Below, one piece after another: positions 1-64,000 of a DNA stretch of 64,000 nucleotides; the first letter of the stretch is position 1, and the number at the start of each line of letters is the position of its first letter. A model generated the notes under the pieces. The model worked only from the letters and a program-made list of their open reading frames with translations, did not search any database and was not told the DNA's origin. A program made the translations under genes and the position numbers. The stretch is from positions 2,108,001 to 2,172,000 of the forward strand of contig NZ_OMOR01000001.1 in assembly GCF_900302465.1 (NCBI RefSeq). The letters are read 5' to 3'. This DNA is from Ascidiaceihabitans donghaensis. Its GTDB lineage: Bacteria > Pseudomonadota > Alphaproteobacteria > Rhodobacterales > Rhodobacteraceae.

Positions 1-144
1 CAACCCATAGTCTTTCTTGGCCCAGAATATCCAGATCAACCCTAACATTCCGGCCAGACCGGCTGCAAAAGCCACGCGCATCCCCAAAATGACCAACACC
101 AGCATGCCGCCAGTGACCCACAATCCAATATCAATTGGTTCCAT
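1..144 (-). CDS. dctM: TRAP transporter large permease DctM, N-terminal fragment
   Basis: Only the first 48 codons are in the window; the gene runs off the left edge. Read on the minus strand it begins MEPIDIGLWVTGGMLVLVI and continues as a hydrophobic segment with Gly-rich turns, as at the start of DctM/SiaM large TRAP permeases. DctM forms the channel subunit of a periplasmic-binding-protein-dependent secondary transporter in the inner membrane. Its ATG overlaps the dctQ stop codon by one base (TGATG), so it is probably translationally coupled. The assignment rests mostly on the dctP-dctQ-dctM order. Confidence 0.85.
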   Translation of the reverse strand, partial: MEPIDIGLWVTGGMLVLVILGMRVAFAAGLAGMLGLIWIFWAKKDYGL

Positions 145-767
145 CAGTCTTGTCCTTCCAATTGATCTGCTTCCATGCGGGCCTGCGTGGCGGCGTCCGC
201 AATCAGTGGCACCGCGATTGCAGTGCCTGTGATGATGGCGCGACTGTAGGCCCAGAGCTGCAAACACAGTCGGGCGCACAACACACTGAACGCCAAAGGC
301 GCCATCAGCTTGGCGGGCCACAAAGGCACCGAAATATCCATGGAACTGTCGCGGCTCCAAAGGGGGGCGGCAAAATCAAAGCTGCGATCAAAATGCGACC
401 AACTTCCCCAAACAAGCAGGATCATCAGCATAAGCACACACAGCGTGGTGATCAGTTCGACCGAATACAAAAGACGCCCCCGCAATTTGCCCACCACAAT
501 GTCCATTCGGATGTGGCCGCCTTCGCGCATGACATAAGACACCCCCATGAAGGCGATCAGCGGCATGGCCTGTTCAATCCAGTCGACATAACCCGGCAGT
601 GGCGTGTTCATCGCATTGCGTCCCGTCACAGAAATCACCGCCAAAACCATAAGCCCAAAGACACTGATCCCGCTGACCAATGCAAAAATGCGTTCAAGGC
701 GCAAAAGCCCGTGGTCGCATTTGCTGAGTGCGCTGTCGTCAGACAGCACAAGTGACGCCGTTGCCAT
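144..767 (-). CDS. dctQ: TRAP transporter small permease DctQ
   Basis: 207 aa with four predicted membrane segments (roughly residues 28-48, 66-82, 105-125 and 152-172), the length and topology of DctQ-family small TRAP subunits. It joins the large permease to form the inner-membrane transport unit fed by the DctP binding protein. It lies between dctP (upstream on the minus strand, about 70 bases away across a strong hairpin) and dctM (one-base overlap). The substrate cannot be read from this subunit, but TRAP systems usually carry carboxylates. Confidence 0.9.
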   Translation of the reverse strand: MATASLVLSDDSALSKCDHGLLRLERIFALVSGISVFGLMVLAVISVTGRNAMNTPLPGYVDWIEQAMPLIAFMGVSYVMREGGHIRMDIVVGKLRGRLLYSVELITTLCVLMLMILLVWGSWSHFDRSFDFAAPLWSRDSSMDISVPLWPAKLMAPLAFSVLCARLCLQLWAYSRAIITGTAIAVPLIADAATQARMEADQLEGQD

Positions 768-799
768 AATGGCCCCCTAAAATTTATGCAGAAATAGGA

Positions 800-832
800 A
801 ACAGCCCCGCATCCAAACGACGCGAGGCTGTT
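800..832 (-). terminator. Hairpin between dctP and dctQ
   Basis: Just after the dctP stop codon the minus strand carries an 11-bp stem with one G-U pair (arms 822-832 and 800-810) and an 11-base loop. No U-tract follows. A processing or partial-termination structure giving more DctP than membrane subunits is the likely role, as seen in many binding-protein operons. Confidence 0.55.
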
Positions 833-838
833 GTGCGG

Positions 839-1849
839 TTACTGGTCTTTGGCAATCATGCCTGTAACCAGATCATACAGCTCTTGGCCGGGCAGCCCCG
901 CAGATGTGCTTTGTTTGATCCACGCAGTCGCCGCAGGCACCGCAGCGGCGTCTTTAAAGCTGGCCAGTTCGGCATCCGGAAAAGTCACAACAGTGATGCC
1001 GCGATCTTCCAAAGCAGGCCCCCATGCATCCATCGTCGCACCATTGTAGTTAGCAACATAGTGATCCAATGCCGCATCAACGGACCCTAACAAGGCGTCG
1101 CGGTGCGCATCCGACAGGCTGTCCAGCGCATCGGAATTGACAACAACCGGACAATTCACCGTGCCGGGGTTCAGGTTCTTGGTCCACCACTTTGCATTTT
1201 CGATGGTGCCAAAAGACATATGCGCATGTGGCGCGAAGGCGACGGCCTTCACCACGCCTGAATCCATGGCCTGACGGACTTCTGATGCAGACATGGATGT
1301 GGGCACGGCACCCACCGTTTCCATCGCCGCACCGATACCACCAGTGGCCCGCACGCTGAGCCCGTCGAAATCAGCCAATGTGGCGGGGGCATCGCCCACA
1401 CCGACGATGTTGTATTGCGGCAATGGCGATGGCATCAAAAGCGTGGCATTCCACCGCGCAAGATCCGCAACAGTCGCGGGATGCTGGTACACAGCCATCG
1501 ACAGCGCTATTTCCTGTTCCAGCGACGACACCCCCAAGAACGGCAATTCCAGAACGGTGATGGATGGATTTTTGTCGCGGTGATAGCCTGCGCAGAATTG
1601 TGCCATCTCAAAGGCGCCAATAGCGATCCCATCAAGGTTTTCGCGGTTTTTGGACAAACCTCCGTAACTGATGTTCAACGTGAATTCGCCGTTTGTCTTT
1701 TCAGATACCAGTTCGGCCAGCTTTTCGACGTGCTCTGTAAAAGCACGCTGCTTGCCCCACAAAGACACGTTCCATTCTTCCGCCTGTGCGGACGCTGCCG
1801 CACCAATGGAAAGGGCCGCCAAAGCCGCGGATGTTGTAAGGTTTCTCAT
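839..1849 (-). CDS. dctP: TRAP transporter solute-binding protein DctP
   Basis: 336 aa from the preferred ATG at 1849, which has GGAGG eight bases upstream; the open frame extends further but only adds a tail ahead of the signal peptide. The N-terminus MRNLTTSAALAALSIGAAASAQA is a Sec signal peptide. The mature protein has the DctP pattern (residues near 160-230 include the RATGG and SEVRQAMDSG motifs around the substrate carboxylate-binding arginine). It captures the substrate in the periplasm for DctQM. The regulatory gene pair at 1960-4963 is upstream on the same strand and probably controls it. Confidence 0.92.
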   Translation of the reverse strand: MRNLTTSAALAALSIGAAASAQAEEWNVSLWGKQRAFTEHVEKLAELVSEKTNGEFTLNISYGGLSKNRENLDGIAIGAFEMAQFCAGYHRDKNPSITVLELPFLGVSSLEQEIALSMAVYQHPATVADLARWNATLLMPSPLPQYNIVGVGDAPATLADFDGLSVRATGGIGAAMETVGAVPTSMSASEVRQAMDSGVVKAVAFAPHAHMSFGTIENAKWWTKNLNPGTVNCPVVVNSDALDSLSDAHRDALLGSVDAALDHYVANYNGATMDAWGPALEDRGITVVTFPDAELASFKDAAAVPAATAWIKQSTSAGLPGQELYDLVTGMIAKDQ

Positions 1850-1941
1850 TTTGTTTTCCTCCCAAGAAAATCGTGCGGCTATTGAGCACGAATTCAAAGG
1901 CGGCACTTATGAAGAAAACTGCGCGGTCAAAAGGGCATGGC

Positions 1942-1957
1942 CTGCGGATTTCCGCAG
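1942..1957 (-). terminator. Short hairpin after the response regulator gene
   Basis: CTGCGGA and TCCGCAG form a perfect 7-bp stem with a two-base spacer, three bases after the regulator stop codon. A weak U-containing stretch follows on the minus strand. It may separate the two-component genes from dctP transcription. Confidence 0.45.
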
Positions 1958-1959
1958 AG

Positions 1960-3252
1960 CTACAAAAGGGCGTTTTTATCAAGGCCCAGCTTGACGATTT
2001 TTTCGTTCAATGTGCGTCTGCCAATGCCAAGTTCATGGGCCACGTCCTCCATGCGCCCCCCATGGGCATGAAGCGCTTTGCCGATCATTTGTCGCTCAAA
2101 GGCGGCGACGGCGGTGCGCAAACCGGTTTTGTGGGTGTCGCCGGGTTTGGTATCCAGCGCCGTGTCTTGGGGCACCGTCATGCCGTGGCGGGCCATCATG
2201 ACACGCCTGTCCATAAGGTTACGCAGTTCGCGGACATTTCCGGGCCATTCATGCGCCATCAACGCACTTAGTTCATCTTCTTCTAACGGCGGTGGCACAC
2301 AATCATATTGCGTCGCAAATTCCTGCCGAAATCGCGTCGCCAACAACGCAATGTCGTCACGGCGTTCGCGCAAAGGCGGCAAATCTATAGAAAACCCGTC
2401 CAGGCGATATATCAGATCCGCGCGTAAAGTACCGGCTTTAACCGCCGCATCCGTGTCTTCGTTGGTGGCGGCTATGATGCGCAGATCAATCTGTTCCGGC
2501 CCCCCCTGATCTACAGGCAGAACCTCGCCTGTGTCGATCATACGCAACAAAACGGGCTGCACATCGGGGGGGCAGGCGCCAATTTCATCCAAAAGAACCG
2601 TGCCGCCCGATGCTTTGTGCGCAATATGGGGCAAGTTGGCGGCCGTGATTTGCGCTGCATTCACGGCAACATAAGGGCCGTCGCATCGCGAAGACAAATC
2701 ATGGATCATGCGCGCCACAAGGTCTTTGCCGGTTCCGGTTTCCCCCCGCACCAAGACGGCGCTGTTTGCGCCAGCCACCATTGCAATCATATCACGCAAC
2801 CGGTGCATCTGCGGTGACTGCCCCAGCAGAATGCGATCCACACCCGACAGTTCACGCAAGCGTTCCTTAAGGCGCAGATTGCTTTGCTGCATTTGATAGT
2901 TTTCGGCAGCATGCGACAGGATCAAAAGCAGCCTTTTGGGATCAAACGGCTTTTCCACAAAGCTGTAAGCGCCGTTGTTCATCGCGTCTACGGCTGTGGG
3001 GATGTCACCGTGGGCCGAAATCAATACAACCGGAGGTGCCGCACTCAGAGATTTCAGCAAATCAAGGCCCGAAGTTTCCGGCATACGGACGTCAGACAGT
3101 ATAACGTCTGGCTGAAATTGGTCGATCCAGCGTTCCGCATCCGTCGCACGGGCCAAAGCCTTTGTCGTCCATCCTGCAGCCTCGATCAGATCCACCAACG
3201 AATTTCGCATCAAACGATCATCATCAATGATCAGAACTTTTTGATCAGTCAC
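1960..3252 (-). CDS. DctD-like response regulator (receiver, AAA+, Fis HTH) lacking the GAFTGA loop
   Basis: 430 aa. The receiver domain (1-120) has the acidic pocket at 10-12, phospho-acceptor Asp54 and Lys101. The AAA+ domain has Walker A GETGTGK (170-176) and Walker B GGTVLLDEIG (216-225). A Fis-type helix-turn-helix is at the C-terminus. Between VAVNAAQ and GGTVLLDE only about 17 residues remain, so the ELFG-GAFTGA segment that contacts sigma54 is absent. The start is a GTG overlapping the kinase stop, so the two are coupled. It probably controls the adjacent dctPQM operon, but not through classical sigma54 activation. Confidence 0.88.
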   Translation of the reverse strand: MTDQKVLIIDDDRLMRNSLVDLIEAAGWTTKALARATDAERWIDQFQPDVILSDVRMPETSGLDLLKSLSAAPPVVLISAHGDIPTAVDAMNNGAYSFVEKPFDPKRLLLILSHAAENYQMQQSNLRLKERLRELSGVDRILLGQSPQMHRLRDMIAMVAGANSAVLVRGETGTGKDLVARMIHDLSSRCDGPYVAVNAAQITAANLPHIAHKASGGTVLLDEIGACPPDVQPVLLRMIDTGEVLPVDQGGPEQIDLRIIAATNEDTDAAVKAGTLRADLIYRLDGFSIDLPPLRERRDDIALLATRFRQEFATQYDCVPPPLEEDELSALMAHEWPGNVRELRNLMDRRVMMARHGMTVPQDTALDTKPGDTHKTGLRTAVAAFERQMIGKALHAHGGRMEDVAHELGIGRRTLNEKIVKLGLDKNALL

Positions 3253-4963
3253 CGGAATGTTCCTTTTTTGGCAAAGTCACACGAAACACGGTGCCGCCTG
3301 TTGATCTGTCATCCGCCTGTATTGTGCCCCCGTGATCGGTGACTACGCCTGCGGTGATGGTCAGGCCAAGCCCCATACCCGCACCACTTTCGCGTGTTGT
3401 CGCAAAGGGTTCTTGCAAATCATCCAGTGTTTTGCCCCGCAATCCGTGCCCCGTGTCAGCCACTGTAAACCACACATCGCGTGACGTTTGCCCCATCGCA
3501 ATCTCGATCCTGCGCACGTCGGCGTCATGTACAGCGTCCAGCGCGTTGCGCACAATGTTTGTCATGACTTGTTCAATGCGCAGCTTGTTGGCCATCAAGG
3601 TGGTGGCTTCATCCGGCCGCACAAAGTCAATGTGGGCCTGCCTGTCTTTGATGCTAGGTTCCAGCAATTCCAGGGCTGCGTCCATCGCCGCGCATAGATC
3701 AAACCGTTCAAAGCTGTCGCGGCCTTTGCGCGAAAAGAACTTGAGCTGACGTGTTATGCTTTCCATCCGGTCCACAAGGTTCTGCATCTTGTTGCTTAAC
3801 GCTGAAGGGCCGACCGTCATCTCTGATGCCACCAACTGGTTTTTCATAGCCGCAATCGGTTGACCAAGCTCATGCGTGACCGAAGACGCCAATTGTCCCA
3901 AAGCGGCCAAACGACCTGCGCGTTCAAGCTCGGCTTGGGTTCTTTGCAAATTGCGCTGCGCCGCGCGGCGGTCTTCGATCTCGATGGCCAAACGGGCATT
4001 GGCGGATCGCAATTCTGTTTCCTCGCGTTCGGATTTTTGCAAAGCGAACCGCACCCGCCGCAGACGGTTGACCTGAGCCAAGCTGAAAAGCAACAATGCA
4101 AGCGTCAAAAACCCACCCGTCACCAGCCATGCCCGCGTCACAGCTTGATCCCCCGGCACAAAGAAATGCAATGTCCAGCTGTTGGGCAAATCCGATGTGC
4201 TGAGATACAGCAGCCGCTCTTGCCCGACTGTGGCGGTTTGGCGGGTATTATCGAAGCTCCAATCCAACGGGTTCAAATGTTCTGAGCCAAATTGACGAGA
4301 CGTCAGAATGCGGGTGCGTTGTTGCGTGGACAACTGCGCCATCGTTTTGTACCGCCAGTCCGGGTCCGAGGCCAACAAGACCACACCGTCGTTGTTGGCA
4401 AGAATAATCCTTTCCCCCGAAGCCTGCCATGTTTCTTGCACAGCGGACAAATCGATCTTGATTGCAATGACACCGTCCAAATCCGTTTCAGGCGGGCGCA
4501 CAGGCATCGCATAAAAGTACCCCGGAATGCCTGTCGTCACGCCGATCCCATAAAATTCCCCCAATTCGCCTTGCTGCGCCGCTTGGAAATAGGGGCGAAA
4601 GGCATAATTTTGGCCTTTAAAACTGTTGGGTCCTTTCGCATTCGACGCTGAGATCGTATCGCCCGCGTCATCCATCAAATAAATTGCATCAAGTCCCGCG
4701 CTTTGGGCAAATCGTGCCAGTCGGTAATCCAATGGTTTTGTGGGACCACCCGCCAAAGTGCGCGTCACCACAGGATCGAGCGATAGTAAAAAAGGCAGAT
4801 GCGCAAAGTGGCGTAATTCGGTTTCCAGCGTGCTTCGGTACAGTGTTAGCCGCGCCTGTGCTTTTTCGATTTCTTGCGATTTGAACAGGCTGAACGACGC
4901 CCAATACAGCCCGGCGGCAAGCAGAAAGACCAAAAAAGTCGAAAGAAGCTTTGTGAAACGCAT
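3245..4963 (-). CDS. DctB-like sensor histidine kinase
   Basis: 572 aa from the preferred ATG at 4963 (MRFTKLLSTF), which directly precedes the first membrane segment; in-frame codons upstream give no domain sequence. Order: membrane segment at 5-25, periplasmic PDC/Cache-like sensor, second membrane segment near 277-297, coiled coil, then a kinase core with phospho-acceptor His364 in SSVTHELGQP and ATPase motifs (NIVRNALDAV, DTGHGL, GMGLGL). This matches C4-dicarboxylate sensors of the DctB type. It overlaps and presumably phosphorylates the downstream DctD-like regulator. Confidence 0.9.
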   Translation of the reverse strand: MRFTKLLSTFLVFLLAAGLYWASFSLFKSQEIEKAQARLTLYRSTLETELRHFAHLPFLLSLDPVVTRTLAGGPTKPLDYRLARFAQSAGLDAIYLMDDAGDTISASNAKGPNSFKGQNYAFRPYFQAAQQGELGEFYGIGVTTGIPGYFYAMPVRPPETDLDGVIAIKIDLSAVQETWQASGERIILANNDGVVLLASDPDWRYKTMAQLSTQQRTRILTSRQFGSEHLNPLDWSFDNTRQTATVGQERLLYLSTSDLPNSWTLHFFVPGDQAVTRAWLVTGGFLTLALLLFSLAQVNRLRRVRFALQKSEREETELRSANARLAIEIEDRRAAQRNLQRTQAELERAGRLAALGQLASSVTHELGQPIAAMKNQLVASEMTVGPSALSNKMQNLVDRMESITRQLKFFSRKGRDSFERFDLCAAMDAALELLEPSIKDRQAHIDFVRPDEATTLMANKLRIEQVMTNIVRNALDAVHDADVRRIEIAMGQTSRDVWFTVADTGHGLRGKTLDDLQEPFATTRESGAGMGLGLTITAGVVTDHGGTIQADDRSTGGTVFRVTLPKKEHSGD

Positions 4964-5176
4964 GGCGCATGAGTGACGTGAAGACGCCGCAAAATCAACC
5001 GTGTCCCATCTATGCCAAGGTAACGGCGTGCCGTACATCGGATGCAATGGCCGGCTTCGATGGGAAATCGCGACATAAGCTGTGTTTGTCGTGTCTGGCC
5101 GAAATCAAAAAAGCGTTGGGGTGGGAATGTACATTGGGGGATGGACGCGTATCGGTTGATGTCCTTATGTGGGGCC

Positions 5177-6124
5177 ATGACAGTCACACCCGAAACGTCC
5201 CAACCCACTGACCGAATTCTTGCCGGTGTCGCCTTGATGCTTGGATTTTGTTTGACCGCGCCACTTCTGGATGTGGCGGCCAAGCTTGCATCGTCAAGTG
5301 TGCCGGTGGGACAGATTACGGCCGCGCGGTTTGTTGTGCAGTGCATTTTGATGGCACCGTTTATCTGGGTTATGGGTTTGTCATTGCGCGTGGCGCGGGG
5401 ACAAAGACTGGCGCTGCTGTTTCGCGCCATCCTGCTGCTGGTTGCAACATTTTGTTTTATAACGGCAATCCGCGTTATGCCGCTTGCTGATGCGTTGGCA
5501 ATTGTCTTTGTGGCGCCGTTTATTGTTTTGCTTGTGGGGAAATATTATCTTGGTGAAGACGTTGGACCACGCCGCGTCGGTGCGGCTGTGGTCGGGTTTG
5601 TCGGGGTGTTGTTTGTCATCCAGCCCAGTTTTGCGGCTTTTGGGGCCGTTGCATTCATTCCGTTGGGCACAGCCGTTGCCTTTGCATTCTACATTCTTCT
5701 GACACGTGGCCTGTCACGCCGGATGCACCCTGTGACTTTGCAATTTCATACAGGGCTGATCGCAAGCCTGCTGTGTATCCCGATCTTGATAGTGGCCCAA
5801 GGCAGCGGATCTGAACAGTTTGATCCAGTCTGGCCCACGGGTATCGCATGGGTTTGGTTATTGGGTGTCGGATTCTTCGCGACCCTGAGCCATATGATGA
5901 TGACCTACGCGCTGTCATTGGCCCCATCCGCAACACTGGCGCCTTTGCAGTATTTTGAATTGCCGGTGGCGACGTTGTTCGGGTATCTGGTGTTTCAGGA
6001 CTTTCCGAATATTCTAAGCCTGATAGGCATCGCCATCATCATCGGGGCAGGGCTGTATATGATCCACCGCGAACGGGTCACTGCGCGGCAGTTGATGACC
6101 GAACGCGCGGCACCACCGATCTAG
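5177..6124 (+). CDS. EamA/DMT-family membrane transporter
   Basis: About 315 aa from the ATG at 5177 (MTVTPETSQPTD); a longer frame reaches 5042 but lacks membrane character. Around ten hydrophobic segments in two repeats follow, with the glycine- and proline-rich pattern of EamA drug/metabolite exporters. The family usually exports amino acids or other metabolites through the inner membrane. It is divergent from the DctB-like kinase gene and stands alone, with tRNA-Arg on the opposite strand downstream. The exact start is uncertain because no candidate has a well-spaced Shine-Dalgarno sequence. Confidence 0.85.
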   Translation: MTVTPETSQPTDRILAGVALMLGFCLTAPLLDVAAKLASSSVPVGQITAARFVVQCILMAPFIWVMGLSLRVARGQRLALLFRAILLLVATFCFITAIRVMPLADALAIVFVAPFIVLLVGKYYLGEDVGPRRVGAAVVGFVGVLFVIQPSFAAFGAVAFIPLGTAVAFAFYILLTRGLSRRMHPVTLQFHTGLIASLLCIPILIVAQGSGSEQFDPVWPTGIAWVWLLGVGFFATLSHMMMTYALSLAPSATLAPLQYFELPVATLFGYLVFQDFPNILSLIGIAIIIGAGLYMIHRERVTARQLMTERAAPPI

Positions 6125-6153
6125 GGCCTGTGTAAAATCAGATTGAAAACAAG

Positions 6154-6230
<77 letters not shown>

Positions 6231-6275
6231 ACTTGCATCGGGTATAGTCAGCACGCCAAGCGCCTGCAATTGCGA

Positions 6276-6304
6276 AAAACAAAAAAGGCGCAGTTTCCTG
6301 CGCC
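6276..6304 (-). terminator. Rho-independent terminator of the DUF882 gene
   Basis: On the minus strand GGCGCAG and CTGCGCC form a 7-bp stem with a four-base loop (6287-6304), followed by an almost pure U-tract (6286-6276). It lies 27 bases after the DUF882 stop codon. Confidence 0.9.
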
Positions 6305-6330
6305 CATTTCACCAGAAAGACAGCTTGTGT

Positions 6331-6900
6331 TCAGCTGCCCCACGTCCGCACAACGCCACAATCCATGTGCACGAAGTTGGAACCTGAATATCGCCCAACA
6401 CCGCCACCGCGGCATGCAGCCGCTGCACGCGACATTTGACCGACAGAACGCGAAGACAAGCGTAAATCCGCGGCTTGGCCTTTCATGTGCAAAGAATTCT
6501 TCGCAACGCCGCGCGATCTGGACCGCAACATGGCGTTGGTCTTCGGGCTGCGGTAGCCGGACAACAACATGTAGGGTTCGTTCACATCCATCAAATTGTG
6601 GGCGGCCGCCATGATGTCGACTGTGCGCAAGTCCATCGACTTGACGCCATCAGTGCGCCAGTCCCGCATAAAGTGATTCACTTCTTTAACAGCGTCTTTG
6701 ATGTATTTGCCTTCGATCCAATAGATCATGTCGATGCGTTCGCCGGTGCGCCCAGAATACATCCGAATGCGGCGGATGTCGCCAGAGCCGCGCAAAAAAC
6801 CCGCTGCATTGGAAAAGGTAGGGGCTGCCGTCACCATCGTCGCTGCAAAAGCGCCCAATACGGAGCGGCGGGTAATACCCGGTGTGCCTGTCTTTGTCAT
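6331..6900 (-). CDS. DUF882 (YcbK-like) M15-fold peptidase, Tat-exported
   Basis: About 189 aa from the ATG at 6900 (MTKTGTPGITRRSVLG); an in-frame ATG at 6915 is also possible. The N-terminus has the twin-arginine motif RRSVLGAFA followed by a hydrophobic stretch and an Ala-rich cleavage region. The C-terminal half has the zinc-site motifs of the YcbK/DUF882 branch of peptidase family M15 (SGYRSPKTN, SLHMKGQAADLRL, FVHMDCG). Such proteins are exported and thought to act on the cell wall. It is divergent from an L,D-transpeptidase gene, which fits a shared envelope role. Confidence 0.88.
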   Translation of the reverse strand: MTKTGTPGITRRSVLGAFAATMVTAAPTFSNAAGFLRGSGDIRRIRMYSGRTGERIDMIYWIEGKYIKDAVKEVNHFMRDWRTDGVKSMDLRTVDIMAAAHNLMDVNEPYMLLSGYRSPKTNAMLRSRSRGVAKNSLHMKGQAADLRLSSRSVGQMSRAAAACRGGGVGRYSGSNFVHMDCGVVRTWGS

Positions 6901-7227
6901 CGTCAGCCGTCCCATTAGCCTGTGTACCCGTGATGTTACACGGATCCGTTCATCTCATCCCCAGATGCAACTCTTCTATGGCATATCACGAATCGTGAAC
7001 CAAGTGTTGAATCTGCCACAGTCAAAGTATCAACATTTTTAGGCGAATTTTTGCGCAAATTTTGACCAATGTGCCTTTTGTCCGCTTGCCACGCGAATGA
7101 ACGCGACCCAGTTGCATCGGTTGACAGTTTGTTCAGGCAATTGGGCGATTGTGATTAGACTTCTTGCGCACGCCCAGACAAATTGCAGGCCAAATTTACG
7201 ATTATAAAATCCGAGTGGGGGACGACA
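6901..7227. promoter_or_regulatory. Divergent promoter region between DUF882 and L,D-transpeptidase genes
   Basis: This 327-base gap holds no supported gene. It is AT-richer than its surroundings, with runs such as ACATTTTTAGGCGAATTTTTGCG. A TTGACA hexamer at 7121-7126 could be a -35 element for the plus-strand gene, but the -10 partner is weak. I see no palindrome convincing enough to call an operator. Confidence 0.4.
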
Positions 7228-8835
7228 ATGACGTCAATGGTTCGAAGGTTCACACCTTTGCTGGCAATGCTGACTTTGGTGACAGCCTTTTTTGCACAGC
7301 CAAACACAGCGCATGCACAAGTCACGGCATTCAAACAAGCCGTCGCTGAAGCTGCTGCGCGCGACAAAGACATCGCTGCATTTTATCAGGCCAATGGCTA
7401 CAAAAGCATCTGGACAGGCCGCGCCGGCCGCGACCGTTCGCGTCGCGTGTCTTTGATGAAAGCACTGTCCAATGCCTCTGCGCACGGCCTGCCAGCCGCA
7501 CGCTATGACGCAAAGGGCCTGCAAGCCAAAATGAAATCCGCCAAAGGCCCCCGCGAACGCGGCGCTTTGGAAGTCGAAATCAGCCGCGTCTTCTTGCAAT
7601 ACGCCCGTGATTTGCAAACAGGCGTTCTGATCCCAAGCCGCGTGGACAGTGCCATTGTTCGTCAGGTGCCATACCGTGACCGCACATCCTATCTGGTGAA
7701 TTTCTCGAAGTCTTCTCCGAACGGGTTTTTCAAGGCACTGGCCCCAAAAACCATGGAATACAACGCGCTGATGAAAGAAAAGCTGCGTATGGAACGACTG
7801 CTGGCCAAAGGCGGTTGGGGTGCAAAAATCCCATCAAAGTCGCTGAAACCGGGCCAGTCGGGGAACGCCGTTGTTGCCATGCGCAACCGCTTGATTGCTC
7901 AAGGCTATATGCGTCGCAGTGCCAGCCAGACCTACGATGACACTATGAAATCCGCAGTCCAGCAGTTTCAGTTGGCGCATGGATTGTCAGCTGACGGTGT
8001 TGCAGGTGCCGGTACAGTTTCGGAAATCAACAAAACGGTCCAACAGCGTTTGCAGTCGATTATTGTAGCAATGGAGCGCGAACGCTGGGTCAACCAGGAA
8101 CGTGGTCGTCGCCACATTCTGGTGAACATTCCCGACTTTACCGCAAAGGTGATCGACAACAACAAAGTGACGTTTGAAACGCGTTCGGTCGTGGGCGCCA
8201 ATAAATCGGACCGTCCGACACCGGAATTTTCCGATGTTATGGAATTTATGGTCATCAACCCAAGCTGGTATGTGCCGCGTTCTATCGTCACAAAAGAATA
8301 CTTGCCCGCGTTGAAGCGCAACAGCAATGCGGTACGCCACATCGAGATCACAGACAGCAAAGGCCGCAAGGTCAACCGCAGCGCTGTAAACTTCTCGAAG
8401 TACACAGAAAAAACCTTTCCGTTCTCGATGCGTCAACCCCCCTCCAAGGGCAACGCTTTGGGTCTGGTGAAGTTTATGTTCCCGAACCGCTACAACATCT
8501 ATCTGCATGACACACCGGCCAAGAACCTGTTTGGACGTGAAGTTCGCGCCTACAGCCACGGGTGCGTGCGGTTGGCGGATCCGTTTGATTTTGCTTACGC
8601 CTTGCTGGCCAAGCAAACAAATGACCCGAAAGGCTTTTTCCAGTCCAAACTGAAAACCGGAAAAGAAGCCCGTGTGAACCTGAAAGACCCTGTGCCGGTG
8701 CACATCATTTACCGCACTGCATTCACAACGGCCAAGGGTCACACACAGTATCGCCGTGACATCTATGGCCGTGATGCGCGCATCTGGAGTGCGCTGGCCA
8801 AAGCAGGGGTGGCATTGCGCGCCGTTCAAGGGTAA
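7228..8835 (+). CDS. L,D-transpeptidase (YcbB/LdtD-like)
   Basis: 535 aa from the ATG at 7228, which has GGGGGA upstream and begins the signal peptide MTSMVRRFTPLLAMLTLVTA ending at AHA. A scaffold region comes first. A peptidoglycan-binding repeat follows (near 215-275, LKPGQSGNAVVAMRNRL and LSADGVAGAGT). The YkuD catalytic domain has its active cysteine in YSHGCVRLADP. The size and domain order match LdtD-type enzymes that make 3-3 cross-links in peptidoglycan in the periplasm. The divergent neighbour is a Tat-exported M15-fold protein, another probable wall enzyme. Confidence 0.93.
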   Translation: MTSMVRRFTPLLAMLTLVTAFFAQPNTAHAQVTAFKQAVAEAAARDKDIAAFYQANGYKSIWTGRAGRDRSRRVSLMKALSNASAHGLPAARYDAKGLQAKMKSAKGPRERGALEVEISRVFLQYARDLQTGVLIPSRVDSAIVRQVPYRDRTSYLVNFSKSSPNGFFKALAPKTMEYNALMKEKLRMERLLAKGGWGAKIPSKSLKPGQSGNAVVAMRNRLIAQGYMRRSASQTYDDTMKSAVQQFQLAHGLSADGVAGAGTVSEINKTVQQRLQSIIVAMERERWVNQERGRRHILVNIPDFTAKVIDNNKVTFETRSVVGANKSDRPTPEFSDVMEFMVINPSWYVPRSIVTKEYLPALKRNSNAVRHIEITDSKGRKVNRSAVNFSKYTEKTFPFSMRQPPSKGNALGLVKFMFPNRYNIYLHDTPAKNLFGREVRAYSHGCVRLADPFDFAYALLAKQTNDPKGFFQSKLKTGKEARVNLKDPVPVHIIYRTAFTTAKGHTQYRRDIYGRDARIWSALAKAGVALRAVQG

Positions 8836-8894
8836 TTCTGGCCGCAACCCAAGCGCAAAGGTGCATCACACCTTTTGCCCACAAGGATGCGGAC

Positions 8895-9986
8895 ATGAGC
8901 CATAGTGTAAAAGACATTGCAACGGCGTTGGGGGCACAAGCCTTTGGCGCCGTTGACCTTTTGATCGAACGCGTCAGTGAACCCGGTCATGCAAAACAAG
9001 GCGATCTGGCGCTGGCCACCAACCCCAAGTACGCAGAAGACTTGTCAAACGGGCACGCCCGGGTCGCACTGCTTTGGGAAGGGGCTGATTGGCAGGCTCT
9101 CGGCTTGAAAGCGGCCATTATCCCATCGCGTCCGCGCTACGCAATGTCTGCTTTGACACGCATGATGGATCCTGGACAAGGCACAGATGCCGGCATCCAC
9201 CCTACATCCGTTATTGATCCAACGGCACAGATTGCTGCTGATGTTTCAATCGGGCCTTTCACCGTGATCGGTGCGCGTGCCGTCATAGGCGCGGGCAGCC
9301 TGATCGGCGCACAATGCTTTGTCGGCGCGGATGTTACCCTTGGGGCCAACGCCTTTTTGCGCGAACAGGTCAGTATCGGTGCCCGCGCACAGATCGGTGA
9401 CAGATTTATTGCGCAACCGGGCGCACGTATCGGTGGCGACGGCTTTAGCTTTGTCACAGCTGAAAAATCCGGCATTGAAGCTGTACGTGAAAGCCTAGGA
9501 AGCCAAGACGATACAGATGGTCAGCCCTATGCACGCATCCATTCCTTGGGGGCCGTACAGATCGGCCATGATGTTGAAATAGGCGCCAACGCCACAATCG
9601 ACAACGGCACGATCCGCGACACGGTTATTGGGGATGGATGCAAATTCGACAACATGGCTCAGGTGGGCCACAACGTTGTTATGGGACGCGATTGCCTGAT
9701 TTGTGGCCATGTCGCCATCGCGGGATCTGCGCGTGTGGGCAACAATGTGGTGCTTGGCGGTATGACCGGGATTTCCGACAACATTTTCATCGGCGACCGC
9801 GTGATCACAGGCGGCGCCACTAAAGTCCTGTCCAACGTGCCCGCGGGCCGCGTGATGTTGGGCTATCCCGCAACCCAGATGGACAAACAAGTCGAGACCT
9901 ATAAGTCTATTCGCCGTCTCCCGCGCCTGTTGCGCGATGTCGCAGACTTGAAGAAAGCTGTTTTCAAGACGCCCTCCAATGACTAA
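8895..9986 (+). CDS. lpxD: UDP-3-O-acylglucosamine N-acyltransferase LpxD
   Basis: 363 aa with an N-terminal uridine-binding domain (about 1-100) and then a long left-handed beta-helix of hexapeptide repeats (IGPFTVIGARAVIGAGSLIG and others). The catalytic-His segment QVGHNVVMGRDCLICGHVAIAG is intact. LpxD transfers a 3-hydroxyacyl chain from acyl-ACP to UDP-3-O-acyl-GlcN in lipid A synthesis. It is not in the usual bamA-lpxD-fabZ-lpxA cluster but heads a unit with its own acyl carrier protein and condensing enzyme. Confidence 0.93.
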   Translation: MSHSVKDIATALGAQAFGAVDLLIERVSEPGHAKQGDLALATNPKYAEDLSNGHARVALLWEGADWQALGLKAAIIPSRPRYAMSALTRMMDPGQGTDAGIHPTSVIDPTAQIAADVSIGPFTVIGARAVIGAGSLIGAQCFVGADVTLGANAFLREQVSIGARAQIGDRFIAQPGARIGGDGFSFVTAEKSGIEAVRESLGSQDDTDGQPYARIHSLGAVQIGHDVEIGANATIDNGTIRDTVIGDGCKFDNMAQVGHNVVMGRDCLICGHVAIAGSARVGNNVVLGGMTGISDNIFIGDRVITGGATKVLSNVPAGRVMLGYPATQMDKQVETYKSIRRLPRLLRDVADLKKAVFKTPSND

Positions 9987-10016
9987 ATCAGCCGTGTATC
10001 ATTGGGGTGTTTTACT

Positions 10017-10277
10017 ATGACGGTTGAAACGAAAGTCATCGAAATCATTTCGGAACAAGCCTTGCTTGAACCCGGCGATGTCACACGCGACAGCACTTTG
10101 GCGGATCTTGGTATAGACAGCTTGGGGCTGGTAGAATGTATTTTCGCCATCGAAGAAGAGTTCGACATCACAATCCCTTTCAACGCAAATGCCCCCGAAA
10201 GTGGGGACTTCGATATTTCGACCGTGGATAAGATCATTCAAGGCATTCAAAGCCTGATTGCAGAAAAAGCAGGCTGA
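10017..10277 (+). CDS. Acyl carrier protein, probably lipid-A dedicated
   Basis: 86 aa from the ATG at 10017 (MTVETKVIEIISEQ), preferred over an in-frame TTG at 10002. Ser35 in LGIDSLGLVE is the phosphopantetheine attachment site, and the acidic helix after it (CIFAIEEEFDI) is the usual partner-docking surface. Its place between lpxD and a KAS-II gene suggests a specialised ACP that supplies lipid A acyl chains rather than the housekeeping AcpP. Rhizobial AcpXL is an analogue, but sequence alone cannot show the chain length used here. Confidence 0.88.
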   Translation: MTVETKVIEIISEQALLEPGDVTRDSTLADLGIDSLGLVECIFAIEEEFDITIPFNANAPESGDFDISTVDKIIQGIQSLIAEKAG

Positions 10278-10280
10278 CCC

Positions 10281-11489
10281 ATGAAACGGGTCGTGATCAC
10301 AGGGGCCGGAACCATCAACGCCTTGGGGCATTGTGTCGATGACACGATGGCTGCAATGCGGCACGCCAAATGCGGCATTGGTCCGCTGGATTTGCGCGAT
10401 GTGGACCGGTTGTCGATCCAAATTGGTGGGCAGGTGCGTGGCTTTGAGGCTGAAGGCCGCTACAACCGACAGCAAATCAGCCTCTATGACCGCTTCACCC
10501 AATTTACACTTGCCGCCGCGCAAGAGGCGTTGTCGCAATCCGGTCTGTCCCTTAGCGGAGAAGATGCCGCAAAATCAGGTGTTGTTTTGGGCACAGCAGG
10601 CGGTGGCGTCAGCACATGGGACGACAATTACCGGTCTGTTTACGAAGACGGCAAAAACCGGGTGCACCCGTTTGTTGTTCCCAAACTGATGAACAATGCC
10701 GCGGCCAGTCATGTGTCGATGGAACACAACTTGAAGGGGCCGTCGTTCACCGTATCCACGGCTTGCGCGTCCTCGAACCACGCCATGGCCCAAGCCTTTC
10801 AAATGGTGCGCTCTGGCATGGCGCCTGTGATGGTGACGGGGGGATCGGAATCCATGTTGTGCTTTGGCGGCGTCAAAGCCTGGGAAGGGTTGCGCGTCAT
10901 GTCCAAAGACGCATGCCGCCCGTTTTCAGCCAACCGCAACGGCATGGTCCAAGGCGAAGGTGCAGGGGTCTTTGTGTTCGAGGAATATGAACACGCGCGG
11001 GCACGCGGTGCGGATATTTTATGTGAGGTGGCAGGGTTTGCCATGTCCTCGGACGCCGCCGATATTGTGATGCCGTCCAAAAACGGCGCAGCACGGGCGA
11101 TGCAAGGCGCGTTGCAGGACGCAGGACTTAACCGCGAAGACGTGGGCTATATCAACGCGCATGGCACGGGCACGGCCGCGAACGACAAGACCGAATGTGC
11201 CGCTGTAGCCGATGTGTTCGGACCCCACGCCGATAAGCTTATGATTTCATCCACCAAATCCATGCATGGTCACTTGATTGGCGGAACCGGAGCGGTTGAA
11301 TTATTGGCCTGCATCATGGCCCTGCGCGATGGGGTGATTGCACCCACCATTGGCTATGAGGAACCCGACCCAGAGTGCGCATTGGACGTTGTTCCCAATG
11401 AAGCGCGGGAGGCGAAAGTGGATGTGGTTTTGTCCAATGCCTTTGCTTTTGGGGGCATGAATGCAGTGATTGCATTGCGCAAAATCTAA
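10281..11489 (+). CDS. Beta-ketoacyl-ACP synthase II family protein
   Basis: 402 aa with the full KAS catalytic set: Cys162 in STACASSNHA, His294 in NAHGTGT, and Lys326/His331 in STKSMHGHLIGGTG. It should condense malonyl-ACP with an acyl-ACP. It starts three bases after the ACP gene, so the pair is coupled, and lpxD is the first gene. A housekeeping FabF is not excluded, but FabF normally sits with acpP and fabG, none of which are here. A role in elongating lipid A fatty acids on the neighbouring ACP is the simplest reading. Confidence 0.9.
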   Translation: MKRVVITGAGTINALGHCVDDTMAAMRHAKCGIGPLDLRDVDRLSIQIGGQVRGFEAEGRYNRQQISLYDRFTQFTLAAAQEALSQSGLSLSGEDAAKSGVVLGTAGGGVSTWDDNYRSVYEDGKNRVHPFVVPKLMNNAAASHVSMEHNLKGPSFTVSTACASSNHAMAQAFQMVRSGMAPVMVTGGSESMLCFGGVKAWEGLRVMSKDACRPFSANRNGMVQGEGAGVFVFEEYEHARARGADILCEVAGFAMSSDAADIVMPSKNGAARAMQGALQDAGLNREDVGYINAHGTGTAANDKTECAAVADVFGPHADKLMISSTKSMHGHLIGGTGAVELLACIMALRDGVIAPTIGYEEPDPECALDVVPNEAREAKVDVVLSNAFAFGGMNAVIALRKI

Positions 11490-11495
11490 AACAAA

Positions 11496-11521
11496 AAAGG
11501 CCGCGACACAGCGCGACCTTT
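11496..11521. terminator. Bidirectional terminator between KAS and IalB genes
   Basis: AAAGGCCGCG and CGCGACCTTT form a stem with one mismatch and a short loop between two convergent genes. A-rich sequence flanks the left arm and T's the right arm, so it can serve both strands. Confidence 0.7.
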
Positions 11522-11545
11522 CAGATAGATATCTTCGCGCCGGTG

Positions 11546-12154
11546 TTACGGATCGATCACAGAAGCTTTTTCGAAGCTGGCTGTAAAGCCTTTCAGGGAC
11601 AAGGCCAATTCCACTTTCTGGTCTGGGGCCAATGCTGGAATAATCGTCAAAACGGCGTCGGCACCGCGTTTGAACACATTTACATCTGCCTCGGTCAAAC
11701 CGATACGGGCATAGCAGCCGACAGCGTTACAAAACGCATAAGGATAACGACGTGCCGATCCGCCATCCACGGTGATCGTCAGTTGCGGGGGCAGGGCGGT
11801 TTCCAAAGGAACAACCACTGTGGCACCTGCCACGGCCTTGCTGCCTTCTGGCAAACGGAACAGCGAAAATTCTGCAACAGGTACGCCTTCGCCGTCATCC
11901 ATCAACTGATACATTTGGCAAGGGTCGACTTCTTGTTCGGTCTTGATGCAGCGAATTTCCCAGGCGCCAACTTCTTCTTTTGTGTAGGGCTGGCCCAGAT
12001 CCGGGTCTTTGTTGGCGTCTTCACCAAGGCTGAGCTGCGATTCAATTTCTGCGGCATTGCCCTGCTCGGGCGTTGTGTCTTGCGCCAAAGCCACGAAAGG
12101 CAGGGTCGCTGTCAGGGTCGCACCGATCAAGGCGCTGTGAAATAACTTTGGCAT
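11546..12154 (-). CDS. Invasion-associated locus B (IalB) family protein
   Basis: 202 aa from the ATG at 12154. MPKLFHSALIGATLTATLPFVALAQ is a Sec signal peptide. An acidic linker follows (about 26-60), then the IalB domain with its paired cysteines (WEIRCIKTEQEVDPCQMYQL and YPYAFCNAVGCYARIGL). The family is periplasmic or envelope-associated and widespread in Alphaproteobacteria; the molecular function is unknown outside the Bartonella invasion phenotype. It is monocistronic and convergent with the KAS gene. Its upstream region includes two minus-strand terminator hairpins. Confidence 0.9.
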   Translation of the reverse strand: MPKLFHSALIGATLTATLPFVALAQDTTPEQGNAAEIESQLSLGEDANKDPDLGQPYTKEEVGAWEIRCIKTEQEVDPCQMYQLMDDGEGVPVAEFSLFRLPEGSKAVAGATVVVPLETALPPQLTITVDGGSARRYPYAFCNAVGCYARIGLTEADVNVFKRGADAVLTIIPALAPDQKVELALSLKGFTASFEKASVIDP

Positions 12155-12330
12155 ATTGGGTCCACCACTCTTTGCTTTTGTCCGCACGCTAACATGCGAT
12201 TGCAGGCATGTCAGCGGCGATTAAGCATGAATGTAGTGGATAGTTTCATTTTTTGAAGGCACGAAAAAAGCCAAACGGACGCTTACGACAAACTGGCGCG
12301 TGAAATTTCATAAAACCACTTTAGAAATAA

Positions 12331-12359
12331 AAAAAGAGCACTCTAACGGTGCTCTTTTT
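12331..12359. terminator. Perfect 11-bp hairpin flanked by A and T runs
   Basis: AAAAAGAGCAC and GTGCTCTTTTT pair fully around a seven-base loop. The symmetry gives a U-tract on either strand. It lies 177 bases upstream of the ialB start. Confidence 0.85.
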
Positions 12360-12397
12360 CTATGTCTTCTCCCCGTCGGACTGGCCGACTTATTATT
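12331..12397 (-). ncRNA. Candidate small RNA (or ialB leader) with terminator
   Basis: A promoter-like pair, TTGACG (12432-12427) and TAACGT (12409-12404), is separated by exactly 17 bases on the minus strand. About 67 bases would be transcribed to the terminator. The transcript holds a GTCGG/CCGAC hairpin (12389-12375), a free GGGGAGAAG stretch, and an 11-bp perfect terminator stem (12359-12331) ending in U's. It could also be an attenuated leader of ialB. Confidence 0.45.
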
Positions 12398-12426
12398 GTC
12401 CAGACGTTACGAAACAGGCGACTGTG

Positions 12427-12432
12427 CGTCAA
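12427..12432 (-). promoter_or_regulatory. Predicted -35 element TTGACG, paired with -10 TAACGT at 12404-12409
   Basis: The two hexamers are 17 bases apart on the minus strand, the optimal housekeeping spacing. The start of transcription would be near 12397, upstream of a hairpin and intrinsic terminator. Confidence 0.45.
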
Positions 12433-12480
12433 CAGCTATCTGATCACTTTTTCAGCCCGGACAAAATCAAATCTTTTGGT

Positions 12481-12512
12481 AAAAAAAAGGCCGCACCACA
12501 AAGGGCGCGGCC
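12481..12512 (-). terminator. Rho-independent terminator on the minus strand
   Basis: Read on the minus strand, GGCCGCGCC and GGTGCGGCC form a 9-bp stem (one G-U) with a six-base loop, followed by eight consecutive U's (12488-12481). The plus strand lacks a U-tract, so orientation is clear. Confidence 0.88.
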
Positions 12513-12560
12513 AGTCTGACAGGGAGGAAGTGTCCCGCACAGCGAGGACATGCGATGCGA
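12481..12560 (-). ncRNA. Candidate anti-Shine-Dalgarno small RNA (cuckoo/CcsR-like)
   Basis: On the minus strand a short GACA/TGTC stem (12534-12518) presents the nine-base loop CTTCCTCCC. A strong terminator follows: a 9-bp stem around CUUUGU at 12512-12489 and then eight U's. A hairpin with a CCUCCUCCC loop ahead of a terminator hairpin is the architecture of the alphaproteobacterial cuckoo family, including CcsR RNAs of Rhodobacter; here eight of nine loop bases agree. The 5' end is not determined, so the right boundary is a guess. Confidence 0.5.
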
Positions 12561-12637
12561 GACAAAATCACTATGGCCCTCAAAGGTTAAGTTTGTATGG
12601 TCGTGCCGAATAAAGGCGTGATCAAAAGGTTAACAAA

Positions 12638-14182
12638 ATGACAACAGAGCTTTTCATTGGCGGCGGCGGCCAAGACTACGGCGACAAACAAGGACTGTCG
12701 TTGGGGTATGCCAACCGTCACGGATTGATTGCAGGCGCCACTGGCACGGGCAAAACCGTAACTTTGCAGATCTTGGCAGAAGGGTTTTCTGCCGCGGGTG
12801 TTCCTGTCTTTTTGTCCGACATCAAAGGCGATTTATCCGGTTTGGCCAAATCCGGCACCCCCGAACACAAACTGCATGGCCCGTTTATGGAACGTGCTGG
12901 CGTCATCGGTTTCGACGATTTCACCTATGATGCGTTCCCCGTCACCTTTTGGGACCTTTTTGGCGATCAGGGACATCCTGTGCGCACCACTGTCTCCGAA
13001 ATGGGCCCCTTGTTGCTGTCGCGCTTGTTGGAATTGACCGAGGCGCAAGAAGGCATCCTCAACATCGCGTTTCGCCTGGCCGACGAAGAAGGCTTGCCTT
13101 TGTTGGATTTGAAAGACCTGCAATCGCTTTTGGTTTGGATCGGTCAAAACGCCAAAGACCTGTCGTTGCGATATGGCAATGTATCTGCGGCCTCTATCGG
13201 GGCCATTCAGCGCCGCTTGTTGGTGCTGGAAAATCAGGGCGGCACCAAGTTGTTCGGTGAGCCCGCGCTAGAACTGTCCGACCTGATGCGCACCGATGCG
13301 TCGGGACGTGGCATGATCAATATTCTGGCCTCTGACAAACTGATGTCGGCACCCGGCCTATACGCCACATTCTTGTTGTGGCTGCTTTCAGAATTGTTCG
13401 AAGAACTGCCCGAAGTTGGTGATCCAGAAAAACCCAAGCTGGTGTTTTTCTTTGACGAAGCCCATCTGCTGTTTGATGACGCGCCCAAAGCTTTGGTCGA
13501 TAAAGTTGAACAAGTGGCGCGTTTGATACGCTCTAAAGGTGTTGGAGTATATTTCATTACTCAAAACCCGGCTGACGTGCCCGAAGATATTCTGGGGCAA
13601 TTGGGCAATCGCATCCAACACGCCTTGCGCGCCTTCACAGCCAAAGACCGCAAAGAATTGCGTTTGGCTGCCGAAACCTACCGCGAAAACCCGCGTTTCG
13701 ATACCGAAGAAGCCATTCGTGAAGTCGGTGTTGGCGAAGCCGTCACATCCATGTTGCAGAAAAAAGGGGTGCCCGGCATTGTCGAGCGCACATTGATCCG
13801 GCCTCCATCTTCGCAATTGGGGCCAATCACCGAAGCCGAACGCGCAAATGTCATGGCTGCGTCCGAGATGTCCGGCAAATATGACACCACATTGGACAGG
13901 ACCTCTGCGTTTGAAATCCTAGCAAAACGTGCCGCCAAAGCCGCTGCTGAAGCCGAAAAGGCCGAAGAAGAAGCAGAGCAGGAAACCCGCCCCGCGTTGC
14001 GCGAATTTAATGCGGGCCGGCGCTATCAAGGGGCGCGTGTCAGCCGATCAACGTCCAAGCCTGCGCGTCGCACCAAAAGCTTTGGGCAAGCGATGACGCA
14101 AATGGTCGTCAAAGAGCTGACAGGCACCACAGGACGGCGCATGGTGCGTGGCATCTTGGGTGGGTTGTTCAAAGGGCGCTGA
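12638..14182 (+). CDS. HerA/YjgR-like ATPase (DUF853 family)
   Basis: 514 aa. Walker A GATGTGKT is at 33-40, followed by [12 protein letters not shown], and Walker [14 protein letters not shown] near residue 268. The later motif [31 protein letters not shown] is typical of DUF853, a bacterial relative of the archaeal HerA translocase. The family is a hexameric ATPase of poorly known function; DNA handling is inferred from fold only. The C-terminus has an acidic helical stretch ([16 protein letters not shown]) and then a basic tail. It is monocistronic. Confidence 0.9.
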
Positions 14183-14187
14183 AAGCG

Positions 14188-14234
14188 CTGTTTTCTTACA
14201 AAGAAAACAGACCGGAAACTTTGAAAGTTTCCGG
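14188..14234. terminator. Two tandem perfect hairpins between convergent genes
   Basis: CTGTTTTCTT/AAGAAAACAG (14188-14210) and CCGGAAACTT/AAGTTTCCGG (14212-14234) are 10-bp perfect stems with three-base loops, one base apart. They sit between the ATPase and livM stops. Neither has a classical U-tract, though the first arm carries a T/A-run on both strands. Confidence 0.65.
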
Positions 14235-14242
14235 CCCGCGTC

Positions 14243-15547
14243 TCATTTCTCGGGGATAAGTCCACGTGGACTGAACCTGAGCACCAGTAACAAAACCAGC
14301 CCCATCGTCAGCAACCGCATATGGGCTGCACTGTCGATCAGATGATCTTTCAAGGCAGACCCGTCTGGCATACCCGCGGTGATGAAGTTCATGACCGTCA
14401 ATCCCATAGGTTCGACCATCACCCAAAGCCACCAGATTAGAAAACCACCCAGAACCGCCCCCAGATTGTTGCCAGATCCCCCCACGATCACCATGACCCA
14501 TATCAGGAAAGTGAACCGCAAAGGCTGATAGGTACCCGGCGTCAACTGGCCATCCAACGTTGTCATCATTGCCCCTGCGATACCACAAATGGCGGACCCC
14601 AGAACAAAGACCTGCAAGTGCCGCGCTGTGACGTTCTTGCCCATTGCCTCGGCGGCAAATTCATTGTCGCGAATGGCGCGCATCATGCGGCCCCATGGGC
14701 TGTGCAACGCGCGCTGCGCCATCACGAACAGAACCACCAGAACGGTTGTGAAAAGCCCAGCATAGATCACTTTGACCCACAGCGTTGACGCCGTGACCGG
14801 ATCAAGGCCCAACCCCGAGGCACGCTCAACAAAGCTTGCGCTGTTTTGCAAGTCGATCTCGTAAGGGGCAGGGCGCGGCAAGCCAACCACGTTCTTAACG
14901 CCCCGTGCCATCCAGTCTTCGTTTTTCATGACGGCGATGATGATTTCTGAAATCCCAAGTGTGGCAATCGCCAAATAGTCAGACCGAAGACCAAGCGCCG
15001 TTTTCCCGATCATCCAAGCGACACCAGCCGCAAGCAACCCACCAACAGGCCACGCCACAACCACAGGCAATCCAAGCCCGCCCAGATAGCCAGTCGCGGC
15101 AGGATCCACAGCTTCGATGGCCGCCACTGCAGGATCGAACACCGCACGGTAGACAAAGAACCCAACAATCAGGATCGCAGCAATCACCAGCCCGCGCACA
15201 CGCCCCGGCTTCATCTTGGCATAGGCAATGACAGCACCAACGATCGTCGCAGCCCCCAAAGCCAAAGATGCGATGATCCCCATGCCGCCATCATTCCAAG
15301 CCTGCGGAACAGGCGGCATCGACACAAGAACCGTCGCCAACCCGCCCAAAGCCACAAACCCCATGATGCCCACGTTAAACAGGCCCGCAAAGCCCCATTG
15401 CAGGTTCACACCCAAAGCCATAATTGCCGAAATCAAACCAAAGTTCAGGACAAACAACGCTGTGTTCCAGCTTTGGACAAAGCCTGTGCCGATGATCAGC
15501 GCCGCGACAAATGCAAAGTAGATGGTATTGCGTACTGTATCAGTCAT
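14243..15547 (-). CDS. livM: Branched-chain amino acid-type ABC permease LivM
   Basis: 434 aa and highly hydrophobic, longer than the usual 300-350 because of an extra membrane region near residues 75-160. The conserved permease loop LGISEIIIAVMKNEDWMARGVKNVVGLPRP and the coupling helix RDNEFAAEAMGKNVTARHL are intact. It is the last gene of a Liv-type operon (binding protein, LivG, LivF, LivH, LivM) and overlaps livH by four bases. The substrate may be a branched-chain amino acid, an amide or a carboxylate. Confidence 0.9.
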   Translation of the reverse strand: MTDTVRNTIYFAFVAALIIGTGFVQSWNTALFVLNFGLISAIMALGVNLQWGFAGLFNVGIMGFVALGGLATVLVSMPPVPQAWNDGGMGIIASLALGAATIVGAVIAYAKMKPGRVRGLVIAAILIVGFFVYRAVFDPAVAAIEAVDPAATGYLGGLGLPVVVAWPVGGLLAAGVAWMIGKTALGLRSDYLAIATLGISEIIIAVMKNEDWMARGVKNVVGLPRPAPYEIDLQNSASFVERASGLGLDPVTASTLWVKVIYAGLFTTVLVVLFVMAQRALHSPWGRMMRAIRDNEFAAEAMGKNVTARHLQVFVLGSAICGIAGAMMTTLDGQLTPGTYQPLRFTFLIWVMVIVGGSGNNLGAVLGGFLIWWLWVMVEPMGLTVMNFITAGMPDGSALKDHLIDSAAHMRLLTMGLVLLLVLRFSPRGLIPEK

Positions 15548-16554
15548 ACCGATTTCCCCGCGAACAAGCCTGTTGGGCGGAACAGCAAAACGATCAACAA
15601 GATCACAAAGCTGACCGCGAATTTATAGTCGGTGGACAAAAGCTGGACCAATGTGTCTGGCGCCCAAGCCTCCGGCACCACATAGGTCGCGACCTTTTTC
15701 CACGCGTAGGTGATCGTGACCTCGGAAAACGCGATCACAAAACCGCCTGCGATGGCCCCGATAGGGCTGCCAAGGCCGCCAACGATGGCCGAGGCAAAAA
15801 CCGGCAGCAAAAGCTGCAAGAAAATGAAGGGCTTAAAAGACTTGTCCAGCCCGTACAACGTCCCTGCAATCGTCGCCAGCGTCGCAACGATCAGCCATGT
15901 GACCATGACCACACGCTCCGGGTTGATGCCCGACAACAAGGCCAGATCTTCATTGTCGGAATAGGCCCGCATGGATTTTCCCGTGCGCGTCCGGTTCAGG
16001 AAATAGAACAACAGCGCCACAACGATCACGGCCGTGATCACAGTGATGCCTTGGGTCGTCTTGATCGCAAGACCTTCTTTCAGACCTGTGAGCGCTTTGA
16101 AATCTCTCACCGAAATGATGAAGCGTTCCCCATCAGCAAAGCGGCGGTCGTCCGGTCCGATGATAAAGCGCACCAAACCGTTCATGATGAACATGACCCC
16201 GAGCGAAACAATGACCAAGATCACGGGTTTTGCTTTTTGTGCACGGTAGAATTTGTACACAACACGGTCCGTGAACAAAACCAAGGCCATGCATCCAAGG
16301 ATGCCAAAGGGCAGGGCAAGCAACGCTGTCGGAAGCGGTCCCAGGGAAACGCCCCAACTTTGGAACAGCCATGTGAAAAGGATTGTGATCATCGCACCAA
16401 AAGCCATGGTGTCGCCATGTGCAAAATTGGAAAAGCGCAGGATGCCGTAGATCAGCGTGACGCCAAGCGCCCCAAGCGCCAGCTGTGCACCATAGGCAGT
16501 GGCAGGGATCAGAACGAAGTTTGAAAAGGCCACAAGGGCGTTTAGTAAATCCAA
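15544..16554 (-). CDS. livH: Branched-chain amino acid-type ABC permease LivH
   Basis: 336 aa from a TTG start at 16554 (MDLLNALVAFSNFV), chosen because the upstream codons are not membrane-like and overlap livF. The TTG follows the livF stop by four bases, with GGGAGG near the livF end as ribosome site. Motifs of the LivH family are clear: LGVTLIYGILRFSNFAHGDTMAFGAM near the N-terminus and LSGINPERVVMVTWLIVATLATIAGTLYG. It pairs with LivM in the inner membrane. Confidence 0.9.
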   Translation of the reverse strand: MDLLNALVAFSNFVLIPATAYGAQLALGALGVTLIYGILRFSNFAHGDTMAFGAMITILFTWLFQSWGVSLGPLPTALLALPFGILGCMALVLFTDRVVYKFYRAQKAKPVILVIVSLGVMFIMNGLVRFIIGPDDRRFADGERFIISVRDFKALTGLKEGLAIKTTQGITVITAVIVVALLFYFLNRTRTGKSMRAYSDNEDLALLSGINPERVVMVTWLIVATLATIAGTLYGLDKSFKPFIFLQLLLPVFASAIVGGLGSPIGAIAGGFVIAFSEVTITYAWKKVATYVVPEAWAPDTLVQLLSTDYKFAVSFVILLIVLLFRPTGLFAGKSV

Positions 16555-16558
16555 GACC

Positions 16559-17272
16559 TCAGCCTCCCAAAAACGATTTGCGCACTTCGGGGTCCGCCAG
16601 CAATTCCTTGCCGGTCCCCGTGAATGCGTTTCGGCCCTGCACCAGCACATAGCCTTTATCGGCAATCTCCAACGCCTGACGCGCGTTCTGTTCGACCATC
16701 AAAATCGGAATGCCGGTGCGCGCCACTTCAATGATGCGGTCGAACAGCTCATCCATGACGATAGGCGACACACCGGCCGTTGGCTCGTCCAGCATCAAGA
16801 CCTTGGGCTGGGTCATCAAAGCACGACCCACAGCCACTTGCTGACGTTGACCACCGGACAGCTCGCCAGCGGCCTGATTGCGCTTTTCTTTCAGAATGGG
16901 AAACAGATCATAAATCTGTGCCATGGTTCCGGATATATCATCACGCCGTATAAAGGCGCCCATTTCCAGATTTTCTTCAACCGTCATCGAGGTAAAGATA
17001 TTCGAGGTCTGCGGCACAAACCCCATGCCCTTCACAACGCGGTCTTGCGGCGACAAAGACGTTATATCCTCACCGTCCAGCATGACCTTGCCCTGACGCA
17101 CATCCAGCATGCCAAACACAGCCTTCATCGCAGTGGATTTACCCGCACCGTTGGGACCGACAATCACAGCAATCTCACCGGGGTTCACAGCAATTGTGCA
17201 GTCATGTAGGATATCGGGACCAGCCCCATAACCACCCGTCATGGTGTCGCCGATCAAAAAGGGAACACTCAT
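16559..17272 (-). CDS. livF: ABC transporter ATP-binding protein LivF
   Basis: 237 aa with Walker A GPNGAGKS, signature LSGGQRQQVAVGRALM, Walker B VLMLDEPTAGVSP and the H-loop replaced by VEQNARQAL, as is normal for LivF. It drives uptake together with LivG. A copy of the dispersed intergenic repeat (17283-17334) separates it from livG, although the two genes are surely cotranscribed. Confidence 0.93.
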   Translation of the reverse strand: MSVPFLIGDTMTGGYGAGPDILHDCTIAVNPGEIAVIVGPNGAGKSTAMKAVFGMLDVRQGKVMLDGEDITSLSPQDRVVKGMGFVPQTSNIFTSMTVEENLEMGAFIRRDDISGTMAQIYDLFPILKEKRNQAAGELSGGQRQQVAVGRALMTQPKVLMLDEPTAGVSPIVMDELFDRIIEVARTGIPILMVEQNARQALEIADKGYVLVQGRNAFTGTGKELLADPEVRKSFLGG

Positions 17273-17282
17273 GTCATCGGCC

Positions 17283-17334
17283 CTTCATCTTGGCAAAAAT
17301 ACCTCGGGGTTTGGGGCAGAGCCCCAATAAAATC
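17283..17334 (-). repeat. Dispersed intergenic repeat, copy A
   Basis: Read on the minus strand it runs from GGGGCTCTGCCCC through CCCCGAGGTATTTTTGCC to AAGATGAAG. The same layout recurs at 43141-43223 and 58363-58410. This copy is short and sits inside the liv operon, between livG and livF, ending about ten bases before livF. Confidence 0.75.
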
Positions 17335-17339
17335 AAACA

Positions 17340-18128
17340 TCACGCCCCAACCTGTTCTTTGTTTTTCAAACCCGTGCCCAGATAGGCCTCGATCACCTGC
17401 TCGTTGGCTTTGATTTCATCCAATGTACCTTCGGCCAATACTTTGCCTTCAGCCATACAGATCACCGGATCACAGATGCGGCCGATGAAATCCATATCGT
17501 GTTCGATCACAACAAACGTGTATCCGCGTTCCTTGTTCAGGCGCAGGATCGCGTCGCCGATGGTGTTTAGTAAAGTGCGGTTCACACCGGCACCGACTTC
17601 GTCCAAAAATACGATCTTTGCATCGACCATCATGGTACGGCCAAGTTCCAACAGCTTTTTCTGCCCGCCGGAAACTTGTCCGGCTTTATGATTGGACAAG
17701 TGCTCAACGGTTAGGAACTCCAGAACCTCATCCGCTTTGGCGGCCAAAGCACGCTCTTCGTCAGCAATGCGCTTGCGTCCAAACCATGTGTTCCAAAGCG
17801 TCTCGCCTGACTGTGCACCGGGCACCATCATCAGGTTTTCGCGACAAGTCATGGACGAAAACTCGTGCGCAATCTGGAACGTGCGCAGAAGACCTTTGTG
17901 AAACAGCTCATGGGGCGGCAGACCTGTGATGTCCTCGCCAGCCATGGTCACGGTACCGGATGTTGGCTTAAGAACCCCGGCGATCACATTGAAAAGAGTC
18001 GTTTTTCCTGCGCCATTTGGTCCGATCAGTCCGGTAATTGATTTTTCGGCAATCGTTAGGCTCGCGCCATCAACGGCTTTAAACCCGCCAAAGGCTTTGT
18101 GAACGTCATCTACGACGATCATCGGCAA
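17340..18128 (-). CDS. livG: ABC transporter ATP-binding protein LivG
   Basis: 262 aa with Walker A GPNGAGKT, signature VSGGQKKLLELGRTMM, Walker B KIVFLDEVGAGV and H-loop VVIEHDMDFI, all typical of LivG. Partner of LivF. Its upstream region holds a hairpin and two copies of a 13-base palindrome, which suggests separate regulation from the binding-protein gene upstream. The Walker B tail DEVGAG, rather than DEPTAG, is a small family variation. Confidence 0.92.
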   Translation of the reverse strand: MPMIVVDDVHKAFGGFKAVDGASLTIAEKSITGLIGPNGAGKTTLFNVIAGVLKPTSGTVTMAGEDITGLPPHELFHKGLLRTFQIAHEFSSMTCRENLMMVPGAQSGETLWNTWFGRKRIADEERALAAKADEVLEFLTVEHLSNHKAGQVSGGQKKLLELGRTMMVDAKIVFLDEVGAGVNRTLLNTIGDAILRLNKERGYTFVVIEHDMDFIGRICDPVICMAEGKVLAEGTLDEIKANEQVIEAYLGTGLKNKEQVGA

Positions 18129-18162
18129 TTCCCCCGTTGCACCGCGTTGGATGCAGATATGT

Positions 18163-18203
18163 TCACTTTAAGTGAGTGTTGTATCTTGTCTCACTTTAAG
18201 TGA
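18163..18203. promoter_or_regulatory. Two identical 13-base palindromes (putative operators) before livG
   Basis: TCACTTTAAGTGA occurs at 18163-18175 and again at 18191-18203, centre to centre 28 bases. Each is a six-base inverted repeat around one T. They lie 35-75 bases upstream of the livG start, between the binding-protein terminator hairpin and livG. The regulator is unknown. Confidence 0.65.
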
Positions 18204-18220
18204 GCACCCTATCTTATTGA

Positions 18221-18248
18221 AACGGCCCGATGTTTCCACCGGGCCGTT
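18221..18248 (-). terminator. Hairpin between binding-protein gene and livG
   Basis: AACGGCCCG and CGGGCCGTT form a 9-bp perfect stem with a ten-base loop, 18 bases after the binding-protein stop. A short U-containing stretch follows on the minus strand. It probably ends most binding-protein transcripts. Confidence 0.75.
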
Positions 18249-18266
18249 CAATTTCAATCAGACGTC

Positions 18267-19460
18267 TTAACGGTACTTCGCTGTCTCGACTTTACCACCT
18301 TTGATGACAACCTGACGGTAGTTGCCCGCAGATTCACCGGGGCCGATCAGCTCAACCGCTGTCGCGCCAACATAGTCGATTTCGCCGCCATCACGCAGGA
18401 TCTGCAGACCTTTGGCCAATTCGCCGGGGAAGATTTGCTCGCCCGGAGCGTTTGCGACGTCCATGACTTTGTTTTTGTAGTCGGCGCTGTCTTTGCTGTC
18501 TGCGGCCTGCATGGCCAACATGATCAACGCGGCGGCGTCGTAGGATTCAGGTGAAAACGCGCCTGTTCCGTCAAATGCGTCGCCGACCAGTTCAAGATAC
18601 TTGGACGCGCCGTCGCTGTCTGTGCCGGGATGCTGGCCAGTGGAACCGTCGATTTCGTCGCCGAAGTTCTCTTCAAGCTTGTCGGAAATCATGCCGTCCG
18701 GGAAGTGGAACGTGTCAAACGCACCCGAATCCAAAGCCGCACGGACAATGCCTGAACCGCCTTGGTCGACGTAACCTGCTACAACCAAACGGTCGCCGCC
18801 GGCAGACGCCAATGCGCCAACTTCAGCAGAGTAATCCGCTTTACCATCTTCATGGGATGCGTTGATTGTGACTGTGCCGCCAGCCGCTTCAAACGCCGCT
18901 TGGAATGCGTCGGCCAGACCCTTGCCGTAGTCGTTGTTTGTGTAAGTCACAGCAACAGATTTGATGCCTTCTTCCATCAGCACTTCTGTCATGACAACGC
19001 CTTGACGCGCGTCAGATGGTGCTGTGCGGAAGAACAAACCGTTGTCTTCTGCTGTGGACAGGCCGGGGGATGTTGCGGATGGTGAAATCATCACAACGCC
19101 GTTCGCCAAAGCCACGTTGGACAAAATCGCACCGGTTACACCAGAGCAATCAGCACCCATGATGCCGTCGACTTTGTCAGATGTCACTAGACGTTCCGCC
19201 GCAGCTGTTGCGGCACCAGCGTCAACACATGTGCTGTCTGCGCGGACAGGAATCACTTTGGCCGCGTCCAAAAGCAGGCCGCTGTCTGTAACTTCTTGCA
19301 TTGCCAGTTCAGCGCCCGCACCCATTGCAGGTGTCATGGATTCGATTGGACCTGTGAAGCCCAAGATAACGCCGATTTTGACTTCTTTGCCGTGACCGCC
19401 AGCAAACGCTGTGCCCGCCATCAAAGCTGTGGCTGCAGTCGCCATAAGTAGTTTTTTCAT
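18267..19460 (-). CDS. Liv-type ABC transporter substrate-binding protein
   Basis: 397 aa from the ATG at 19460 with GGGAGAA upstream. MKKLLMATAATALMAGTAFA is a Sec signal peptide. The mature protein has the type I periplasmic-binding fold of the LivJ/amide-binding group (KIGVILGFTGPIESMTPAMGAGAELAMQEV, VKSVAVTYTNNDYGKGLADAF). It delivers the substrate to LivHM. The ligand could be a branched-chain amino acid or another small polar compound. It starts the operon, with a partial terminator behind it. Confidence 0.92.
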   Translation of the reverse strand: MKKLLMATAATALMAGTAFAGGHGKEVKIGVILGFTGPIESMTPAMGAGAELAMQEVTDSGLLLDAAKVIPVRADSTCVDAGAATAAAERLVTSDKVDGIMGADCSGVTGAILSNVALANGVVMISPSATSPGLSTAEDNGLFFRTAPSDARQGVVMTEVLMEEGIKSVAVTYTNNDYGKGLADAFQAAFEAAGGTVTINASHEDGKADYSAEVGALASAGGDRLVVAGYVDQGGSGIVRAALDSGAFDTFHFPDGMISDKLEENFGDEIDGSTGQHPGTDSDGASKYLELVGDAFDGTGAFSPESYDAAALIMLAMQAADSKDSADYKNKVMDVANAPGEQIFPGELAKGLQILRDGGEIDYVGATAVELIGPGESAGNYRQVVIKGGKVETAKYR

Positions 19461-19616
19461 TCTTATTCTCCCTAGTTGGAACTTGCGTTCTGGCAGGCAG
19501 ATTACGGTGGTGTTTCCTAAAAGAAAAGTCCCATAAATTATCGTGATGCGGTCCATTGTCCTCTGGAATGCATCAAAACTATGCCTATGTCCTGATTTAG
19601 GTCTCAGGAGGTCAAA

Positions 19617-20717
19617 ATGCGTCTGCTTCTACTTTCCACCCTAGCTGCGTTGGGAATCACATCGGCGGCACAGGCGCTGGACACGTCGTCCGGACAGCTG
19701 CAAGTCGCGCGGGTTGCTGACGGTTTCGATCAACCGTGGGGTATGGCGATCTTGCCGGGACCATCTGCGGGCATGTTGGTCACGGAACGCGGCGGCAAAC
19801 TGGTGTTTGTGCGCGACGGGGTCCGCCAAACGGTGCGCGGTACGCCGAAAGTGAAAGCAAAAGGGCAGGGCGGGCTGCTTGATGTCACCCTACCGCGTGA
19901 CTTCGCCCAAAGCCGCGATGTGTTTCTAACCTATTCCAAACCACAACGCGGCGGGTCAGGCACCGCATTAGCCGTTGGAAAACTAAGCGCCGATGGTGCG
20001 CGATTGTCAGGGTTACGCGATCTGTTCGTCAGCGCCCCGGGCGGATGGACCAGCCGCCATTTCGGCAGCCGCGTCGTCGAAGCCCGCGATGGCACTTTGT
20101 TTGTCACCATCGGCGACCGCGGGGACCGTCCCTCTGCCCAGGACCGTAGCAATCACAACGGATCCATCGTGCGCATCACACGCGAAGGAACAGTGCCAGC
20201 CGATAATCCCTTTGTTGGGTCAGACACGACACAGCCACATATCTGGTCTTTCGGCCACCGCAACCCGCAAGGGGCCGGACTGGATGCAAAGGGCCAGCTT
20301 TGGACATCGGAACATGGCCCCAAAGGCGGCGACGAGGTCAACGCCATACGCAAAGGTGCCAATTTCGGCTGGCCCGTGATCAACTACGGTGTGCATTATT
20401 CCGGCAAGAAGATCGGCGAAGGCACCGCTAAAGACGGCATGCAACAGCCCGCCTATTATTGGGACCCCTCCATCGCGCCTTCAGGTTTGCTTATCTACAC
20501 AGGGGCCATGTTTCCCGAATGGAAAGGCGACATGTTTGTGGGCAGCCTCAAGTATGATCACATATCGCGTCTGGAGCTGTCCGGGCGACGTGCATCCGAG
20601 GTCGAGGTCCTGAAATCTGCGGAGACACACCGCGTGCGCGACATCCAACAGGGGGCTGATGGCTCAATCTATTTCATAAGTGCAGCCGACGGGGCGGTCT
20701 ACCGGATCAGCCGCTAA
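19617..20717 (+). CDS. PQQ-dependent sugar dehydrogenase (YliI/Asd-like)
   Basis: 366 aa with a 20-residue signal peptide and an AGGAGG site six bases before the ATG. The beta-propeller family motifs are visible: GFDQPWGMAILP, GQGGLLDVTLP, TIGDRGDRPSAQD, HIWSFGHRNPQGAGLD and SEHGPKGGDEVN with the catalytic His and cofactor region. Relatives are periplasmic PQQ-dependent aldose dehydrogenases. No PQQ synthesis genes lie in the window. It stands alone and its end overlaps the sulfotransferase end by 11 bases, convergent. Confidence 0.9.
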   Translation: MRLLLLSTLAALGITSAAQALDTSSGQLQVARVADGFDQPWGMAILPGPSAGMLVTERGGKLVFVRDGVRQTVRGTPKVKAKGQGGLLDVTLPRDFAQSRDVFLTYSKPQRGGSGTALAVGKLSADGARLSGLRDLFVSAPGGWTSRHFGSRVVEARDGTLFVTIGDRGDRPSAQDRSNHNGSIVRITREGTVPADNPFVGSDTTQPHIWSFGHRNPQGAGLDAKGQLWTSEHGPKGGDEVNAIRKGANFGWPVINYGVHYSGKKIGEGTAKDGMQQPAYYWDPSIAPSGLLIYTGAMFPEWKGDMFVGSLKYDHISRLELSGRRASEVEVLKSAETHRVRDIQQGADGSIYFISAADGAVYRISR

Positions 20718-21561
20718 GATAACGATCGCGGTCTTTTTGCCAAAGCGGCGGCAGATACCCCATGATTTGCTCGGCCCAGGCATAATCCGCCGCCCCTTTC
20801 AGGGTGGCCTCTTTGCGGAACCCGAACGACATCTGGTCATAGGTGCCACGATTTTGCGAGTATTCGAAATCTCCGACCAAATGCGGACGGGCACCTACGA
20901 AATGGCATAGATCGTCCAGCACCCTTTGTTGGGTCTGGGGATCAAAAAGTTCTTCAGTGTACATGCAATGCACATGCGACGGCGCAAAGGCCTGCAAAAC
21001 CGTAGCATAAATTTCAGACAGCAGCTTTGTCATCGGACCATCCGCCGCTGAACTCAAGTAGTTGATCACAAACTGCAAATCAGCTTCGGGAAAGCGGCGC
21101 TTTTTAACGTGATGCACCACAGACCATGCGCGATCCGGCTTGTTGCGCAGCAACAAAACGATTTTGGCATTTGAAAACGTATCGTTCATACGTTTGAAGC
21201 CATCCACATCCAAACCAGCATACCCGGGGGAAATATCGAAATAGGGGGTGTCGCCGTGGGCCCGTTTTTCAAAGAACGCTCGGAAATCGGCGTCCGTACG
21301 CATCTCTGCACGTTCTTTGCGTTCCTGCCCCTGAACACCAAGATCCAAACCCTGCGCCGCGCGGCGGTCACGGATTAATTCATATTGGCGCTGAACGTTG
21401 GCCACCTGATTTTCATTGGCTTTGCCTGTCGCAATGTTGAACCAGTTTATTTCCTTGATGAATGGCACAAACACGCCCGGATGTTCGCGCAAAAAGCGAA
21501 ACAACCACGTGGTGCCGCTGCGTGGCGGCCCGATGATAGCGACGTAATTTCCGTTCCCCAT
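20707..21561 (-). CDS. PAPS-dependent sulfotransferase family protein
   Basis: 284 aa. The 5'-phosphosulfate loop GPPRSGTTWLFRFLREHP is at 11-28, and the 3'-phosphate motif AKIVLLLRNKPDRAWS lies near 130-145. These are the two PAPS-binding elements of the heparan-sulfate-type sulfotransferase family. The acceptor is unknown; bacterial members modify lipids, glycans or small molecules. It lies 24 bases after the GlxA-type regulator gene on the same strand and may be cotranscribed. No strong Shine-Dalgarno sequence is seen before its ATG. Confidence 0.88.
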   Translation of the reverse strand: MGNGNYVAIIGPPRSGTTWLFRFLREHPGVFVPFIKEINWFNIATGKANENQVANVQRQYELIRDRRAAQGLDLGVQGQERKERAEMRTDADFRAFFEKRAHGDTPYFDISPGYAGLDVDGFKRMNDTFSNAKIVLLLRNKPDRAWSVVHHVKKRRFPEADLQFVINYLSSAADGPMTKLLSEIYATVLQAFAPSHVHCMYTEELFDPQTQQRVLDDLCHFVGARPHLVGDFEYSQNRGTYDQMSFGFRKEATLKGAADYAWAEQIMGYLPPLWQKDRDRYLSG

Positions 21562-21585
21562 AAACGTGTACCGTAGTGAATTTTG

Positions 21586-22590
21586 TCAGATTGACAATCG
21601 CGCCGCGTGACTGCCTCTTTCGCGGTAAGGCGTTGTGTCGTAATGGGCACGGTAGCATTTTGAAAAATGTGACGGAGATGCGAACCCACAGGCCAACGCC
21701 ACGTTGATGACGCTCATGTCGGTTTGCATCAGCAAGTTACGCGCCTTTTGCAGACGCAGTTCCATATAATATCGCTTGGGCGAGCGGTTGAGATAGCGCC
21801 GGAACAAGCGTTCGAGCTGGCGGGTAGACATATGCACATCTTTCGCCAGGATCGAGGGGCTGATCGGTTCTTCGATATTGGTCTCCATGATCTGGATGAC
21901 CTGACTTAGCTTGGGATGGCGCACACCGATGCGCGTCGGAACAGACAGGCGCTGCGTGTCTTGGTCGGTGCGAATGGACGAATAGATCAGCTGATCCGCC
22001 ACAGCATTGGCCAAATCCTCACCGTGATCATCCGCAATCAGCTTCAGCATCAGATCAATAGACGATGTACCACCAGCTGTGGTCAGACGATTGCCATCGA
22101 CCACAAACACGGATTTTGTCAGCTCGACGTCTTCAAATTCTTCCGCGAAGCTGTCCTGATTTTCCCAGTGGATCGTGGCGCGTTTGCCGTCCAGCAAACC
22201 GGCTTTGGCCAATGAATAAGACGCGGTGCACAAGCCCCCGACCGTCAGGCCCTTGCGGGCTTCGCGGCGCAGCCAGTTCATCAAGCGTTTGGTCGTGGCA
22301 GCCTGCACATCAATGCCACCGCATAACATGATCGAATCATCACGTGTCATGTCTTCGAGATCGGCATCCAGCTTGAAGGCCGTACCCGCAGAGCAACTGA
22401 CGACATCACCGCCTTCTCCGATCAAGCGCCATACATATATCTCACGGCCTGCCATACGGTTGGCGATGCGCAAACTTTCAATGGCTGTGGCAAAGCAAAG
22501 GAGCGAAAAATTTTCCATCAAAACGAAAACAAAGCGTCTCGTTCCTGTGCCACCGGCGGCATCTCGGATGGGTCTGCGCGGGTTTGACAT
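21586..22590 (-). CDS. GlxA family transcriptional regulator (DJ-1/PfpI + AraC HTH)
   Basis: 334 aa. The N-terminal half is a DJ-1/PfpI-like amidotransferase domain ([45 protein letters not shown]). The C-terminal 100 residues form an AraC double helix-turn-helix ([59 protein letters not shown]). This is the arrangement of GbdR and CdhR, activators of glycine betaine, carnitine or choline catabolism. Those pathways are not in the window, so the target is unknown; the adjacent sulfotransferase gene may be one. Confidence 0.9.
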
Positions 22591-22809
22591 CGCGGCTTTT
22601 CCTTATGGGCGTACAGAAAGGCGATTGGTTTCAGTAAACGCCTGTCCGTGAAAACTTCATGGCGGCCTCAAAAGCCGTCAAAAACCATGGTCACGCCACG
22701 CTGGCCCCGTCAAGATGCAAATATACTGGTGATTGCGCTAAACCTTTTGTATAGCTCATACTTCATCAGGGGCGACTGTAAGTGTATGCCCCAACAACGG
22801 AGAAAAACG

Positions 22810-24177
22810 ATGAGCACTTGGACAAAATCGGATTGGCGCAAAAAACCGCGGATTCAGATGCCGGAGTATACAGACACGGCCGCTTTGAACGCGGTCGAGG
22901 CCCAATTGTCATCTTATCCATTGTTGGTGTTTGCAGGCGAAGCCCGGCGTCTAAAGCAACAGCTGGCTGCGGCGTCCCGTGGCGATGCGTTCTTGTTGCA
23001 AGGCGGTGATTGCGCCGAAGCCTTCAACCAGTTCAATTCCGACAGCATCCGCGACACGTTCAAAGTGATGTTGCAAATGGCGATGGTGCTGACATATGGC
23101 GCCAAAGTGCCGGTTATCAAAGTGGGTCGTATGGCGGGCCAATTTGCCAAACCGCGTTCCGCGCCCACGGAAACTGTCGATGGCGTGGAATTGCCAAGCT
23201 ACCGCGGCGACATCATCAACGGTCTGGATTTCACACCCGAAGCCCGCATTCCGAACCCGGAAAACATGTTACGCGCCTACACGCAATCGGCCGCGACGCT
23301 GAACCTGTTGCGTGCATTTTCCACGGGTGGTTTTGCCGATATGAACCGCGTCCATTCCTGGACTTTGGGGTTTGCAGACGGGGGTGAGGCGGCGAAATAC
23401 AGCGAAATCGCCAACCGTATCCAAGACACAATTGATTTCATGGCTGCAGCAGGGATCACGGCAAATACAACCCACGAGTTTTCTACCGTCGACTTTTACA
23501 CGTCACACGAAAGTCTGCTTCTGGAATATGAAGAAGCTTTGACTAGAATTGATTCGACGTCTGGCAAGTGGTTGGCTGGGTCAGCCCACATGATCTGGAT
23601 CGGGGATCGCACCCGTCAGCCTGATGGCGCCCATGTCGAGTTCGCCTCTGGCGTGCAAAATCCTATCGGTTTGAAGTGTGGTCCGACAACGACCGCCGAG
23701 GACCTGAAAGTGCTGATGCAAAAACTGAACCCTGAAAACGAAGAAGGCCGTTTGACCCTGATCGCGCGCTTTGGCGCAGGGGCGGTTGGTGATCATTTGC
23801 CACGTCTTATTCAAGCGGTGAAGGAAGAGGGCGCAAATGTGCTTTGGACCTGTGACGCGATGCACGGCAACACGATCAAATCGTCCACCGGATACAAAAC
23901 GCGGCCTTTCGATTCAGTGCTGCGCGAAGTGCGCGAATTCTTTGGCGTGCACCAGTCCGAAGGCACCGTCCCGGGCGGCGTGCATTTCGAGATGACCGGG
24001 CAAGACGTCACAGAATGCACCGGTGGTGTACGTGCCGTCAGCGAAGAAGACCTGTCAGATCGCTACCACACAGCTTGCGACCCCCGCCTGAACGCCAGCC
24101 AATCGCTTGAGCTTGCGTTTCTCGTTGCGGAAGAGCTGTCTGCTTTGCGCACCGAACGTCAGGCCAAAGCGGGCTGA
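22810..24177 (+). CDS. Class II (plant-type) 3-deoxy-7-phosphoheptulonate synthase
   Basis: 455 aa from the ATG at 22810 ([16 protein letters not shown]), with GGAG upstream; an earlier in-frame ATG at 22648 adds about 54 residues with no family character. The class II DAHPS hallmarks are present: [66 protein letters not shown], and CDAMHGNT. It catalyses the first shikimate pathway step, from PEP and erythrose-4-phosphate. It is monocistronic with a strong terminator. Confidence 0.95.
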
Positions 24178-24204
24178 TCTGACGTACAACAGCAGTGAAA
24201 CGAC

Positions 24205-24237
24205 AAAAGGCGCCGCAGCAATGCGACGCCTTTTTTT
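24205..24237 (+). terminator. Terminator of the DAHP synthase gene
   Basis: AAAAGGCG-C-CGCA and TGCG-A-CGCCTTTT pair around GCAA with one mismatch, followed by a run of seven T's. It lies 28 bases past the stop codon. Confidence 0.9.
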
Positions 24238-24254
24238 CATTCTGAAACAAGGCC

Positions 24255-24908
24255 TTAGTCGTCAGTTTTAATCAACCGCAGATAAGGCACTTCTTTAATG
24301 TCCTTCGGACGATCCATCGGCATTGATGTGTCTGCGCTGCCTTGGACCTTAGTCATGACCTCCAAAGGTTCTTCCAATGTAGGTTGCGGCAATGTGGCCG
24401 GTGCCACGATGGGGCGGATTTTTGCGCCAACCACATCAAAGCGACGCGGACTGCGCCCCACGTCCCCATGTGCCACAAAACAACCCAGAACGCGGCTGAC
24501 ATCGCCCAAATCGCTTTTAAGCGGAAGCAACAGCATGCGTGCGTCCATATGCGGTTTGCCGCTTCCGGATTCAGCAGACATACGCACTTCACACACCGCA
24601 GGGCGCTGGAACACTTCTTCAAGTGTATCACTGATCTGGCGGCGCCCTGTGGGGGTGATAAAGGAGGTCAGGGGCATGCCGCGCACTTCCATTCCCATCA
24701 GATCGCTGAGATGGCTGCCCGCGATACGCAACCGTGCCATGCCGGGTGCGATGCGTTCCAGAATGAAGGTATATTCCAGCGCGGATTCGATGCCACGTGG
24801 ATCAATTTCGGACCGTTTGGGCATCATGCGCGTGCCGCGCAGAGCTTCCCAGTAGGACTCCACCTGGTTGAGTGCTGAAAATCCAATGTCAGTACGGTGA
24901 TCGGTCAT
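24255..24908 (-). CDS. PAS domain-containing protein (PAS_5/DUF1457 family)
   Basis: About 217 aa from the ATG at 24908 (MTDHRTDIGFSAL); an ATG at 24941 is also possible. The N-terminal domain follows the PAS_5 pattern found in many Alphaproteobacteria (YWEALRGTRMMPKRSEIDPRGIESALEYTFILERIAPGMARLRIAGSHL, GMEVRGMPLTSFI). The C-terminal tail is Pro- and Thr-rich. Function is unknown. It is divergent from yicC and convergent with the DAHP synthase gene, so it is likely monocistronic. Confidence 0.82.
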   Translation of the reverse strand: MTDHRTDIGFSALNQVESYWEALRGTRMMPKRSEIDPRGIESALEYTFILERIAPGMARLRIAGSHLSDLMGMEVRGMPLTSFITPTGRRQISDTLEEVFQRPAVCEVRMSAESGSGKPHMDARMLLLPLKSDLGDVSRVLGCFVAHGDVGRSPRRFDVVGAKIRPIVAPATLPQPTLEEPLEVMTKVQGSADTSMPMDRPKDIKEVPYLRLIKTDD

Positions 24909-25180
24909 AGATAAAACATTCCGTTCGTGGTCATGGTCCATTTTCGGTCATCCAGTCTCTATATGCTACACGAAAACACGCGTCGCGGGAAAAAAAGGTT
25001 ACAACTTTATTAATATCAAACAGAACTGGTCAAATCCGCTCATTTCTTAACAAATGGTTAATATCGTTCAAATTATGTTCCGGATCTTGCAGCCCGCATT
25101 GATCCACAATCGGGGGTCAGGGGTTGCCCCGCCACCTGCAATCGCCGTATTGCAAAGGCGCAACAACCAAGGGGGCGAGA

Positions 25181-26071
25181 ATGCTCAAATCCATGACCGG
25201 TTTCGCCTCTGAGACGGGTGCCCACGATGCCTTTAGCTGGGCATGGGAACTGCGCAGCGTGAACGGCAAGGGTCTTGATCTGCGCTTGCGGGTTCCGGAT
25301 TGGATCGAAGGGCTTGAAGCCGGGCTCAGGACCAAACTGAACGCACACGTCATACGCGGCAACGTCACGTTGTCATTGCGACTGAACCGTGCCGAAGGGG
25401 CAGGGGCGCTGGCAGTGAACCAAGCCCAGCTCAGCGCAATTCTGGTTGCCATGGCGGATATCGAAACCCAAGCCATGGACGCGGGCCTGTCGCTGGCACC
25501 GTCAACGGCATCAGATATCGCAGCGATGCGCGGCATTCTCGAACAGCGCGCCGCCGATCAAGACACACAAGCACTGGCCAAAGCCCTTTTGGCGCAAGCA
25601 GATACGCTTGTTGCCTCTTACGATGCCATGCGCACAAGCGAAGGTGCCGCTTTGGCTGACGTTTTGCACACGCAATTGACCGAAATCGAAGCACTCACAG
25701 CGCAGGCCGCCACCATCGCAGAGGCGCGTAAAGATGATGTTGCCGCAACGCTGAAACGAAACGTGGCCCGTGTTCTGGATGCAGCCGACTGCGTTGATCC
25801 GGACCGTTTGGCGCAAGAATTGGCATTGCTGGCGGTGAAGGCCGACATCACGGAAGAAATCGACCGTTTGGGGGCGCATGTTATAGCCGCCCGTGCGCTG
25901 CTGTCAGAAGGCGGCTCTGTGGGTCGAAAACTTGATTTCTTGATGCAAGAATTCAACCGCGAGGCAAACACTTTGTGTTCCAAGGCCCAAAACACCGATC
26001 TGACGCAAGTCGGCTTGGCGTTGAAAGCGTTGATCGATCAAATGCGCGAACAAGTGCAGAATGTGGAGTAA
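25181..26071 (+). CDS. yicC: YicC/YloC family endoribonuclease
   Basis: 296 aa from the ATG at 25181, just after GGGGGCGAGA; the longer frame from 25124 has no family sequence. The hallmark start MLKSMTGFASETG and the end LMQEFNREANTLCSKAQNTDLTQVGLALKALIDQMREQVQNVE are both intact. E. coli YicC is an endoribonuclease that affects small RNA turnover. It lies six bases upstream of gmk, the arrangement seen in many Alphaproteobacteria. Confidence 0.93.
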   Translation: MLKSMTGFASETGAHDAFSWAWELRSVNGKGLDLRLRVPDWIEGLEAGLRTKLNAHVIRGNVTLSLRLNRAEGAGALAVNQAQLSAILVAMADIETQAMDAGLSLAPSTASDIAAMRGILEQRAADQDTQALAKALLAQADTLVASYDAMRTSEGAALADVLHTQLTEIEALTAQAATIAEARKDDVAATLKRNVARVLDAADCVDPDRLAQELALLAVKADITEEIDRLGAHVIAARALLSEGGSVGRKLDFLMQEFNREANTLCSKAQNTDLTQVGLALKALIDQMREQVQNVE

Positions 26072-26077
26072 ATTCTG

Positions 26078-26731
26078 ATGTTAGCGACTGAAAAAAACCG
26101 TCTTGGTCTGCTTGTGATCCTCAGTTCTCCTTCCGGGGCGGGGAAAAGCACTTTGGCCAAACGTCTGATGGCGTGGGACGAGACGCTGCGGTTTTCTGTG
26201 TCCGCCACCACGCGGTCCCCGCGCCCCGGAGAGGTTGACGGAAAAGACTACTATTTTGTAGCGGAAGACGACTTTAAAAAATGGGTCACTGACGGCGAAA
26301 TGCTGGAACATGCGCAGGTTTTTGGCAACTACTACGGCTCGCCAAAGCCACCGGTGGAAGCCGCAATTCAGGAAGGCCGCGATGTGTTGTTCGACATTGA
26401 CTGGCAGGGCGCACAGCAGATCGGCAAATCGGCATTGCGCCACCATGTCTTGTCCATCTTTATTTTGCCGCCCTCAATTCCCGAATTGCGTCGTCGGTTG
26501 GAAACACGGGCGCAAGACGACGTTGATGTCATCACCAAGCGGATGGAAAAAAGCTGGGACGAGATCAGCCACTGGGATGGATACGATTATGTGTTGGTTA
26601 ACGATGATCTGGACAAGACCGAAGATCGTTTGAAAACAATCATTGCCGCCGAACGCCTGAAAGCGGCCCAACAGCCGCATTTGCTGGATCACGTTCGTGC
26701 GCTGCAATCGCAATTCGAGGAGCTATCATGA
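26078..26731 (+). CDS. gmk: Guanylate kinase
   Basis: 217 aa with the P-loop [15 protein letters not shown] (about 16-30), the GMP-binding segment [22 protein letters not shown] and [10 protein letters not shown]. It phosphorylates GMP to GDP in the cytoplasm. Its stop overlaps the start of the gamma-carbonic-anhydrase gene by four bases (ATGA), so the genes are coupled. Confidence 0.96.
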
Positions 26732-27252
26732 CCATCTATGCATTGGGCGATTTGACGCCACAAATTCACGCCGACACCTGGGTGGCCGCTGACGCCAACC
26801 TGATCGGGCAGGTCGTTCTGGATGAAGCGGCCTCTGTTTGGTTTTGCGCCACGATCCGCGCAGACCATGAGATCATCCATATCGGCAAAGGGTCCAACGT
26901 GCAGGAGAACACCGTTATGCATGTGGACAAAGGCTATCCTTTGACCATCGGTGAAGGCTGCACCATCGGTCACAAAGTCATGCTGCATGGCTGCACCATC
27001 GGCAACAATTCCCTGATCGGCATGGGGGCCACCATCCTGAATGGCGCAAAAATCGGCAACAATTGCCTGATAGGTGCAGGCGCTTTGATCACCGAAGGCA
27101 AAGAAATCCCCGATGGCTCATTGGTTATGGGGGCGCCGGGCAAGGTGGTGCGTCAGTTGGACGACGCTGCAATACAGATGCTGCAAGGGTCTGCGTTGCA
27201 TTACCAAGACAACATGCGCCGCTTTCGCGACGACATGCGGGTGGTGGGGTAA
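26728..27252 (+). CDS. Gamma-carbonic anhydrase family protein
   Basis: 174 aa of hexapeptide left-handed beta-helix. The metal-binding histidines are in place in [33 protein letters not shown], and the closing motif [15 protein letters not shown] is typical. Relatives such as YrdA and CaiE often lack proven carbonic anhydrase activity, so the reaction is uncertain. It is coupled to gmk and lies three bases before the transsulfuration gene. Confidence 0.9.
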
Positions 27253-27255
27253 GCT

Positions 27256-28440
27256 ATGCGTAACGAAAAAGGCTCCCTGATCCGCCCCGTCCCGCTGCCC
27301 GACAGTGCCAGCCGCCCTGTTGTAACACCGCTTTCTACGTCTGTGGTCTATGCCTCGGACACGCCGGATATGCTGGATCAACAGTATGAAGGCGGTTTGC
27401 AAGGCTACACCTACAGCCGCGAAGGCCATCCCAACGCCGATGTTGTGGGCGGGTTGATCGACCGCATGGAAGGCGCACCCAATCCGGGTGTGGTGACTTC
27501 TAGCGGTATGGCCGCTGTGGCGGCGGTTTTGATGGGTATCACCCAAACAGGCGATCACGTTATTGGTGGAAACCAGCTTTATGGGCGGTCCTTGCGGCTG
27601 ATGGCCGAAGACTTGCCACGCATGGGCGTCTCCACTTCCATGGTTGATCCGGGCGATGTAGATGCTGTGCGTGCAGCGATCCGCCCAACAACAAAGTTGA
27701 TCCTTGTTGAAACGGTATCCAACCCGACGCTGCGTGTTGCAGACATCGAAGGATTGGCAACGCTGTGCCGTGAAAAGGGTGTGCTTTTGGTGGTGGACAA
27801 CACGTTCACAACGCCGCGTGCATTCAAACCGTTTGATTGGGGCGCGGACATCGTGATCCATTCGATCACAAAGCTTCTGGCGGGCCACTCAGATGTGATG
27901 CTTGGCTATGTTGCAGCCCGCGACGAAGCCATCAACACGCGGCTGCGGATCTTTTCGGTGACCACAGGCATGACGCCAAGCCCATGGGACAGCTGGATGG
28001 CTGAACGCGGCATGTTGTCGTTTGATTTGCGCTTTGACCGTGCTCAAGCCACTGCCATGCGGCTTGCAGAGCATTTGGGAGGCTTGGAGGGGGTCAAACG
28101 CGTGATTTATCCGTCCCGCGACGACCACCCAGACCAAGCCCGTGCGCAGGCTTTGCTGAAGGGGCAGTTCTGCAATATGGTCAGCTTCGAGTTGGACGGC
28201 GGACGCGCAGAAGCCAACGCCTTTACGCGCGGCGCAGAGGGGTTGAATTTCGCGCCCACTTTGGGGGATGTCGGTACCACGATTTCGCATCCTGCATCCT
28301 CGTCCCACCGTGCTTTAACGCCTGAAAAGCGCACGGAACTTGGCATGTCCGAAGGATTCTTCCGCGTGTCGGTTGGCCTTGAAGACCCCGACACGCTGTG
28401 CGCGGTGTTCAGCCAAGCCATCGCCGCATGTAAGGTATAA
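27256..28440 (+). CDS. Cys/Met metabolism PLP-dependent enzyme (cystathionine gamma-lyase type)
   Basis: 394 aa of the gamma-family of PLP enzymes. The PLP-binding loop is SSGMAAVAAVLMG, the carboxylate region LVETVSNPTLRVADIEGL and VVDNTFTTPRAFKP, and the Schiff-base lysine lies in HSITKLLAGHSDVMLG. Cystathionine gamma-lyase, cystathionine beta-lyase and methionine gamma-lyase all share these, so the substrate is not decided. It starts three bases after the gamma-carbonic-anhydrase gene and ends five bases before phoR. Confidence 0.9.
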   Translation: MRNEKGSLIRPVPLPDSASRPVVTPLSTSVVYASDTPDMLDQQYEGGLQGYTYSREGHPNADVVGGLIDRMEGAPNPGVVTSSGMAAVAAVLMGITQTGDHVIGGNQLYGRSLRLMAEDLPRMGVSTSMVDPGDVDAVRAAIRPTTKLILVETVSNPTLRVADIEGLATLCREKGVLLVVDNTFTTPRAFKPFDWGADIVIHSITKLLAGHSDVMLGYVAARDEAINTRLRIFSVTTGMTPSPWDSWMAERGMLSFDLRFDRAQATAMRLAEHLGGLEGVKRVIYPSRDDHPDQARAQALLKGQFCNMVSFELDGGRAEANAFTRGAEGLNFAPTLGDVGTTISHPASSSHRALTPEKRTELGMSEGFFRVSVGLEDPDTLCAVFSQAIAACKV

Positions 28441-28445
28441 CAGAA

Positions 28446-29483
28446 ATGGACCCGCATCTGCTGCAATCTGTGCTGGATACGGTGTCCCTGCCTGCGCTGG
28501 CCGTCGGCCCCGACGAAAAGATCGTGGCGGCCAACGCGGATGCCTTGTCTTTGCTGGGTCAAGGCATCGTCACACGCAACTATGTTACGATGCTGCGCCA
28601 GCCTATGCTGCTGGATAGCATCGAAAGTACATTGCGCGACACATCTCCCCGCGAAACACGCTATCTGGGCCACGACGGAGACCACGACACAACCTACCGC
28701 GTGACCTGCCGTGCCGCAGGCGATACCGGATGTGTGATCGTGTGTTTTGATGATGTCACAGCGCTGGAGCAGGCCAGCCAGATGCGACGCGATTTTGTGG
28801 CCAATGTCAGCCACGAATTGCGCACACCGCTGACGGCCTTGATGGGGTTTATCGAAACGCTGCAAGGTCCCGCGCGTGATGACACAACGGCCCAAACACG
28901 TTTTTTGGGAATCATGCAAAGCGAAGCGGCCCGGATGAACCGTTTGGTGGGGGATTTGCTGTCGCTCAGCCGCGTGGAAAGCGACCAGCGCGTGCGCCCC
29001 ACAACCCAGATTTCCTTGTTGGATGTGCTGTCCAGCACCGTCCATGCGCTGCAACCTGTAGCGCAAAAGGCCAAAGTGACGCTGGTTTTTGATCCACCTG
29101 ATCATATCCCGACGATGATCGCGGATGCGGATCAACTGCGTCAGGTCTTCACAAACCTAATTGAAAACGCGATCAAATACGGTGGCGAAGACAACACCGT
29201 TCAGGTTACGCTGGCCGCCGCAGACCGCGACCCGGCATTGCGCGCAGCAGGCGTTCGCGTCGATGTCACGGATCATGGGCCCGGTATCGATCCTGCACAT
29301 TTGCCCCGCCTGACAGAACGGTTTTACCGCATAGACAACCACCGCAGTCGCGAGATGGGCGGCACAGGGTTGGGTCTGGCCATTGTCAAACACATCATCC
29401 ACCGTCACCGCGGACGGATGCGCGTGACGTCCGAGTTGGGGCAGGGCGCCACATTTTCCGTGATTTTGCCGTTGGTTCCCTGA
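28446..29483 (+). CDS. phoR: Phosphate regulon sensor kinase PhoR
   Basis: 345 aa. A PAS-like N-terminal part (about 1-105) precedes the kinase core, with phospho-acceptor His123 in FVANVSHELRTPLTALMGF and ATPase motifs NLIENAIKYGG, DHGPGIDPAHLPRLTERFYR and GGTGLGLAIVKHI. No strong membrane segment is visible, unlike the E. coli protein, which has an N-terminal membrane anchor. It precedes the PHO box and pstS, and pairs with PhoB at the end of the cluster. Confidence 0.93.
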   Translation: MDPHLLQSVLDTVSLPALAVGPDEKIVAANADALSLLGQGIVTRNYVTMLRQPMLLDSIESTLRDTSPRETRYLGHDGDHDTTYRVTCRAAGDTGCVIVCFDDVTALEQASQMRRDFVANVSHELRTPLTALMGFIETLQGPARDDTTAQTRFLGIMQSEAARMNRLVGDLLSLSRVESDQRVRPTTQISLLDVLSSTVHALQPVAQKAKVTLVFDPPDHIPTMIADADQLRQVFTNLIENAIKYGGEDNTVQVTLAAADRDPALRAAGVRVDVTDHGPGIDPAHLPRLTERFYRIDNHRSREMGGTGLGLAIVKHIIHRHRGRMRVTSELGQGATFSVILPLVP

Positions 29484-29516
29484 TTTTTTATCACAAATTT
29501 CGCCATAGATCCGAAG

Positions 29517-29549
29517 CTGTCATAAAACTGTTACGCAACTGTCACAAAA
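29517..29549 (+). promoter_or_regulatory. PHO box (three tandem 11-bp repeats)
   Basis: Three direct repeats in a row: CTGTCATAAAA at 29517, CTGTTACGCAA at 29528 and CTGTCACAAAA at 29539. Each starts with the conserved CTGTNA core bound by PhoB. The array lies 76 bases before the pstS ATG. It places pstSCAB-phoU-phoB under phosphate starvation control and suggests autoregulation of PhoB. Confidence 0.93.
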
Positions 29550-29624
29550 GCATAGCGAAAGACGCCTAGATCAGCGCCATGGTCATCAAGGGGATGGCCA
29601 TCACTTCGAGGTTCAGGAGACATC

Positions 29625-30665
29625 ATGTCATTCGTGAAATGCACAACTTCCGCGCTGGCCATTGCCGCACTTTCCGCAACAGCAGCCGCCGCCCGCGATC
29701 AGGTCCAGGTGGCCGGATCATCAACCGTTCTGCCATATGCGTCCATCGTGGCCGAGGCCTTTGGCGAAAACTTTGACTTCCCGACACCCGTTGTCGAATC
29801 CGGCGGATCATCCGCAGGTCTCAAACGCTTTTGTGAAGGCGTCGGCGAAAACACAATCGACATCGCCAACGCATCCCGCCAGATCAAGTCAGGCGAAGTC
29901 GCTGTGTGCGCTGAAAACGGCGTCACCGACATCATGGAAGTCCGCATCGGCTATGACGGCATCGTGTTTGCTTCTGACATCGATGGCGCGTCCTTTGCCT
30001 TCACCCAAACCGATTGGTTCTTGGCCTTGTCCGACCAGATCCTGGTCGACGGCAAAATGGTTGCCAACCCCTACACCAACTGGAACCAGGTGAACGCGTC
30101 CTTCCCCGACCAGCCGATCCAAGCCTTTGTGCCCGGCACAAAACACGGCACACGCGAAGTGTTCGAGGACAAAGTGATCCTTGAAGGCTGCGAAGCAACA
30201 GGTGCGTTCGACGTGTTGAAAGCGGCCAATGGCGGTGACAAGAAAGCGGCGGAAAAAGCCTGTATCGCGCTGCGCACAGACGGCAAATCCGTGGATATTG
30301 ACGGTGACTACACCGAAACACTGGCCCGCATCGAAAGCAACAAAGACGGCATCGGCGTTTTTGGTCTGGCCTTCTATGAAAACAACACAGACAAGCTGCA
30401 AGTGGCGACAATGGCCGACATCGTGCCATCAACAGAAAGCATCGCCACAGGCGAATATCCTGTGTCGCGCCCCTTGTTCTTCTACGTCAAAAAAGCCCAC
30501 ATCGGCGTCATTCCTGGCTTGAAAGAATTCGCAGAATTCTTTGTGGCAGATGAAGTTGCAGGCCCCGATGGTCCATTGGCCGAATACGGGTTGGTGTCTG
30601 ATCCAGAGCTGGAAGCGACACAAACATCCGTAACGGACGAGGCGGTTCTGGGATCAGGTTCCTAA
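29625..30665 (+). CDS. pstS: Phosphate ABC transporter substrate-binding protein PstS
   Basis: 346 aa with signal peptide MSFVKCTTSALAIAALSATAAAA. Phosphate-binding motifs VAGSSTVLPYASIVAEAF, SGGSSAGLKRFCEG and PGTKHGTREVFEDKVI are intact. It binds phosphate in the periplasm and delivers it to PstCA. AGGAG precedes its ATG. A hairpin after the stop separates it from pstC and should keep PstS in excess. Confidence 0.95.
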   Translation: MSFVKCTTSALAIAALSATAAAARDQVQVAGSSTVLPYASIVAEAFGENFDFPTPVVESGGSSAGLKRFCEGVGENTIDIANASRQIKSGEVAVCAENGVTDIMEVRIGYDGIVFASDIDGASFAFTQTDWFLALSDQILVDGKMVANPYTNWNQVNASFPDQPIQAFVPGTKHGTREVFEDKVILEGCEATGAFDVLKAANGGDKKAAEKACIALRTDGKSVDIDGDYTETLARIESNKDGIGVFGLAFYENNTDKLQVATMADIVPSTESIATGEYPVSRPLFFYVKKAHIGVIPGLKEFAEFFVADEVAGPDGPLAEYGLVSDPELEATQTSVTDEAVLGSGS

Positions 30666-30687
30666 ATCCAACGACAATAAAATGAAG

Positions 30688-30714
30688 GTCGCCCCGCATA
30701 TCGGGGCGGCTTTT
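30688..30714 (+). terminator. Partial terminator between pstS and pstC
   Basis: TCGCCCCG and CGGGGCGG form an 8-bp stem (one T-G pair) with the loop CATAT, then TTTT. It lies 23 bases after the pstS stop and 31 before the pstC start. Confidence 0.75.
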
Positions 30715-30744
30715 GCGCCACGTACCACACCTCGGAGCAGCCCC

Positions 30745-32223
30745 ATGGGTATCACCGGTTTCACTATTTTCGCCGTCATTGCCTTGTCCATCTTGGGGTA
30801 CATCGTGGCCCGTGTCCGCGCGCTTGCAGGGGCCGGAGGCGACAGACGCGGCTTGCACTCTTTGCCCACGTATTACGGCACCAACGCTGCGATGTTTACG
30901 GCCGTTCCAGCCCTTGGGGTTTTGGCAATCTGGCTTTTGGCACAACCGATGATGATCGAAAACCGCGTGTCCGCGATGATCCCTGCCAGCGTGATTGGCG
31001 AGGGGTCCAGCATTGGTCTGATCATGAGCGATGTGCGCCGTGTGGCTGACGGGTTGGATGTTGTGGTCGCACAGGGCGCACTTGGTGTGGATGAGGCGAA
31101 AAACCTGTCCGCTGACACCGATGTGCGTAAAACGCTGGCGGATGTTGGCGTGGCCCTCGGGTCGGATGTGAAACCCGAAGTGCTGGCAGCTGCCCAAACC
31201 TACCGCGCATCCGCGCAATCGGGCCGTCTTTGGATGACAGCCGTTGTGCTGGCCCTTGCCGCCATCGGGTTTGTCTTTTCCGTCGCCATGTCCAAACCGG
31301 ATTTTCGTGCCCGCAACACGGTGGAACGCGGTGTGCTGGCGCTTTTGATGATCGCGGCATCGCTTGCGATCCTCACCACCATCGGCATCGTCTTTTCCAT
31401 GCTTTTCGAAAGCATCAACTTCTTCAGATTACACCCGTGGACCGACTTCTTTTTTGGCGGGTCATGGGCGCCGAACTTTCGCGGGGACAGCGATTTGTCG
31501 ATCCTGCCGCTGCTTTGGGGCACGCTTTATATTTCAATCATCGCATTGGCCGTCGCCGTGCCAATCGGCCTGTTTGCCGCGATTTATCTAAGCGAATACG
31601 CAGGGCCCAAAGTCCGCGCGATCGCCAAGCCATTGTTGGAAATCCTCGCGGGGATACCGACCATCGTCTACGGTCTGTTTGCTTTGCTGACTGTTGGGCC
31701 TGCCTTGGTCCGGATTTTCGGACGCGGCGATGAGGGGCTGTTAGGCGTCGAATGGATGTCGGGGGCCACGGCGGTGCTGACCGCAGGGCTTGTGATGGGC
31801 ATCATGCTGATCCCGTTTGTGTCCTCGCTGTCGGACGACATTATCAACGCGGTGCCGCAATCCATGCGCGACGGATCGCTGGGCCTTGGGGCGACCCCCT
31901 CAGAAACCATCCGTCAGGTCGTTTTGCCAGCGGCCTTACCCGGCATTGTGGGTGCCGTTTTGCTGGCCGCCAGCCGTGCCATCGGTGAAACCATGATCGT
32001 GGTGCTGGGGGCAGGGGCCATCGCCAAGTTTTCCGCCAACCCGCTGGAAGCCATGACCACCATCACCACCCGCATCGTCAGCCAGTTGACCGGGGATACG
32101 GATTTCGCCAGCCCCGAAACGCTGGTCGCCTTTGCCCTTGGTCTGACGCTGTTTGTTCTGACCTTGGGCTTGAATGTCATCGCACTGTACATCGTGCGCA
32201 CATATCGGGAGCAGTACGATTGA
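30745..32223 (+). CDS. pstC: Phosphate ABC transporter permease PstC
   Basis: 492 aa from the ATG at 30745 (MGITGFTIFAVIALSILG) with GGAG upstream, well beyond the about 320 aa of E. coli PstC. The extra N-terminal half has membrane segments and a periplasmic stretch near 75-165. The C-terminal half holds the permease core (LPLLWGTLYISIIALAVAVPIGLFAAIYLSEYA, EILAGIPTIVYGLFAL, DGSLGLGATPSETIRQVVLPAALPGI). It forms the channel with PstA. Confidence 0.92.
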   Translation: MGITGFTIFAVIALSILGYIVARVRALAGAGGDRRGLHSLPTYYGTNAAMFTAVPALGVLAIWLLAQPMMIENRVSAMIPASVIGEGSSIGLIMSDVRRVADGLDVVVAQGALGVDEAKNLSADTDVRKTLADVGVALGSDVKPEVLAAAQTYRASAQSGRLWMTAVVLALAAIGFVFSVAMSKPDFRARNTVERGVLALLMIAASLAILTTIGIVFSMLFESINFFRLHPWTDFFFGGSWAPNFRGDSDLSILPLLWGTLYISIIALAVAVPIGLFAAIYLSEYAGPKVRAIAKPLLEILAGIPTIVYGLFALLTVGPALVRIFGRGDEGLLGVEWMSGATAVLTAGLVMGIMLIPFVSSLSDDIINAVPQSMRDGSLGLGATPSETIRQVVLPAALPGIVGAVLLAASRAIGETMIVVLGAGAIAKFSANPLEAMTTITTRIVSQLTGDTDFASPETLVAFALGLTLFVLTLGLNVIALYIVRTYREQYD

Positions 32224-33563
32224 CCGACGCAACCCAACCCATTGACCCGCGCAAGACGTCATTGCTGACGCTGGACGGGCGCACCAAAAAACGCAACGCC
32301 GCCGAGGCACGGTTCAAATCCTATGGCATCGGGGCCATCTGCATCGGATTGCTGATGCTTTTGATCCTTGTCTTCAACATCGTGTCGCGTGGCACAGGGG
32401 CTTATCAGCAGACGTATGTGACACTCGAAGTCGAACTGTTGGCTGCCAAACTTGATAAAAAAGGCAACCGCGATCTGGTTGATATCAAGAAGGTGTCAAC
32501 CTTTGGCTACGCGCCTTTGTTGAAAACCGCGTTCGAGACAAAGGTGTCCAACGCAGGGTTTGAAACCGATCTAAAGTCAAAGGCCATGGCGGGCATTCTG
32601 TCTAAAAGTGCTGCGGCGGATCTGCGCGATTTTGTTATCGCCAACCCCGATATGATCGGCAACACGGTCGAGTTTGAATTTTTGGCGTCTTCCCGTGTGG
32701 ATGGCTATCTGAAGGGCCGTGTGACGCGCGACAGCATTGCCAATGACAAGAACATCTCGCCGGCACAGCTGGATTTCGTCGATCAACTGATTGCGGATGG
32801 CAGTCTGGAAAAGCGCTTTAACCTCGATTTCATCACAGGCGCCGATGCCTCTGATGCGCGGCCCGAAGCCGCGGGCATGGGTGTGTCGATGATCGGGTCA
32901 TTGTTCATGATGATGGTGGTTCTGGTGCTGGCGCTGCCCATCGGGGTCGCAGCATCAATCTATCTGGAAGAATTCGCGCCCAAGAACTGGATCACCGATA
33001 TCATCGAGGTGAACATTTCGAACCTTGCAGCGGTGCCATCAATTGTCTTTGGTATTCTGGGCCTCGCGGTCTTCATCAACTACATGCACTTGCCAAACTC
33101 TGCGCCGCTTGTGGGTGGCCTTGTGCTGACGCTGATGACGCTGCCCACGATCATCATCTCGACGCGCGCCTCGCTGAAATCCGTACCACCCAGCATCCGT
33201 GACGCCGCGCTTGGGGTCGGGGCTAGCAAAATGCAGTCGGTGTTTCATCACGTCCTGCCCTTGGCGGCCCCGGGCATCCTGACAGGCACGATCATCGGAC
33301 TGGCGCAGGCCTTGGGTGAGACTGCACCGCTGTTGTTGATCGGGATGGTGGGCTTCATCGCGTCCAACCCACCCGACAGCATCGCGGCGGGGTTGATGTC
33401 GCCAAATTCGGCCATGCCTGCGCAAATCTACGAATGGGCGAAACGTGCTGATCCGGCCTTTTATGAACGCGCATGGGGGGGCATCATCATCTTGTTGGTC
33501 TTTCTTGTGACCATGAACACCATCGCCGTAATTTTGCGGCGCCGTTTTGAACGCCGCTGGTAG
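32220..33563 (+). CDS. pstA: Phosphate ABC transporter permease PstA (with DUF3333-type N-terminus)
   Basis: 447 aa from a TTG start that overlaps the pstC stop (TTGA). A long N-terminal extension (1-210) with one membrane segment and a soluble part matches the DUF3333-type extension of alphaproteobacterial PstA. The permease core follows ([84 protein letters not shown]). Confidence 0.92.
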
Positions 33564-33574
33564 GGGTCGAAGAC

Positions 33575-34372
33575 ATGAACGATATGAGACTGACGGAGAG
33601 AACCGTGGACACCAATGATGTGAAAATCACCGCCAAAGATGTGCAGGTGTATTACGGCGACAATCACGCCATCAAAGACGTGAATGTCGAGATCCAAGAC
33701 AAAACCGTCACGGCATTTATCGGGCCTTCAGGGTGCGGAAAGTCAACTTTTTTGCGTTGTATCAATAGGATGAACGACACAATTGATGTGTGCCGTGTCC
33801 AAGGTGACATTCTGATCGACAACGAAGACATCTACGACAAACGCGTCGACCCAGTACAACTGCGGGCCAAAGTGGGCATGGTGTTTCAAAAGCCGAACCC
33901 GTTTCCAAAGTCGATCTTTGACAATGTCGCTTACGGGCCGCGCATCCACGGGCTTGCGCAAAACAAGGCCGATCTGGACGAAATTGTCGAACGGTCGCTG
34001 CGCAGTGCCGCAATCTGGAACGAGGTCAAAGACCGCCTTGATGCGCCCGGCACAGGGCTATCGGGTGGCCAGCAACAACGGTTGTGCATTGCACGGGCGG
34101 TTGCCACGGCGCCAGAGGTTCTTTTGATGGATGAACCCTGTTCAGCGCTGGACCCGATTGCCACGGCGCAGGTCGAAGAACTGATCGATGAACTGCGCCA
34201 GAACTATTCCGTGGTGATCGTCACCCACTCGATGCAGCAAGCCGCCCGCGTCAGCCAAAAAACCGCGTTCTTCCATTTGGGCAACCTTGTGGAATACGGC
34301 GAGACGGGCCAAATTTTTACCAATCCAACAGATCCACGCACTGAAAGCTATATCACGGGCCGGATCGGGTAG
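33575..34372 (+). CDS. pstB: Phosphate ABC transporter ATP-binding protein PstB
   Basis: 265 aa with Walker [20 protein letters not shown], signature [16 protein letters not shown], Walker [16 protein letters not shown] and H-loop [15 protein letters not shown]. The sequence [23 protein letters not shown] is diagnostic for PstB. It energises phosphate uptake through PstCA. ATG start with an upstream GGGG-containing site; 11 bases follow the pstA stop. Confidence 0.96.
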
Positions 34373-34383
34373 GGGACATAGAC

Positions 34384-35085
34384 ATGAACGACCAACACAT
34401 CGCATCCGCCTTCGACCGCGATCTTGAAGCGATCCAGGCGCAAATCATGAAAATGGGCGGGCTGGTTGAAGCTGCCATTCTGGAAGCCGCGTCCTCGCTT
34501 GAGGCCCGCGACGAAGAACGTGCAGAAAAGGTCCGCGCCGCTGACAAACAGATCGACGCACTGGAAGAGTTAATCAACGAAGAAGCCGCCCGTGTGATTG
34601 CCCTGCGTGCGCCCACAGCCATTGACCTGCGCCTGATCCTGAGTGTCATGAAGATTAGCGGCAACCTCGAACGTATTGGCGACTATGCAAAAAACATGGC
34701 CAAACGCACGGGTGTTCTGGCACAAATGGCGCCAGTCAACGACAGTGCCGGTGCGCTGCGACGTATGGCCAAAGAAGTCGGTAAGATGCTGACGGACGCG
34801 TTGGATGCCTATATCAACCGTGACGCGGAACTGGCACTGGATGTCATCGCACGCGACGCTGAAGTGGATCAGATGTACAATGCGCTGTTTCGTGAATTCC
34901 TGACCTTCATGATGGAAGACCCGCGCAACATCACGGCCTGCATGCATTTGCATTTTATCGGTAAAAACACCGAACGCATGGGTGATCACGTGACATCGAT
35001 TGCTGAACAAGTCGTTTACCTGGTCACGGGGATGCACCCAGATGAAGCCCGTGCCAAGGCTGACACGACTTCTATGAAACTGTAA
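34384..35085 (+). CDS. phoU: Phosphate signalling protein PhoU
   Basis: 233 aa, all helical, in two PhoU repeats (about 15-110 and 120-215), each with the metal-site pattern (ERIGDYAKNMAKR and ERMGDHVTSIAEQVVYLVTG). PhoU couples the Pst transporter state to PhoR kinase activity. It starts 11 bases after pstB in the same operon. Confidence 0.95.
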   Translation: MNDQHIASAFDRDLEAIQAQIMKMGGLVEAAILEAASSLEARDEERAEKVRAADKQIDALEELINEEAARVIALRAPTAIDLRLILSVMKISGNLERIGDYAKNMAKRTGVLAQMAPVNDSAGALRRMAKEVGKMLTDALDAYINRDAELALDVIARDAEVDQMYNALFREFLTFMMEDPRNITACMHLHFIGKNTERMGDHVTSIAEQVVYLVTGMHPDEARAKADTTSMKL

Positions 35086-35097
35086 GGAATAGTCACC

Positions 35098-35787
35098 ATG
35101 TCCGCAGTCCAGCCGCGTGTTTTGGTCGTCGAGGATGAACCCGCACAACGTGAGGTTCTGGCTTACAATCTTGAAGCCGAAGGTTTTGCCGTCAGCCGCG
35201 CCGAGAATGGCGAAGAGGCATTGCTTTTTGTGCAGGAAGACGCGCCGGACGTGATCGTTCTGGACTGGATGATGCCACAGCTAAGCGGAATCGAAGTCTG
35301 CCGGCGTTTGAAAATCAAACCCGAGACCCGAGGCATTCCTGTCATCATGCTGTCTGCGCGTTCCGAGGAAGTGGACCGTGTACGGGGTCTTGAAACCGGC
35401 GCAGACGATTATGTGATCAAACCGTACTCTGTGATCGAGCTGATGGCCCGTGTGCGTGCCCAACTGCGCCGCGTGCGGCCAGCGGCATCCGGTCAACTGT
35501 TGGAATTCGACGACATCGTGCTGAATGGTGAAAGCCACAAAGTTACGCGCGGATCTGCAGATGTGAAACTCGGGCCAACTGAGTTTCGGCTCCTCAGTAC
35601 ATTTATGGAAAAGCCCGGACGTGTCTGGTCGCGCGAACAACTTCTGGACCGTGTCTGGGGCCGCGACATCTACGTGGACACACGCACCGTCGACGTGCAC
35701 ATCGGGCGCTTGCGCAAAGCGCTGACCCAGTTTGGGGGTTCAGATCCGGTAAGGACGGTTCGGGGTGCGGGATACAGCCTTGGGTAA
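35098..35787 (+). CDS. phoB: Phosphate regulon response regulator PhoB
   Basis: 229 aa. The receiver has the acidic pocket VEDE and phospho-acceptor Asp56 in VLDWMMPQLSG. The OmpR/PhoB winged helix covers about 130-229 (LGPTEFRLLSTFMEKPGRVWSREQLLDRVWG, DTRTVDVHIGRLRKAL). It should bind the PHO box before pstS. It closes the operon, and no obvious terminator hairpin follows. Confidence 0.95.
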   Translation: MSAVQPRVLVVEDEPAQREVLAYNLEAEGFAVSRAENGEEALLFVQEDAPDVIVLDWMMPQLSGIEVCRRLKIKPETRGIPVIMLSARSEEVDRVRGLETGADDYVIKPYSVIELMARVRAQLRRVRPAASGQLLEFDDIVLNGESHKVTRGSADVKLGPTEFRLLSTFMEKPGRVWSREQLLDRVWGRDIYVDTRTVDVHIGRLRKALTQFGGSDPVRTVRGAGYSLG

Positions 35788-36066
35788 GGGTGTTCGAGTG
35801 TATTGTTCAGCGAATATTATTTAACATAATTCACATTATAAGAAGCACGCATACTGTCAGATACGCGACGTAGATACGCCACCTGCCGGTGTTCGGACCG
35901 CGATGAGCCCATGCCATCTATCGCGCAAAATCGGTTTGCCAAGCACTAAATGTAAAATGACGTTCCGTCCCTCGGGATTGTCGCATCAATTTTTCCAGCT
36001 TAGCATCATGCTTGTGCAAGGCTTTGGGCTTCGGATCCGAACCTTGCCAAATCTGGGAGGATTTGA
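35788..36066 (+). promoter_or_regulatory. Promoter and structured leader of the first acyl-CoA operon
   Basis: An AT-rich block (about 35812-35845) suited to a promoter is followed by a long GC-richer leader. Near its 3' end, GCAAGG (36016-36021) and CCTTGC (36042-36047) enclose a 12-base palindrome TTCGGATCCGAA (36030-36041). This stem-loop lies just before the GGGAGG ribosome site of the leader ORF and could influence its translation. Confidence 0.5.
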
Positions 36067-36120
36067 ATGCGTTTGCTTCTTGTTTGCGCCGCGCGTCTTT
36101 TGACTGGACGCAGCTTATGA
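36067..36120 (+). CDS. 17-residue leader peptide ORF overlapping the acyl-CoA ligase start
   Basis: An ATG at 36067 follows GGGAGG at good spacing and opens MRLLLVCAARLLTGRSL, ending in TGA at 36118-36120. Its last bases TTATGA overlap the ligase ATG at 36117, so a ribosome finishing the peptide can restart on the ligase. The ligase ATG itself has only a weak site (GGACGCAGCTT), which supports translational coupling. It has four leucines in the first 11 codons, with no run of one rare codon. The ORF is too short to judge by codon use. Confidence 0.5.
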   Translation: MRLLLVCAARLLTGRSL

Positions 36121-37814
36121 CTGTCATGACAGATACCGAAGCCATGGCGCACGTCATGCAGACGAACCCCGCGTTCGCTGTGACTGACGCCAACATCCGC
36201 GGCGTTGATTTTCGTGTGTTCGAAAATGTGCCCCCCCATGTCGCCGCATTGCTGCATGCCAGCTACGAAGCCCAAGGCAATGGCGCTGCTGAGTACCTGA
36301 TTTTTGAAAACGAACGCTGGACGTTTGATGAATTTTTGTCTGACGTAAACCGCATGGCACATGTCCTGCGTGACACCTTCGGTGTGACCAAAGGCGCCCC
36401 GGTTGGCATCGCGATGCGCAACTGCCCGGAATTGATGATTATGGTTATGGCCTGTGCATCAATCGGCGCGGTCACGGTTTTTGTGAATGCATGGTGGACC
36501 ACAGAAGAGCTGGAGTATGCGCTAAAAGACAGCGGCGCACGCCTTGTCTTTGCAGACGGCGATCGCGTCGCCAGAATGCAGCCTCTGGTGGACGATCTTG
36601 GTTTGGCTATTGTCGGCGTACGTGACGGTGAAACAACGGCGCACCATAGCTTTACAGCGCTTAAGACCAACGCACAGTCTGATCAGCGCCCGGACGCCGA
36701 TATCGACACAGACGATGATTTTGCAATTATGTATTCCTCTGGCACGACGGGCCGCCCCAAAGGGGTTGTGCAAACCCATCGCGGTGCGGTCAACGCTGTG
36801 TTTTCTTGGCTGATTACGGCCGTAATGGCCCCCTTGATGGACCCCGACCACGATCCAGATGCGCCGCCTGTGCGCCCTTCTGTTCTTATCGTGACACCCT
36901 TGTTTCATGTCACTGCCACGCACCCGATGTTTTTGTTAAGCCTGCCCGCCGGTGCCAAGGTCGCTGTGATGCCCAAGTGGGATGCACGCAAGGCTGTGGA
37001 AATCATCCGCGATGAAAAGATCACGCGGTTCCTGGGTGTGCCGACACAATCTGCCGATCTGATGGTGGCCATGCGCGAGATGGGCGAAACGCTTCCAACG
37101 CTGGATTATATTGGCGCAGGCGGTGCAAAACGGCCTCCGGCCCAAGTGGGTGAGCTTTCGGAAATGTTGCCCAACGCAGCTGTTGCAACCGGCTGGGGTA
37201 TGACCGAAACCAACGCCCTTGGGATCGGCATGCTTGGGGACGAATACAATGCCCGCCCCGACGCCTGTGGAAAACCGCACGGACCTTTGCAAGATGTGCG
37301 TTTTCTGGACGACAACGGTAACGATGTACCCCATGGCGAGATTGGCGAACTTACTGTAAAAAGCCCTGCTAACATGCGGTGTTACTTGAACAAACCCGAC
37401 GCGACGGCCGAGGTTTTGGAAGATGGCTGGTTGAAAACCGGCGATTTGGGACGCATCGATGATGAAGGGTATGTTTCAATCGTTGATCGCAAGAAAAACA
37501 TTATTATTCGTGGCGGTGAAAACATCGCATGTCTGGATGTAGAAGCCGCCTTGCACCGGCATCCCGCAGTGGCCGAGGCTTGCGCGTTTTCTGTGCCGCA
37601 TGACCGGCTTGGCGAAGTTGTTGGTGCAGGTATTCAGCTTAAATCTGGCACATCAGCGCAGGCGGAAGACATTCAGGCGTTTCTTGCTGATCACATCGCA
37701 AAATTCAAAATTCCGGAACACATCTGGTTCCAAACAACGCCCCTGCCCCGTGGTGCCACCGATAAAACGGACCGCCGCGCATTGCAGGCTCAATGCTTGA
37801 AGGATCACACATGA
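36117..37814 (+). CDS. AMP-binding acyl-CoA synthetase
   Basis: 565 aa from the ATG at 36117 (MTVMTDTEAMAHVMQTNPAF); an ATG at 36126 is an alternative. The adenylation P-loop is IMYSSGTTGRPKGVVQTHRG, and further motifs are GWGMTETNALGIG, DGWLKTGDLGRID and the C-terminal lysine region LPRGATDKTDRR. It activates a carboxylic acid to its CoA ester at the head of a beta-oxidation operon. The following gene overlaps by four bases. Substrate is unknown. Confidence 0.9.
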   Translation: MTVMTDTEAMAHVMQTNPAFAVTDANIRGVDFRVFENVPPHVAALLHASYEAQGNGAAEYLIFENERWTFDEFLSDVNRMAHVLRDTFGVTKGAPVGIAMRNCPELMIMVMACASIGAVTVFVNAWWTTEELEYALKDSGARLVFADGDRVARMQPLVDDLGLAIVGVRDGETTAHHSFTALKTNAQSDQRPDADIDTDDDFAIMYSSGTTGRPKGVVQTHRGAVNAVFSWLITAVMAPLMDPDHDPDAPPVRPSVLIVTPLFHVTATHPMFLLSLPAGAKVAVMPKWDARKAVEIIRDEKITRFLGVPTQSADLMVAMREMGETLPTLDYIGAGGAKRPPAQVGELSEMLPNAAVATGWGMTETNALGIGMLGDEYNARPDACGKPHGPLQDVRFLDDNGNDVPHGEIGELTVKSPANMRCYLNKPDATAEVLEDGWLKTGDLGRIDDEGYVSIVDRKKNIIIRGGENIACLDVEAALHRHPAVAEACAFSVPHDRLGEVVGAGIQLKSGTSAQAEDIQAFLADHIAKFKIPEHIWFQTTPLPRGATDKTDRRALQAQCLKDHT

Positions 37815-39100
37815 ACATGACCACCGAAGACATCGGCGCCTATATCGCTGCCGCTGGTGCCAAAGCTTGGGACGTTGAGGGGCTGGACCCTGCAACACCT
37901 CAGCGCGATATCAAAACTGTTGGCATTATTGGTGCCGGCACCATGGGCGGCGGCATTGCAATGAACTTTGCAACCGCTGGCTTTGATGTGAAAATTGTTG
38001 AACAAAAACAAGATGCTTTGGATCGTGGCTTGGCCGTGGTGCGCGGCAACTATCAACGGTCCTGCGACAAAGGCCGCTTTCCGCAGGATGAGGTCGAGGC
38101 CCGCATGGGCCGCTTTCACGGTTGCCTTGCAATCGCGGACCTTGCCGATTGCGATCTGGTGATCGAGGCTGTGTTTGAAAACATGGACCTGAAAAAGACC
38201 ATTTTCACAGAGCTGGGCCAAGTGATGAAGCCCGGTGCGATTTTGGCGACAAACACCTCTGCTTTGAACATCGATGAAATCGCCAGTGTTACGGGCCGCC
38301 CACAGGACGTGATCGGACTACATTTCTTTTCCCCTGCCAACGTCATGAAATTGTTGGAAATTGTCCGCGCCAAGGACACGAGCGACGATGTTGTTGCAAC
38401 ATCTATGGCGCTGGCCAAAACCATCAACAAGATTGCAACGCTGGTGGGTGTTTGCCCCGGCTTCGTGGGCAACCGCATCCTCTTTGCCCGTCAAATCCAA
38501 GCCAACAAACTGGTCTACAAAGGCGTGCTGCCATGGGACGTGGACGCCGCCCTGAACGCCTTTGGGTTCAAAATGGGGCCGTTCCAGATGTCCGACCTTG
38601 CTGGCCTGGATATTGGTTGGTCCAAAGGGGCCACCACTGACAATCCGATCCGGGACCGATTATGCGAATTGGATCGGCGCGGGCAAAAAACCAAGGCGGG
38701 GTTCTATGATTACGACGAAAACCGCCGACCAATCCCGTCCGATGTCACAACGGGCATCATCAACGACATCACAGGTGCAGACCCCACTCAAATGTCCAGC
38801 GATGACATCCTGAAAGCCTGCATTCATCCCATGATCAACGAAGCCGTGAAAATCCTTGAAGAAAACAAGGCGCAACGCCCGTCGGATATCGATGTCGTCT
38901 GGTTGAACGGCTATGGTTGGCCGCCCGACACCGGCGGTCCGATGCTGTATGGCGACATGGTTGGCGCCGCAGCAGTATTGGAAACGATGGAACGGTTGGG
39001 CGCGGATGATCCCGCCTTTGCACCAGCACAAACACTTAAAGAACTGGCCGCAAATGACGGAAAATTCACAGAAATAAATACAGGAGGTCTAAAAACATGA
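37811..39100 (+). CDS. 3-hydroxyacyl-CoA dehydrogenase
   Basis: 429 aa from the ATG at 37811, which overlaps the ligase stop (ATGA). The Rossmann motif [24 protein letters not shown] begins near residue 37; the catalytic His lies in [17 protein letters not shown] and the helper Asn in [10 protein letters not shown]. Two C-terminal 3HCDH domains follow, so it resembles the dehydrogenase half of FadB/FadJ without the hydratase half. The hydratase is the next gene, which overlaps its stop by four bases. Confidence 0.92.
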
Positions 39101-39876
39101 GCTACGAGTTTATCACGACCGAAAAACGCGGGCACATCCTGCTGGTGACCATGAATCGGCCTGACGTGTATAATGCCGTGCATGTGGACATGCACATCGA
39201 AATGTCGCGGTGCTGGGATGAGTTTGCCGCCGATCAGGACCTTTGGGTTGCTGTTCTGACAGGGGCTGGTGACAAAGCATTTTCCGCAGGCAATGACCTG
39301 AAAGCGACGGCTATGGGCGGCAACAAGAAACCCATGCCGGACACGGGCTTTGCCGGATTATCATCGCGCTTTGATCTGGAAAAACCGATCATCGCGGCCG
39401 TCAATGGCTTTGCCATGGGGGGTGGTTTTGAAACGGCGCTGTCATGCGATATTCTGATCGCCTCCGAGAACGCGAAATTCGCCTTGCCCGAGGTTAAAGT
39501 GGGCTTTTTTGCCGCCGCCTCCGGCGTACAACGCTTGTCGCGTTACATCGGACGCCTCGCAGCGCAGGAAATGATGTTCACAGGCCGCACGATCATGGCG
39601 GACGAGGCACTGAAAATGGGCTGCATCAACGAGGTGGTACCGCACGCCGACCTGATGGACCGTGCCATGGCCAAAGCCGAGGAACTGTGTACGGTATCCC
39701 CTTCTGCCGTCAAAGCCACAAAACGGGTGTTGAACGCCATGATGGAGGGCGACGGCATGGCCGCCAGCATCGCCCATTCACGTGAGGTGATCGCGGATCT
39801 CTCGAAAACAGATGACTTTAAAGAGGGCGTGCAAGCCTTTGTTGAAAAACGAAAACCCAATTGGGTAAACAAGTAA
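39097..39876 (+). CDS. Enoyl-CoA hydratase/isomerase family protein
   Basis: 259 aa crotonase with oxyanion-hole segments AFSAGNDLKATAMGG and NGFAMGGGFETALSCD. Both catalytic glutamates of a true hydratase are present (GGFETAL and ALPEVKVG). It probably hydrates a 2-enoyl-CoA to the 3-hydroxyacyl-CoA used by the preceding dehydrogenase. AGGAGG precedes the ATG. Confidence 0.9.
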   Translation: MSYEFITTEKRGHILLVTMNRPDVYNAVHVDMHIEMSRCWDEFAADQDLWVAVLTGAGDKAFSAGNDLKATAMGGNKKPMPDTGFAGLSSRFDLEKPIIAAVNGFAMGGGFETALSCDILIASENAKFALPEVKVGFFAAASGVQRLSRYIGRLAAQEMMFTGRTIMADEALKMGCINEVVPHADLMDRAMAKAEELCTVSPSAVKATKRVLNAMMEGDGMAASIAHSREVIADLSKTDDFKEGVQAFVEKRKPNWVNK

Positions 39877-39888
39877 GAAAGCATTGAT

Positions 39889-41196
39889 ATGTCCGAACCA
39901 TTGGAACTGAACAACCTGGAAATGTCCGAAAAGGCCAAACCGCTTCTGGCCGCCGTGATCAAGCACATCCGCGAAAACGTGGATCCGATCACAGAAGAAT
40001 TCCACCGCCTTGGCGAAGGCCGCGCCGATCGTTGGTCTTATGCCCCCGGCCAGTTGGAATTGCTGGAAACAGCCAAGCAAAAGGCGCGTGAAAGCGGGCT
40101 TTGGAACTTCTTTTTGCCAAATGCAGAAACCGGCGAAGGTCTTGCGAACCTCGATTATGCCTACATCGCGGCAGAGCTGGGCAAGAACCCCCTTGCCTCT
40201 GAAACACTCAACTGCTCCGCGCCCGACACAGGCAACATGGAAGTGTTGGAACGCATTGGCACACAGCAGCAAAAAGATGCCTGGCTGAAACCTTTGCTTG
40301 CTGGTGAAATCCGCAGTGCGTTTGCAATGACGGAACCCGACAAAGCATCATCAGATGCAAAGAACATCGGCATGACCGCCGTGCTTGAAAACGGTGAATG
40401 GGTCATGAACGGCGAGAAATACTATATTTCCGGCGCTGGTGATCCGCGCTGTAAGATCATGATTGTTATGGTCAAAACATCGCCTGATGCGGAACCCTTC
40501 CGCCAGCAAAGCCAGATCCTTGTGCCTATCGACACCCCCGGCGTCGATATTCTTGGGCCGATGCATGTGTTTGGTCACGACGATGCGCCACACGGTCACA
40601 TGCACATCCGCTTCACCAATGTGCGCGTGCCTGAGGAAAACATTCTGTGGGGCGAAGGCAAAGGGTTTGAAATCTCTCAGGTCCGTCTTGGGCCTGGCCG
40701 CATCCACCACTGCATGCGCTCTATCGGACAAGCGGAAAAGGCGCTGGATTTGCTGATTGAACGGGGGTTGTCCCGCGTGGCCTTTGGCAAAAAGATCATG
40801 GACCTTGGCAAGAACATGGAAACTGTGTCGCGTGCCAAAATCGAGATTGAATCCATGCGTCTTCTGGTGCTGAAAGCGGCAAAAGCCATGGATGTGCTTG
40901 GCAACAAAGAGGCCCGTATCTGGGTGTCGATGATCAAAGCCAAAGTCCCGGAGCAAGTGTGCGACATCATCGACCAAGCCATGCAAGTGCATGGCGCGAC
41001 TGGTATTTCGCAGTGGTCGCCGCTGTCCAACATGTACGCGCAGCAACGCACATTGCGTTATGCGGATGGCCCCGATGAGGTGCACCATCACGTGATTGCC
41101 CGCCACGAAGTCAAAACCTATTCGGAATCCAACGCCCGTCAGGATGCGGCCAAGAAAGAAACCAAAGTCACAGGCTCTGCGGGGTTCATGGGATGA
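39889..41196 (+). CDS. Acyl-CoA dehydrogenase of the ACAD10/11 (LvaC-like) type
   Basis: 435 aa with the FAD-binding acyl-CoA dehydrogenase fold. The segment LGPGRIHHCMRSIGQAEKALDL and the end LRYADGPDEVHHHVIARHEV match the dehydrogenase domain of ACAD10/ACAD11 rather than MCAD. Asp393 sits where MCAD-type enzymes have catalytic Glu in YEGT. In ACAD10/11 and bacterial LvaC, relatives convert phosphorylated 4-hydroxyacyl-CoA to 3-hydroxyacyl-CoA. The matching kinase-like gene is at 54383-55408. The function here is an inference from family. Confidence 0.82.
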   Translation: MSEPLELNNLEMSEKAKPLLAAVIKHIRENVDPITEEFHRLGEGRADRWSYAPGQLELLETAKQKARESGLWNFFLPNAETGEGLANLDYAYIAAELGKNPLASETLNCSAPDTGNMEVLERIGTQQQKDAWLKPLLAGEIRSAFAMTEPDKASSDAKNIGMTAVLENGEWVMNGEKYYISGAGDPRCKIMIVMVKTSPDAEPFRQQSQILVPIDTPGVDILGPMHVFGHDDAPHGHMHIRFTNVRVPEENILWGEGKGFEISQVRLGPGRIHHCMRSIGQAEKALDLLIERGLSRVAFGKKIMDLGKNMETVSRAKIEIESMRLLVLKAAKAMDVLGNKEARIWVSMIKAKVPEQVCDIIDQAMQVHGATGISQWSPLSNMYAQQRTLRYADGPDEVHHHVIARHEVKTYSESNARQDAAKKETKVTGSAGFMG

Positions 41197-41957
41197 GCAT
41201 GTTTGATCTGACCGGAAAGGTGGCGCTGTTAACCGGCGCCTCCAAAGGCATGGGGTTCGAGATGGCCAAGGGCCTTGCCGAACATGGGGCCACGGTGGTG
41301 ATCTCGTCGCGCACGCAAGAGGATCTGGATGCGGCGGCAGCGGAAATAAACAAGGCCGTGGGGCGTGATTGCGCCCACGGCGTCGCGGCCAACATCGTGC
41401 ATGAAGACAGCTTGCAGGCGCTGGTGGACAAGACCCACGAGATTGCTGGCAAGATCGACATCGTGGTCGGCAACGCAGGTGTGAACCCTTATTTCGGGCC
41501 GATCGCAGGCATTTCGAACAAAGACTATGAACGCACGATGAACGCCAATGTGCAATCCAATCTGTGGCTGGCCAAGATGGTGGCTCCTGACATGGAAAAC
41601 GGCGGGTCGATGATGTTCACCTCCTCTATCGGCGCGTTCAAAGCCTCCGATATGCTGGGGGTTTATGGCATGTCGAAACTTGCCCTGATCGGTTTGGTGC
41701 GCAACTTGGCCACGGAATTCGGGCCACAAGGCATCCGCTTTAACGCGATTTGCCCCGGTCTGATCAAAACCGACTTTGCCCGCGAACTTTGGGACAAACC
41801 GGGTGTGGAAGAGAAGTATTCCAAATCTATCCCGCTGCGTCGTTTGGGCGAGCCTGACGACTTTGCGGGCCTTGCAGTATTCCTTGGATCGGATGCCAGC
41901 AAATACATGACCGGACAGGCGCTAACCGTCTGTGGCGGTTCGAGCATGTGGGCGTAA
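41193..41957 (+). CDS. SDR family oxidoreductase
   Basis: 254 aa classical short-chain dehydrogenase: coenzyme motif TGASKGMGFE near 12-21, NAG at about 95, catalytic Ser and YGMSK (Tyr/Lys) near 150-160, and the C-terminal MTGQALTVCGGSSMWA. It starts inside the dehydrogenase stop (ATGA overlap). It most likely oxidises or reduces a hydroxyacyl/ketoacyl intermediate. In the levulinate pathway an SDR (LvaD) makes the 4-hydroxy form; this gene or the next could play that part. Confidence 0.88.
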   Translation: MSMFDLTGKVALLTGASKGMGFEMAKGLAEHGATVVISSRTQEDLDAAAAEINKAVGRDCAHGVAANIVHEDSLQALVDKTHEIAGKIDIVVGNAGVNPYFGPIAGISNKDYERTMNANVQSNLWLAKMVAPDMENGGSMMFTSSIGAFKASDMLGVYGMSKLALIGLVRNLATEFGPQGIRFNAICPGLIKTDFARELWDKPGVEEKYSKSIPLRRLGEPDDFAGLAVFLGSDASKYMTGQALTVCGGSSMWA

Positions 41958-41960
41958 ACC

Positions 41961-42734
41961 ATGGAACTCAAAGATAAAATCATTGTGGTAACCGGGGCTG
42001 CCAGTGGCATCGGCAAGGCCATGTGCGTCCGCTATGCGGCCGAGGGTGCAAAAGCGATTGTTTGCATAGACCGCGACACAGCAGGCGCTGAAGCAACCGC
42101 GAAAGAGATGGGCGGCACTGCCATGACAGTCGATGTCGCCCATGAGGACCAGATCGTAGCGATGATCCATAAAGTCGAGGCCGAGATTGGTCCGATTGAT
42201 TTGTTCTGTTCCAACGCGGGCATTTCGGTGGCCGGTGGTGTCGAAGTGCCAAATGATGATTGGCAGCGCATTTGGGACATCAACGTCATGTCCCATGTTT
42301 GGGCCGCCCGTGCCTTGGTGCCGCTGATGGCGGAACGTGGTGGTGGTTACCTGCTGAACACCTCATCCGCCGCGGGGCTGTTGAACCAAGTGGGCAGTGC
42401 GCCCTACGGGGTCACAAAGCATGCCGCAGTCGGATTGGCAGAATGGATGGCCATGACATACGGCGATCAAGGGATCAAAGTGTCGGTTCTGTGTCCACAG
42501 GCGGTGCGCACCGAGATGACGCGCGGCCATGAAGATCACGTGGCGGCCATCGACGGGATGATGGAACCGGAGCCTGTCGCAGAAGCCTGCGTGCAGACAA
42601 TCCGCGACGAGACGTTTCTGGTTCTGCCCCACAAGGAAGTGATTGGCTATATGCAAGCCAAGACGCAAAACTACGACCGTTGGATTGGCGGGATGCGCAA
42701 GCTTAACAGGAAATACGGCGGTTTTGACGCCTGA
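41961..42734 (+). CDS. SDR family oxidoreductase
   Basis: 257 aa classical SDR with TGAASGIGKAM, CSNAGIS, catalytic Ser in NTSSAAG and YGVTK. The C-terminus (LPHKEVIGYMQAKTQNYDRWIGGMRKLNRKY) differs from FabG-type enzymes and is seen in SDRs of acyl-CoA and aromatic operons. It starts three bases after the previous SDR and is in the same operon. Substrate unknown. Confidence 0.87.
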   Translation: MELKDKIIVVTGAASGIGKAMCVRYAAEGAKAIVCIDRDTAGAEATAKEMGGTAMTVDVAHEDQIVAMIHKVEAEIGPIDLFCSNAGISVAGGVEVPNDDWQRIWDINVMSHVWAARALVPLMAERGGGYLLNTSSAAGLLNQVGSAPYGVTKHAAVGLAEWMAMTYGDQGIKVSVLCPQAVRTEMTRGHEDHVAAIDGMMEPEPVAEACVQTIRDETFLVLPHKEVIGYMQAKTQNYDRWIGGMRKLNRKYGGFDA

Positions 42735-42749
42735 TATGAAGGACTTACT

Positions 42750-43121
42750 ATGATTGGGTACACAACTATTGGTGTGAACGACATGGAGCGCGCCAAAGCG
42801 TTCTATACGGGCGTATTTGAGAGCAAGAACGCAAAGGTCGTGATCGATTCCGGGCGCATTGCCTTTATCGGAACCGAACGCGGGCAACCTATGCTGGCGG
42901 TGTGCGAGCCATACGATAAAGACGATCCAACGCCCGGCAATGGCGTAATGCTGGCGTTTCCAGCGGATGACAAGGCCCATGCCGATGCGCTTTATGCCAA
43001 GGCGATTGAGTTGGGGGCGACCTGCGATGGCCCTCCGGGGCAACGTATTCCTGATCGGTTTTATGGTGCGTATGCGCGTGATCCCGATGGCAACAAGATC
43101 TGCTTTTACGTCTTTGGCTAG
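42750..43121 (+). CDS. VOC superfamily (glyoxalase-fold) protein
   Basis: 123 aa forming one vicinal-oxygen-chelate domain: MIGYTTIGVNDMERAKAFYTGVF at the start and FYGAYARDPDGNKICFYVFG at the end, with an acidic metal-ligand position near the C-terminus. The family includes dioxygenases, isomerases and glyoxalases; the reaction is not determined. It is the last gene of the plus-strand operon, 15 bases after the second SDR. Confidence 0.85.
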   Translation: MIGYTTIGVNDMERAKAFYTGVFESKNAKVVIDSGRIAFIGTERGQPMLAVCEPYDKDDPTPGNGVMLAFPADDKAHADALYAKAIELGATCDGPPGQRIPDRFYGAYARDPDGNKICFYVFG

Positions 43122-43127
43122 AGCAAA

Positions 43128-43179
43128 GTTTTGATTATGTCGGGGGCTCTGCCGTTTTGATTATGTCGGGGGCTCTGCC
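43128..43179 (+). repeat. Perfect 26-bp tandem duplication
   Basis: Positions 43128-43153 and 43154-43179 are identical over 26 bases with no spacer. Each unit is GTTTTGATTATG followed by TCGGGGGCTCTGCC. The second unit runs into the dispersed repeat, so the duplication copied its left edge. It begins seven bases after the VOC gene stop. Confidence 0.95.
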
Positions 43180-43223
43180 CCCGGCCTTTGGCCTCCCCCG
43201 AGGTTTATTTTGCGAGATGAAGC
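43141..43223 (+). repeat. Dispersed intergenic repeat, copy B
   Basis: This copy has the full layout: GGGGGCTCTGCCCCC, then a GGCC TTT GGCC palindrome, CCCCCGAGGTTTATTTTGCG and AGATGAAG. The GC-rich self-complementary left part can form a hairpin and may act as a terminator between the convergent VOC and tesB genes. Confidence 0.8.
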
Positions 43224-43228
43224 CCGGA

Positions 43229-44107
43229 TCAGCTGCGGGGTTTGATGGGGCGGACCAGTCCTTCTTGAGCGGTTGAAGCGATCAGCGTTCCGTTTTTGTC
43301 GTATATGCTGCCGCGGTTGAAGCCACGCGCATTGCCGGTCCATGGGCTGTCCATTGAGTAGAGATGCCAGTCCTGGAATTGCGGAGTGCCATGAAACCAC
43401 ATGGCGTGATCGAGGCTGGCTGACATCACTTCGCCTTTGAACCACGTCAGGCCATGTGGCCGCAAAGAGGATCCCAGCAAGTTCATGTCAGATGCATAGG
43501 CCAAAAGGCAATGCTGCATTTGGGGGCTGCACCCCGCTGCCTCAGACATGCGAAACCACAGATGGTTTTTGTCGTCTGCCGGTGCCGGGTCAAAAAAGTC
43601 CCGTGGTGCGACTTCGCGAATGTCGATAGGACGGGGCCGCAAAAAATCTTTACGGAACTTTTCGGGAAGTTTGTCGGCCTCTTCTGCGCGTAAATCACGA
43701 CGGTCGGGCCAATTTTCCGGGGCAGAAACATCGGGCATCGGATGCTGATGGTTCCAGCCCTCTTCTTTCACATGAAAGCTGGCGGACATATTCAGGATCT
43801 GTTTGCCATGCTGAATGGCCACAACCCGCCGCGTTGTGAAGCTGCCGCCGTCGCGGGCGCGGTCCACTTGATAAATGACGGGTATTTCCGGATCACCCGG
43901 CCGAATGAAATAAGCATGCAGCGAATGGCACAAGCGGTCTGTCACAGTGCCATATGCCGCGGCAAGCGCCTGTCCGATCACCTGCCCGCCGAAGATGCGG
44001 GTTGGCGTTTCACCACCCTGCCCTGTGCCGCGAAACAAATCGACTTCAAGCGTTTCAAGCGCCAACAGGTCCAACAGGTCCAACAGCTTCTGGTGCGTTT
44101 CAGTCAT
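43229..44107 (-). CDS. tesB: Acyl-CoA thioesterase II (TesB-like)
   Basis: 292 aa with two hotdog domains: N-terminal (DLFRGTGQGGETPTRIFGGQVIGQALAAA) and C-terminal (SLDHAMWFHGTPQFQDWHLYSMDSPWTGNARGF). The Asp in SLDHAMWFH belongs to the Asp-Thr/Ser-Gln catalytic triad. It hydrolyses acyl-CoA to free acid and CoA. It is the last gene of a four-gene minus-strand operon and overlaps the acetoacetyl-CoA synthetase gene by four bases. Confidence 0.93.
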   Translation of the reverse strand: MTETHQKLLDLLDLLALETLEVDLFRGTGQGGETPTRIFGGQVIGQALAAAYGTVTDRLCHSLHAYFIRPGDPEIPVIYQVDRARDGGSFTTRRVVAIQHGKQILNMSASFHVKEEGWNHQHPMPDVSAPENWPDRRDLRAEEADKLPEKFRKDFLRPRPIDIREVAPRDFFDPAPADDKNHLWFRMSEAAGCSPQMQHCLLAYASDMNLLGSSLRPHGLTWFKGEVMSASLDHAMWFHGTPQFQDWHLYSMDSPWTGNARGFNRGSIYDKNGTLIASTAQEGLVRPIKPRS

Positions 44108-46062
44108 GTATTCAGGTCCTGTGCAAAAGCGATGAAAAAATCGAAGCTGTCTGGGTTGGCCATGGAATCGCGGTTCACCACAGTGTTCGGATTACCCCCC
44201 AACAGCAGTTTTTTCACAGGAACTTCAAGCTTTTTACCCGAGAGAGTGCGCGGGATTTCATCAACACTGACGATTTCATTTGGCACAAAACGCGGAGACA
44301 CTGCCGTGCGAATAGCTGCATTGATGTCCTGCTTTGTCGTATCTGTCAAAGCGCCTCGTGTGACAACAAACAGCGGCATGAAGCTGTCGCGGCCCAAAAA
44401 TTCAAGATCAACGACCAGTGAATCCAACACCTCATCCAAAGCTTCAACCGCCTGATAGATTTCTGCCGATCCCATCCGCAAGCCTTTGCGATTGATCGTG
44501 GCATCAGAGCGTCCGTAAATCACCGAAGACCCGTCGGCGCGAATTTCGATCCAATCGCCATGTCGCCAGATGCCGGGATACATATCGTAGTAGCTGTCGT
44601 ACAAACGGCTTCCATCGTCGTCACCCCAGAAAAAGAGCGGCATGGAGGGCAAAGGCTGGGTACACACCAATTCCCCCACTTCCCCGGTCAACGTGTTGCC
44701 TGCCCCGTCAAACGCATGGACTGCATTACCCAACGCGCGACATTGCATTTCTCCGGCACGTACGGCCATGCCCGGGTGCCCCAGCACAAACGCACCTGCA
44801 AGGTCCGTGCCACCCGAAATAGGCGCCAACCACACGTCCGCTTTCACGTCATTGTAAATCCAGTCGTAGGCATCCGACGACAAAGGCGATCCCGTCGATC
44901 CGATGGAGCGCAGACAATCTAAGTCCACAGCGTCACGCGGTGTGATACCAACTTTGCGGCATCCGTCGAAAAACGCAGCCCCTGCCCCGAAAAACGTAAG
45001 CTTTTGCGACGCCACAAATTTCCAGACCGCCATCAAATCGGGATGGTGCGGTGCGCCGTCGAACAGGCATACACATGCGCCCTGCCCCAAAGCCATCCAC
45101 TGTGCGTTCCACATGATCCATCCCGAGGACGTGATCCACGAAAAGCGGTCTTTGTGGGTCAAATCATGATGCAAAGACTGCTTGGCAGCTTCTAACATGA
45201 TGCCGCCGTGGCCGTGCACAATAGGCTTGGGATTGCCAGTGGTTCCAGAGCTGTAGACAATCCACAAAGGATGATCGAACGGCACTTGTGCATAGTCCAA
45301 TTGCGCATGCCCGTCACAGGCAGCCTGAAACGGGGCCCAACCTTGCAGTGCTCCGCCAGTTCCATCGGTGTGAGCCGCCACAAGCAGCTTGTGGCGCACC
45401 GATGGCAAACCGTCGGCGATTTGCGCCACAACGGCACTGCGATCAACGTGTTTGCCCGCATGCACATAGCTGTTTTGCGCAATCAAGACCTTTGGTTCGA
45501 TCTGACGGAACCTGTCCAGAACCGCGACATGGCCCATATCGGGTGCGCAAAGCGACCAAATCGCCCCAAGACTGGCTGTGGCTAAAAACGCAATCAGCGC
45601 CGTTTCGGTGTTGGGCAAAATTGCAACAACGCGGTCGCCTTTCACAACGCCGCAGCCCCGCAAATGATCCGCAAAATTGGCCACTTTTTGGCGCAGCTCC
45701 GTCCAGCTCAACGTCTGGGTTCCAAAGGTTTCAGACTGAACACACAGCGCGTCTGCATCGGGACGCACATCTGCATGACGCAAGATGTTTTGCGCATAGT
45801 TGACATGTGCCCCGTCGCACCATTGCGCCCCGGGCATGACGGAGCGAGACAGCATTTTGTCGAAAGGCGTCGAGGACTGAATGTCGAAAAACGCCCAGAT
45901 CGCAGACCAAAACGCGTTAAGGTCAGTGACACTCCAGCCCCACATTTCATTGTAATCAGAGAATGTTAGACCGTTTTTCTCATGTAAAAACCGTTCAAAT
46001 TCCGCCATAGTCGACGTGTTGTAACGATCTGCGCTGGGGGTCCATAAAACAGGGTTGGTCAT
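44104..46062 (-). CDS. Acetoacetate-CoA ligase
   Basis: 652 aa, the size of AacS. The N-terminal ACS-type extension ends near residue 100; the adenylation loop is IVYSSGTTGNPKPIVHG; later motifs are SSGWIMWNAQWMALGQGACVCLFDG, WRHGDWIEIRADGSSVIYGRSDATINRKGLRMGSAEIY and LSGKKLEVPVKKLL. It converts acetoacetate and CoA to acetoacetyl-CoA with ATP. It is consistent with use of ketone bodies and 3-oxoacids by the neighbouring thiolase. Confidence 0.92.
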   Translation of the reverse strand: MTNPVLWTPSADRYNTSTMAEFERFLHEKNGLTFSDYNEMWGWSVTDLNAFWSAIWAFFDIQSSTPFDKMLSRSVMPGAQWCDGAHVNYAQNILRHADVRPDADALCVQSETFGTQTLSWTELRQKVANFADHLRGCGVVKGDRVVAILPNTETALIAFLATASLGAIWSLCAPDMGHVAVLDRFRQIEPKVLIAQNSYVHAGKHVDRSAVVAQIADGLPSVRHKLLVAAHTDGTGGALQGWAPFQAACDGHAQLDYAQVPFDHPLWIVYSSGTTGNPKPIVHGHGGIMLEAAKQSLHHDLTHKDRFSWITSSGWIMWNAQWMALGQGACVCLFDGAPHHPDLMAVWKFVASQKLTFFGAGAAFFDGCRKVGITPRDAVDLDCLRSIGSTGSPLSSDAYDWIYNDVKADVWLAPISGGTDLAGAFVLGHPGMAVRAGEMQCRALGNAVHAFDGAGNTLTGEVGELVCTQPLPSMPLFFWGDDDGSRLYDSYYDMYPGIWRHGDWIEIRADGSSVIYGRSDATINRKGLRMGSAEIYQAVEALDEVLDSLVVDLEFLGRDSFMPLFVVTRGALTDTTKQDINAAIRTAVSPRFVPNEIVSVDEIPRTLSGKKLEVPVKKLLLGGNPNTVVNRDSMANPDSFDFFIAFAQDLNT

Positions 46063-47282
46063 ATCAATGCTCCGTGAACCAAGGCCTTCAATTCGGGGCG
46101 TGCAGGATAGGAGGATGACGGCGAGAGCTGCGTGAAGAAGATCACCGAAAGATCCTGAACCGGATCAATCCAGAAAAACGTAGACGCCATCCCGCCCCAA
46201 CTGAAATCCCCTACAGATCCCGCAGACCGCGCTCTGGCCGGATCAAGGACAACCGCGCCACCCAATCCAAAACCCATGCCTTCCATCGGTTGTTCCGCAA
46301 AACTTTGCGGCCCCATAGACGCAATGTCGCCCGGCAAATGATTGCGCATCATGAAGGCGACTGTCGCTGTGGACAACAATCGCACATCCCCAAACATTCC
46401 ACCCAGCCGCAGCATTTCAGAAAAGCGCGCATAATCGTCAATTGTGCCGACCAGCCCCCCACCGCCCGACGCCATGGACGCCGCCAGAAAGGGCGACCCT
46501 TCGTTGGTATCGACACAACGCAAGGATGGTGCATCGCTGCCGTGTTGCGTTGCATTCAAGGCAAGCGGGTCGCCCATCAGGGGCGTATACAAGGATGCAA
46601 AACGGTCTTGGTGACCGGTGCGCACGGAAAAGCCTGTGTCTTCCATGCCCAACGGATCCAGGATCATTTGTTGTATTGTCAGTGCCAGGTCTTGGCCCGT
46701 GATCACCTCGATCACGCGTCCAATCACATCAATGCCAACCGAGTATTCCCAACGTGTGCCCGGCACGAAGGACAACGGCAATTTGGCGACCGCTTTGCAC
46801 ATATCAGCCAAAGCGCCTTGATCAGGCTTAAAGACAAGATCGTCTTCAGCCATTTCGGCGGCCAGCACACCAGGGTTGAACGGATAGCTCAGACCCGATG
46901 TATGCGTCAGCAACTGGTGCAACGTCGGACAAGGGCACGGCACAGTGTCGTCAATGTCTTTTGCCCCGGGGCGGAGGGCGCGACAGTCTTTGAATTCCGG
47001 TAGAAACCGCGACACCGGCGCGTCCAAATGCACCAAGCCACGTTCGACCAAAATCATCAAAGCCACAGTCGTCACAGGTTTGGTCATCGAATAGATGCGT
47101 GCAATTGTGTCGCGCTCAAACGGTCGCCGGGACGCAACATCTGCGTACCCAGCGGTATGGAAAAACCGCTCATGGCCGTTCTCAAGCACAAGCGTGGCGC
47201 AACCTGCAAACTTCCCGTCATCGACGTAGGATTGCATCCAAACTTTCACACGGTCCAAACGGCTCACATCAAGATTGAACAT
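46059..47282 (-). CDS. Serine hydrolase of the beta-lactamase/esterase (EstB) family
   Basis: 407 aa with the SxxK motif SMTKP (near 68-72), the YxN-type tyrosine in WEYSVGIDVIG and a C-terminal motif FSWGGMASTFFWIDPVQDLSVIFFTQ. There is no signal peptide, so it is probably cytoplasmic and an esterase rather than an antibiotic resistance enzyme. It lies between the crotonase and acetoacetyl-CoA synthetase genes with a four-base overlap, which suggests it acts on an acyl or lactone ester in the pathway. Confidence 0.88.
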   Translation of the reverse strand: MFNLDVSRLDRVKVWMQSYVDDGKFAGCATLVLENGHERFFHTAGYADVASRRPFERDTIARIYSMTKPVTTVALMILVERGLVHLDAPVSRFLPEFKDCRALRPGAKDIDDTVPCPCPTLHQLLTHTSGLSYPFNPGVLAAEMAEDDLVFKPDQGALADMCKAVAKLPLSFVPGTRWEYSVGIDVIGRVIEVITGQDLALTIQQMILDPLGMEDTGFSVRTGHQDRFASLYTPLMGDPLALNATQHGSDAPSLRCVDTNEGSPFLAASMASGGGGLVGTIDDYARFSEMLRLGGMFGDVRLLSTATVAFMMRNHLPGDIASMGPQSFAEQPMEGMGFGLGGAVVLDPARARSAGSVGDFSWGGMASTFFWIDPVQDLSVIFFTQLSPSSSYPARPELKALVHGALI

Positions 47283-47285
47283 AGG

Positions 47286-48029
47286 CTACCCCAACATCTT
47301 TTGCATGGCGGGCCGGGTTTCGTCGGTGAACCACAAATCAGGCTCTGCCGTTGTGGCCGTCTTTATTTGCGCAATCACTTCGCCCCTGATCTGGTGCTTG
47401 ATGGATGCAAAGGCTTTTGGGGGAAGCTGTGCAAACTCTTGGGCCGCTTCAAGGGCGCAGGCATGTAGGGCATCCGGTTCAACCACATCGTCCACAAGGC
47501 CCGCCGCCAATGCGGCCTCGGCGCCGATGGGTTTTCCACGTAAGATCAAACGACGCAACGTGTTGGTATCCAAGGTGGCACGGGCGATTTCCATCGGACC
47601 AACGGGGAAGTCCACACCGACACGAACCTCGGCCAAACCAAACTGTGCGCGGGTGTCAGCGATGCGATGGTCCGCAGCCAAAACGAAAAACAGCCCCCCC
47701 GCAATCGCCGCGCCGTTGACTGCGCATATGACGGGCTTGGGGCAACTGTATTGGGCCAAAAACCCTTCGTTCAGCCCGCGCACAATCGCTTTTTGTTGCG
47801 CTTCATTAAAGTCCTGAGCAGCTTTCAGGTTCAGTCCCGCAGACAGGACTTTCAAGGGGCTGGTCAGCATAATGGCCTTCACTTCCTTTTCCGCACCCAA
47901 TTGATGCAGGACATCGCGGTACCCCATCAACTTTTCCGGCGTCAACGCGTTGACGGGGGCCGCGTTCAGAGAAAGCTCTATGACACCGCCGTCGTGTTTT
48001 ATCTGCGTGATCCACTGTGTGTCTGTCAT
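47286..48029 (-). CDS. Enoyl-CoA isomerase-like crotonase (single catalytic Glu)
   Basis: 247 aa crotonase. The segment NGAAIAGGLFFVLAADHRIAD has no Glu at the first hydratase position, while GLAEVRVG keeps the second one. One Glu is the pattern of Delta3,Delta2-enoyl-CoA isomerases such as ECI1. The end (AMQKMLG) is as in ECI-type proteins. The first gene of the minus-strand operon, three bases before the serine hydrolase gene; divergent from the isomerase gene at 48179. Confidence 0.85.
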   Translation of the reverse strand: MTDTQWITQIKHDGGVIELSLNAAPVNALTPEKLMGYRDVLHQLGAEKEVKAIMLTSPLKVLSAGLNLKAAQDFNEAQQKAIVRGLNEGFLAQYSCPKPVICAVNGAAIAGGLFFVLAADHRIADTRAQFGLAEVRVGVDFPVGPMEIARATLDTNTLRRLILRGKPIGAEAALAAGLVDDVVEPDALHACALEAAQEFAQLPPKAFASIKHQIRGEVIAQIKTATTAEPDLWFTDETRPAMQKMLG

Positions 48030-48178
48030 TTTGCACCCCCTGTTTGGATCAAGTTTGCCGCACAGTGGAAGACGCTGAAAGGGAAATCTGCCCCAAGGGC
48101 ACGATTGACCGCAGCGTCACCCCAAGCGTAGCCTTTGGGAAAGGGTCAAGACCCCGCGACTTCAAGAAAGCCAACACT

Positions 48179-48784
48179 ATGCAAACGATTGAATTTTATT
48201 ACGATTTCAGCAGCCCCAATGCCTATATCGCCCACAAACTGTTGCCCGGTATTGCGGCACGCACAGGCGCAAAGCTGATCTATAAACCGTTTTTATTGGG
48301 CGGCGTGTTCAAAACCACAAACAATGCACCTCCGCTGGTCGCGTTTCGTGAGGTGGCGGGAAAAGTAGACTACATGCGCGTCGAAATGGCCCGTTTTTTG
48401 GAACGCTTTGAGGTGCCGTTAAAATTCAATCCGTATTTTCCCGTCAATACCGTGAATTTGATGCGGGGGGCCGTCTATGCACAGGGCAAACACTGGGAAA
48501 CAGCCTATATTGACCGGCTGTTTGACGCGATGTGGATCGAAGGCCGAAACCTCGCAGATTCTGGTGTCGTAGATGAGGTCCTCAACGATGTGGAAGTTCC
48601 GCAAAACAACTTTAATAATGCAACTCAAGATGCTGGAATAAAGTCACAATTGGCAGAAGTGACGCAAAATGCCGTGAATCGCGGGTGTTTTGGATCCCCC
48701 ACGATGTTTGTGGGCACAGAGATGTTTTTTGGCAAAGATTCTTTAAGCGATTTGGAATGGCGGTTAGGCACGCAAAGTCCCTGA
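48179..48784 (+). CDS. 2-hydroxychromene-2-carboxylate isomerase family (DsbA/GST-kappa fold)
   Basis: 201 aa from the ATG at 48179; the longer frame from 48017 adds no family sequence. MQTIEFYYDFSSPNAYIAHKLLP matches the family start, with the Ser that coordinates glutathione in FSSPNAY, and the end CFGSPTMFVGTEMFFGKDSLSDLEWRL is also typical. Named members act in naphthalene degradation, but many homologues lie in acyl-CoA gene clusters and their reaction is unknown. Monocistronic. Confidence 0.88.
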   Translation: MQTIEFYYDFSSPNAYIAHKLLPGIAARTGAKLIYKPFLLGGVFKTTNNAPPLVAFREVAGKVDYMRVEMARFLERFEVPLKFNPYFPVNTVNLMRGAVYAQGKHWETAYIDRLFDAMWIEGRNLADSGVVDEVLNDVEVPQNNFNNATQDAGIKSQLAEVTQNAVNRGCFGSPTMFVGTEMFFGKDSLSDLEWRLGTQSP

Positions 48785-48806
48785 CCGCTTCAAACGATGG
48801 GCATGC

Positions 48807-48829
48807 ACCGGACATCTAAAATGTCCGGT
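48807..48829 (+). terminator. Terminator after the isomerase gene
   Basis: ACCGGACAT and ATGTCCGGT make a perfect 9-bp stem with loop CTAAA, followed by ACGTTTTC. It lies between convergent genes (isomerase and livF). Confidence 0.8.
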
Positions 48830-48852
48830 ACGTTTTCACTATAGAAAGCCCG

Positions 48853-49554
48853 TTAGACCTCTAACCATTCTTTGCGAACATCATCACGTCCGCGCAGTTC
48901 GTCAGGTGTGCCTTCAAAGACAACTTTGCCATGTCCCATAACGTACACACGATCGGCAATATCCATTGCAATCGACAGCTTTTGCTCAACAAGCAACGTC
49001 GCTACGCCGCGCTTTGCGATCTCTTGCAAAACGTCGGCCACCCGCTGCACCATTTGCGGACTTAACCCTTCTGTTGGCTCGTCAATCATCACAAGTTCAG
49101 GATCGCCCATCAAGGTGCGGCACATAGTCAGCATCTGCTGTTCGCCACCCGACATCACGGATGCTTCAACATCGGCGCGTTCTTTCAGGTTCGAGAACAT
49201 ATCAAACATGTTTTCCATGCTCCAACGTCCCACACCTTCTTTCTGGCCCGGTTTCATACCCAAAATCAGGTTTTGACGGGTCGTTAATCCCGGAAAGATA
49301 TCGCGATTTTCAGGCACATACCCAAGACCGATGTTTGCGATCTCAAATGCCTTTTTACCGGCAATCTCCTGGCCCTTGAACTTCACCGATCCATGTGGTT
49401 CGACTTCACCCATGATCGCCTTGCAGGTGGTGGACCGCCCCACCCCATTGCGGCCCAAAAGGGCTACGATTTCGCCTTCCTGTATGTTCAGGTTCACCCC
49501 TTGCAGGATGTGCGATTTGCCATAATAGGCGTGCAGGTCTGTGACTTCGAGCAT
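48853..49554 (-). CDS. livF: ABC transporter ATP-binding protein LivF (second system)
   Basis: 233 aa with Walker A GRNGVGRS (the usual Lys is replaced by Arg), signature SGGEQQMLTMCRTLMG, Walker B LVMIDEPTEGLSP. The Walker A reading GRNGVGRST, rather than GRNGAGKST, is seen in many LivF-like proteins. It forms the ATPase with LivG and overlaps it by one base. It is the last gene of the second Liv operon. Confidence 0.92.
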   Translation of the reverse strand: MLEVTDLHAYYGKSHILQGVNLNIQEGEIVALLGRNGVGRSTTCKAIMGEVEPHGSVKFKGQEIAGKKAFEIANIGLGYVPENRDIFPGLTTRQNLILGMKPGQKEGVGRWSMENMFDMFSNLKERADVEASVMSGGEQQMLTMCRTLMGDPELVMIDEPTEGLSPQMVQRVADVLQEIAKRGVATLLVEQKLSIAMDIADRVYVMGHGKVVFEGTPDELRGRDDVRKEWLEV

Positions 49555-50312
49555 CAGTGGTCTGCCTCCAAAACTTCGCCCAGATAGGCTTCTTGCACTT
49601 TAGGGTTGGCGCGAACTTCTTCGGGGCGGCCTGTTGCGATGATTTCGCCGTAAACCAGCACCGAAATATAGTCAGCCAAACCAAACACCACACCCATGTC
49701 GTGTTCAACCATCACCAATGTCTTGTTTTCGGTGACTTTGCGGATCAGATCCACAATGTAGTCGGTTTCTGAATGGCTCATGCCTGCAGTGGGTTCGTCC
49801 AACATGATAACGTCAGCGCCACCGGCAATTGTGATCCCGATTTCAAGGGCGCGTTGTTCTGCGTAGGACAGAACCCCCGCAGGCAGATTGCGCCGCTCCG
49901 TCAGGTTGATCTGTTCGAGGATTTCCTCGGCCCCTTCCGTCAAAGCGCGGCTGCGATCCAACAAGTTCCAGAAGGAATACTTGTACCCCATCGACCACAA
50001 CAGCGCACAGCGCACGTTTTCAAACACTGTCATGTTGCCAAAGATGTTGGTGATCTGGAAGGACCGCGAAAGACCCATCCGATTGATTTCATGTGGGGCT
50101 TTACCCGCAAGATCCGCGCCATGAAGCGAGATCGTACCAGAGGTCTGCGGAAAACGCCCCGTGATCAGATTGAACAGCGTCGACTTGCCAGCGCCATTTG
50201 GACCGATGATCGCATGGCGTTCGCCTTTTGCAATTTCCAATTCCACGCCGCGGATGATTTCGGTTTTTCCAAAGGCTTTACACAGCCCGTTCAAATGTAA
50301 TGCAGCCGCCAT
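49554..50312 (-). CDS. livG: ABC transporter ATP-binding protein LivG (second system)
   Basis: 252 aa with Walker A GPNGAGKSTLFNLITG, the signature region replaced by LSYAEQRALEIGITIAGG (as in many LivG), Walker B VIMLDEPTAGMS and H-loop MVEHDMGVVFGLADYISVLVYG. It starts one base before the livM stop region and is coupled. It energises uptake of an unknown substrate, probably an organic acid used by the flanking acyl-CoA operons. Confidence 0.92.
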   Translation of the reverse strand: MAAALHLNGLCKAFGKTEIIRGVELEIAKGERHAIIGPNGAGKSTLFNLITGRFPQTSGTISLHGADLAGKAPHEINRMGLSRSFQITNIFGNMTVFENVRCALLWSMGYKYSFWNLLDRSRALTEGAEEILEQINLTERRNLPAGVLSYAEQRALEIGITIAGGADVIMLDEPTAGMSHSETDYIVDLIRKVTENKTLVMVEHDMGVVFGLADYISVLVYGEIIATGRPEEVRANPKVQEAYLGEVLEADH

Positions 50313-50313
50313 T

Positions 50314-51603
50314 TCAAACGCCTCCTTTTGGGGGTGTGTTGGCTTCGCCCCATGCCTCTTTCAAGGCAGGCGCGTTTTTGCGTGTGATCCAAAACGCCGC
50401 AGCCGTCACCGCGAAGGCGATGATCCATGGCACGATGCTGTGGCTGTCAAAAGTGGTCCAGAACAGGGTCATTTCATTATCTCCTGTGGCCGCGTGCCGA
50501 TAGTGGAACGTCATTTCGACCAAGCAGGCCAACCCCAACACCGCAATCAATCCAGGCAAAAGCGTTTTCACGTACGGCATGGTCAAAGTGCCAAGCTTTC
50601 CAAAGCGCATCGCAGGCACATGCATCATCATCAGCCCTGCAAGCCCCCCGGGGAAGAACATAACCGTGGCGAGGAACAAAGAGCCTGCATAGAACGCCCA
50701 AAGCTCTGTTTCCAAAGACAAAACCGTCTGCAACAGCGTGAAGGCAATCGCCCCAATGATCGGCCCGAAAAAGAAGCCGACGCCGCCCAGAAATGTCACC
50801 AGAAGGATCACACCGGAGGACGCCGCGTTCAGGTTTTCTTCGGTCAGGATCTCGTAGTTGATCGCAAACAACCCGCCCGCGATACCGCAGAAGAACCCAG
50901 ACGCCGCGAAGCTGTAAAAGCGAACCCAGCGTGCAGAGTATCCCAAGAATGCCGCCCGTTCGGGGTTATCGCGAACCGCATTTGCCATGCGCCCGACAGG
51001 TGTGCGTGAAAACAGATACATCAGAACCGCAGACACCATCAGCCAAAAGGAAATCAGGTAATACACTTCGATCTGTTTCAGAAACTCGATGCCAAAGAAT
51101 GGCAGACCATACGTCCGGTCGCCCGAAATCCCTTCTTCACCGCCAAAGAACGCCACGATGATGATCGAACAGGCCGCAATCAATTCCCCGACCCCAAGCG
51201 AGATCATGGCAAAGCGTGTGCCAGCCCCGGTCGTCGAAAACGATCCGATAAGCATTGCAAAGCCCATGCCAAACAAACCGCCAAACAGTGGCAGCAACGG
51301 CAAGGGAAAAGCCACTCCGAAATCTTCAACGTAGTTCATCACGTGCATGCAGAAAAATCCGCCAAGCCCCATGTAGACCGCATGGCCAAAGGACAGCATG
51401 CCCCCCTGACCCAGCAACATATTGTAGGCCAATGCAAAGATCACTGTGATCCACATCTGGTTCATAATGGTGATGGACGAATTGTTGGTGAAAATGAACG
51501 GCAAGATCAGCAGCAAAATCCCTGCAATAATCCATGGCATATAGGTGATGGACAGAATGCCTGCACGCATCGGCGAAGCGGTGTTTGTGGCTTGATTGCT
51601 CAT
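50314..51603 (-). CDS. livM: Branched-chain amino acid-type ABC permease LivM (second system)
   Basis: 429 aa and about ten membrane segments, with LivM motifs TYGLPFFGIEFLKQ, ANAVRDNPERAAFLGYSARWVRFYSFAASGFFCGIAGGLFAINYEIL and VTFLGGVGFFFGPIIGA. The C-terminal extension (370-429) has an extra membrane segment and a charged tail. It overlaps livH by four bases. Confidence 0.9.
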   Translation of the reverse strand: MSNQATNTASPMRAGILSITYMPWIIAGILLLILPFIFTNNSSITIMNQMWITVIFALAYNMLLGQGGMLSFGHAVYMGLGGFFCMHVMNYVEDFGVAFPLPLLPLFGGLFGMGFAMLIGSFSTTGAGTRFAMISLGVGELIAACSIIIVAFFGGEEGISGDRTYGLPFFGIEFLKQIEVYYLISFWLMVSAVLMYLFSRTPVGRMANAVRDNPERAAFLGYSARWVRFYSFAASGFFCGIAGGLFAINYEILTEENLNAASSGVILLVTFLGGVGFFFGPIIGAIAFTLLQTVLSLETELWAFYAGSLFLATVMFFPGGLAGLMMMHVPAMRFGKLGTLTMPYVKTLLPGLIAVLGLACLVEMTFHYRHAATGDNEMTLFWTTFDSHSIVPWIIAFAVTAAAFWITRKNAPALKEAWGEANTPPKGGV

Positions 51604-52556
51604 GCGTCACGGTTCCCAAATAGGCCATAAGGACGGAAGATCAGGATCAGCACCATCAAGATATAGGGCAGAATATCTGCGATCTGGGGGCTGGTGACCG
51701 TCCAAAGGTCTCTAAAAATATTGTCGTCCAGGTTCTCTGGTGTGGCGATGCCGATGGCGTTCAACACATCCGACATGGCAAGGTTATAGGCCTTGGCAAA
51801 TGTGGTGATCCAACCGATCAACAATGAAGCAACAAGCGCGCCCCAAAGCGATCCAAGGCCACCGATGACGATTGTTACGAACACGATCGAGCCCAGCACA
51901 AACGCCATGCCCGGGAACGTGCCCAAAACCGGCCCCGCGATGACCCCCGCAACACCCGCCAGCGCGGTGCCAACACCAAACACGCCCATAAAGATCAACG
52001 GAACATTGTGGCCAAGGGCTTCAACCGTTTTGGGATAGCTCAGTGCGGCTTGAATAATCATACCCACGCGTGTTCTGGTCAGGATGTACAACAGCCCGAT
52101 GAAGATCGCGATCGATATGAAGATCATGAAAATCTTGTAGGCGGGAATGGAATTGCCTGCGATGGCGAAGGCGGTAAAGTTTAATACATCCGGAATATCA
52201 AAGGGCATCTGGTTCTTGCCCCAGACAAACTGCACCAGCTCTTCGATCAACAACGCAAGCCCGAAGGTAAAGATCAGCTCGGGCACGTGACCATATTGGT
52301 GCACACGCCGCAATCCGTAGCGTTCAACCCCTGCCCCCATGACGCCCACGACCACGGGTGCCACCAGCAACGCGACCCAAAAGCCAAGCGCCAGACTGAT
52401 CTGGTATCCGAAATACGCGCCCAGCATGTAAAAGCTGGCATGGGCAAAGTTCAAAACGCCCATCATTGAGAAAATAAGCGTCAGGCCGGCCGAAAGCATA
52501 AACAACAGCAATCCGGTCACAAGCCCGTCGATAAGATTGACGAGGATGAGTTCCAT
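51600..52556 (-). CDS. livH: Branched-chain amino acid-type ABC permease LivH (second system)
   Basis: 318 aa with LivH motifs LIDGLVTGLLLFMLSAGLTLIFSMMGVLNFAHASFYMLGAYF, a central loop and FVTIVIGGLGSLWGALVASLLIGWI. It forms the permease with LivM. The operon order is binding protein, LivH, LivM, LivG, LivF, with overlapping stops throughout. Confidence 0.92.
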   Translation of the reverse strand: MELILVNLIDGLVTGLLLFMLSAGLTLIFSMMGVLNFAHASFYMLGAYFGYQISLALGFWVALLVAPVVVGVMGAGVERYGLRRVHQYGHVPELIFTFGLALLIEELVQFVWGKNQMPFDIPDVLNFTAFAIAGNSIPAYKIFMIFISIAIFIGLLYILTRTRVGMIIQAALSYPKTVEALGHNVPLIFMGVFGVGTALAGVAGVIAGPVLGTFPGMAFVLGSIVFVTIVIGGLGSLWGALVASLLIGWITTFAKAYNLAMSDVLNAIGIATPENLDDNIFRDLWTVTSPQIADILPYILMVLILIFRPYGLFGNRDA

Positions 52557-52640
52557 CGGTGCCCCCCAAAGGACTGTGGGTTGGTGGTTGGAAAAAGTGC
52601 AGTATGACCCGCCCCGCCGATCAAGCAGGACGGGCCAGTC

Positions 52641-52661
52641 AAAAAGCGCTTATGGGCGCTT
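52641..52661 (-). terminator. Terminator overlapping the binding-protein stop codon
   Basis: On the minus strand AAGCGC, CCATAA and GCGCTTTTT form a 6-bp stem with U's, and the TAA stop codon lies within the loop. It probably ends part of the transcription before livH. Confidence 0.6.
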
Positions 52662-53891
52662 CATGTTGCATGAGGACTCAGAGTCCGCAGATGCCATTTC
52701 GATCGTTTTGATCGCTTTCACACCATACTCGGACCCGTCGTAGGCAAAAGTAATGCCTTCTTTTGTGTGGGCCTGAATGTGGACGTTCTGGATCGCCTGG
52801 TGATCGTTTTCACGCATCATAACCTGACCGCCCCAGAGTGAATCGTAGGTCATGCCTTCCAGTTCGTAAGCAATTTTCACAACATCATCAGCCGTACCCG
52901 CAGCGTCGATTGCCGCAGCCAGCATACCAATGGTGTTGGTGATGCGGGATTGGTCGACGTTACCGTCAGGATACTTCGCCTTGAAGGCATTGTAGTAGTC
53001 GGCGGCCGCATCAGACACTGGCGGGTTGATCTGACCTTCAGACACCAGACGGATCACACCTTCGCCTGTTTCACCAAAGGCCGCCGTAATACCGGAACCC
53101 GCAGCATAGTAGGTGTAGATCGGGCCGTCATAGCCGTTCTCAACGATGGATTTGCCAAGACCCAGCATATCCGCACCCCAGTTGCCTGTGATGACCGCTT
53201 GTGCGCCGGACGCAACGATTTTGCGTGAATACGGGGTAAAATCTTTCACTTTGCCGATTGGGTGCAATTCGTCACCGACGATTTCGATGTCGGGGCGCTT
53301 TTCGCCAAGGAAACGATTGGCCGCAGCAGACACCGCTTTGCCGAACGAATAATCCTGGCCGATGATGTAGACCTTTTTGATGCCTTCATCGGCAGCAATT
53401 GAATCCGTCAGCGCGTCCATTTTGATGTCGGCGTTGGCGTCAAAACGGAAGTGCCAGAAGTTGCACTTGTCGTTTGTCAACGCCGGATCAACAGCCGCGT
53501 AGTTCAGGAAGAGAACACGGTCGTCTGGGTTACGTTTGTTATGCTTTTCAACGGCTTCCGTGATTGCGTTCGCAACACCAGAGGAGTTGCCCTGCGCGAT
53601 AAAGCGAATGCCCTGATCAATCGCGACCTGCAATTGGATCAGCGACTCTTTTGGGCTGATCTTGTTGTCAAAGGCGACGATTTCGATGTTTTGGCCACCC
53701 AGAACACCACCGTTTTGGTTGATCAAGTAGTCCGCCGCGAATTCAAATTGGTGCAGTCCGTTTGTGCCTGTGCTGGCAAAAGGGCCTGACAGTGGGTCAA
53801 TAAACGCGACTTTGATGTCGGCCATGACAGCCACAGAGCTGACAGACAGCGCCAGCGCTGCGGATACACCAAGTTTAATGGATTTACGCAT
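52650..53891 (-). CDS. Liv-type ABC transporter substrate-binding protein (second system)
   Basis: 413 aa with signal peptide MRKSIKLGVSAALALSVSSVAVMA and GGGAGGAA before the ATG. The type I periplasmic fold is clear (IKVAFIDPLSGPFASTG, KKVYIIGQDYSFGKAVSAAANRF, VITGNWGADMLGLGKSIVENGYDGPIYTYYA). It may bind an aromatic or aliphatic organic acid rather than an amino acid, since it sits among acyl-CoA genes; this is inference. The end has paired cysteine-free CNMKRP. Confidence 0.92.
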   Translation of the reverse strand: MRKSIKLGVSAALALSVSSVAVMADIKVAFIDPLSGPFASTGTNGLHQFEFAADYLINQNGGVLGGQNIEIVAFDNKISPKESLIQLQVAIDQGIRFIAQGNSSGVANAITEAVEKHNKRNPDDRVLFLNYAAVDPALTNDKCNFWHFRFDANADIKMDALTDSIAADEGIKKVYIIGQDYSFGKAVSAAANRFLGEKRPDIEIVGDELHPIGKVKDFTPYSRKIVASGAQAVITGNWGADMLGLGKSIVENGYDGPIYTYYAAGSGITAAFGETGEGVIRLVSEGQINPPVSDAAADYYNAFKAKYPDGNVDQSRITNTIGMLAAAIDAAGTADDVVKIAYELEGMTYDSLWGGQVMMRENDHQAIQNVHIQAHTKEGITFAYDGSEYGVKAIKTIEMASADSESSCNMKRP

Positions 53892-54382
53892 AGAAGTTCC
53901 TCCCTAGAACAATATCCGACATACATCTCGTGTATTTCGTTAGTGTCGGTATGCAGGAAGCGTCGCACACGTAGGATATAAGTCAAGCTTTTGAAAAACC
54001 GCCCTTTTGCCAGCCTAAAGCGGCATTGAATTAGGAAAAATGAGACTATTTGTCTTGTTTTTTGACCCGCGAATTGCTGCACATGCACCTATTTACGTGA
54101 ACGTCATGCTGTACAATGTTGAAAGTATTGTAGAGTTTTCGAAATTCTTACGGATACAAACCACTCCGCACTTTCTGCAAGTGCAAAACACCCCGACAGG
54201 CGGATTGTCATATCACGTTTTACAGTCATCAAATCGACTGAAAGTGACGCAAGGGCATTTGGGCGTGCAAGAACACGCAAAAGGGCCAAAGCGCGTGTGT
54301 GCCTTGGCCCTTAAAATTCGAAGAGTGCGGTATGCTCGATTCTTGAACCTTTGCCGAAAACAAAGGCAGGCAAGTCAGGGTG
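53892..54382. promoter_or_regulatory. Intergenic region upstream of the second Liv operon
   Basis: This 491-base gap holds the promoter of the binding-protein gene on its left and the terminator of the phosphotransferase operon on its right (54291-54316). A CCGACA/TGTCGG inverted repeat (53916-53921 and 53944-53949) lies within the leader of the binding-protein gene and could be an operator. The rest is AT-rich with no supported coding sequence; a 154-codon plus-strand frame here was rejected. Confidence 0.45.
54291..54316 (-). terminator. Terminator of the phosphotransferase-thiolase operon
   Basis: AAGGGCCAA and TTGGCCCTT form a perfect 9-bp stem (54291-54299, 54304-54312) around a loop of four bases on one reading, with further unpaired bases possible. 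On the minus strand TTTTGC follows the stem. It lies about 70 bases after the phosphotransferase stop. Confidence 0.6.
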
Positions 54383-55408
54383 TTACAAATCCAGGGCCTT
54401 CAATCCGTTCTGTGCAAACACAGGAACAAAGGCCCCTACCTTCATGGCACGTTCAGGATTGGACGCATTGCCATCCAAAGCGCGTTTCAATACCCCCTGA
54501 ATGATTGCGGCCATACGGAAGAAGCAAAAACCGACATAAAACCCAAAGTTATCAATACCATCAATGCCACGGCGCATGCAGTATTGGTCGATAAACTCTT
54601 GATCCGTCGGCAGCCCCAATGCTGAACGGTCCACACCAGCCAGCCCGCGACCTTCTTTGCCCGCAGGCAATTGCCATTGCATAATCACCGACGCCAGATC
54701 CGCATAGGGATGACCTGTCGTGCTTAGCTCCCAATCCAGAACAGCCAAACAATTGGTGCCGTCGGCTTCGAAGATCATATTGTCGATCCGGTAGTCCCCA
54801 TGTACCAAAGTGCGCTGCCCGTCATCGGTGGGCATGCGATCCGCCAAAGCGTCCATTAATCGATCCATGGCTGGTACATCACCCGTTTCAGAGGCTTTGT
54901 ATTGTTTGGTCCAGCGCCCGATCTGGCGTTCGAAATAGTTGCCAGGAGGGCCGTAATCGCCAAGCCCGACGGCTTCGATGTCCACATCATGCAGTGCCGC
55001 CAGCACACGGTTCATGTCGCCAATGATCGCGGTGCGTTCTTCAACCGTTCGCCCGTTCAGCGTGGGTTCATTGAAATTACGGCCAACCACCTGATCCATG
55101 ATGTAGAACGATGATCCAATCACCGCATCGTCTTCACACAGCACATGCATTTTCGACACAGGCACTCCCGTGTCCCACAACGCCTTTTGCACACGAAATT
55201 CGCGATCAACGGCGTGGGCTGATTTCAACAGCTTTCCGGGCGGCTTGCGGCGCAAAACATAATTGCGTGCCGGTGTTTTCAACAAAAACGTCGGGTTGGA
55301 TTGCCCACCTGCGAATTTTTCGGCCTCGATTGGGCCTTCAAATCCGTCCAGATGGTTCTTTAGATATGCGCCAACCGCGTCCAGATCGAGTGTTTGCGTG
55401 TCCGCCAT
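54383..55408 (-). CDS. Phosphotransferase of the ACAD10/11 (LvaA-like) type
   Basis: 341 aa with the aminoglycoside-phosphotransferase/choline-kinase fold. The Brenner motif is HGDYRIDN (203-210) and the metal-binding Asp is in VLDWELSTTGHPYADLA (Asp225). The family is the N-terminal kinase domain of human ACAD10/ACAD11 and bacterial LvaA, which phosphorylate 4-hydroxyacyl-CoA. It is the last gene of the long minus-strand operon. Antibiotic resistance is unlikely, as the neighbours are all acyl-CoA enzymes. Confidence 0.86.
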   Translation of the reverse strand: MADTQTLDLDAVGAYLKNHLDGFEGPIEAEKFAGGQSNPTFLLKTPARNYVLRRKPPGKLLKSAHAVDREFRVQKALWDTGVPVSKMHVLCEDDAVIGSSFYIMDQVVGRNFNEPTLNGRTVEERTAIIGDMNRVLAALHDVDIEAVGLGDYGPPGNYFERQIGRWTKQYKASETGDVPAMDRLMDALADRMPTDDGQRTLVHGDYRIDNMIFEADGTNCLAVLDWELSTTGHPYADLASVIMQWQLPAGKEGRGLAGVDRSALGLPTDQEFIDQYCMRRGIDGIDNFGFYVGFCFFRMAAIIQGVLKRALDGNASNPERAMKVGAFVPVFAQNGLKALDL

Positions 55409-55417
55409 GTCGGCCTC

Positions 55418-56068
55418 TCAGCTATAGGTCATTAAGTGTTGAGTGTCGGTATGATCCAGATGCGGCGTCGCGTTCATGCCAGTCATAAACACGCGCCCCT
55501 TGGAAAACACAAACCGCGTGATGGATGCGTTTTTGATCTGCAAATTCACTTCCATCATCATCCGTTTCGGTGCTTGCATCGTGCTGGCCACCAACTGACC
55601 AATCACACCGCCTGAAGACACCACCAAAACGCGCCGTGCGTCGGTGTCCGTCGCAAATTTCAGCGCCTCGGCCACGCGGGTTTCGAACTGGCCCCATGTT
55701 TCATACGGATCGTTCAGTTGATCGTCCTGCCATTCAAAAACAGTCTCGCGCAGCGTGCGAAAATGGACCTTGCGATCGCCTTTGACCAGTTCCGGCACAT
55801 TGCCATGGTACTTGGCGCGCAGCAAATCGCCAAAATCATATTCGTTGAAACCAGCATGCTCCTCAGGGCTGCCGTCAAACTTCATCGCGCTCAGCGTATC
55901 GCGCTGACGCTCCAAAGTGCCAGACACCAAACGGTCCGGCACCCAGCCCATGGCACGCAAAGCGTCGCCCGCCAGCCGCGCCTGTTCAAACCCAACATCC
56001 GACAGTTGGTCGTAGTTCTCCTGCCCGAAAGCCGCCTGCCCGTGGCGCACCACGACCAGCTCCGCCAT
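55418..56068 (-). CDS. Histidine phosphatase family protein (phosphoglycerate mutase-like)
   Basis: 216 aa with the RHG motif VVRHGQAAFGQENYDQLSDVGFEQA at the start and the second catalytic His region VVSSGGVIGQLVA. It removes phosphate from an unknown substrate. It sits between the nitronate monooxygenase and the phosphotransferase genes, with one-base and nine-base spacing, so a role in reversing the phosphorylation step is a possibility. Confidence 0.88.
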   Translation of the reverse strand: MAELVVVRHGQAAFGQENYDQLSDVGFEQARLAGDALRAMGWVPDRLVSGTLERQRDTLSAMKFDGSPEEHAGFNEYDFGDLLRAKYHGNVPELVKGDRKVHFRTLRETVFEWQDDQLNDPYETWGQFETRVAEALKFATDTDARRVLVVSSGGVIGQLVASTMQAPKRMMMEVNLQIKNASITRFVFSKGRVFMTGMNATPHLDHTDTQHLMTYS

Positions 56069-57060
56069 CAGAAAAACTCCGCCGCAAGCTTCTTGCCCGC
56101 CGCTGCGTATTCAGCCGCCATCCGGTCCACAATCGCACCAGCAGGCCCAATGGATTTCACCGCCCCAATGCCCTGCCCCGATCCCCAAATGGTTTTCCAC
56201 GCTTTGGGTTTTGACGAGCCTTCGGAGAAGTTCATAGAGGAGCTATCCGCCTGTGGCAGATTGTCGGGATCCATGCCTGCCGCTTCAACCGAGCCGCGCA
56301 AGTAGTTACCCCAAACCCCTGTGAACAATGAGGAATAGACAATGTCCTCTGCCCCGGAGTCCACGATCATTTGTTTGTATTCCTGTTGCGCGTTGGCCTC
56401 ATCCGTCGCGATAAACGGCGTACCTGTGTACCCCAAATCGGCGCCCATGGCGCGCGCGGCCAGCAGGCTTTCGCCTGTTGCAATGGCACCGGACAGCAAC
56501 AAAGGCCCTTCAAACCATTCGCGGATTTCACGGATCAAAGCGAACGGCGATTGCTCACCCGCGTGCCCGCCGGCTCCTGCGGCCACAGCCACCAGACCAT
56601 CAGCGCCTTTTTCGATCGCTTTCTTCGCAAAACGATTGTTGATGATATCGTGTAAAACGATCCCGCCACAAGAATGCGCCGCCTCATTGACCTCGACGCG
56701 TGCGCCCAATGAGGTGATCCAGATTGGCACCTCATGTTTGACGCAAATTTCCAGATCGCGATCAAGCCGCCCGTTGGAGCGATGTACAATCTGGTTCACG
56801 GCATAGGGTGCGGCGGGCGTGTCGGGGTTCGCCTGATTGTGGCGATCCAGCTCTTCCTTGATCTGGGTGAGCCACGTGTCGAGCAGCGGATGCTCGCCCT
56901 CGCCTTCCCGCGCGTTCAAAGCTGGAAAAGACCCAACGATGCCAGCTTTGCACTGCGCAATCACCAGTTCTGGTACAGAGATAATGAACAACGGCGAGGC
57001 CACCATAGGCACGCGCAGCCCTTGAAGGGCTTTTGGAAGGTGTGAATCGTCTCTGGGCAT
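56068..57060 (-). CDS. Nitronate monooxygenase (2-nitropropane dioxygenase family)
   Basis: 330 aa from the ATG at 57060 (MPRDDSHLPKALQG). The FMN-binding TIM barrel has the family motifs MVASPLFIISVPELVIAQCKAGIVGSFPALNAR, GADGLVAVAAGAGGHAGEQSPFALI and LLSGAIATGESLLAARAMGADLGYTGTPFIATDEANAQQEYK. Members oxidise nitroalkanes or act as enoyl reductases. The role in this beta-oxidation operon is unclear. Confidence 0.88.
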   Translation of the reverse strand: MPRDDSHLPKALQGLRVPMVASPLFIISVPELVIAQCKAGIVGSFPALNAREGEGEHPLLDTWLTQIKEELDRHNQANPDTPAAPYAVNQIVHRSNGRLDRDLEICVKHEVPIWITSLGARVEVNEAAHSCGGIVLHDIINNRFAKKAIEKGADGLVAVAAGAGGHAGEQSPFALIREIREWFEGPLLLSGAIATGESLLAARAMGADLGYTGTPFIATDEANAQQEYKQMIVDSGAEDIVYSSLFTGVWGNYLRGSVEAAGMDPDNLPQADSSSMNFSEGSSKPKAWKTIWGSGQGIGAVKSIGPAGAIVDRMAAEYAAAGKKLAAEFF

Positions 57061-57093
57061 AGTGTCTAGCGCCTTATCAAATGAAGAAAGGTT

Positions 57094-57120
57094 GAGGCGG
57101 GCACCAAACCCGCCTCTTTT
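57094..57120. terminator. GC-rich hairpin between thiolase and nitronate monooxygenase genes
   Basis: GAGGCGGG and CCCGCCTC form a perfect 8-bp stem with a seven-base loop. The T-run (TTTT) is on the plus-strand side, so on the minus strand, where the genes are, it may only slow or stabilise the transcript. Confidence 0.5.
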
Positions 57121-57135
57121 GTTGGTAAACAACGG

Positions 57136-58332
57136 CTACAGGACTTCGAAGAGACCCGCACCGCCCATACCGCCGCCAATACACATGGTGCAGACCACAT
57201 ATTTCGCACCGCGGCGTTTACCTTCTATCAGTGCATGACCAACCATACGCGCACCAGACATGCCGTAAGGGTGACCGATGGAAATGGCGCCACCGTTGAC
57301 GTTCAGGATCTCGTTTGGAATGCCCAAGACGTCACGGGACGCGATGACTTGGCTGGCGAAGGCCTCGTTCAGCTCCCAAAGACCGATGTCATCCATTTTC
57401 AACCCATGCGCTTCCAGCAGCTTTGGCACAGCATAGATTGGGCCGATGCCCATCTCGTCAGGCTCACAACCGGCCGCCATAACGCCCACGTAACGACCCA
57501 ACGGTTGCAGGCCCTTTTTCTCGGCAACAGAGGCTTCCATGACCACCGCGGCAGAGGCGCCATCGCTGAGCTGAGAGGCGTTGCCCGCGGTGATGAATTT
57601 GCCTTCGGCCAAGTTCATGCCGTCTTTGAACACAGGCTTTAGCCCCGCAAGGCTTTCTGCAGTTGTGCCCGGACGGTTGCCTTCGTCCTTATCCAGCGTG
57701 ACTTCATGTGACGTGATTTCTTTGGTTTCGCGGTTTTGCACCATCATGGTTGTGGTCATGGCAACGATTTCATCATCCAAGCGGCCTGCTTCTTGCGCCT
57801 GATGTGTGCGCTCTTGCGATTCAGCGGCGTATTCGTCTTGTGCTTCGCGGCTGACGTTGTAGCGTTCTGCCACGTTTTCAGCGGTTTCCAGCATCGTCAT
57901 GTAGATTTCCGGCTTGTTCGCTTTCAGCCACTTGTCCGCGCCCACGCGCATTTCCGGTGTTTGCACCATGGAAATGCTTTCGACACCGCCGCCAATCACA
58001 ACATCCATACCGTCGGTGATAACCTGCTTGGCCGCTGTTGCAATCGCCATCATGCCAGAGGCGCATTGACGGTCCAGAGACATGCCAGCCACAGTGACGG
58101 GCAGACCTGCACGAATGGCGGCCTGACGTGCGATGTTGCCGCCGGAATGGCCCTGTTGCAATGCCGCGCCGATGACGCAATCGCTGATTTCGGAGCCTTC
58201 GATGCCGGCACGCGCCACGGCGTGTTCAATCGCATGTGCTGCAAGCTGTTGCGGCGTGGTGGCGTTGAAAGCGCCCCGGTAGGCTTTGCCGATGGGGGTA
58301 CGGGCGGTGGATACGATAACTGCGTCACGCAT
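57136..58332 (-). CDS. Acetyl-CoA C-acyltransferase (thiolase)
   Basis: 398 aa with Cys90 in [17 protein letters not shown] as nucleophile, the His motif [18 protein letters not shown], and the second Cys in [18 protein letters not shown]. It cleaves 3-ketoacyl-CoA to acyl-CoA and acetyl-CoA, or the reverse. It works with the dehydrogenases in the same operon. Confidence 0.94.
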
Positions 58333-58362
58333 AGGTTTGGTTCCTTATGGTTTGGTTTGGAC

Positions 58363-58410
58363 CGGGGGCGCTGCCCCCAGACCCCCGAGGTTTATCGGGC
58401 GAGATGAAGA
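58363..58410 (+). repeat. Dispersed intergenic repeat, copy C
   Basis: GGGGGCGCTGCCCCC, then CCCCCGAGGTTTAT and GGGCGAGATGAAG, as in copies A and B. It lies in the gap between the SDR and thiolase genes and is inverted relative to them. Confidence 0.75.
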
Positions 58411-58421
58411 TAGATCTGGGA

Positions 58422-59339
58422 TTACCAGTCGAGTTTGATGCCTTTGGCCTCTGCGGCGCGTTTGGCGTATTTGCGGGTTTGGGAAAACGCGTCTTGCAGT
58501 TCTTCCTGATCTGTTGGGTCGGTGATCTTGCTCCATTGGGCCGCAACGGCTTCAGGCGTGATGTCCCCTTCAATCAGTTGCCCTTGCGTTTCGTATATGC
58601 GCGTTTGGGCAAAGACCCCTGCCCCAGCGCTGAGGATGGTTTTGGATGGCGCGTCTTGGCTCACAAGGTAGAGCAGGCCTGGCGTGATCGTTTCCGGTTG
58701 CAGCACTTCCAATGCCTCTGGCGGCAGCAATTGTTCTGTCATGCGGGTGGCGGCCGTTGGGGCGAGCGTGTTGACGCGAATGTCATCGCGCCCGCCTTCG
58801 TGGTGTAATACATTCATCAGACCCGCCATCGCCGCTTTGGCAGCACCATAGTTTGATTGTCCGAAATTGCCGTAAAGCCCCGACGCGGAAGATGTCAGCA
58901 CAATCCTGCCATATTTTTGTTCCCGCATAATGGGCCAAACCGCATGGCAACAATTGGCGCTGCCCAGCAGATGCACATCCACAACTTTGCGAAAGTCACC
59001 CATGCTCATCTTGGCGAATGTTTTGTCCAAAAGGATGCCGGCGTTGTTGACCAGAATATCGATCCGCCCCCATCGCTTCATCGTTTGGCCGATCATATCA
59101 TTGACCTGACCTTGGTCCGTGACATCCGCGCCATGCACAAACGCCTCGCCGCCCATCGCCTCAATTTCGGCTACGACACCCCGCGCTGCATCCGAGGATT
59201 TGCCTTTTCCATCGGTCGAAACGCCCAGATCGTTGACCACGACCTTGGCACCCCGCGCCGCAAGTCCAAGCGCGTGGCTGCGCCCAAGGCCAACACCCGC
59301 ACCTGTCACAATCGCCACCTGGTCGTCGAAACGTATCAT
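58422..59339 (-). CDS. SDR family protein, MFE-2/HSD17B4-like hydroxyacyl-CoA dehydrogenase
   Basis: 305 aa. TGAGVGLGRSHALGLAARGAKVVVNDLG (near 12-40) is the pattern of the dehydrogenase unit of peroxisomal multifunctional enzyme 2. The catalytic Tyr-Lys lies in YGNFGQSNYGAAKAAMAGL. The extended C-terminus (220-305) is also seen in that group. It probably oxidises a (3R)-hydroxyacyl-CoA. It starts three bases after the next SDR. Confidence 0.88.
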   Translation of the reverse strand: MIRFDDQVAIVTGAGVGLGRSHALGLAARGAKVVVNDLGVSTDGKGKSSDAARGVVAEIEAMGGEAFVHGADVTDQGQVNDMIGQTMKRWGRIDILVNNAGILLDKTFAKMSMGDFRKVVDVHLLGSANCCHAVWPIMREQKYGRIVLTSSASGLYGNFGQSNYGAAKAAMAGLMNVLHHEGGRDDIRVNTLAPTAATRMTEQLLPPEALEVLQPETITPGLLYLVSQDAPSKTILSAGAGVFAQTRIYETQGQLIEGDITPEAVAAQWSKITDPTDQEELQDAFSQTRKYAKRAAEAKGIKLDW

Positions 59340-59342
59340 TCT

Positions 59343-60167
59343 TTAACCCTCCAAGGCCGATCCGAACAGATTTGGGCCGCTCATCACTTGTATACCGCCT
59401 GAGACGGGCAAGATGGCCCCTGTCAAGAAGCTGCCCCCTTTGCCACACAAAAACTGCATACATCCTGCGATGTCTTCGTCGCGCCCCACACGCCCCAAAG
59501 GCACGTCTTGGCCGACCTTTTCACGCATACCTTCATCTGCTGTCGCAAAGGCCGTCATACGGCTGACGAATGGGCCCGGGGCAAGCGCGTTCACAGTGAC
59601 GTGGTGCCCTGCAAGTTCCTTGGCCATGATGCGGGTGATCTGGTGTACGGCCGCCTTGGACGCCGCATAGCTGTAGGCCCCATCCCCCAAAGGCGCGTCC
59701 CCCATGACCGAGCCCACATTGACCACACGCGCCGGATCATCAGGGCTGGCGGATTTGATCAGGATCGGCAGCAAGCTCTGCGTAAGATGGAATAGCCCCG
59801 CGTTGTTGACGCCCTGCACTTTTGCCCAAGCTTCAAACGGGAACTGGCCCAGCGGTGCGCCCCAAGTGATGCCCGCGTTGTTCATCAGAATGTTGAGCGT
59901 GTCAGTGCGTTTGGTGATCTCTTCAACCATCGCCGCGACACCGTCCGCGCTACTTACATCCCCACCAAAGCCTGTGACTTTGCCCGCCACACCGCTGTCG
60001 TTGATGTCTTGCGCGACGGCTTCGCAGGCGTCCGCTTTGCGCGACGCGATAAATACATGTGCGCCCGCTTGCGCCAACCCCGTGGCTGCCATGCGCCCGA
60101 TGCCTGTGGCGCCGCCGGTGACCAAAGCCACCTTACCTTCCAATGAAAACAGATCGTTAGGTGTCAT
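59343..60167 (-). CDS. SDR family oxidoreductase
   Basis: 274 aa classical SDR with TGGATGIGRMAATGLAQAGAHVFIASRKADACEAVAQ, NNAGITWGAP and YSYAASKAAVHQITRIMAKEL as active site, and the C-terminal GSFLTGAILPVSGGIQVMSG. It resembles RhlG/FabG-like carbonyl reductases. It lies between the acyl-CoA dehydrogenase pair and the MFE-2-like SDR. Confidence 0.88.
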   Translation of the reverse strand: MTPNDLFSLEGKVALVTGGATGIGRMAATGLAQAGAHVFIASRKADACEAVAQDINDSGVAGKVTGFGGDVSSADGVAAMVEEITKRTDTLNILMNNAGITWGAPLGQFPFEAWAKVQGVNNAGLFHLTQSLLPILIKSASPDDPARVVNVGSVMGDAPLGDGAYSYAASKAAVHQITRIMAKELAGHHVTVNALAPGPFVSRMTAFATADEGMREKVGQDVPLGRVGRDEDIAGCMQFLCGKGGSFLTGAILPVSGGIQVMSGPNLFGSALEG

Positions 60168-60179
60168 AATTCAAGTCCC

Positions 60180-61295
60180 TTAAAACCCGCGGGCTGCTGC
60201 CACGCGTTCCGCATGATAGCCGTAGTCGCCAAGCCATTCCGCAGCGACGCGGGCCCGCTTCATATAAAAGCCCATATCAAATGCATCCGTCATCCCGATG
60301 CCACCGTGCATCTGCACCCCTTCGATTACGGCCAGTTTCGCCGTGTCAGTGGCGCGCGCCTTGGCCAAAGACACCGCCATTGTGGCATTGTCGATGTCCT
60401 CGTCCAACACACGCCCTGCGTTGCGCACAGCCGAAGCCGTTACTTCGGTTTCGCACCACAAATGTGCGGCGCGATGTTGCAGTGCTTGAAAGCGCCCGAT
60501 TTCGATGCCGAACTGTTTACGTTCCTTCAGATACCCCACCGTCATGCCAAAAGCACCCGCGGCAAGCCCCGCCATTTCTGCGGCAAGGGCTGCCTGTCCC
60601 GCATTAAGTGCAGGCTGCAAGACTGTCATCGCATCCCCCACTGTGCCGACAACATCATCGCCCGTCGCTTCAACATCGGCAAAATCAACAGCAGCCGCAT
60701 CGCGTGCATCGATCATTGCGTTGGCCGTGCGTGTGATACCGTCGCGATCAGCGGGCAAATCAAACAGGGTCAACCCTGCCTCGGCGCGCGCCAAAACCAA
60801 AACACGGTCTGCGTTGGCGCCATCGACCACAAAACCTTTGGAACCGGTCAATTTGAAGCCATTGCCATCAGCCACAGCTTGCAACGCGGTCGCGTCAGGA
60901 TCGTGTTTGTGCCCTTCGTCAATCGCCAAAGCATAAATGACTTTACCTTCAGCGATCTGACCCAAAGCTGCCTTTGAGCGGTCCGTTGCCACTTGCCGCA
61001 AGGCTGTGGCCGCAATCACGGCCGTGGATAGAAAAGGCGATGTGACAAGCGTCTTGCCCATTTCCTCAGCCAAAATACCAGCTGCCGCATGCCCCATATC
61101 AGAGCCGCCTGCGTCCTCGGGTACCAGCACGCCTGTCCAGCCCATTGCCGCCATTTCGCCCCACAGTTTTGCATCATGGGTTTCGCCTGCATCGCGCAAC
61201 CCGCGCAGATGCGACACCGGCGCCGCCCCATCAAGGAAGCCGCGGGCGGCGTCCTGCAACATGGTTTCATCTTCTGACATCATCAAAGTGGTCAT
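60180..61295 (-). CDS. Acyl-CoA dehydrogenase, second subunit of a pair
   Basis: 371 aa with the dehydrogenase fold (ETMLQDAARGFLDGAAPVSHLRGLRD, IEGVQMHGGIGMTDAFDMGFYMKRARV). It lacks the EGGTSE segment found at the end of its partner. Adjacent dehydrogenase genes with one lacking this region are the pattern of heteromeric FadE pairs used on branched or ring substrates. It is six bases after its partner on the same strand. Confidence 0.88.
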   Translation of the reverse strand: MTTLMMSEDETMLQDAARGFLDGAAPVSHLRGLRDAGETHDAKLWGEMAAMGWTGVLVPEDAGGSDMGHAAAGILAEEMGKTLVTSPFLSTAVIAATALRQVATDRSKAALGQIAEGKVIYALAIDEGHKHDPDATALQAVADGNGFKLTGSKGFVVDGANADRVLVLARAEAGLTLFDLPADRDGITRTANAMIDARDAAAVDFADVEATGDDVVGTVGDAMTVLQPALNAGQAALAAEMAGLAAGAFGMTVGYLKERKQFGIEIGRFQALQHRAAHLWCETEVTASAVRNAGRVLDEDIDNATMAVSLAKARATDTAKLAVIEGVQMHGGIGMTDAFDMGFYMKRARVAAEWLGDYGYHAERVAAARGF

Positions 61296-61301
61296 GTGTT
61301 C

Positions 61302-62465
61302 TTACCCCGGAAGCCCAAGAATGCGGCGTGAAATGATCGACAACATCACTTCTGATGTGCCGCCTTCGATGGAATTGGCCTTTGTGCGCAACCAGTCAGC
61401 AGCTAACCCGGCGTGGGTGCCTTCCCATTCCAGTGCATCTGCACCACCGGCAGACATCAGCAACTCGTGGCGGCGTTTATTCAATTCCGTGCCCTCATAT
61501 TTCAGCATGGCCGACGCGTCACCGACACCACCGCCTGCTTCGGCCTGATCCTTGTAGCGCTCCAACGTCAGGCCAATGGCCAGTTGGTCGACTTCACATT
61601 GCAGGGCTTCAGCGCGCGTGGTCGCATCCATGCCACCGTCGTGTTCGGCCAAAACGGCCCCCAAAGACCGCGTCCCAAGCAGACCTGCACCCCCGCCAGA
61701 AATCATCTCGCGTTCGTGGGTCAACAAGTGCTTTGCCACGTCCCAGCCGCGATGTTCAGTGCCCACCACATTGGATTTGGGCACCCGCACGTCATCGAAG
61801 AATGTTTCACAGAACGGAGACGATCCAGAGATCAAGCGAATTGGTTTCGTCGACACTCCGGCTGTGTCCATGTCGATCAAAAGGAAGGAAATCCCAAGAT
61901 GCTTTTTCGCATCCGGATCGGTACGCACAAGCGCAAAAATACAGTCGGCTTTGTCCGCATAGGATGTCCAGACCTTTTGTCCATTTACAACATAATGGTC
62001 ACCATCACTAACGGCTTTTGTCTGAACGCTTGCCAAATCCGAACCTGCGCCCGGTTCTGAATAGCCTTGACACCAGCGCACTTCGCCGCGTGCAATTGGC
62101 GGCAGATACTGCAATTTTTGCTCATGCGACCCGAAGGCCAGCAAGGCAGGCCCAAGCATCCAAATGCCAAAGCTTTGCAACGGCCAGCGCGCCCCGATGG
62201 CGTCCAGTTCTTCTTGCAAAACCTTATCGTGGGCACGGTCCAATCCGGCACCACCGTATTCCACGGGCCATGTGGGCACGGTCCACCCCTTGGCGGCCAT
62301 CACCTCAAGCCACGTCTTTTGCGCGTCTGACGTGAACTGCCAGTTGCGCCCACCCCAGCAAATCGTTTCCTCGTCGCGGACACCATCGCGCATTTCGGTG
62401 GGGCAATTCGCCTCCAACCACGCGCGGGTTTCAGTGCGGAAAGCACCCAAATCTGTATCGGTCAT
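61302..62465 (-). CDS. Acyl-CoA dehydrogenase, first subunit of a pair
   Basis: 387 aa with WCQGYSEPGAGSDLASVQTKAV for FAD/substrate binding and SIEGGTSEVMLSIISRRILGLPG at the end (Glu367 in the EGGTSE motif). It is the first gene of a long minus-strand operon. It oxidises an acyl-CoA to the enoyl-CoA with an electron-transfer flavoprotein acceptor; substrate unknown. Confidence 0.9.
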   Translation of the reverse strand: MTDTDLGAFRTETRAWLEANCPTEMRDGVRDEETICWGGRNWQFTSDAQKTWLEVMAAKGWTVPTWPVEYGGAGLDRAHDKVLQEELDAIGARWPLQSFGIWMLGPALLAFGSHEQKLQYLPPIARGEVRWCQGYSEPGAGSDLASVQTKAVSDGDHYVVNGQKVWTSYADKADCIFALVRTDPDAKKHLGISFLLIDMDTAGVSTKPIRLISGSSPFCETFFDDVRVPKSNVVGTEHRGWDVAKHLLTHEREMISGGGAGLLGTRSLGAVLAEHDGGMDATTRAEALQCEVDQLAIGLTLERYKDQAEAGGGVGDASAMLKYEGTELNKRRHELLMSAGGADALEWEGTHAGLAADWLRTKANSIEGGTSEVMLSIISRRILGLPG

Positions 62466-62628
62466 GTTTGTCCTCCCAGACAGGTGGCGCTGCGGGTTAT
62501 GCCGTTACGTTCCACCCTGCAAAATCGTATTTCGCATTTACTGGTCCAAGTGTTGCAGCCAAACTTACCCCTGACAAGATGTCTGGCAGCTATGCCGTTA
62601 CGTCAAAACTTTTAGGGGAGAGATTACA
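62466..62628. promoter_or_regulatory. Divergent promoter with a 13-bp direct repeat
   Basis: TATGCCGTTACGT occurs at 62498-62510 and 62590-62602, 92 bases apart on the same strand. The first copy is 33 bases upstream of the acyl-CoA dehydrogenase start and the second 27 bases upstream of the oxidoreductase start. One regulator could therefore control both divergent genes. Confidence 0.5.
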
Positions 62629-63621
62629 ATGAAAGCCATGTTGAGCACTGTTGCCGGAGGGCCCGAGGCACTTGAGCTGACTGAACTGCCAGACCCCACC
62701 CCCGCCAAAGGCGAGGTCCGCATCGCAGTCAAGGCGGCTGGCGTGAACTTTCCCGACACTTTGATCATTCGCGATCTTTACCAGATGAAACCACCACGTC
62801 CCTTTGCACCGGGCGGCGAAGTGGCAGGCGTAGTTGATGCGGTTGGTGAAGGGGTCAAAGGCCTGAAAGAAGGTGACAAAGTGATCGCCATGACCGGCTT
62901 TGGCGGGTTTGCCACGCATCTGTGTGTCGCGGAGGCACGGTGTTTGCCGATGCCAGACGGTATGCCGTTTGAAGATGCAGCCTGCCTTGTTCTGACCTAC
63001 GGCACGTCGCACCACGCATTGAAAGACCGCGCTGCGATCAAGGAAGGCGAAACATTGTTGATCCTTGGCGCCGCTGGCGGTGTCGGCGCCGCAGCGATCG
63101 AGCTGGGCAAAGCCGCCGGTGCACGTGTAATCGCGGCCGTATCCTCCGAGGACAAAGCGGCGTTTTGTAAGGAACTGGGCGCGGACGAGACCTTGATTTA
63201 TCCCGGCGACATGGACCGCGCAGCCCAAAAAGAGTTCTCAAACCAGATCAAATCCCTGACCGGCGGCAAAGGTGTTGATGTGGCCTATGATGCGGTTGGC
63301 GGTGATTACGCAGAACCGGTTGTGCGCGCCATGGCATGGGCAGGCCGTTTCCTTGTGGTTGGCTTCCCCGCAGGCATTCCAAGCATCCCCTTGAACCTGA
63401 CGTTGCTGAAATCCTGCCAGATCGTTGGTGTCTTCTGGGGGGCGTCCACAATGGTGGACCCCAAAGGCCATATGGAAAATATGACCGAACTGTTTTTGAT
63501 GTACAGCAAGGGACAAATCAAACCCCGTGTGACCCAGACATTCACTTTAGAAGATGCCGGTAAGGCATTGGAATACATATCGGATCGGAAAGTCTTGGGC
63601 AAAGTCGCGCTGACCCTTTGA
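62629..63621 (+). CDS. NADPH:quinone oxidoreductase (zinc-free MDR family)
   Basis: 330 aa. The GroES-like domain (PFAPGGEVAGVVDAVGEGVKGLKEGDKV) is followed by a nucleotide-binding domain with LGAAGGVGAAAIELGKAAGARVIAAVSSEDK. No zinc-ligand cysteines are present. Relatives reduce quinones or enoyl-type substrates with NADPH. A GGGGAGA site precedes the ATG. It is divergent from the dehydrogenase operon. Confidence 0.93.
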   Translation: MKAMLSTVAGGPEALELTELPDPTPAKGEVRIAVKAAGVNFPDTLIIRDLYQMKPPRPFAPGGEVAGVVDAVGEGVKGLKEGDKVIAMTGFGGFATHLCVAEARCLPMPDGMPFEDAACLVLTYGTSHHALKDRAAIKEGETLLILGAAGGVGAAAIELGKAAGARVIAAVSSEDKAAFCKELGADETLIYPGDMDRAAQKEFSNQIKSLTGGKGVDVAYDAVGGDYAEPVVRAMAWAGRFLVVGFPAGIPSIPLNLTLLKSCQIVGVFWGASTMVDPKGHMENMTELFLMYSKGQIKPRVTQTFTLEDAGKALEYISDRKVLGKVALTL

Positions 63622-63626
63622 AACCG

Positions 63627-64000
63627 CTACAGCCCTTCAAGATGGCTGATGTCGTTGAACCCGCGCACAGCCATCTGATCGCCAGTAATGACCAACCGGC
63701 TTATCGACCCGTTTGCCGCGCCCCCGAAGGTAAACGGGCCGCACCCTGTGGCGATAGACATCGCAGCTGCGATCACGCCGCCGTGCACAAAGACCGCCAC
63801 ACGTTCGTCCGCATGGGCCGCTGCAACACGGGCCAATCCGCGTTTGACCCGTCCATGGAACTGCGCCGTGGTTTCCGCCCCGGGAATTTCGCCCCATTCG
63901 CCTGTTTCGCGCATGCGATCAAAAGCAGGATCACCCTGCGCGGCTTTGATGCGGTACAATCCCCCATCCCAATCGCCCAAATGCACTTCATGCAGGTCGG
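63627..64000 (-). CDS. Histidine phosphatase family protein, C-terminal fragment
   Basis: The gene begins beyond the right edge; about 124 codons are visible. DLHEVHLGDWDGGLYRI and later VAVFVHGGVIAAAMSIATG are the second half of the phosphoglycerate mutase-like fold, including the catalytic His in VHGGVI. It is convergent with the quinone oxidoreductase gene. A GTG at 63986 within the frame is not its start, since coding similarity continues past it. Confidence 0.85.
   Translation of the reverse strand, partial: DLHEVHLGDWDGGLYRIKAAQGDPAFDRMRETGEWGEIPGAETTAQFHGRVKRGLARVAAAHADERVAVFVHGGVIAAAMSIATGCGPFTFGGAANGSISRLVITGDQMAVRGFNDISHLEGL

Follow-up and report, generated by a model that had tools for sequence, protein, structure and literature searches.

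A split ACAD10/11-type kinase and dehydrogenase in a roseobacter gene island, with a histidine-phosphatase-fold neighbour carrying Ser in place of the second catalytic His

Animals burn 4-hydroxy fatty acids with a two-step pair, a kinase and an acyl-CoA dehydrogenase (ACAD), fused in one protein, and the question raised by this locus is whether a marine bacterium carries the same pair as separate genes, on what acid the pair would act, and what the protein encoded beside the kinase contributes. The window analysed here (64,000 nucleotides of Ascidiaceihabitans donghaensis, contig NZ_OMOR01000001.1) had previously been interpreted, in a sequence-only reading, as encoding a split ACAD10/11-like pair in two operons 13 kb apart, possibly for degradation of the levulinate type. 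The new point, and the least expected part of the locus, is HP1, the histidine phosphatase neighbour of the kinase, with its His-to-Ser change.

The dehydrogenase (39889–41196, plus strand; 435 aa) is encoded by an open reading frame whose translation contains LGPGRIHHCMR and YADGPDEVH. The top matches of a PDB sequence search were ACAD11 (8v3u, 9.4e-116; 8v3v), 4hr3 (1.7e-111) and ACAD11 again (2wbi, 1.5e-110), while the first ACAD of another kind appeared only at 8.9e-35. We take 8v3u and 8v3v to be the mouse ACAD11 of PMC12440821, since the two active-site changes described in that paper are present in both. The paper reports residue roles and 4-hydroxyacyl-CoA biochemistry for the mouse enzyme; when aligned with it, R266, H274 and R277 match the phosphate clamp R626, H634 and R637, and D393 matches the catalytic Asp D753, so that both features are kept. 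Motifs, PDB matches and D393 thus bear out the assignment to the ACAD10/11 type with Asp in place of Glu. Together with the retained R271, these residues form an R-R-H-R-D set present in 60 of 61 ACAD11-like proteins (the remaining one is cut short and lacks the last position) and in none of nine other ACADs. Phylogeny gave the same division: the ACAD11-like rows, the window enzyme included, form a 100/100 group separate from the nine other ACADs, in a tree whose sampling leaves mouse ACAD11 and LvaC outside. The window enzyme lies in a roseobacter clade of its own, distinct from the usual kinase-adjacent clade and with a long stem (1.03). A search of the genome returned a single ACAD11-type match, the next best ACAD being 31–32% identical.

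The kinase, an ACAD10/11-type 4-hydroxyacyl-CoA kinase of the APH fold (54383–55408, 341 aa), is open on the minus strand, the plus strand over the same interval having stops; the sequence-only reading had given no strand. Its translation contains HGDYRIDN and DWE, matches the full kinase domain, and retains R161 along with the catalytic Asp (D205) and Asn (N210). The PDB matches include 3dxp (2e-108) and the ACAD11 kinase domain (3.9e-79), and with these the predicted separate phosphotransferase is confirmed. An Arg beside the αC Glu is present, though R86 of PMC12440821 could not be matched to a residue by its number. The kinase was the only match to itself in the genome, a PADLOC scan of it gave no match, and kinases linked to DUF6285 are only 22–28% identical to it.

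Are the two proteins partners? Their genes stand 13.2 kb apart in the window, while in many relatives the kinase adjoins its ACAD. In a set of 199 family genomes, 101 have both, 17 the kinase only, one the ACAD only and 80 neither. The two therefore occur together in 101 of 118 kinase-bearing and 101 of 102 ACAD11-bearing genomes (Fisher p = 3e-37, an overstatement because the genomes are related), and the 17 kinase-only genomes comprise 13 with weak kinase matches and four with strong ones. The window-type ACAD occurs in 15 family genomes, each of which has the kinase too: on the same contig in 12 (12–20 kb apart in 10 of these) and on different contigs in three. Plasmids with the window-type ACAD carry the kinase in at least 13 of 14 cases, among the matches listed (60 of 235). 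With one gene of each kind in the genome, diagnostic residues in both and co-occurrence in 101 genomes, the claim of a split pair holds.

Both gene groups fall within one island of about 29.8 kb; the distance between the supposed two operons was right, but their separateness was not, as both are parts of a single conserved unit. Operon A, on the plus strand, begins with an AMP-forming acyl-CoA ligase (36012–37814; Pfam AMP-binding 3.2e-77; true start probably within the ORF), followed by a 3-hydroxyacyl-CoA dehydrogenase (HCDH; 37793–39100; 3HCDH_N 1.1e-60), an enoyl-CoA hydratase (ECH; 39097–39876; ECH_1 7.5e-67) and the ACAD gene, which has a 4-bp overlap with that of an SDR oxidoreductase (41193–41957), a candidate LvaD-like 4-keto/4-hydroxy reductase. 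A second SDR (41961–42734) and a glyoxalase/VOC-fold protein (42750–43121) complete it. The order ligase-HCDH-ECH-ACAD11-SDR-SDR is kept in relatives and on plasmids, and the island is near-complete on three Sulfitobacter plasmid stretches whose annotation was read.

The minus strand then carries a TesB-type thioesterase (43229–44107), an acetoacetate--CoA ligase (44104–46062, above the curated cut-off), a beta-lactamase-fold serine hydrolase that may be an esterase or lactonase (46059–47282; Pfam Beta-lactamase 1.3e-60) and a crotonase-family protein (47286–48029), at whose place no gene is listed on the three plasmids. Between these and the kinase lies a branched-chain-amino-acid/urea-type ABC uptake system of two ATPases, two permeases and a binding protein (48853–53891), genes that adjoin the kinase in many relatives. 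Beyond the kinase come HP1 (55418–56068), a nitronate monooxygenase/FabK-like flavoprotein (56068–57132), an acetyl-CoA acyltransferase (thiolase; 57136–58332), an SDR resembling the 3-hydroxyacyl-CoA dehydrogenase of MFE2/17-beta-HSD4 (58422–59339; PDB 2et6 1e-116, 1zbq 1.1e-69), a further SDR (59343–60167) and the small (60180–61295; PimD-like, below the PimD model's cut-off) and large (61302–62465; nearest solved structures 4x28 and 6wy8/6wy9) subunits of a probable heteromeric ACAD. A divergent plus-strand arm encodes an NADPH:quinone-reductase-type oxidoreductase (62629–63621), found in the same place on the plasmids. HP2, an ordinary histidine phosphatase with its second His kept (63651–64000, minus strand), continues beyond the end of the window, and is followed outside it by a PGR-type reductase and a MaoC hydratase.

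For the reactions in A. donghaensis, the substrate and the role of HP1, we infer the following scheme. The acid would be taken up by the Liv/Urt-type ABC system; the serine hydrolase might liberate it from a lactone or an ester, the ligase would activate it, and an SDR would reduce a ketone form. The kinase would phosphorylate the 4-hydroxyl of the 4-hydroxyacyl-CoA, and the ACAD11-type enzyme would eliminate the phosphate through internal oxidation, elimination and reduction on FAD, leaving a 2-enoyl-CoA to be completed by the island's ECH and HCDH (or MaoC and SDR) and thiolase. HP1, which retains most of the phosphate pocket but not the second catalytic His, would not act as an ordinary hydrolase; it would bind the kinase or the phosphorylated product and regulate or assist, in the place of LvaB. 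That the pair runs 4-hydroxyacyl-CoA to 4-phosphoacyl-CoA to 2-enoyl-CoA, a known kind of chemistry, is very probable, because both proteins keep their diagnostic residues, occur once each in the genome and share an island.

Three other accounts of the pair and its substrate were weighed against this scheme. The kinase might phosphorylate something else and the window-type ACAD might have drifted to ordinary dehydrogenation, as the 13-kb separation, the different contigs in three of 15 genomes and the long clade stem would allow; however, the signature residues are complete in all 18 members of the clade that were read, no second ACAD11 or kinase was found in the genome, and the kinase accompanies the clade in every family genome that has it and in nearly all of the plasmids, which makes this account very improbable. 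A true lva pathway, converting levulinate through 4-hydroxyvaleryl-CoA to 3-hydroxyvaleryl-CoA as in Pseudomonas putida and P. citronellolis, has in its favour that kinase, histidine phosphatase, LvaC-type ACAD, SDR and ligase without LvaB is the set described for P. citronellolis LA18T in PMC6692424. That levulinate cluster (kinase, histidine phosphatase, LvaC, LvaD) is a compact region unlike the window island. A profile search for DUF6285, presumably the family of LvaB, gave no match in the genome, in agreement with the earlier remark that no LvaB-like small subunit was seen, and neither the lva regulator (LvaR, sigma54) nor the LvaF/LvaG acetate-permease pair was found among the island ORFs scanned or in the annotated plasmid islands. 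The levulinate-specific reading is lowered by these missing parts, and the heteromeric ACAD, MFE2-type SDR, MaoC and thiolase are more than a C5 acid requires; the levulinate label of the earlier reading was not sustained, and we regard the lva pathway as unlikely. Those same companions suggest a larger or branched acid. Degradation of a steroid or other polycyclic side chain, with the pair acting on a late 4-hydroxyacyl intermediate, would suit the MFE2-type SDR and a large ACAD subunit nearest 4x28 and 6wy8/6wy9, which we take to have a steroid side-chain role; the ligase also has a steroid side-chain model as its second-ranked match and the ECH one as its top match, each scoring far under its cut-off. 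The likeness is only at family level, though, and KshA_C had no match in the genome, in a search with no strong positive control (14 control genomes gave one match, none above cut-off). A steroid substrate seems quite unlikely.

Split bacterial orthologues replace ACAD10 domains (PMC11342911), and the window proteins resemble mammalian ACAD11 and ACAD10 (PMC12440821, PMC11342911) in the sequences of both kinase and ACAD, in the phosphate clamp, in the catalytic Asp and in the Asp/Asn of the kinase. Unlike the mammalian kinase-ACAD fusions, they are encoded by separate genes in different operons, and in contrast to them the window has no HAD domain but a histidine-phosphatase-fold neighbour. 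The logic of kinase, ACAD, SDR and ligase is also that of the P. putida lvaABCDE levulinate operon, compared here from its description in papers that cite Rand et al. 2017. The island differs from that operon in having no LvaB-like DUF6285 protein, lva regulator or permease, in a kinase nearer ACAD10/11 than the DUF6285-linked kinases, and in having a large set of genes for beta-oxidation and ABC uptake. In P. citronellolis LA18T, too, the kinase has a histidine phosphatase neighbour, and its cluster is described without LvaB (PMC6692424).

HP1 (216 aa, minus strand) lies 9 bp from the kinase, where a histidine phosphatase had been predicted. It has the fold, first RH motif, H9, R54 and E76 of branch 1 histidine phosphatases (PF00300), but its second catalytic His is Ser (S152), where active relatives align His. 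After identical rows and those under 120 residues had been removed (138 to 110 rows), column-based reading of the alignment gave Ser at this position in all 73 kinase-adjacent rows. These amount to 72 distinct genes, because L080, cut short by the end of its locus, and L168 are rows from one gene. Arg54 and Glu76 are present in all 73 and the first His in 72, the exception being shortened by a locus end. The second His is present in four of the other five PF00300 proteins of the genome, which also has an HP1-type paralogue away from any kinase. In each of the 39 family genomes with a high-scoring HP1, the kinase gene is its direct neighbour, 6–153 bp away; HP1 is found next to the kinase and/or the ACAD in several gene orders across ten families, in counts that include some genes twice since loci overlap. 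Most of the family genomes that gave a match have low-scoring HP1 relatives away from the kinase, an HP1-type protein lies apart from any kinase in 17 of the 32 genomes examined outside the family (3.6–9 kb read in each), and for 50 of 140 kinase ORFs, a count that takes in the edges of short loci, no HP lies within 3 kb. None of the 131 loci where a kinase is close by has DUF6285, again with some genes counted twice; as the loci were picked by kinase, HP or DUF6285 anchors and are not a random sample, this exclusion describes these loci only. No ORF among the loci examined fuses two of kinase, ACAD and HP1.

What HP1 does is the more delicate question. It may be a functional phosphatase that removes surplus or stray 4-phosphoacyl-CoA, a possibility that we rate as appreciable though short of even: the first His, Arg54 and Glu76 are nearly invariant, the predicted fold is confident (pLDDT 93) with phosphoserine and other histidine-type phosphatases as best Foldseek matches, and PMC6692424 suggested phosphate removal as the role of the P. 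citronellolis protein. Lack of the second His need not abolish activity in this superfamily: yeast Vip1 is active without it (PMC11836120). HP1 alone gave no match in a PDB sequence search; the profile search and the fold search did. Against hydrolysis stand the Ser in every kinase-adjacent row and the fact that in the characterised systems the ACAD removes the phosphate itself (PMC12440821 and PMC11342911). Taking as a model the ACAD10 kinase, which is held in check by a degenerate HAD domain, we propose instead that HP1 may be a non-hydrolytic partner of the kinase. More tentatively, the HP1-type protein could be an often-present, unrecognised third component of the split kinase/ACAD system in Pseudomonadota, a pseudophosphatase controlling the kinase by sensing 4-phosphoacyl-CoA. 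It would then be convergent with the ACAD10 HAD domain and alternative to the LvaB of lva operons; this is a possible rather than a probable reading.

4-Hydroxy acids are largely unsuited to ordinary beta-oxidation, and the mammalian enzymes that clear them were reported only in 2024–2025. The roseobacter island, with the two steps in separate single-copy genes, makes the reaction easy to approach by genetics, and the fact that plasmids carry it along with uptake and oxidation functions suggests a trait transferable as a whole. Should HP1 prove to control the kinase without hydrolysing anything, the build-up of phosphorylated acyl-CoA would have been prevented twice by means of a degenerate phosphatase, and many of the 'histidine phosphatase' annotations found next to these kinases in bacteria would call for revision.

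The dehydrogenase (39889–41196, + strand; hereafter the ACAD) and the phosphotransferase (54383–55408, − strand; the kinase) are intact open reading frames of 435 and 341 aa. Among PDB sequences, the ACAD matched ACAD11-type proteins at 9.4e-116 and the best ACAD of another kind at 8.9e-35, while the kinase matched 3dxp at 2e-108 and the ACAD11 kinase domain at 3.9e-79. We take entries 8v3u and 8v3v as mouse ACAD11, the protein studied in PMC12440821, since their chains bear the kinase-Asp and ACAD-Asp changes described there. According to that paper, mouse ACAD11 holds the 4-phosphate with R626, H634 and R637, uses D753 as the base and shares R631. Mapping on 8v3u/8v3v, whose chain index is the published number minus one, equates these residues (R626, H634, R637, R631 and D753) with R266, H274, R277, R271 and D393 of the window ACAD, and mouse D220, N225 and R176 with D205, N210 and R161 of the window kinase; kinase R86, as numbered in the paper, mismatched the residue count, and the window kinase has an Arg next to the αC Glu. 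The R-R-H-R-D set is present in 60 of 61 ACAD11-like proteins from the loci compared, the remaining one being incomplete and lacking the last position, and in 0/9 other ACADs. These matches and residues bear out the sequence-only reading of a split ACAD10/11-like dehydrogenase and kinase. The system represents a variant within an already described type.

As PMC12440821 and PMC11342911 describe, kinases of this kind phosphorylate 4-hydroxyacyl-CoA, and the ACAD takes the phosphate off to yield 2-enoyl-CoA with no added electron acceptor; separate bacterial orthologues can replace the ACAD10 domains in vitro (PMC11342911). The window kinase would convert 4-hydroxyacyl-CoA to its 4-phospho form and the window ACAD would carry this to 2-enoyl-CoA. 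Sequence, residues and co-occurrence indicate that the pair probably carries out this chemistry.

The source genome spans 4.08 Mb, with a listed completeness of 100%; searches of it returned one kinase and one ACAD11-type match, the next-best ACADs being 31–32% identical. Across 199 Rhodobacteraceae genomes, 101 have both, 17 a kinase match only, one the ACAD only and 80 neither, a co-occurrence whose p-value is too small because the genomes are related. Thirteen of the 17 kinase-only genomes have weak kinase matches (best E above 1e-84); the ACAD is present in 95/99 genomes with a strong kinase, and the two genes adjoin in many relatives. In one tree of 70 rows, built without mouse ACAD11 or LvaC, the window ACAD falls in a separate clade (support 100/100, 18 rows, stem 1.03), sister to the family's kinase-adjacent ACADs. 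This clade occurs in 15/199 genomes, all 15 with the kinase, which shares a contig with the ACAD in 12 and lies on a different contig in three. Spacing on the shared contigs is 12–20 kb in ten genomes, 49 kb in another and 1.3 kb in the last (genome G005), where the ACAD stands beside a 44%-identical kinase and a closer-matching kinase is found elsewhere.

The genes had been read as two operons 13 kb apart; synteny in relatives and on Sulfitobacter plasmids instead defines a single island, which extends from 36012 to about 65.8 kb, with a PGR-type reductase and a MaoC hydratase inside it just past the window end. The usual order in relatives, many with gene losses, is QOR / ACAD-ACAD-SDR-SDR-thiolase-(NMO)-HP1-kinase-ABC uptake-serine hydrolase-acetoacetate ligase-TesB / VOC-SDR-SDR-ACAD11-ECH-HCDH-ligase, where HP1 is the histidine-phosphatase-fold protein beside the kinase. 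Within arms, genes mostly overlap or are separated by a few bases. A DsbA-fold protein (48179–48784, +), which we take to resemble 2-hydroxychromene-2-carboxylate isomerase, lies on the opposite strand within the minus-strand arm. The pst-phoU-phoB phosphate operon (30682–35787, +) stops roughly 0.2 kb before the first island gene, probably by coincidence, although the pathway spends and releases phosphate.

Three Sulfitobacter plasmids carry nearly complete islands. The listing for Sulfitobacter guttiformis pSD118 includes HP2, the ordinary histidine phosphatase, but neither the crotonase nor the DsbA-fold gene; that for the 179-kb plasmid of Sulfitobacter sp. SK025 lacks these two as well as NMO and HP2; and that for the repABC plasmid of Sulfitobacter sp. 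M368 (72.8 kb) lacks the thiolase. Since the PLSDB gene tables have omissions, a gene missing from them may still be present. On the M368 plasmid the island takes up about 40% of the 72.8 kb, next to hemE and hemC. All three plasmid islands have an IclR-family regulator between the kinase and the binding protein; the corresponding 491-bp gap in the window (53892–54382) has no room for one. The window-type ACAD, at 80–90% identity, occurs in 14 plasmid records (13 Sulfitobacter, one Haematobacter); among the best 60 of 235 kinase matches, the kinase is found at 73–76% on all 13 Sulfitobacter plasmids and not on the Haematobacter plasmid.

A levulinate-type substrate, as proposed from the sequence, is possible but unsupported: DUF6285 had no match in the source genome, in agreement with the earlier observation of no LvaB-like small subunit, and neither an lva regulator nor a permease was present among the scanned island ORFs or in the Sulfitobacter plasmid islands. 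The companions, namely a heteromeric ACAD (nearest PDB entries 4x28 and 6wy8/6wy9), an MFE2-type SDR, MaoC and a thiolase, speak for an acid that is larger or branched. A search for KshA_C, for which a good positive control was lacking, gave no match. The island serine hydrolase has a beta-lactamase fold; our guess is that it could open lactones.

HP1 (55418–56068, −) lies 9 bp from the kinase. The confidently predicted model (pLDDT 93) has histidine-type phosphatases as its top Foldseek matches. Unexpectedly, this histidine phosphatase noted beside the kinase has its second catalytic His replaced by Ser; its first catalytic His is retained, as are Arg54 and Glu76. Profile alignment with solved phosphatases (9mmh, CobC type, PGAM5) places this Ser on their His. 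In a column-based reading of all loci (110 distinct rows), Ser fills the second-His column in 73/73 rows within 2 kb of a kinase (SSGG 63, TSGG 9, ASGG 1), representing 72 genes, since one row holds only part of a gene that another row gives in full. The other 37 rows have Ser in 24 and His in 13, the latter being low-scoring ordinary phosphatases such as HP2 (63651–64000, −, running past the window end); the change therefore marks a wider subfamily, beyond kinase neighbours. Four of the five other PF00300 proteins of the source genome have the second His. The fifth is a TSGG paralogue of the same fold (L153, G000:C1:450254-450889) without it, has no kinase within its 3.6-kb locus and has single relatives in many family genomes.

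High-scoring HP1 genes in the family directly adjoin a kinase in 39/39 cases (gap 6–153 bp); in most of the genomes that gave a match, lower-scoring relatives, single in each genome, are located elsewhere. Gene orders over all loci, overlapping loci being counted more than once, were HP-KIN 71, ACAD-HP-KIN 10, HP-ACAD 5, HP-ACAD-KIN 4, ACAD-KIN-HP 4, KIN-HP 3 and HP-KIN-ACAD 1. Outside the family, 32 genomes with an HP1 match were examined (29 of the 48 from one search and the three from another). A kinase or ACAD11 lies beside it in 15 of these, from nine families, some at 0.5–0.7 kb spacing; in the other 17 neither appears within the 2.7–9 kb read, so that the link, though strong, does not hold in every case. 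Eleven of these 17 belong to one family (f155), where HP1 seems to stand alone. DUF6285 was found at 0/131 close-kinase loci and at 23/40 loci with a distant kinase only, a set that had been picked for DUF6285; the 30 loci carrying DUF6285 and the 128 carrying an HP match shared no member.

For one levulinate cluster with a histidine phosphatase and no LvaB, PMC6692424 proposed phosphate removal by that phosphatase. The altered second His of HP1 speaks against an ordinary phosphatase, although yeast Vip1, as reported in PMC11836120, indicates that a member without this residue can be active. The ACAD10 kinase is restrained by a HAD domain whose DxD motif is incomplete and whose phosphatase activity is negligible (PMC11342911). 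HP1 may be the bacterial equivalent of this domain by convergence, as a degenerate phosphatase that would hold back the kinase or its product, or would assist the kinase as LvaB does; we offer this tentatively, as less likely than not. The listings of our open-access literature search contained no description of such a role beyond PMC6692424. The conserved change of the second His in HP1 is a point worth following up.
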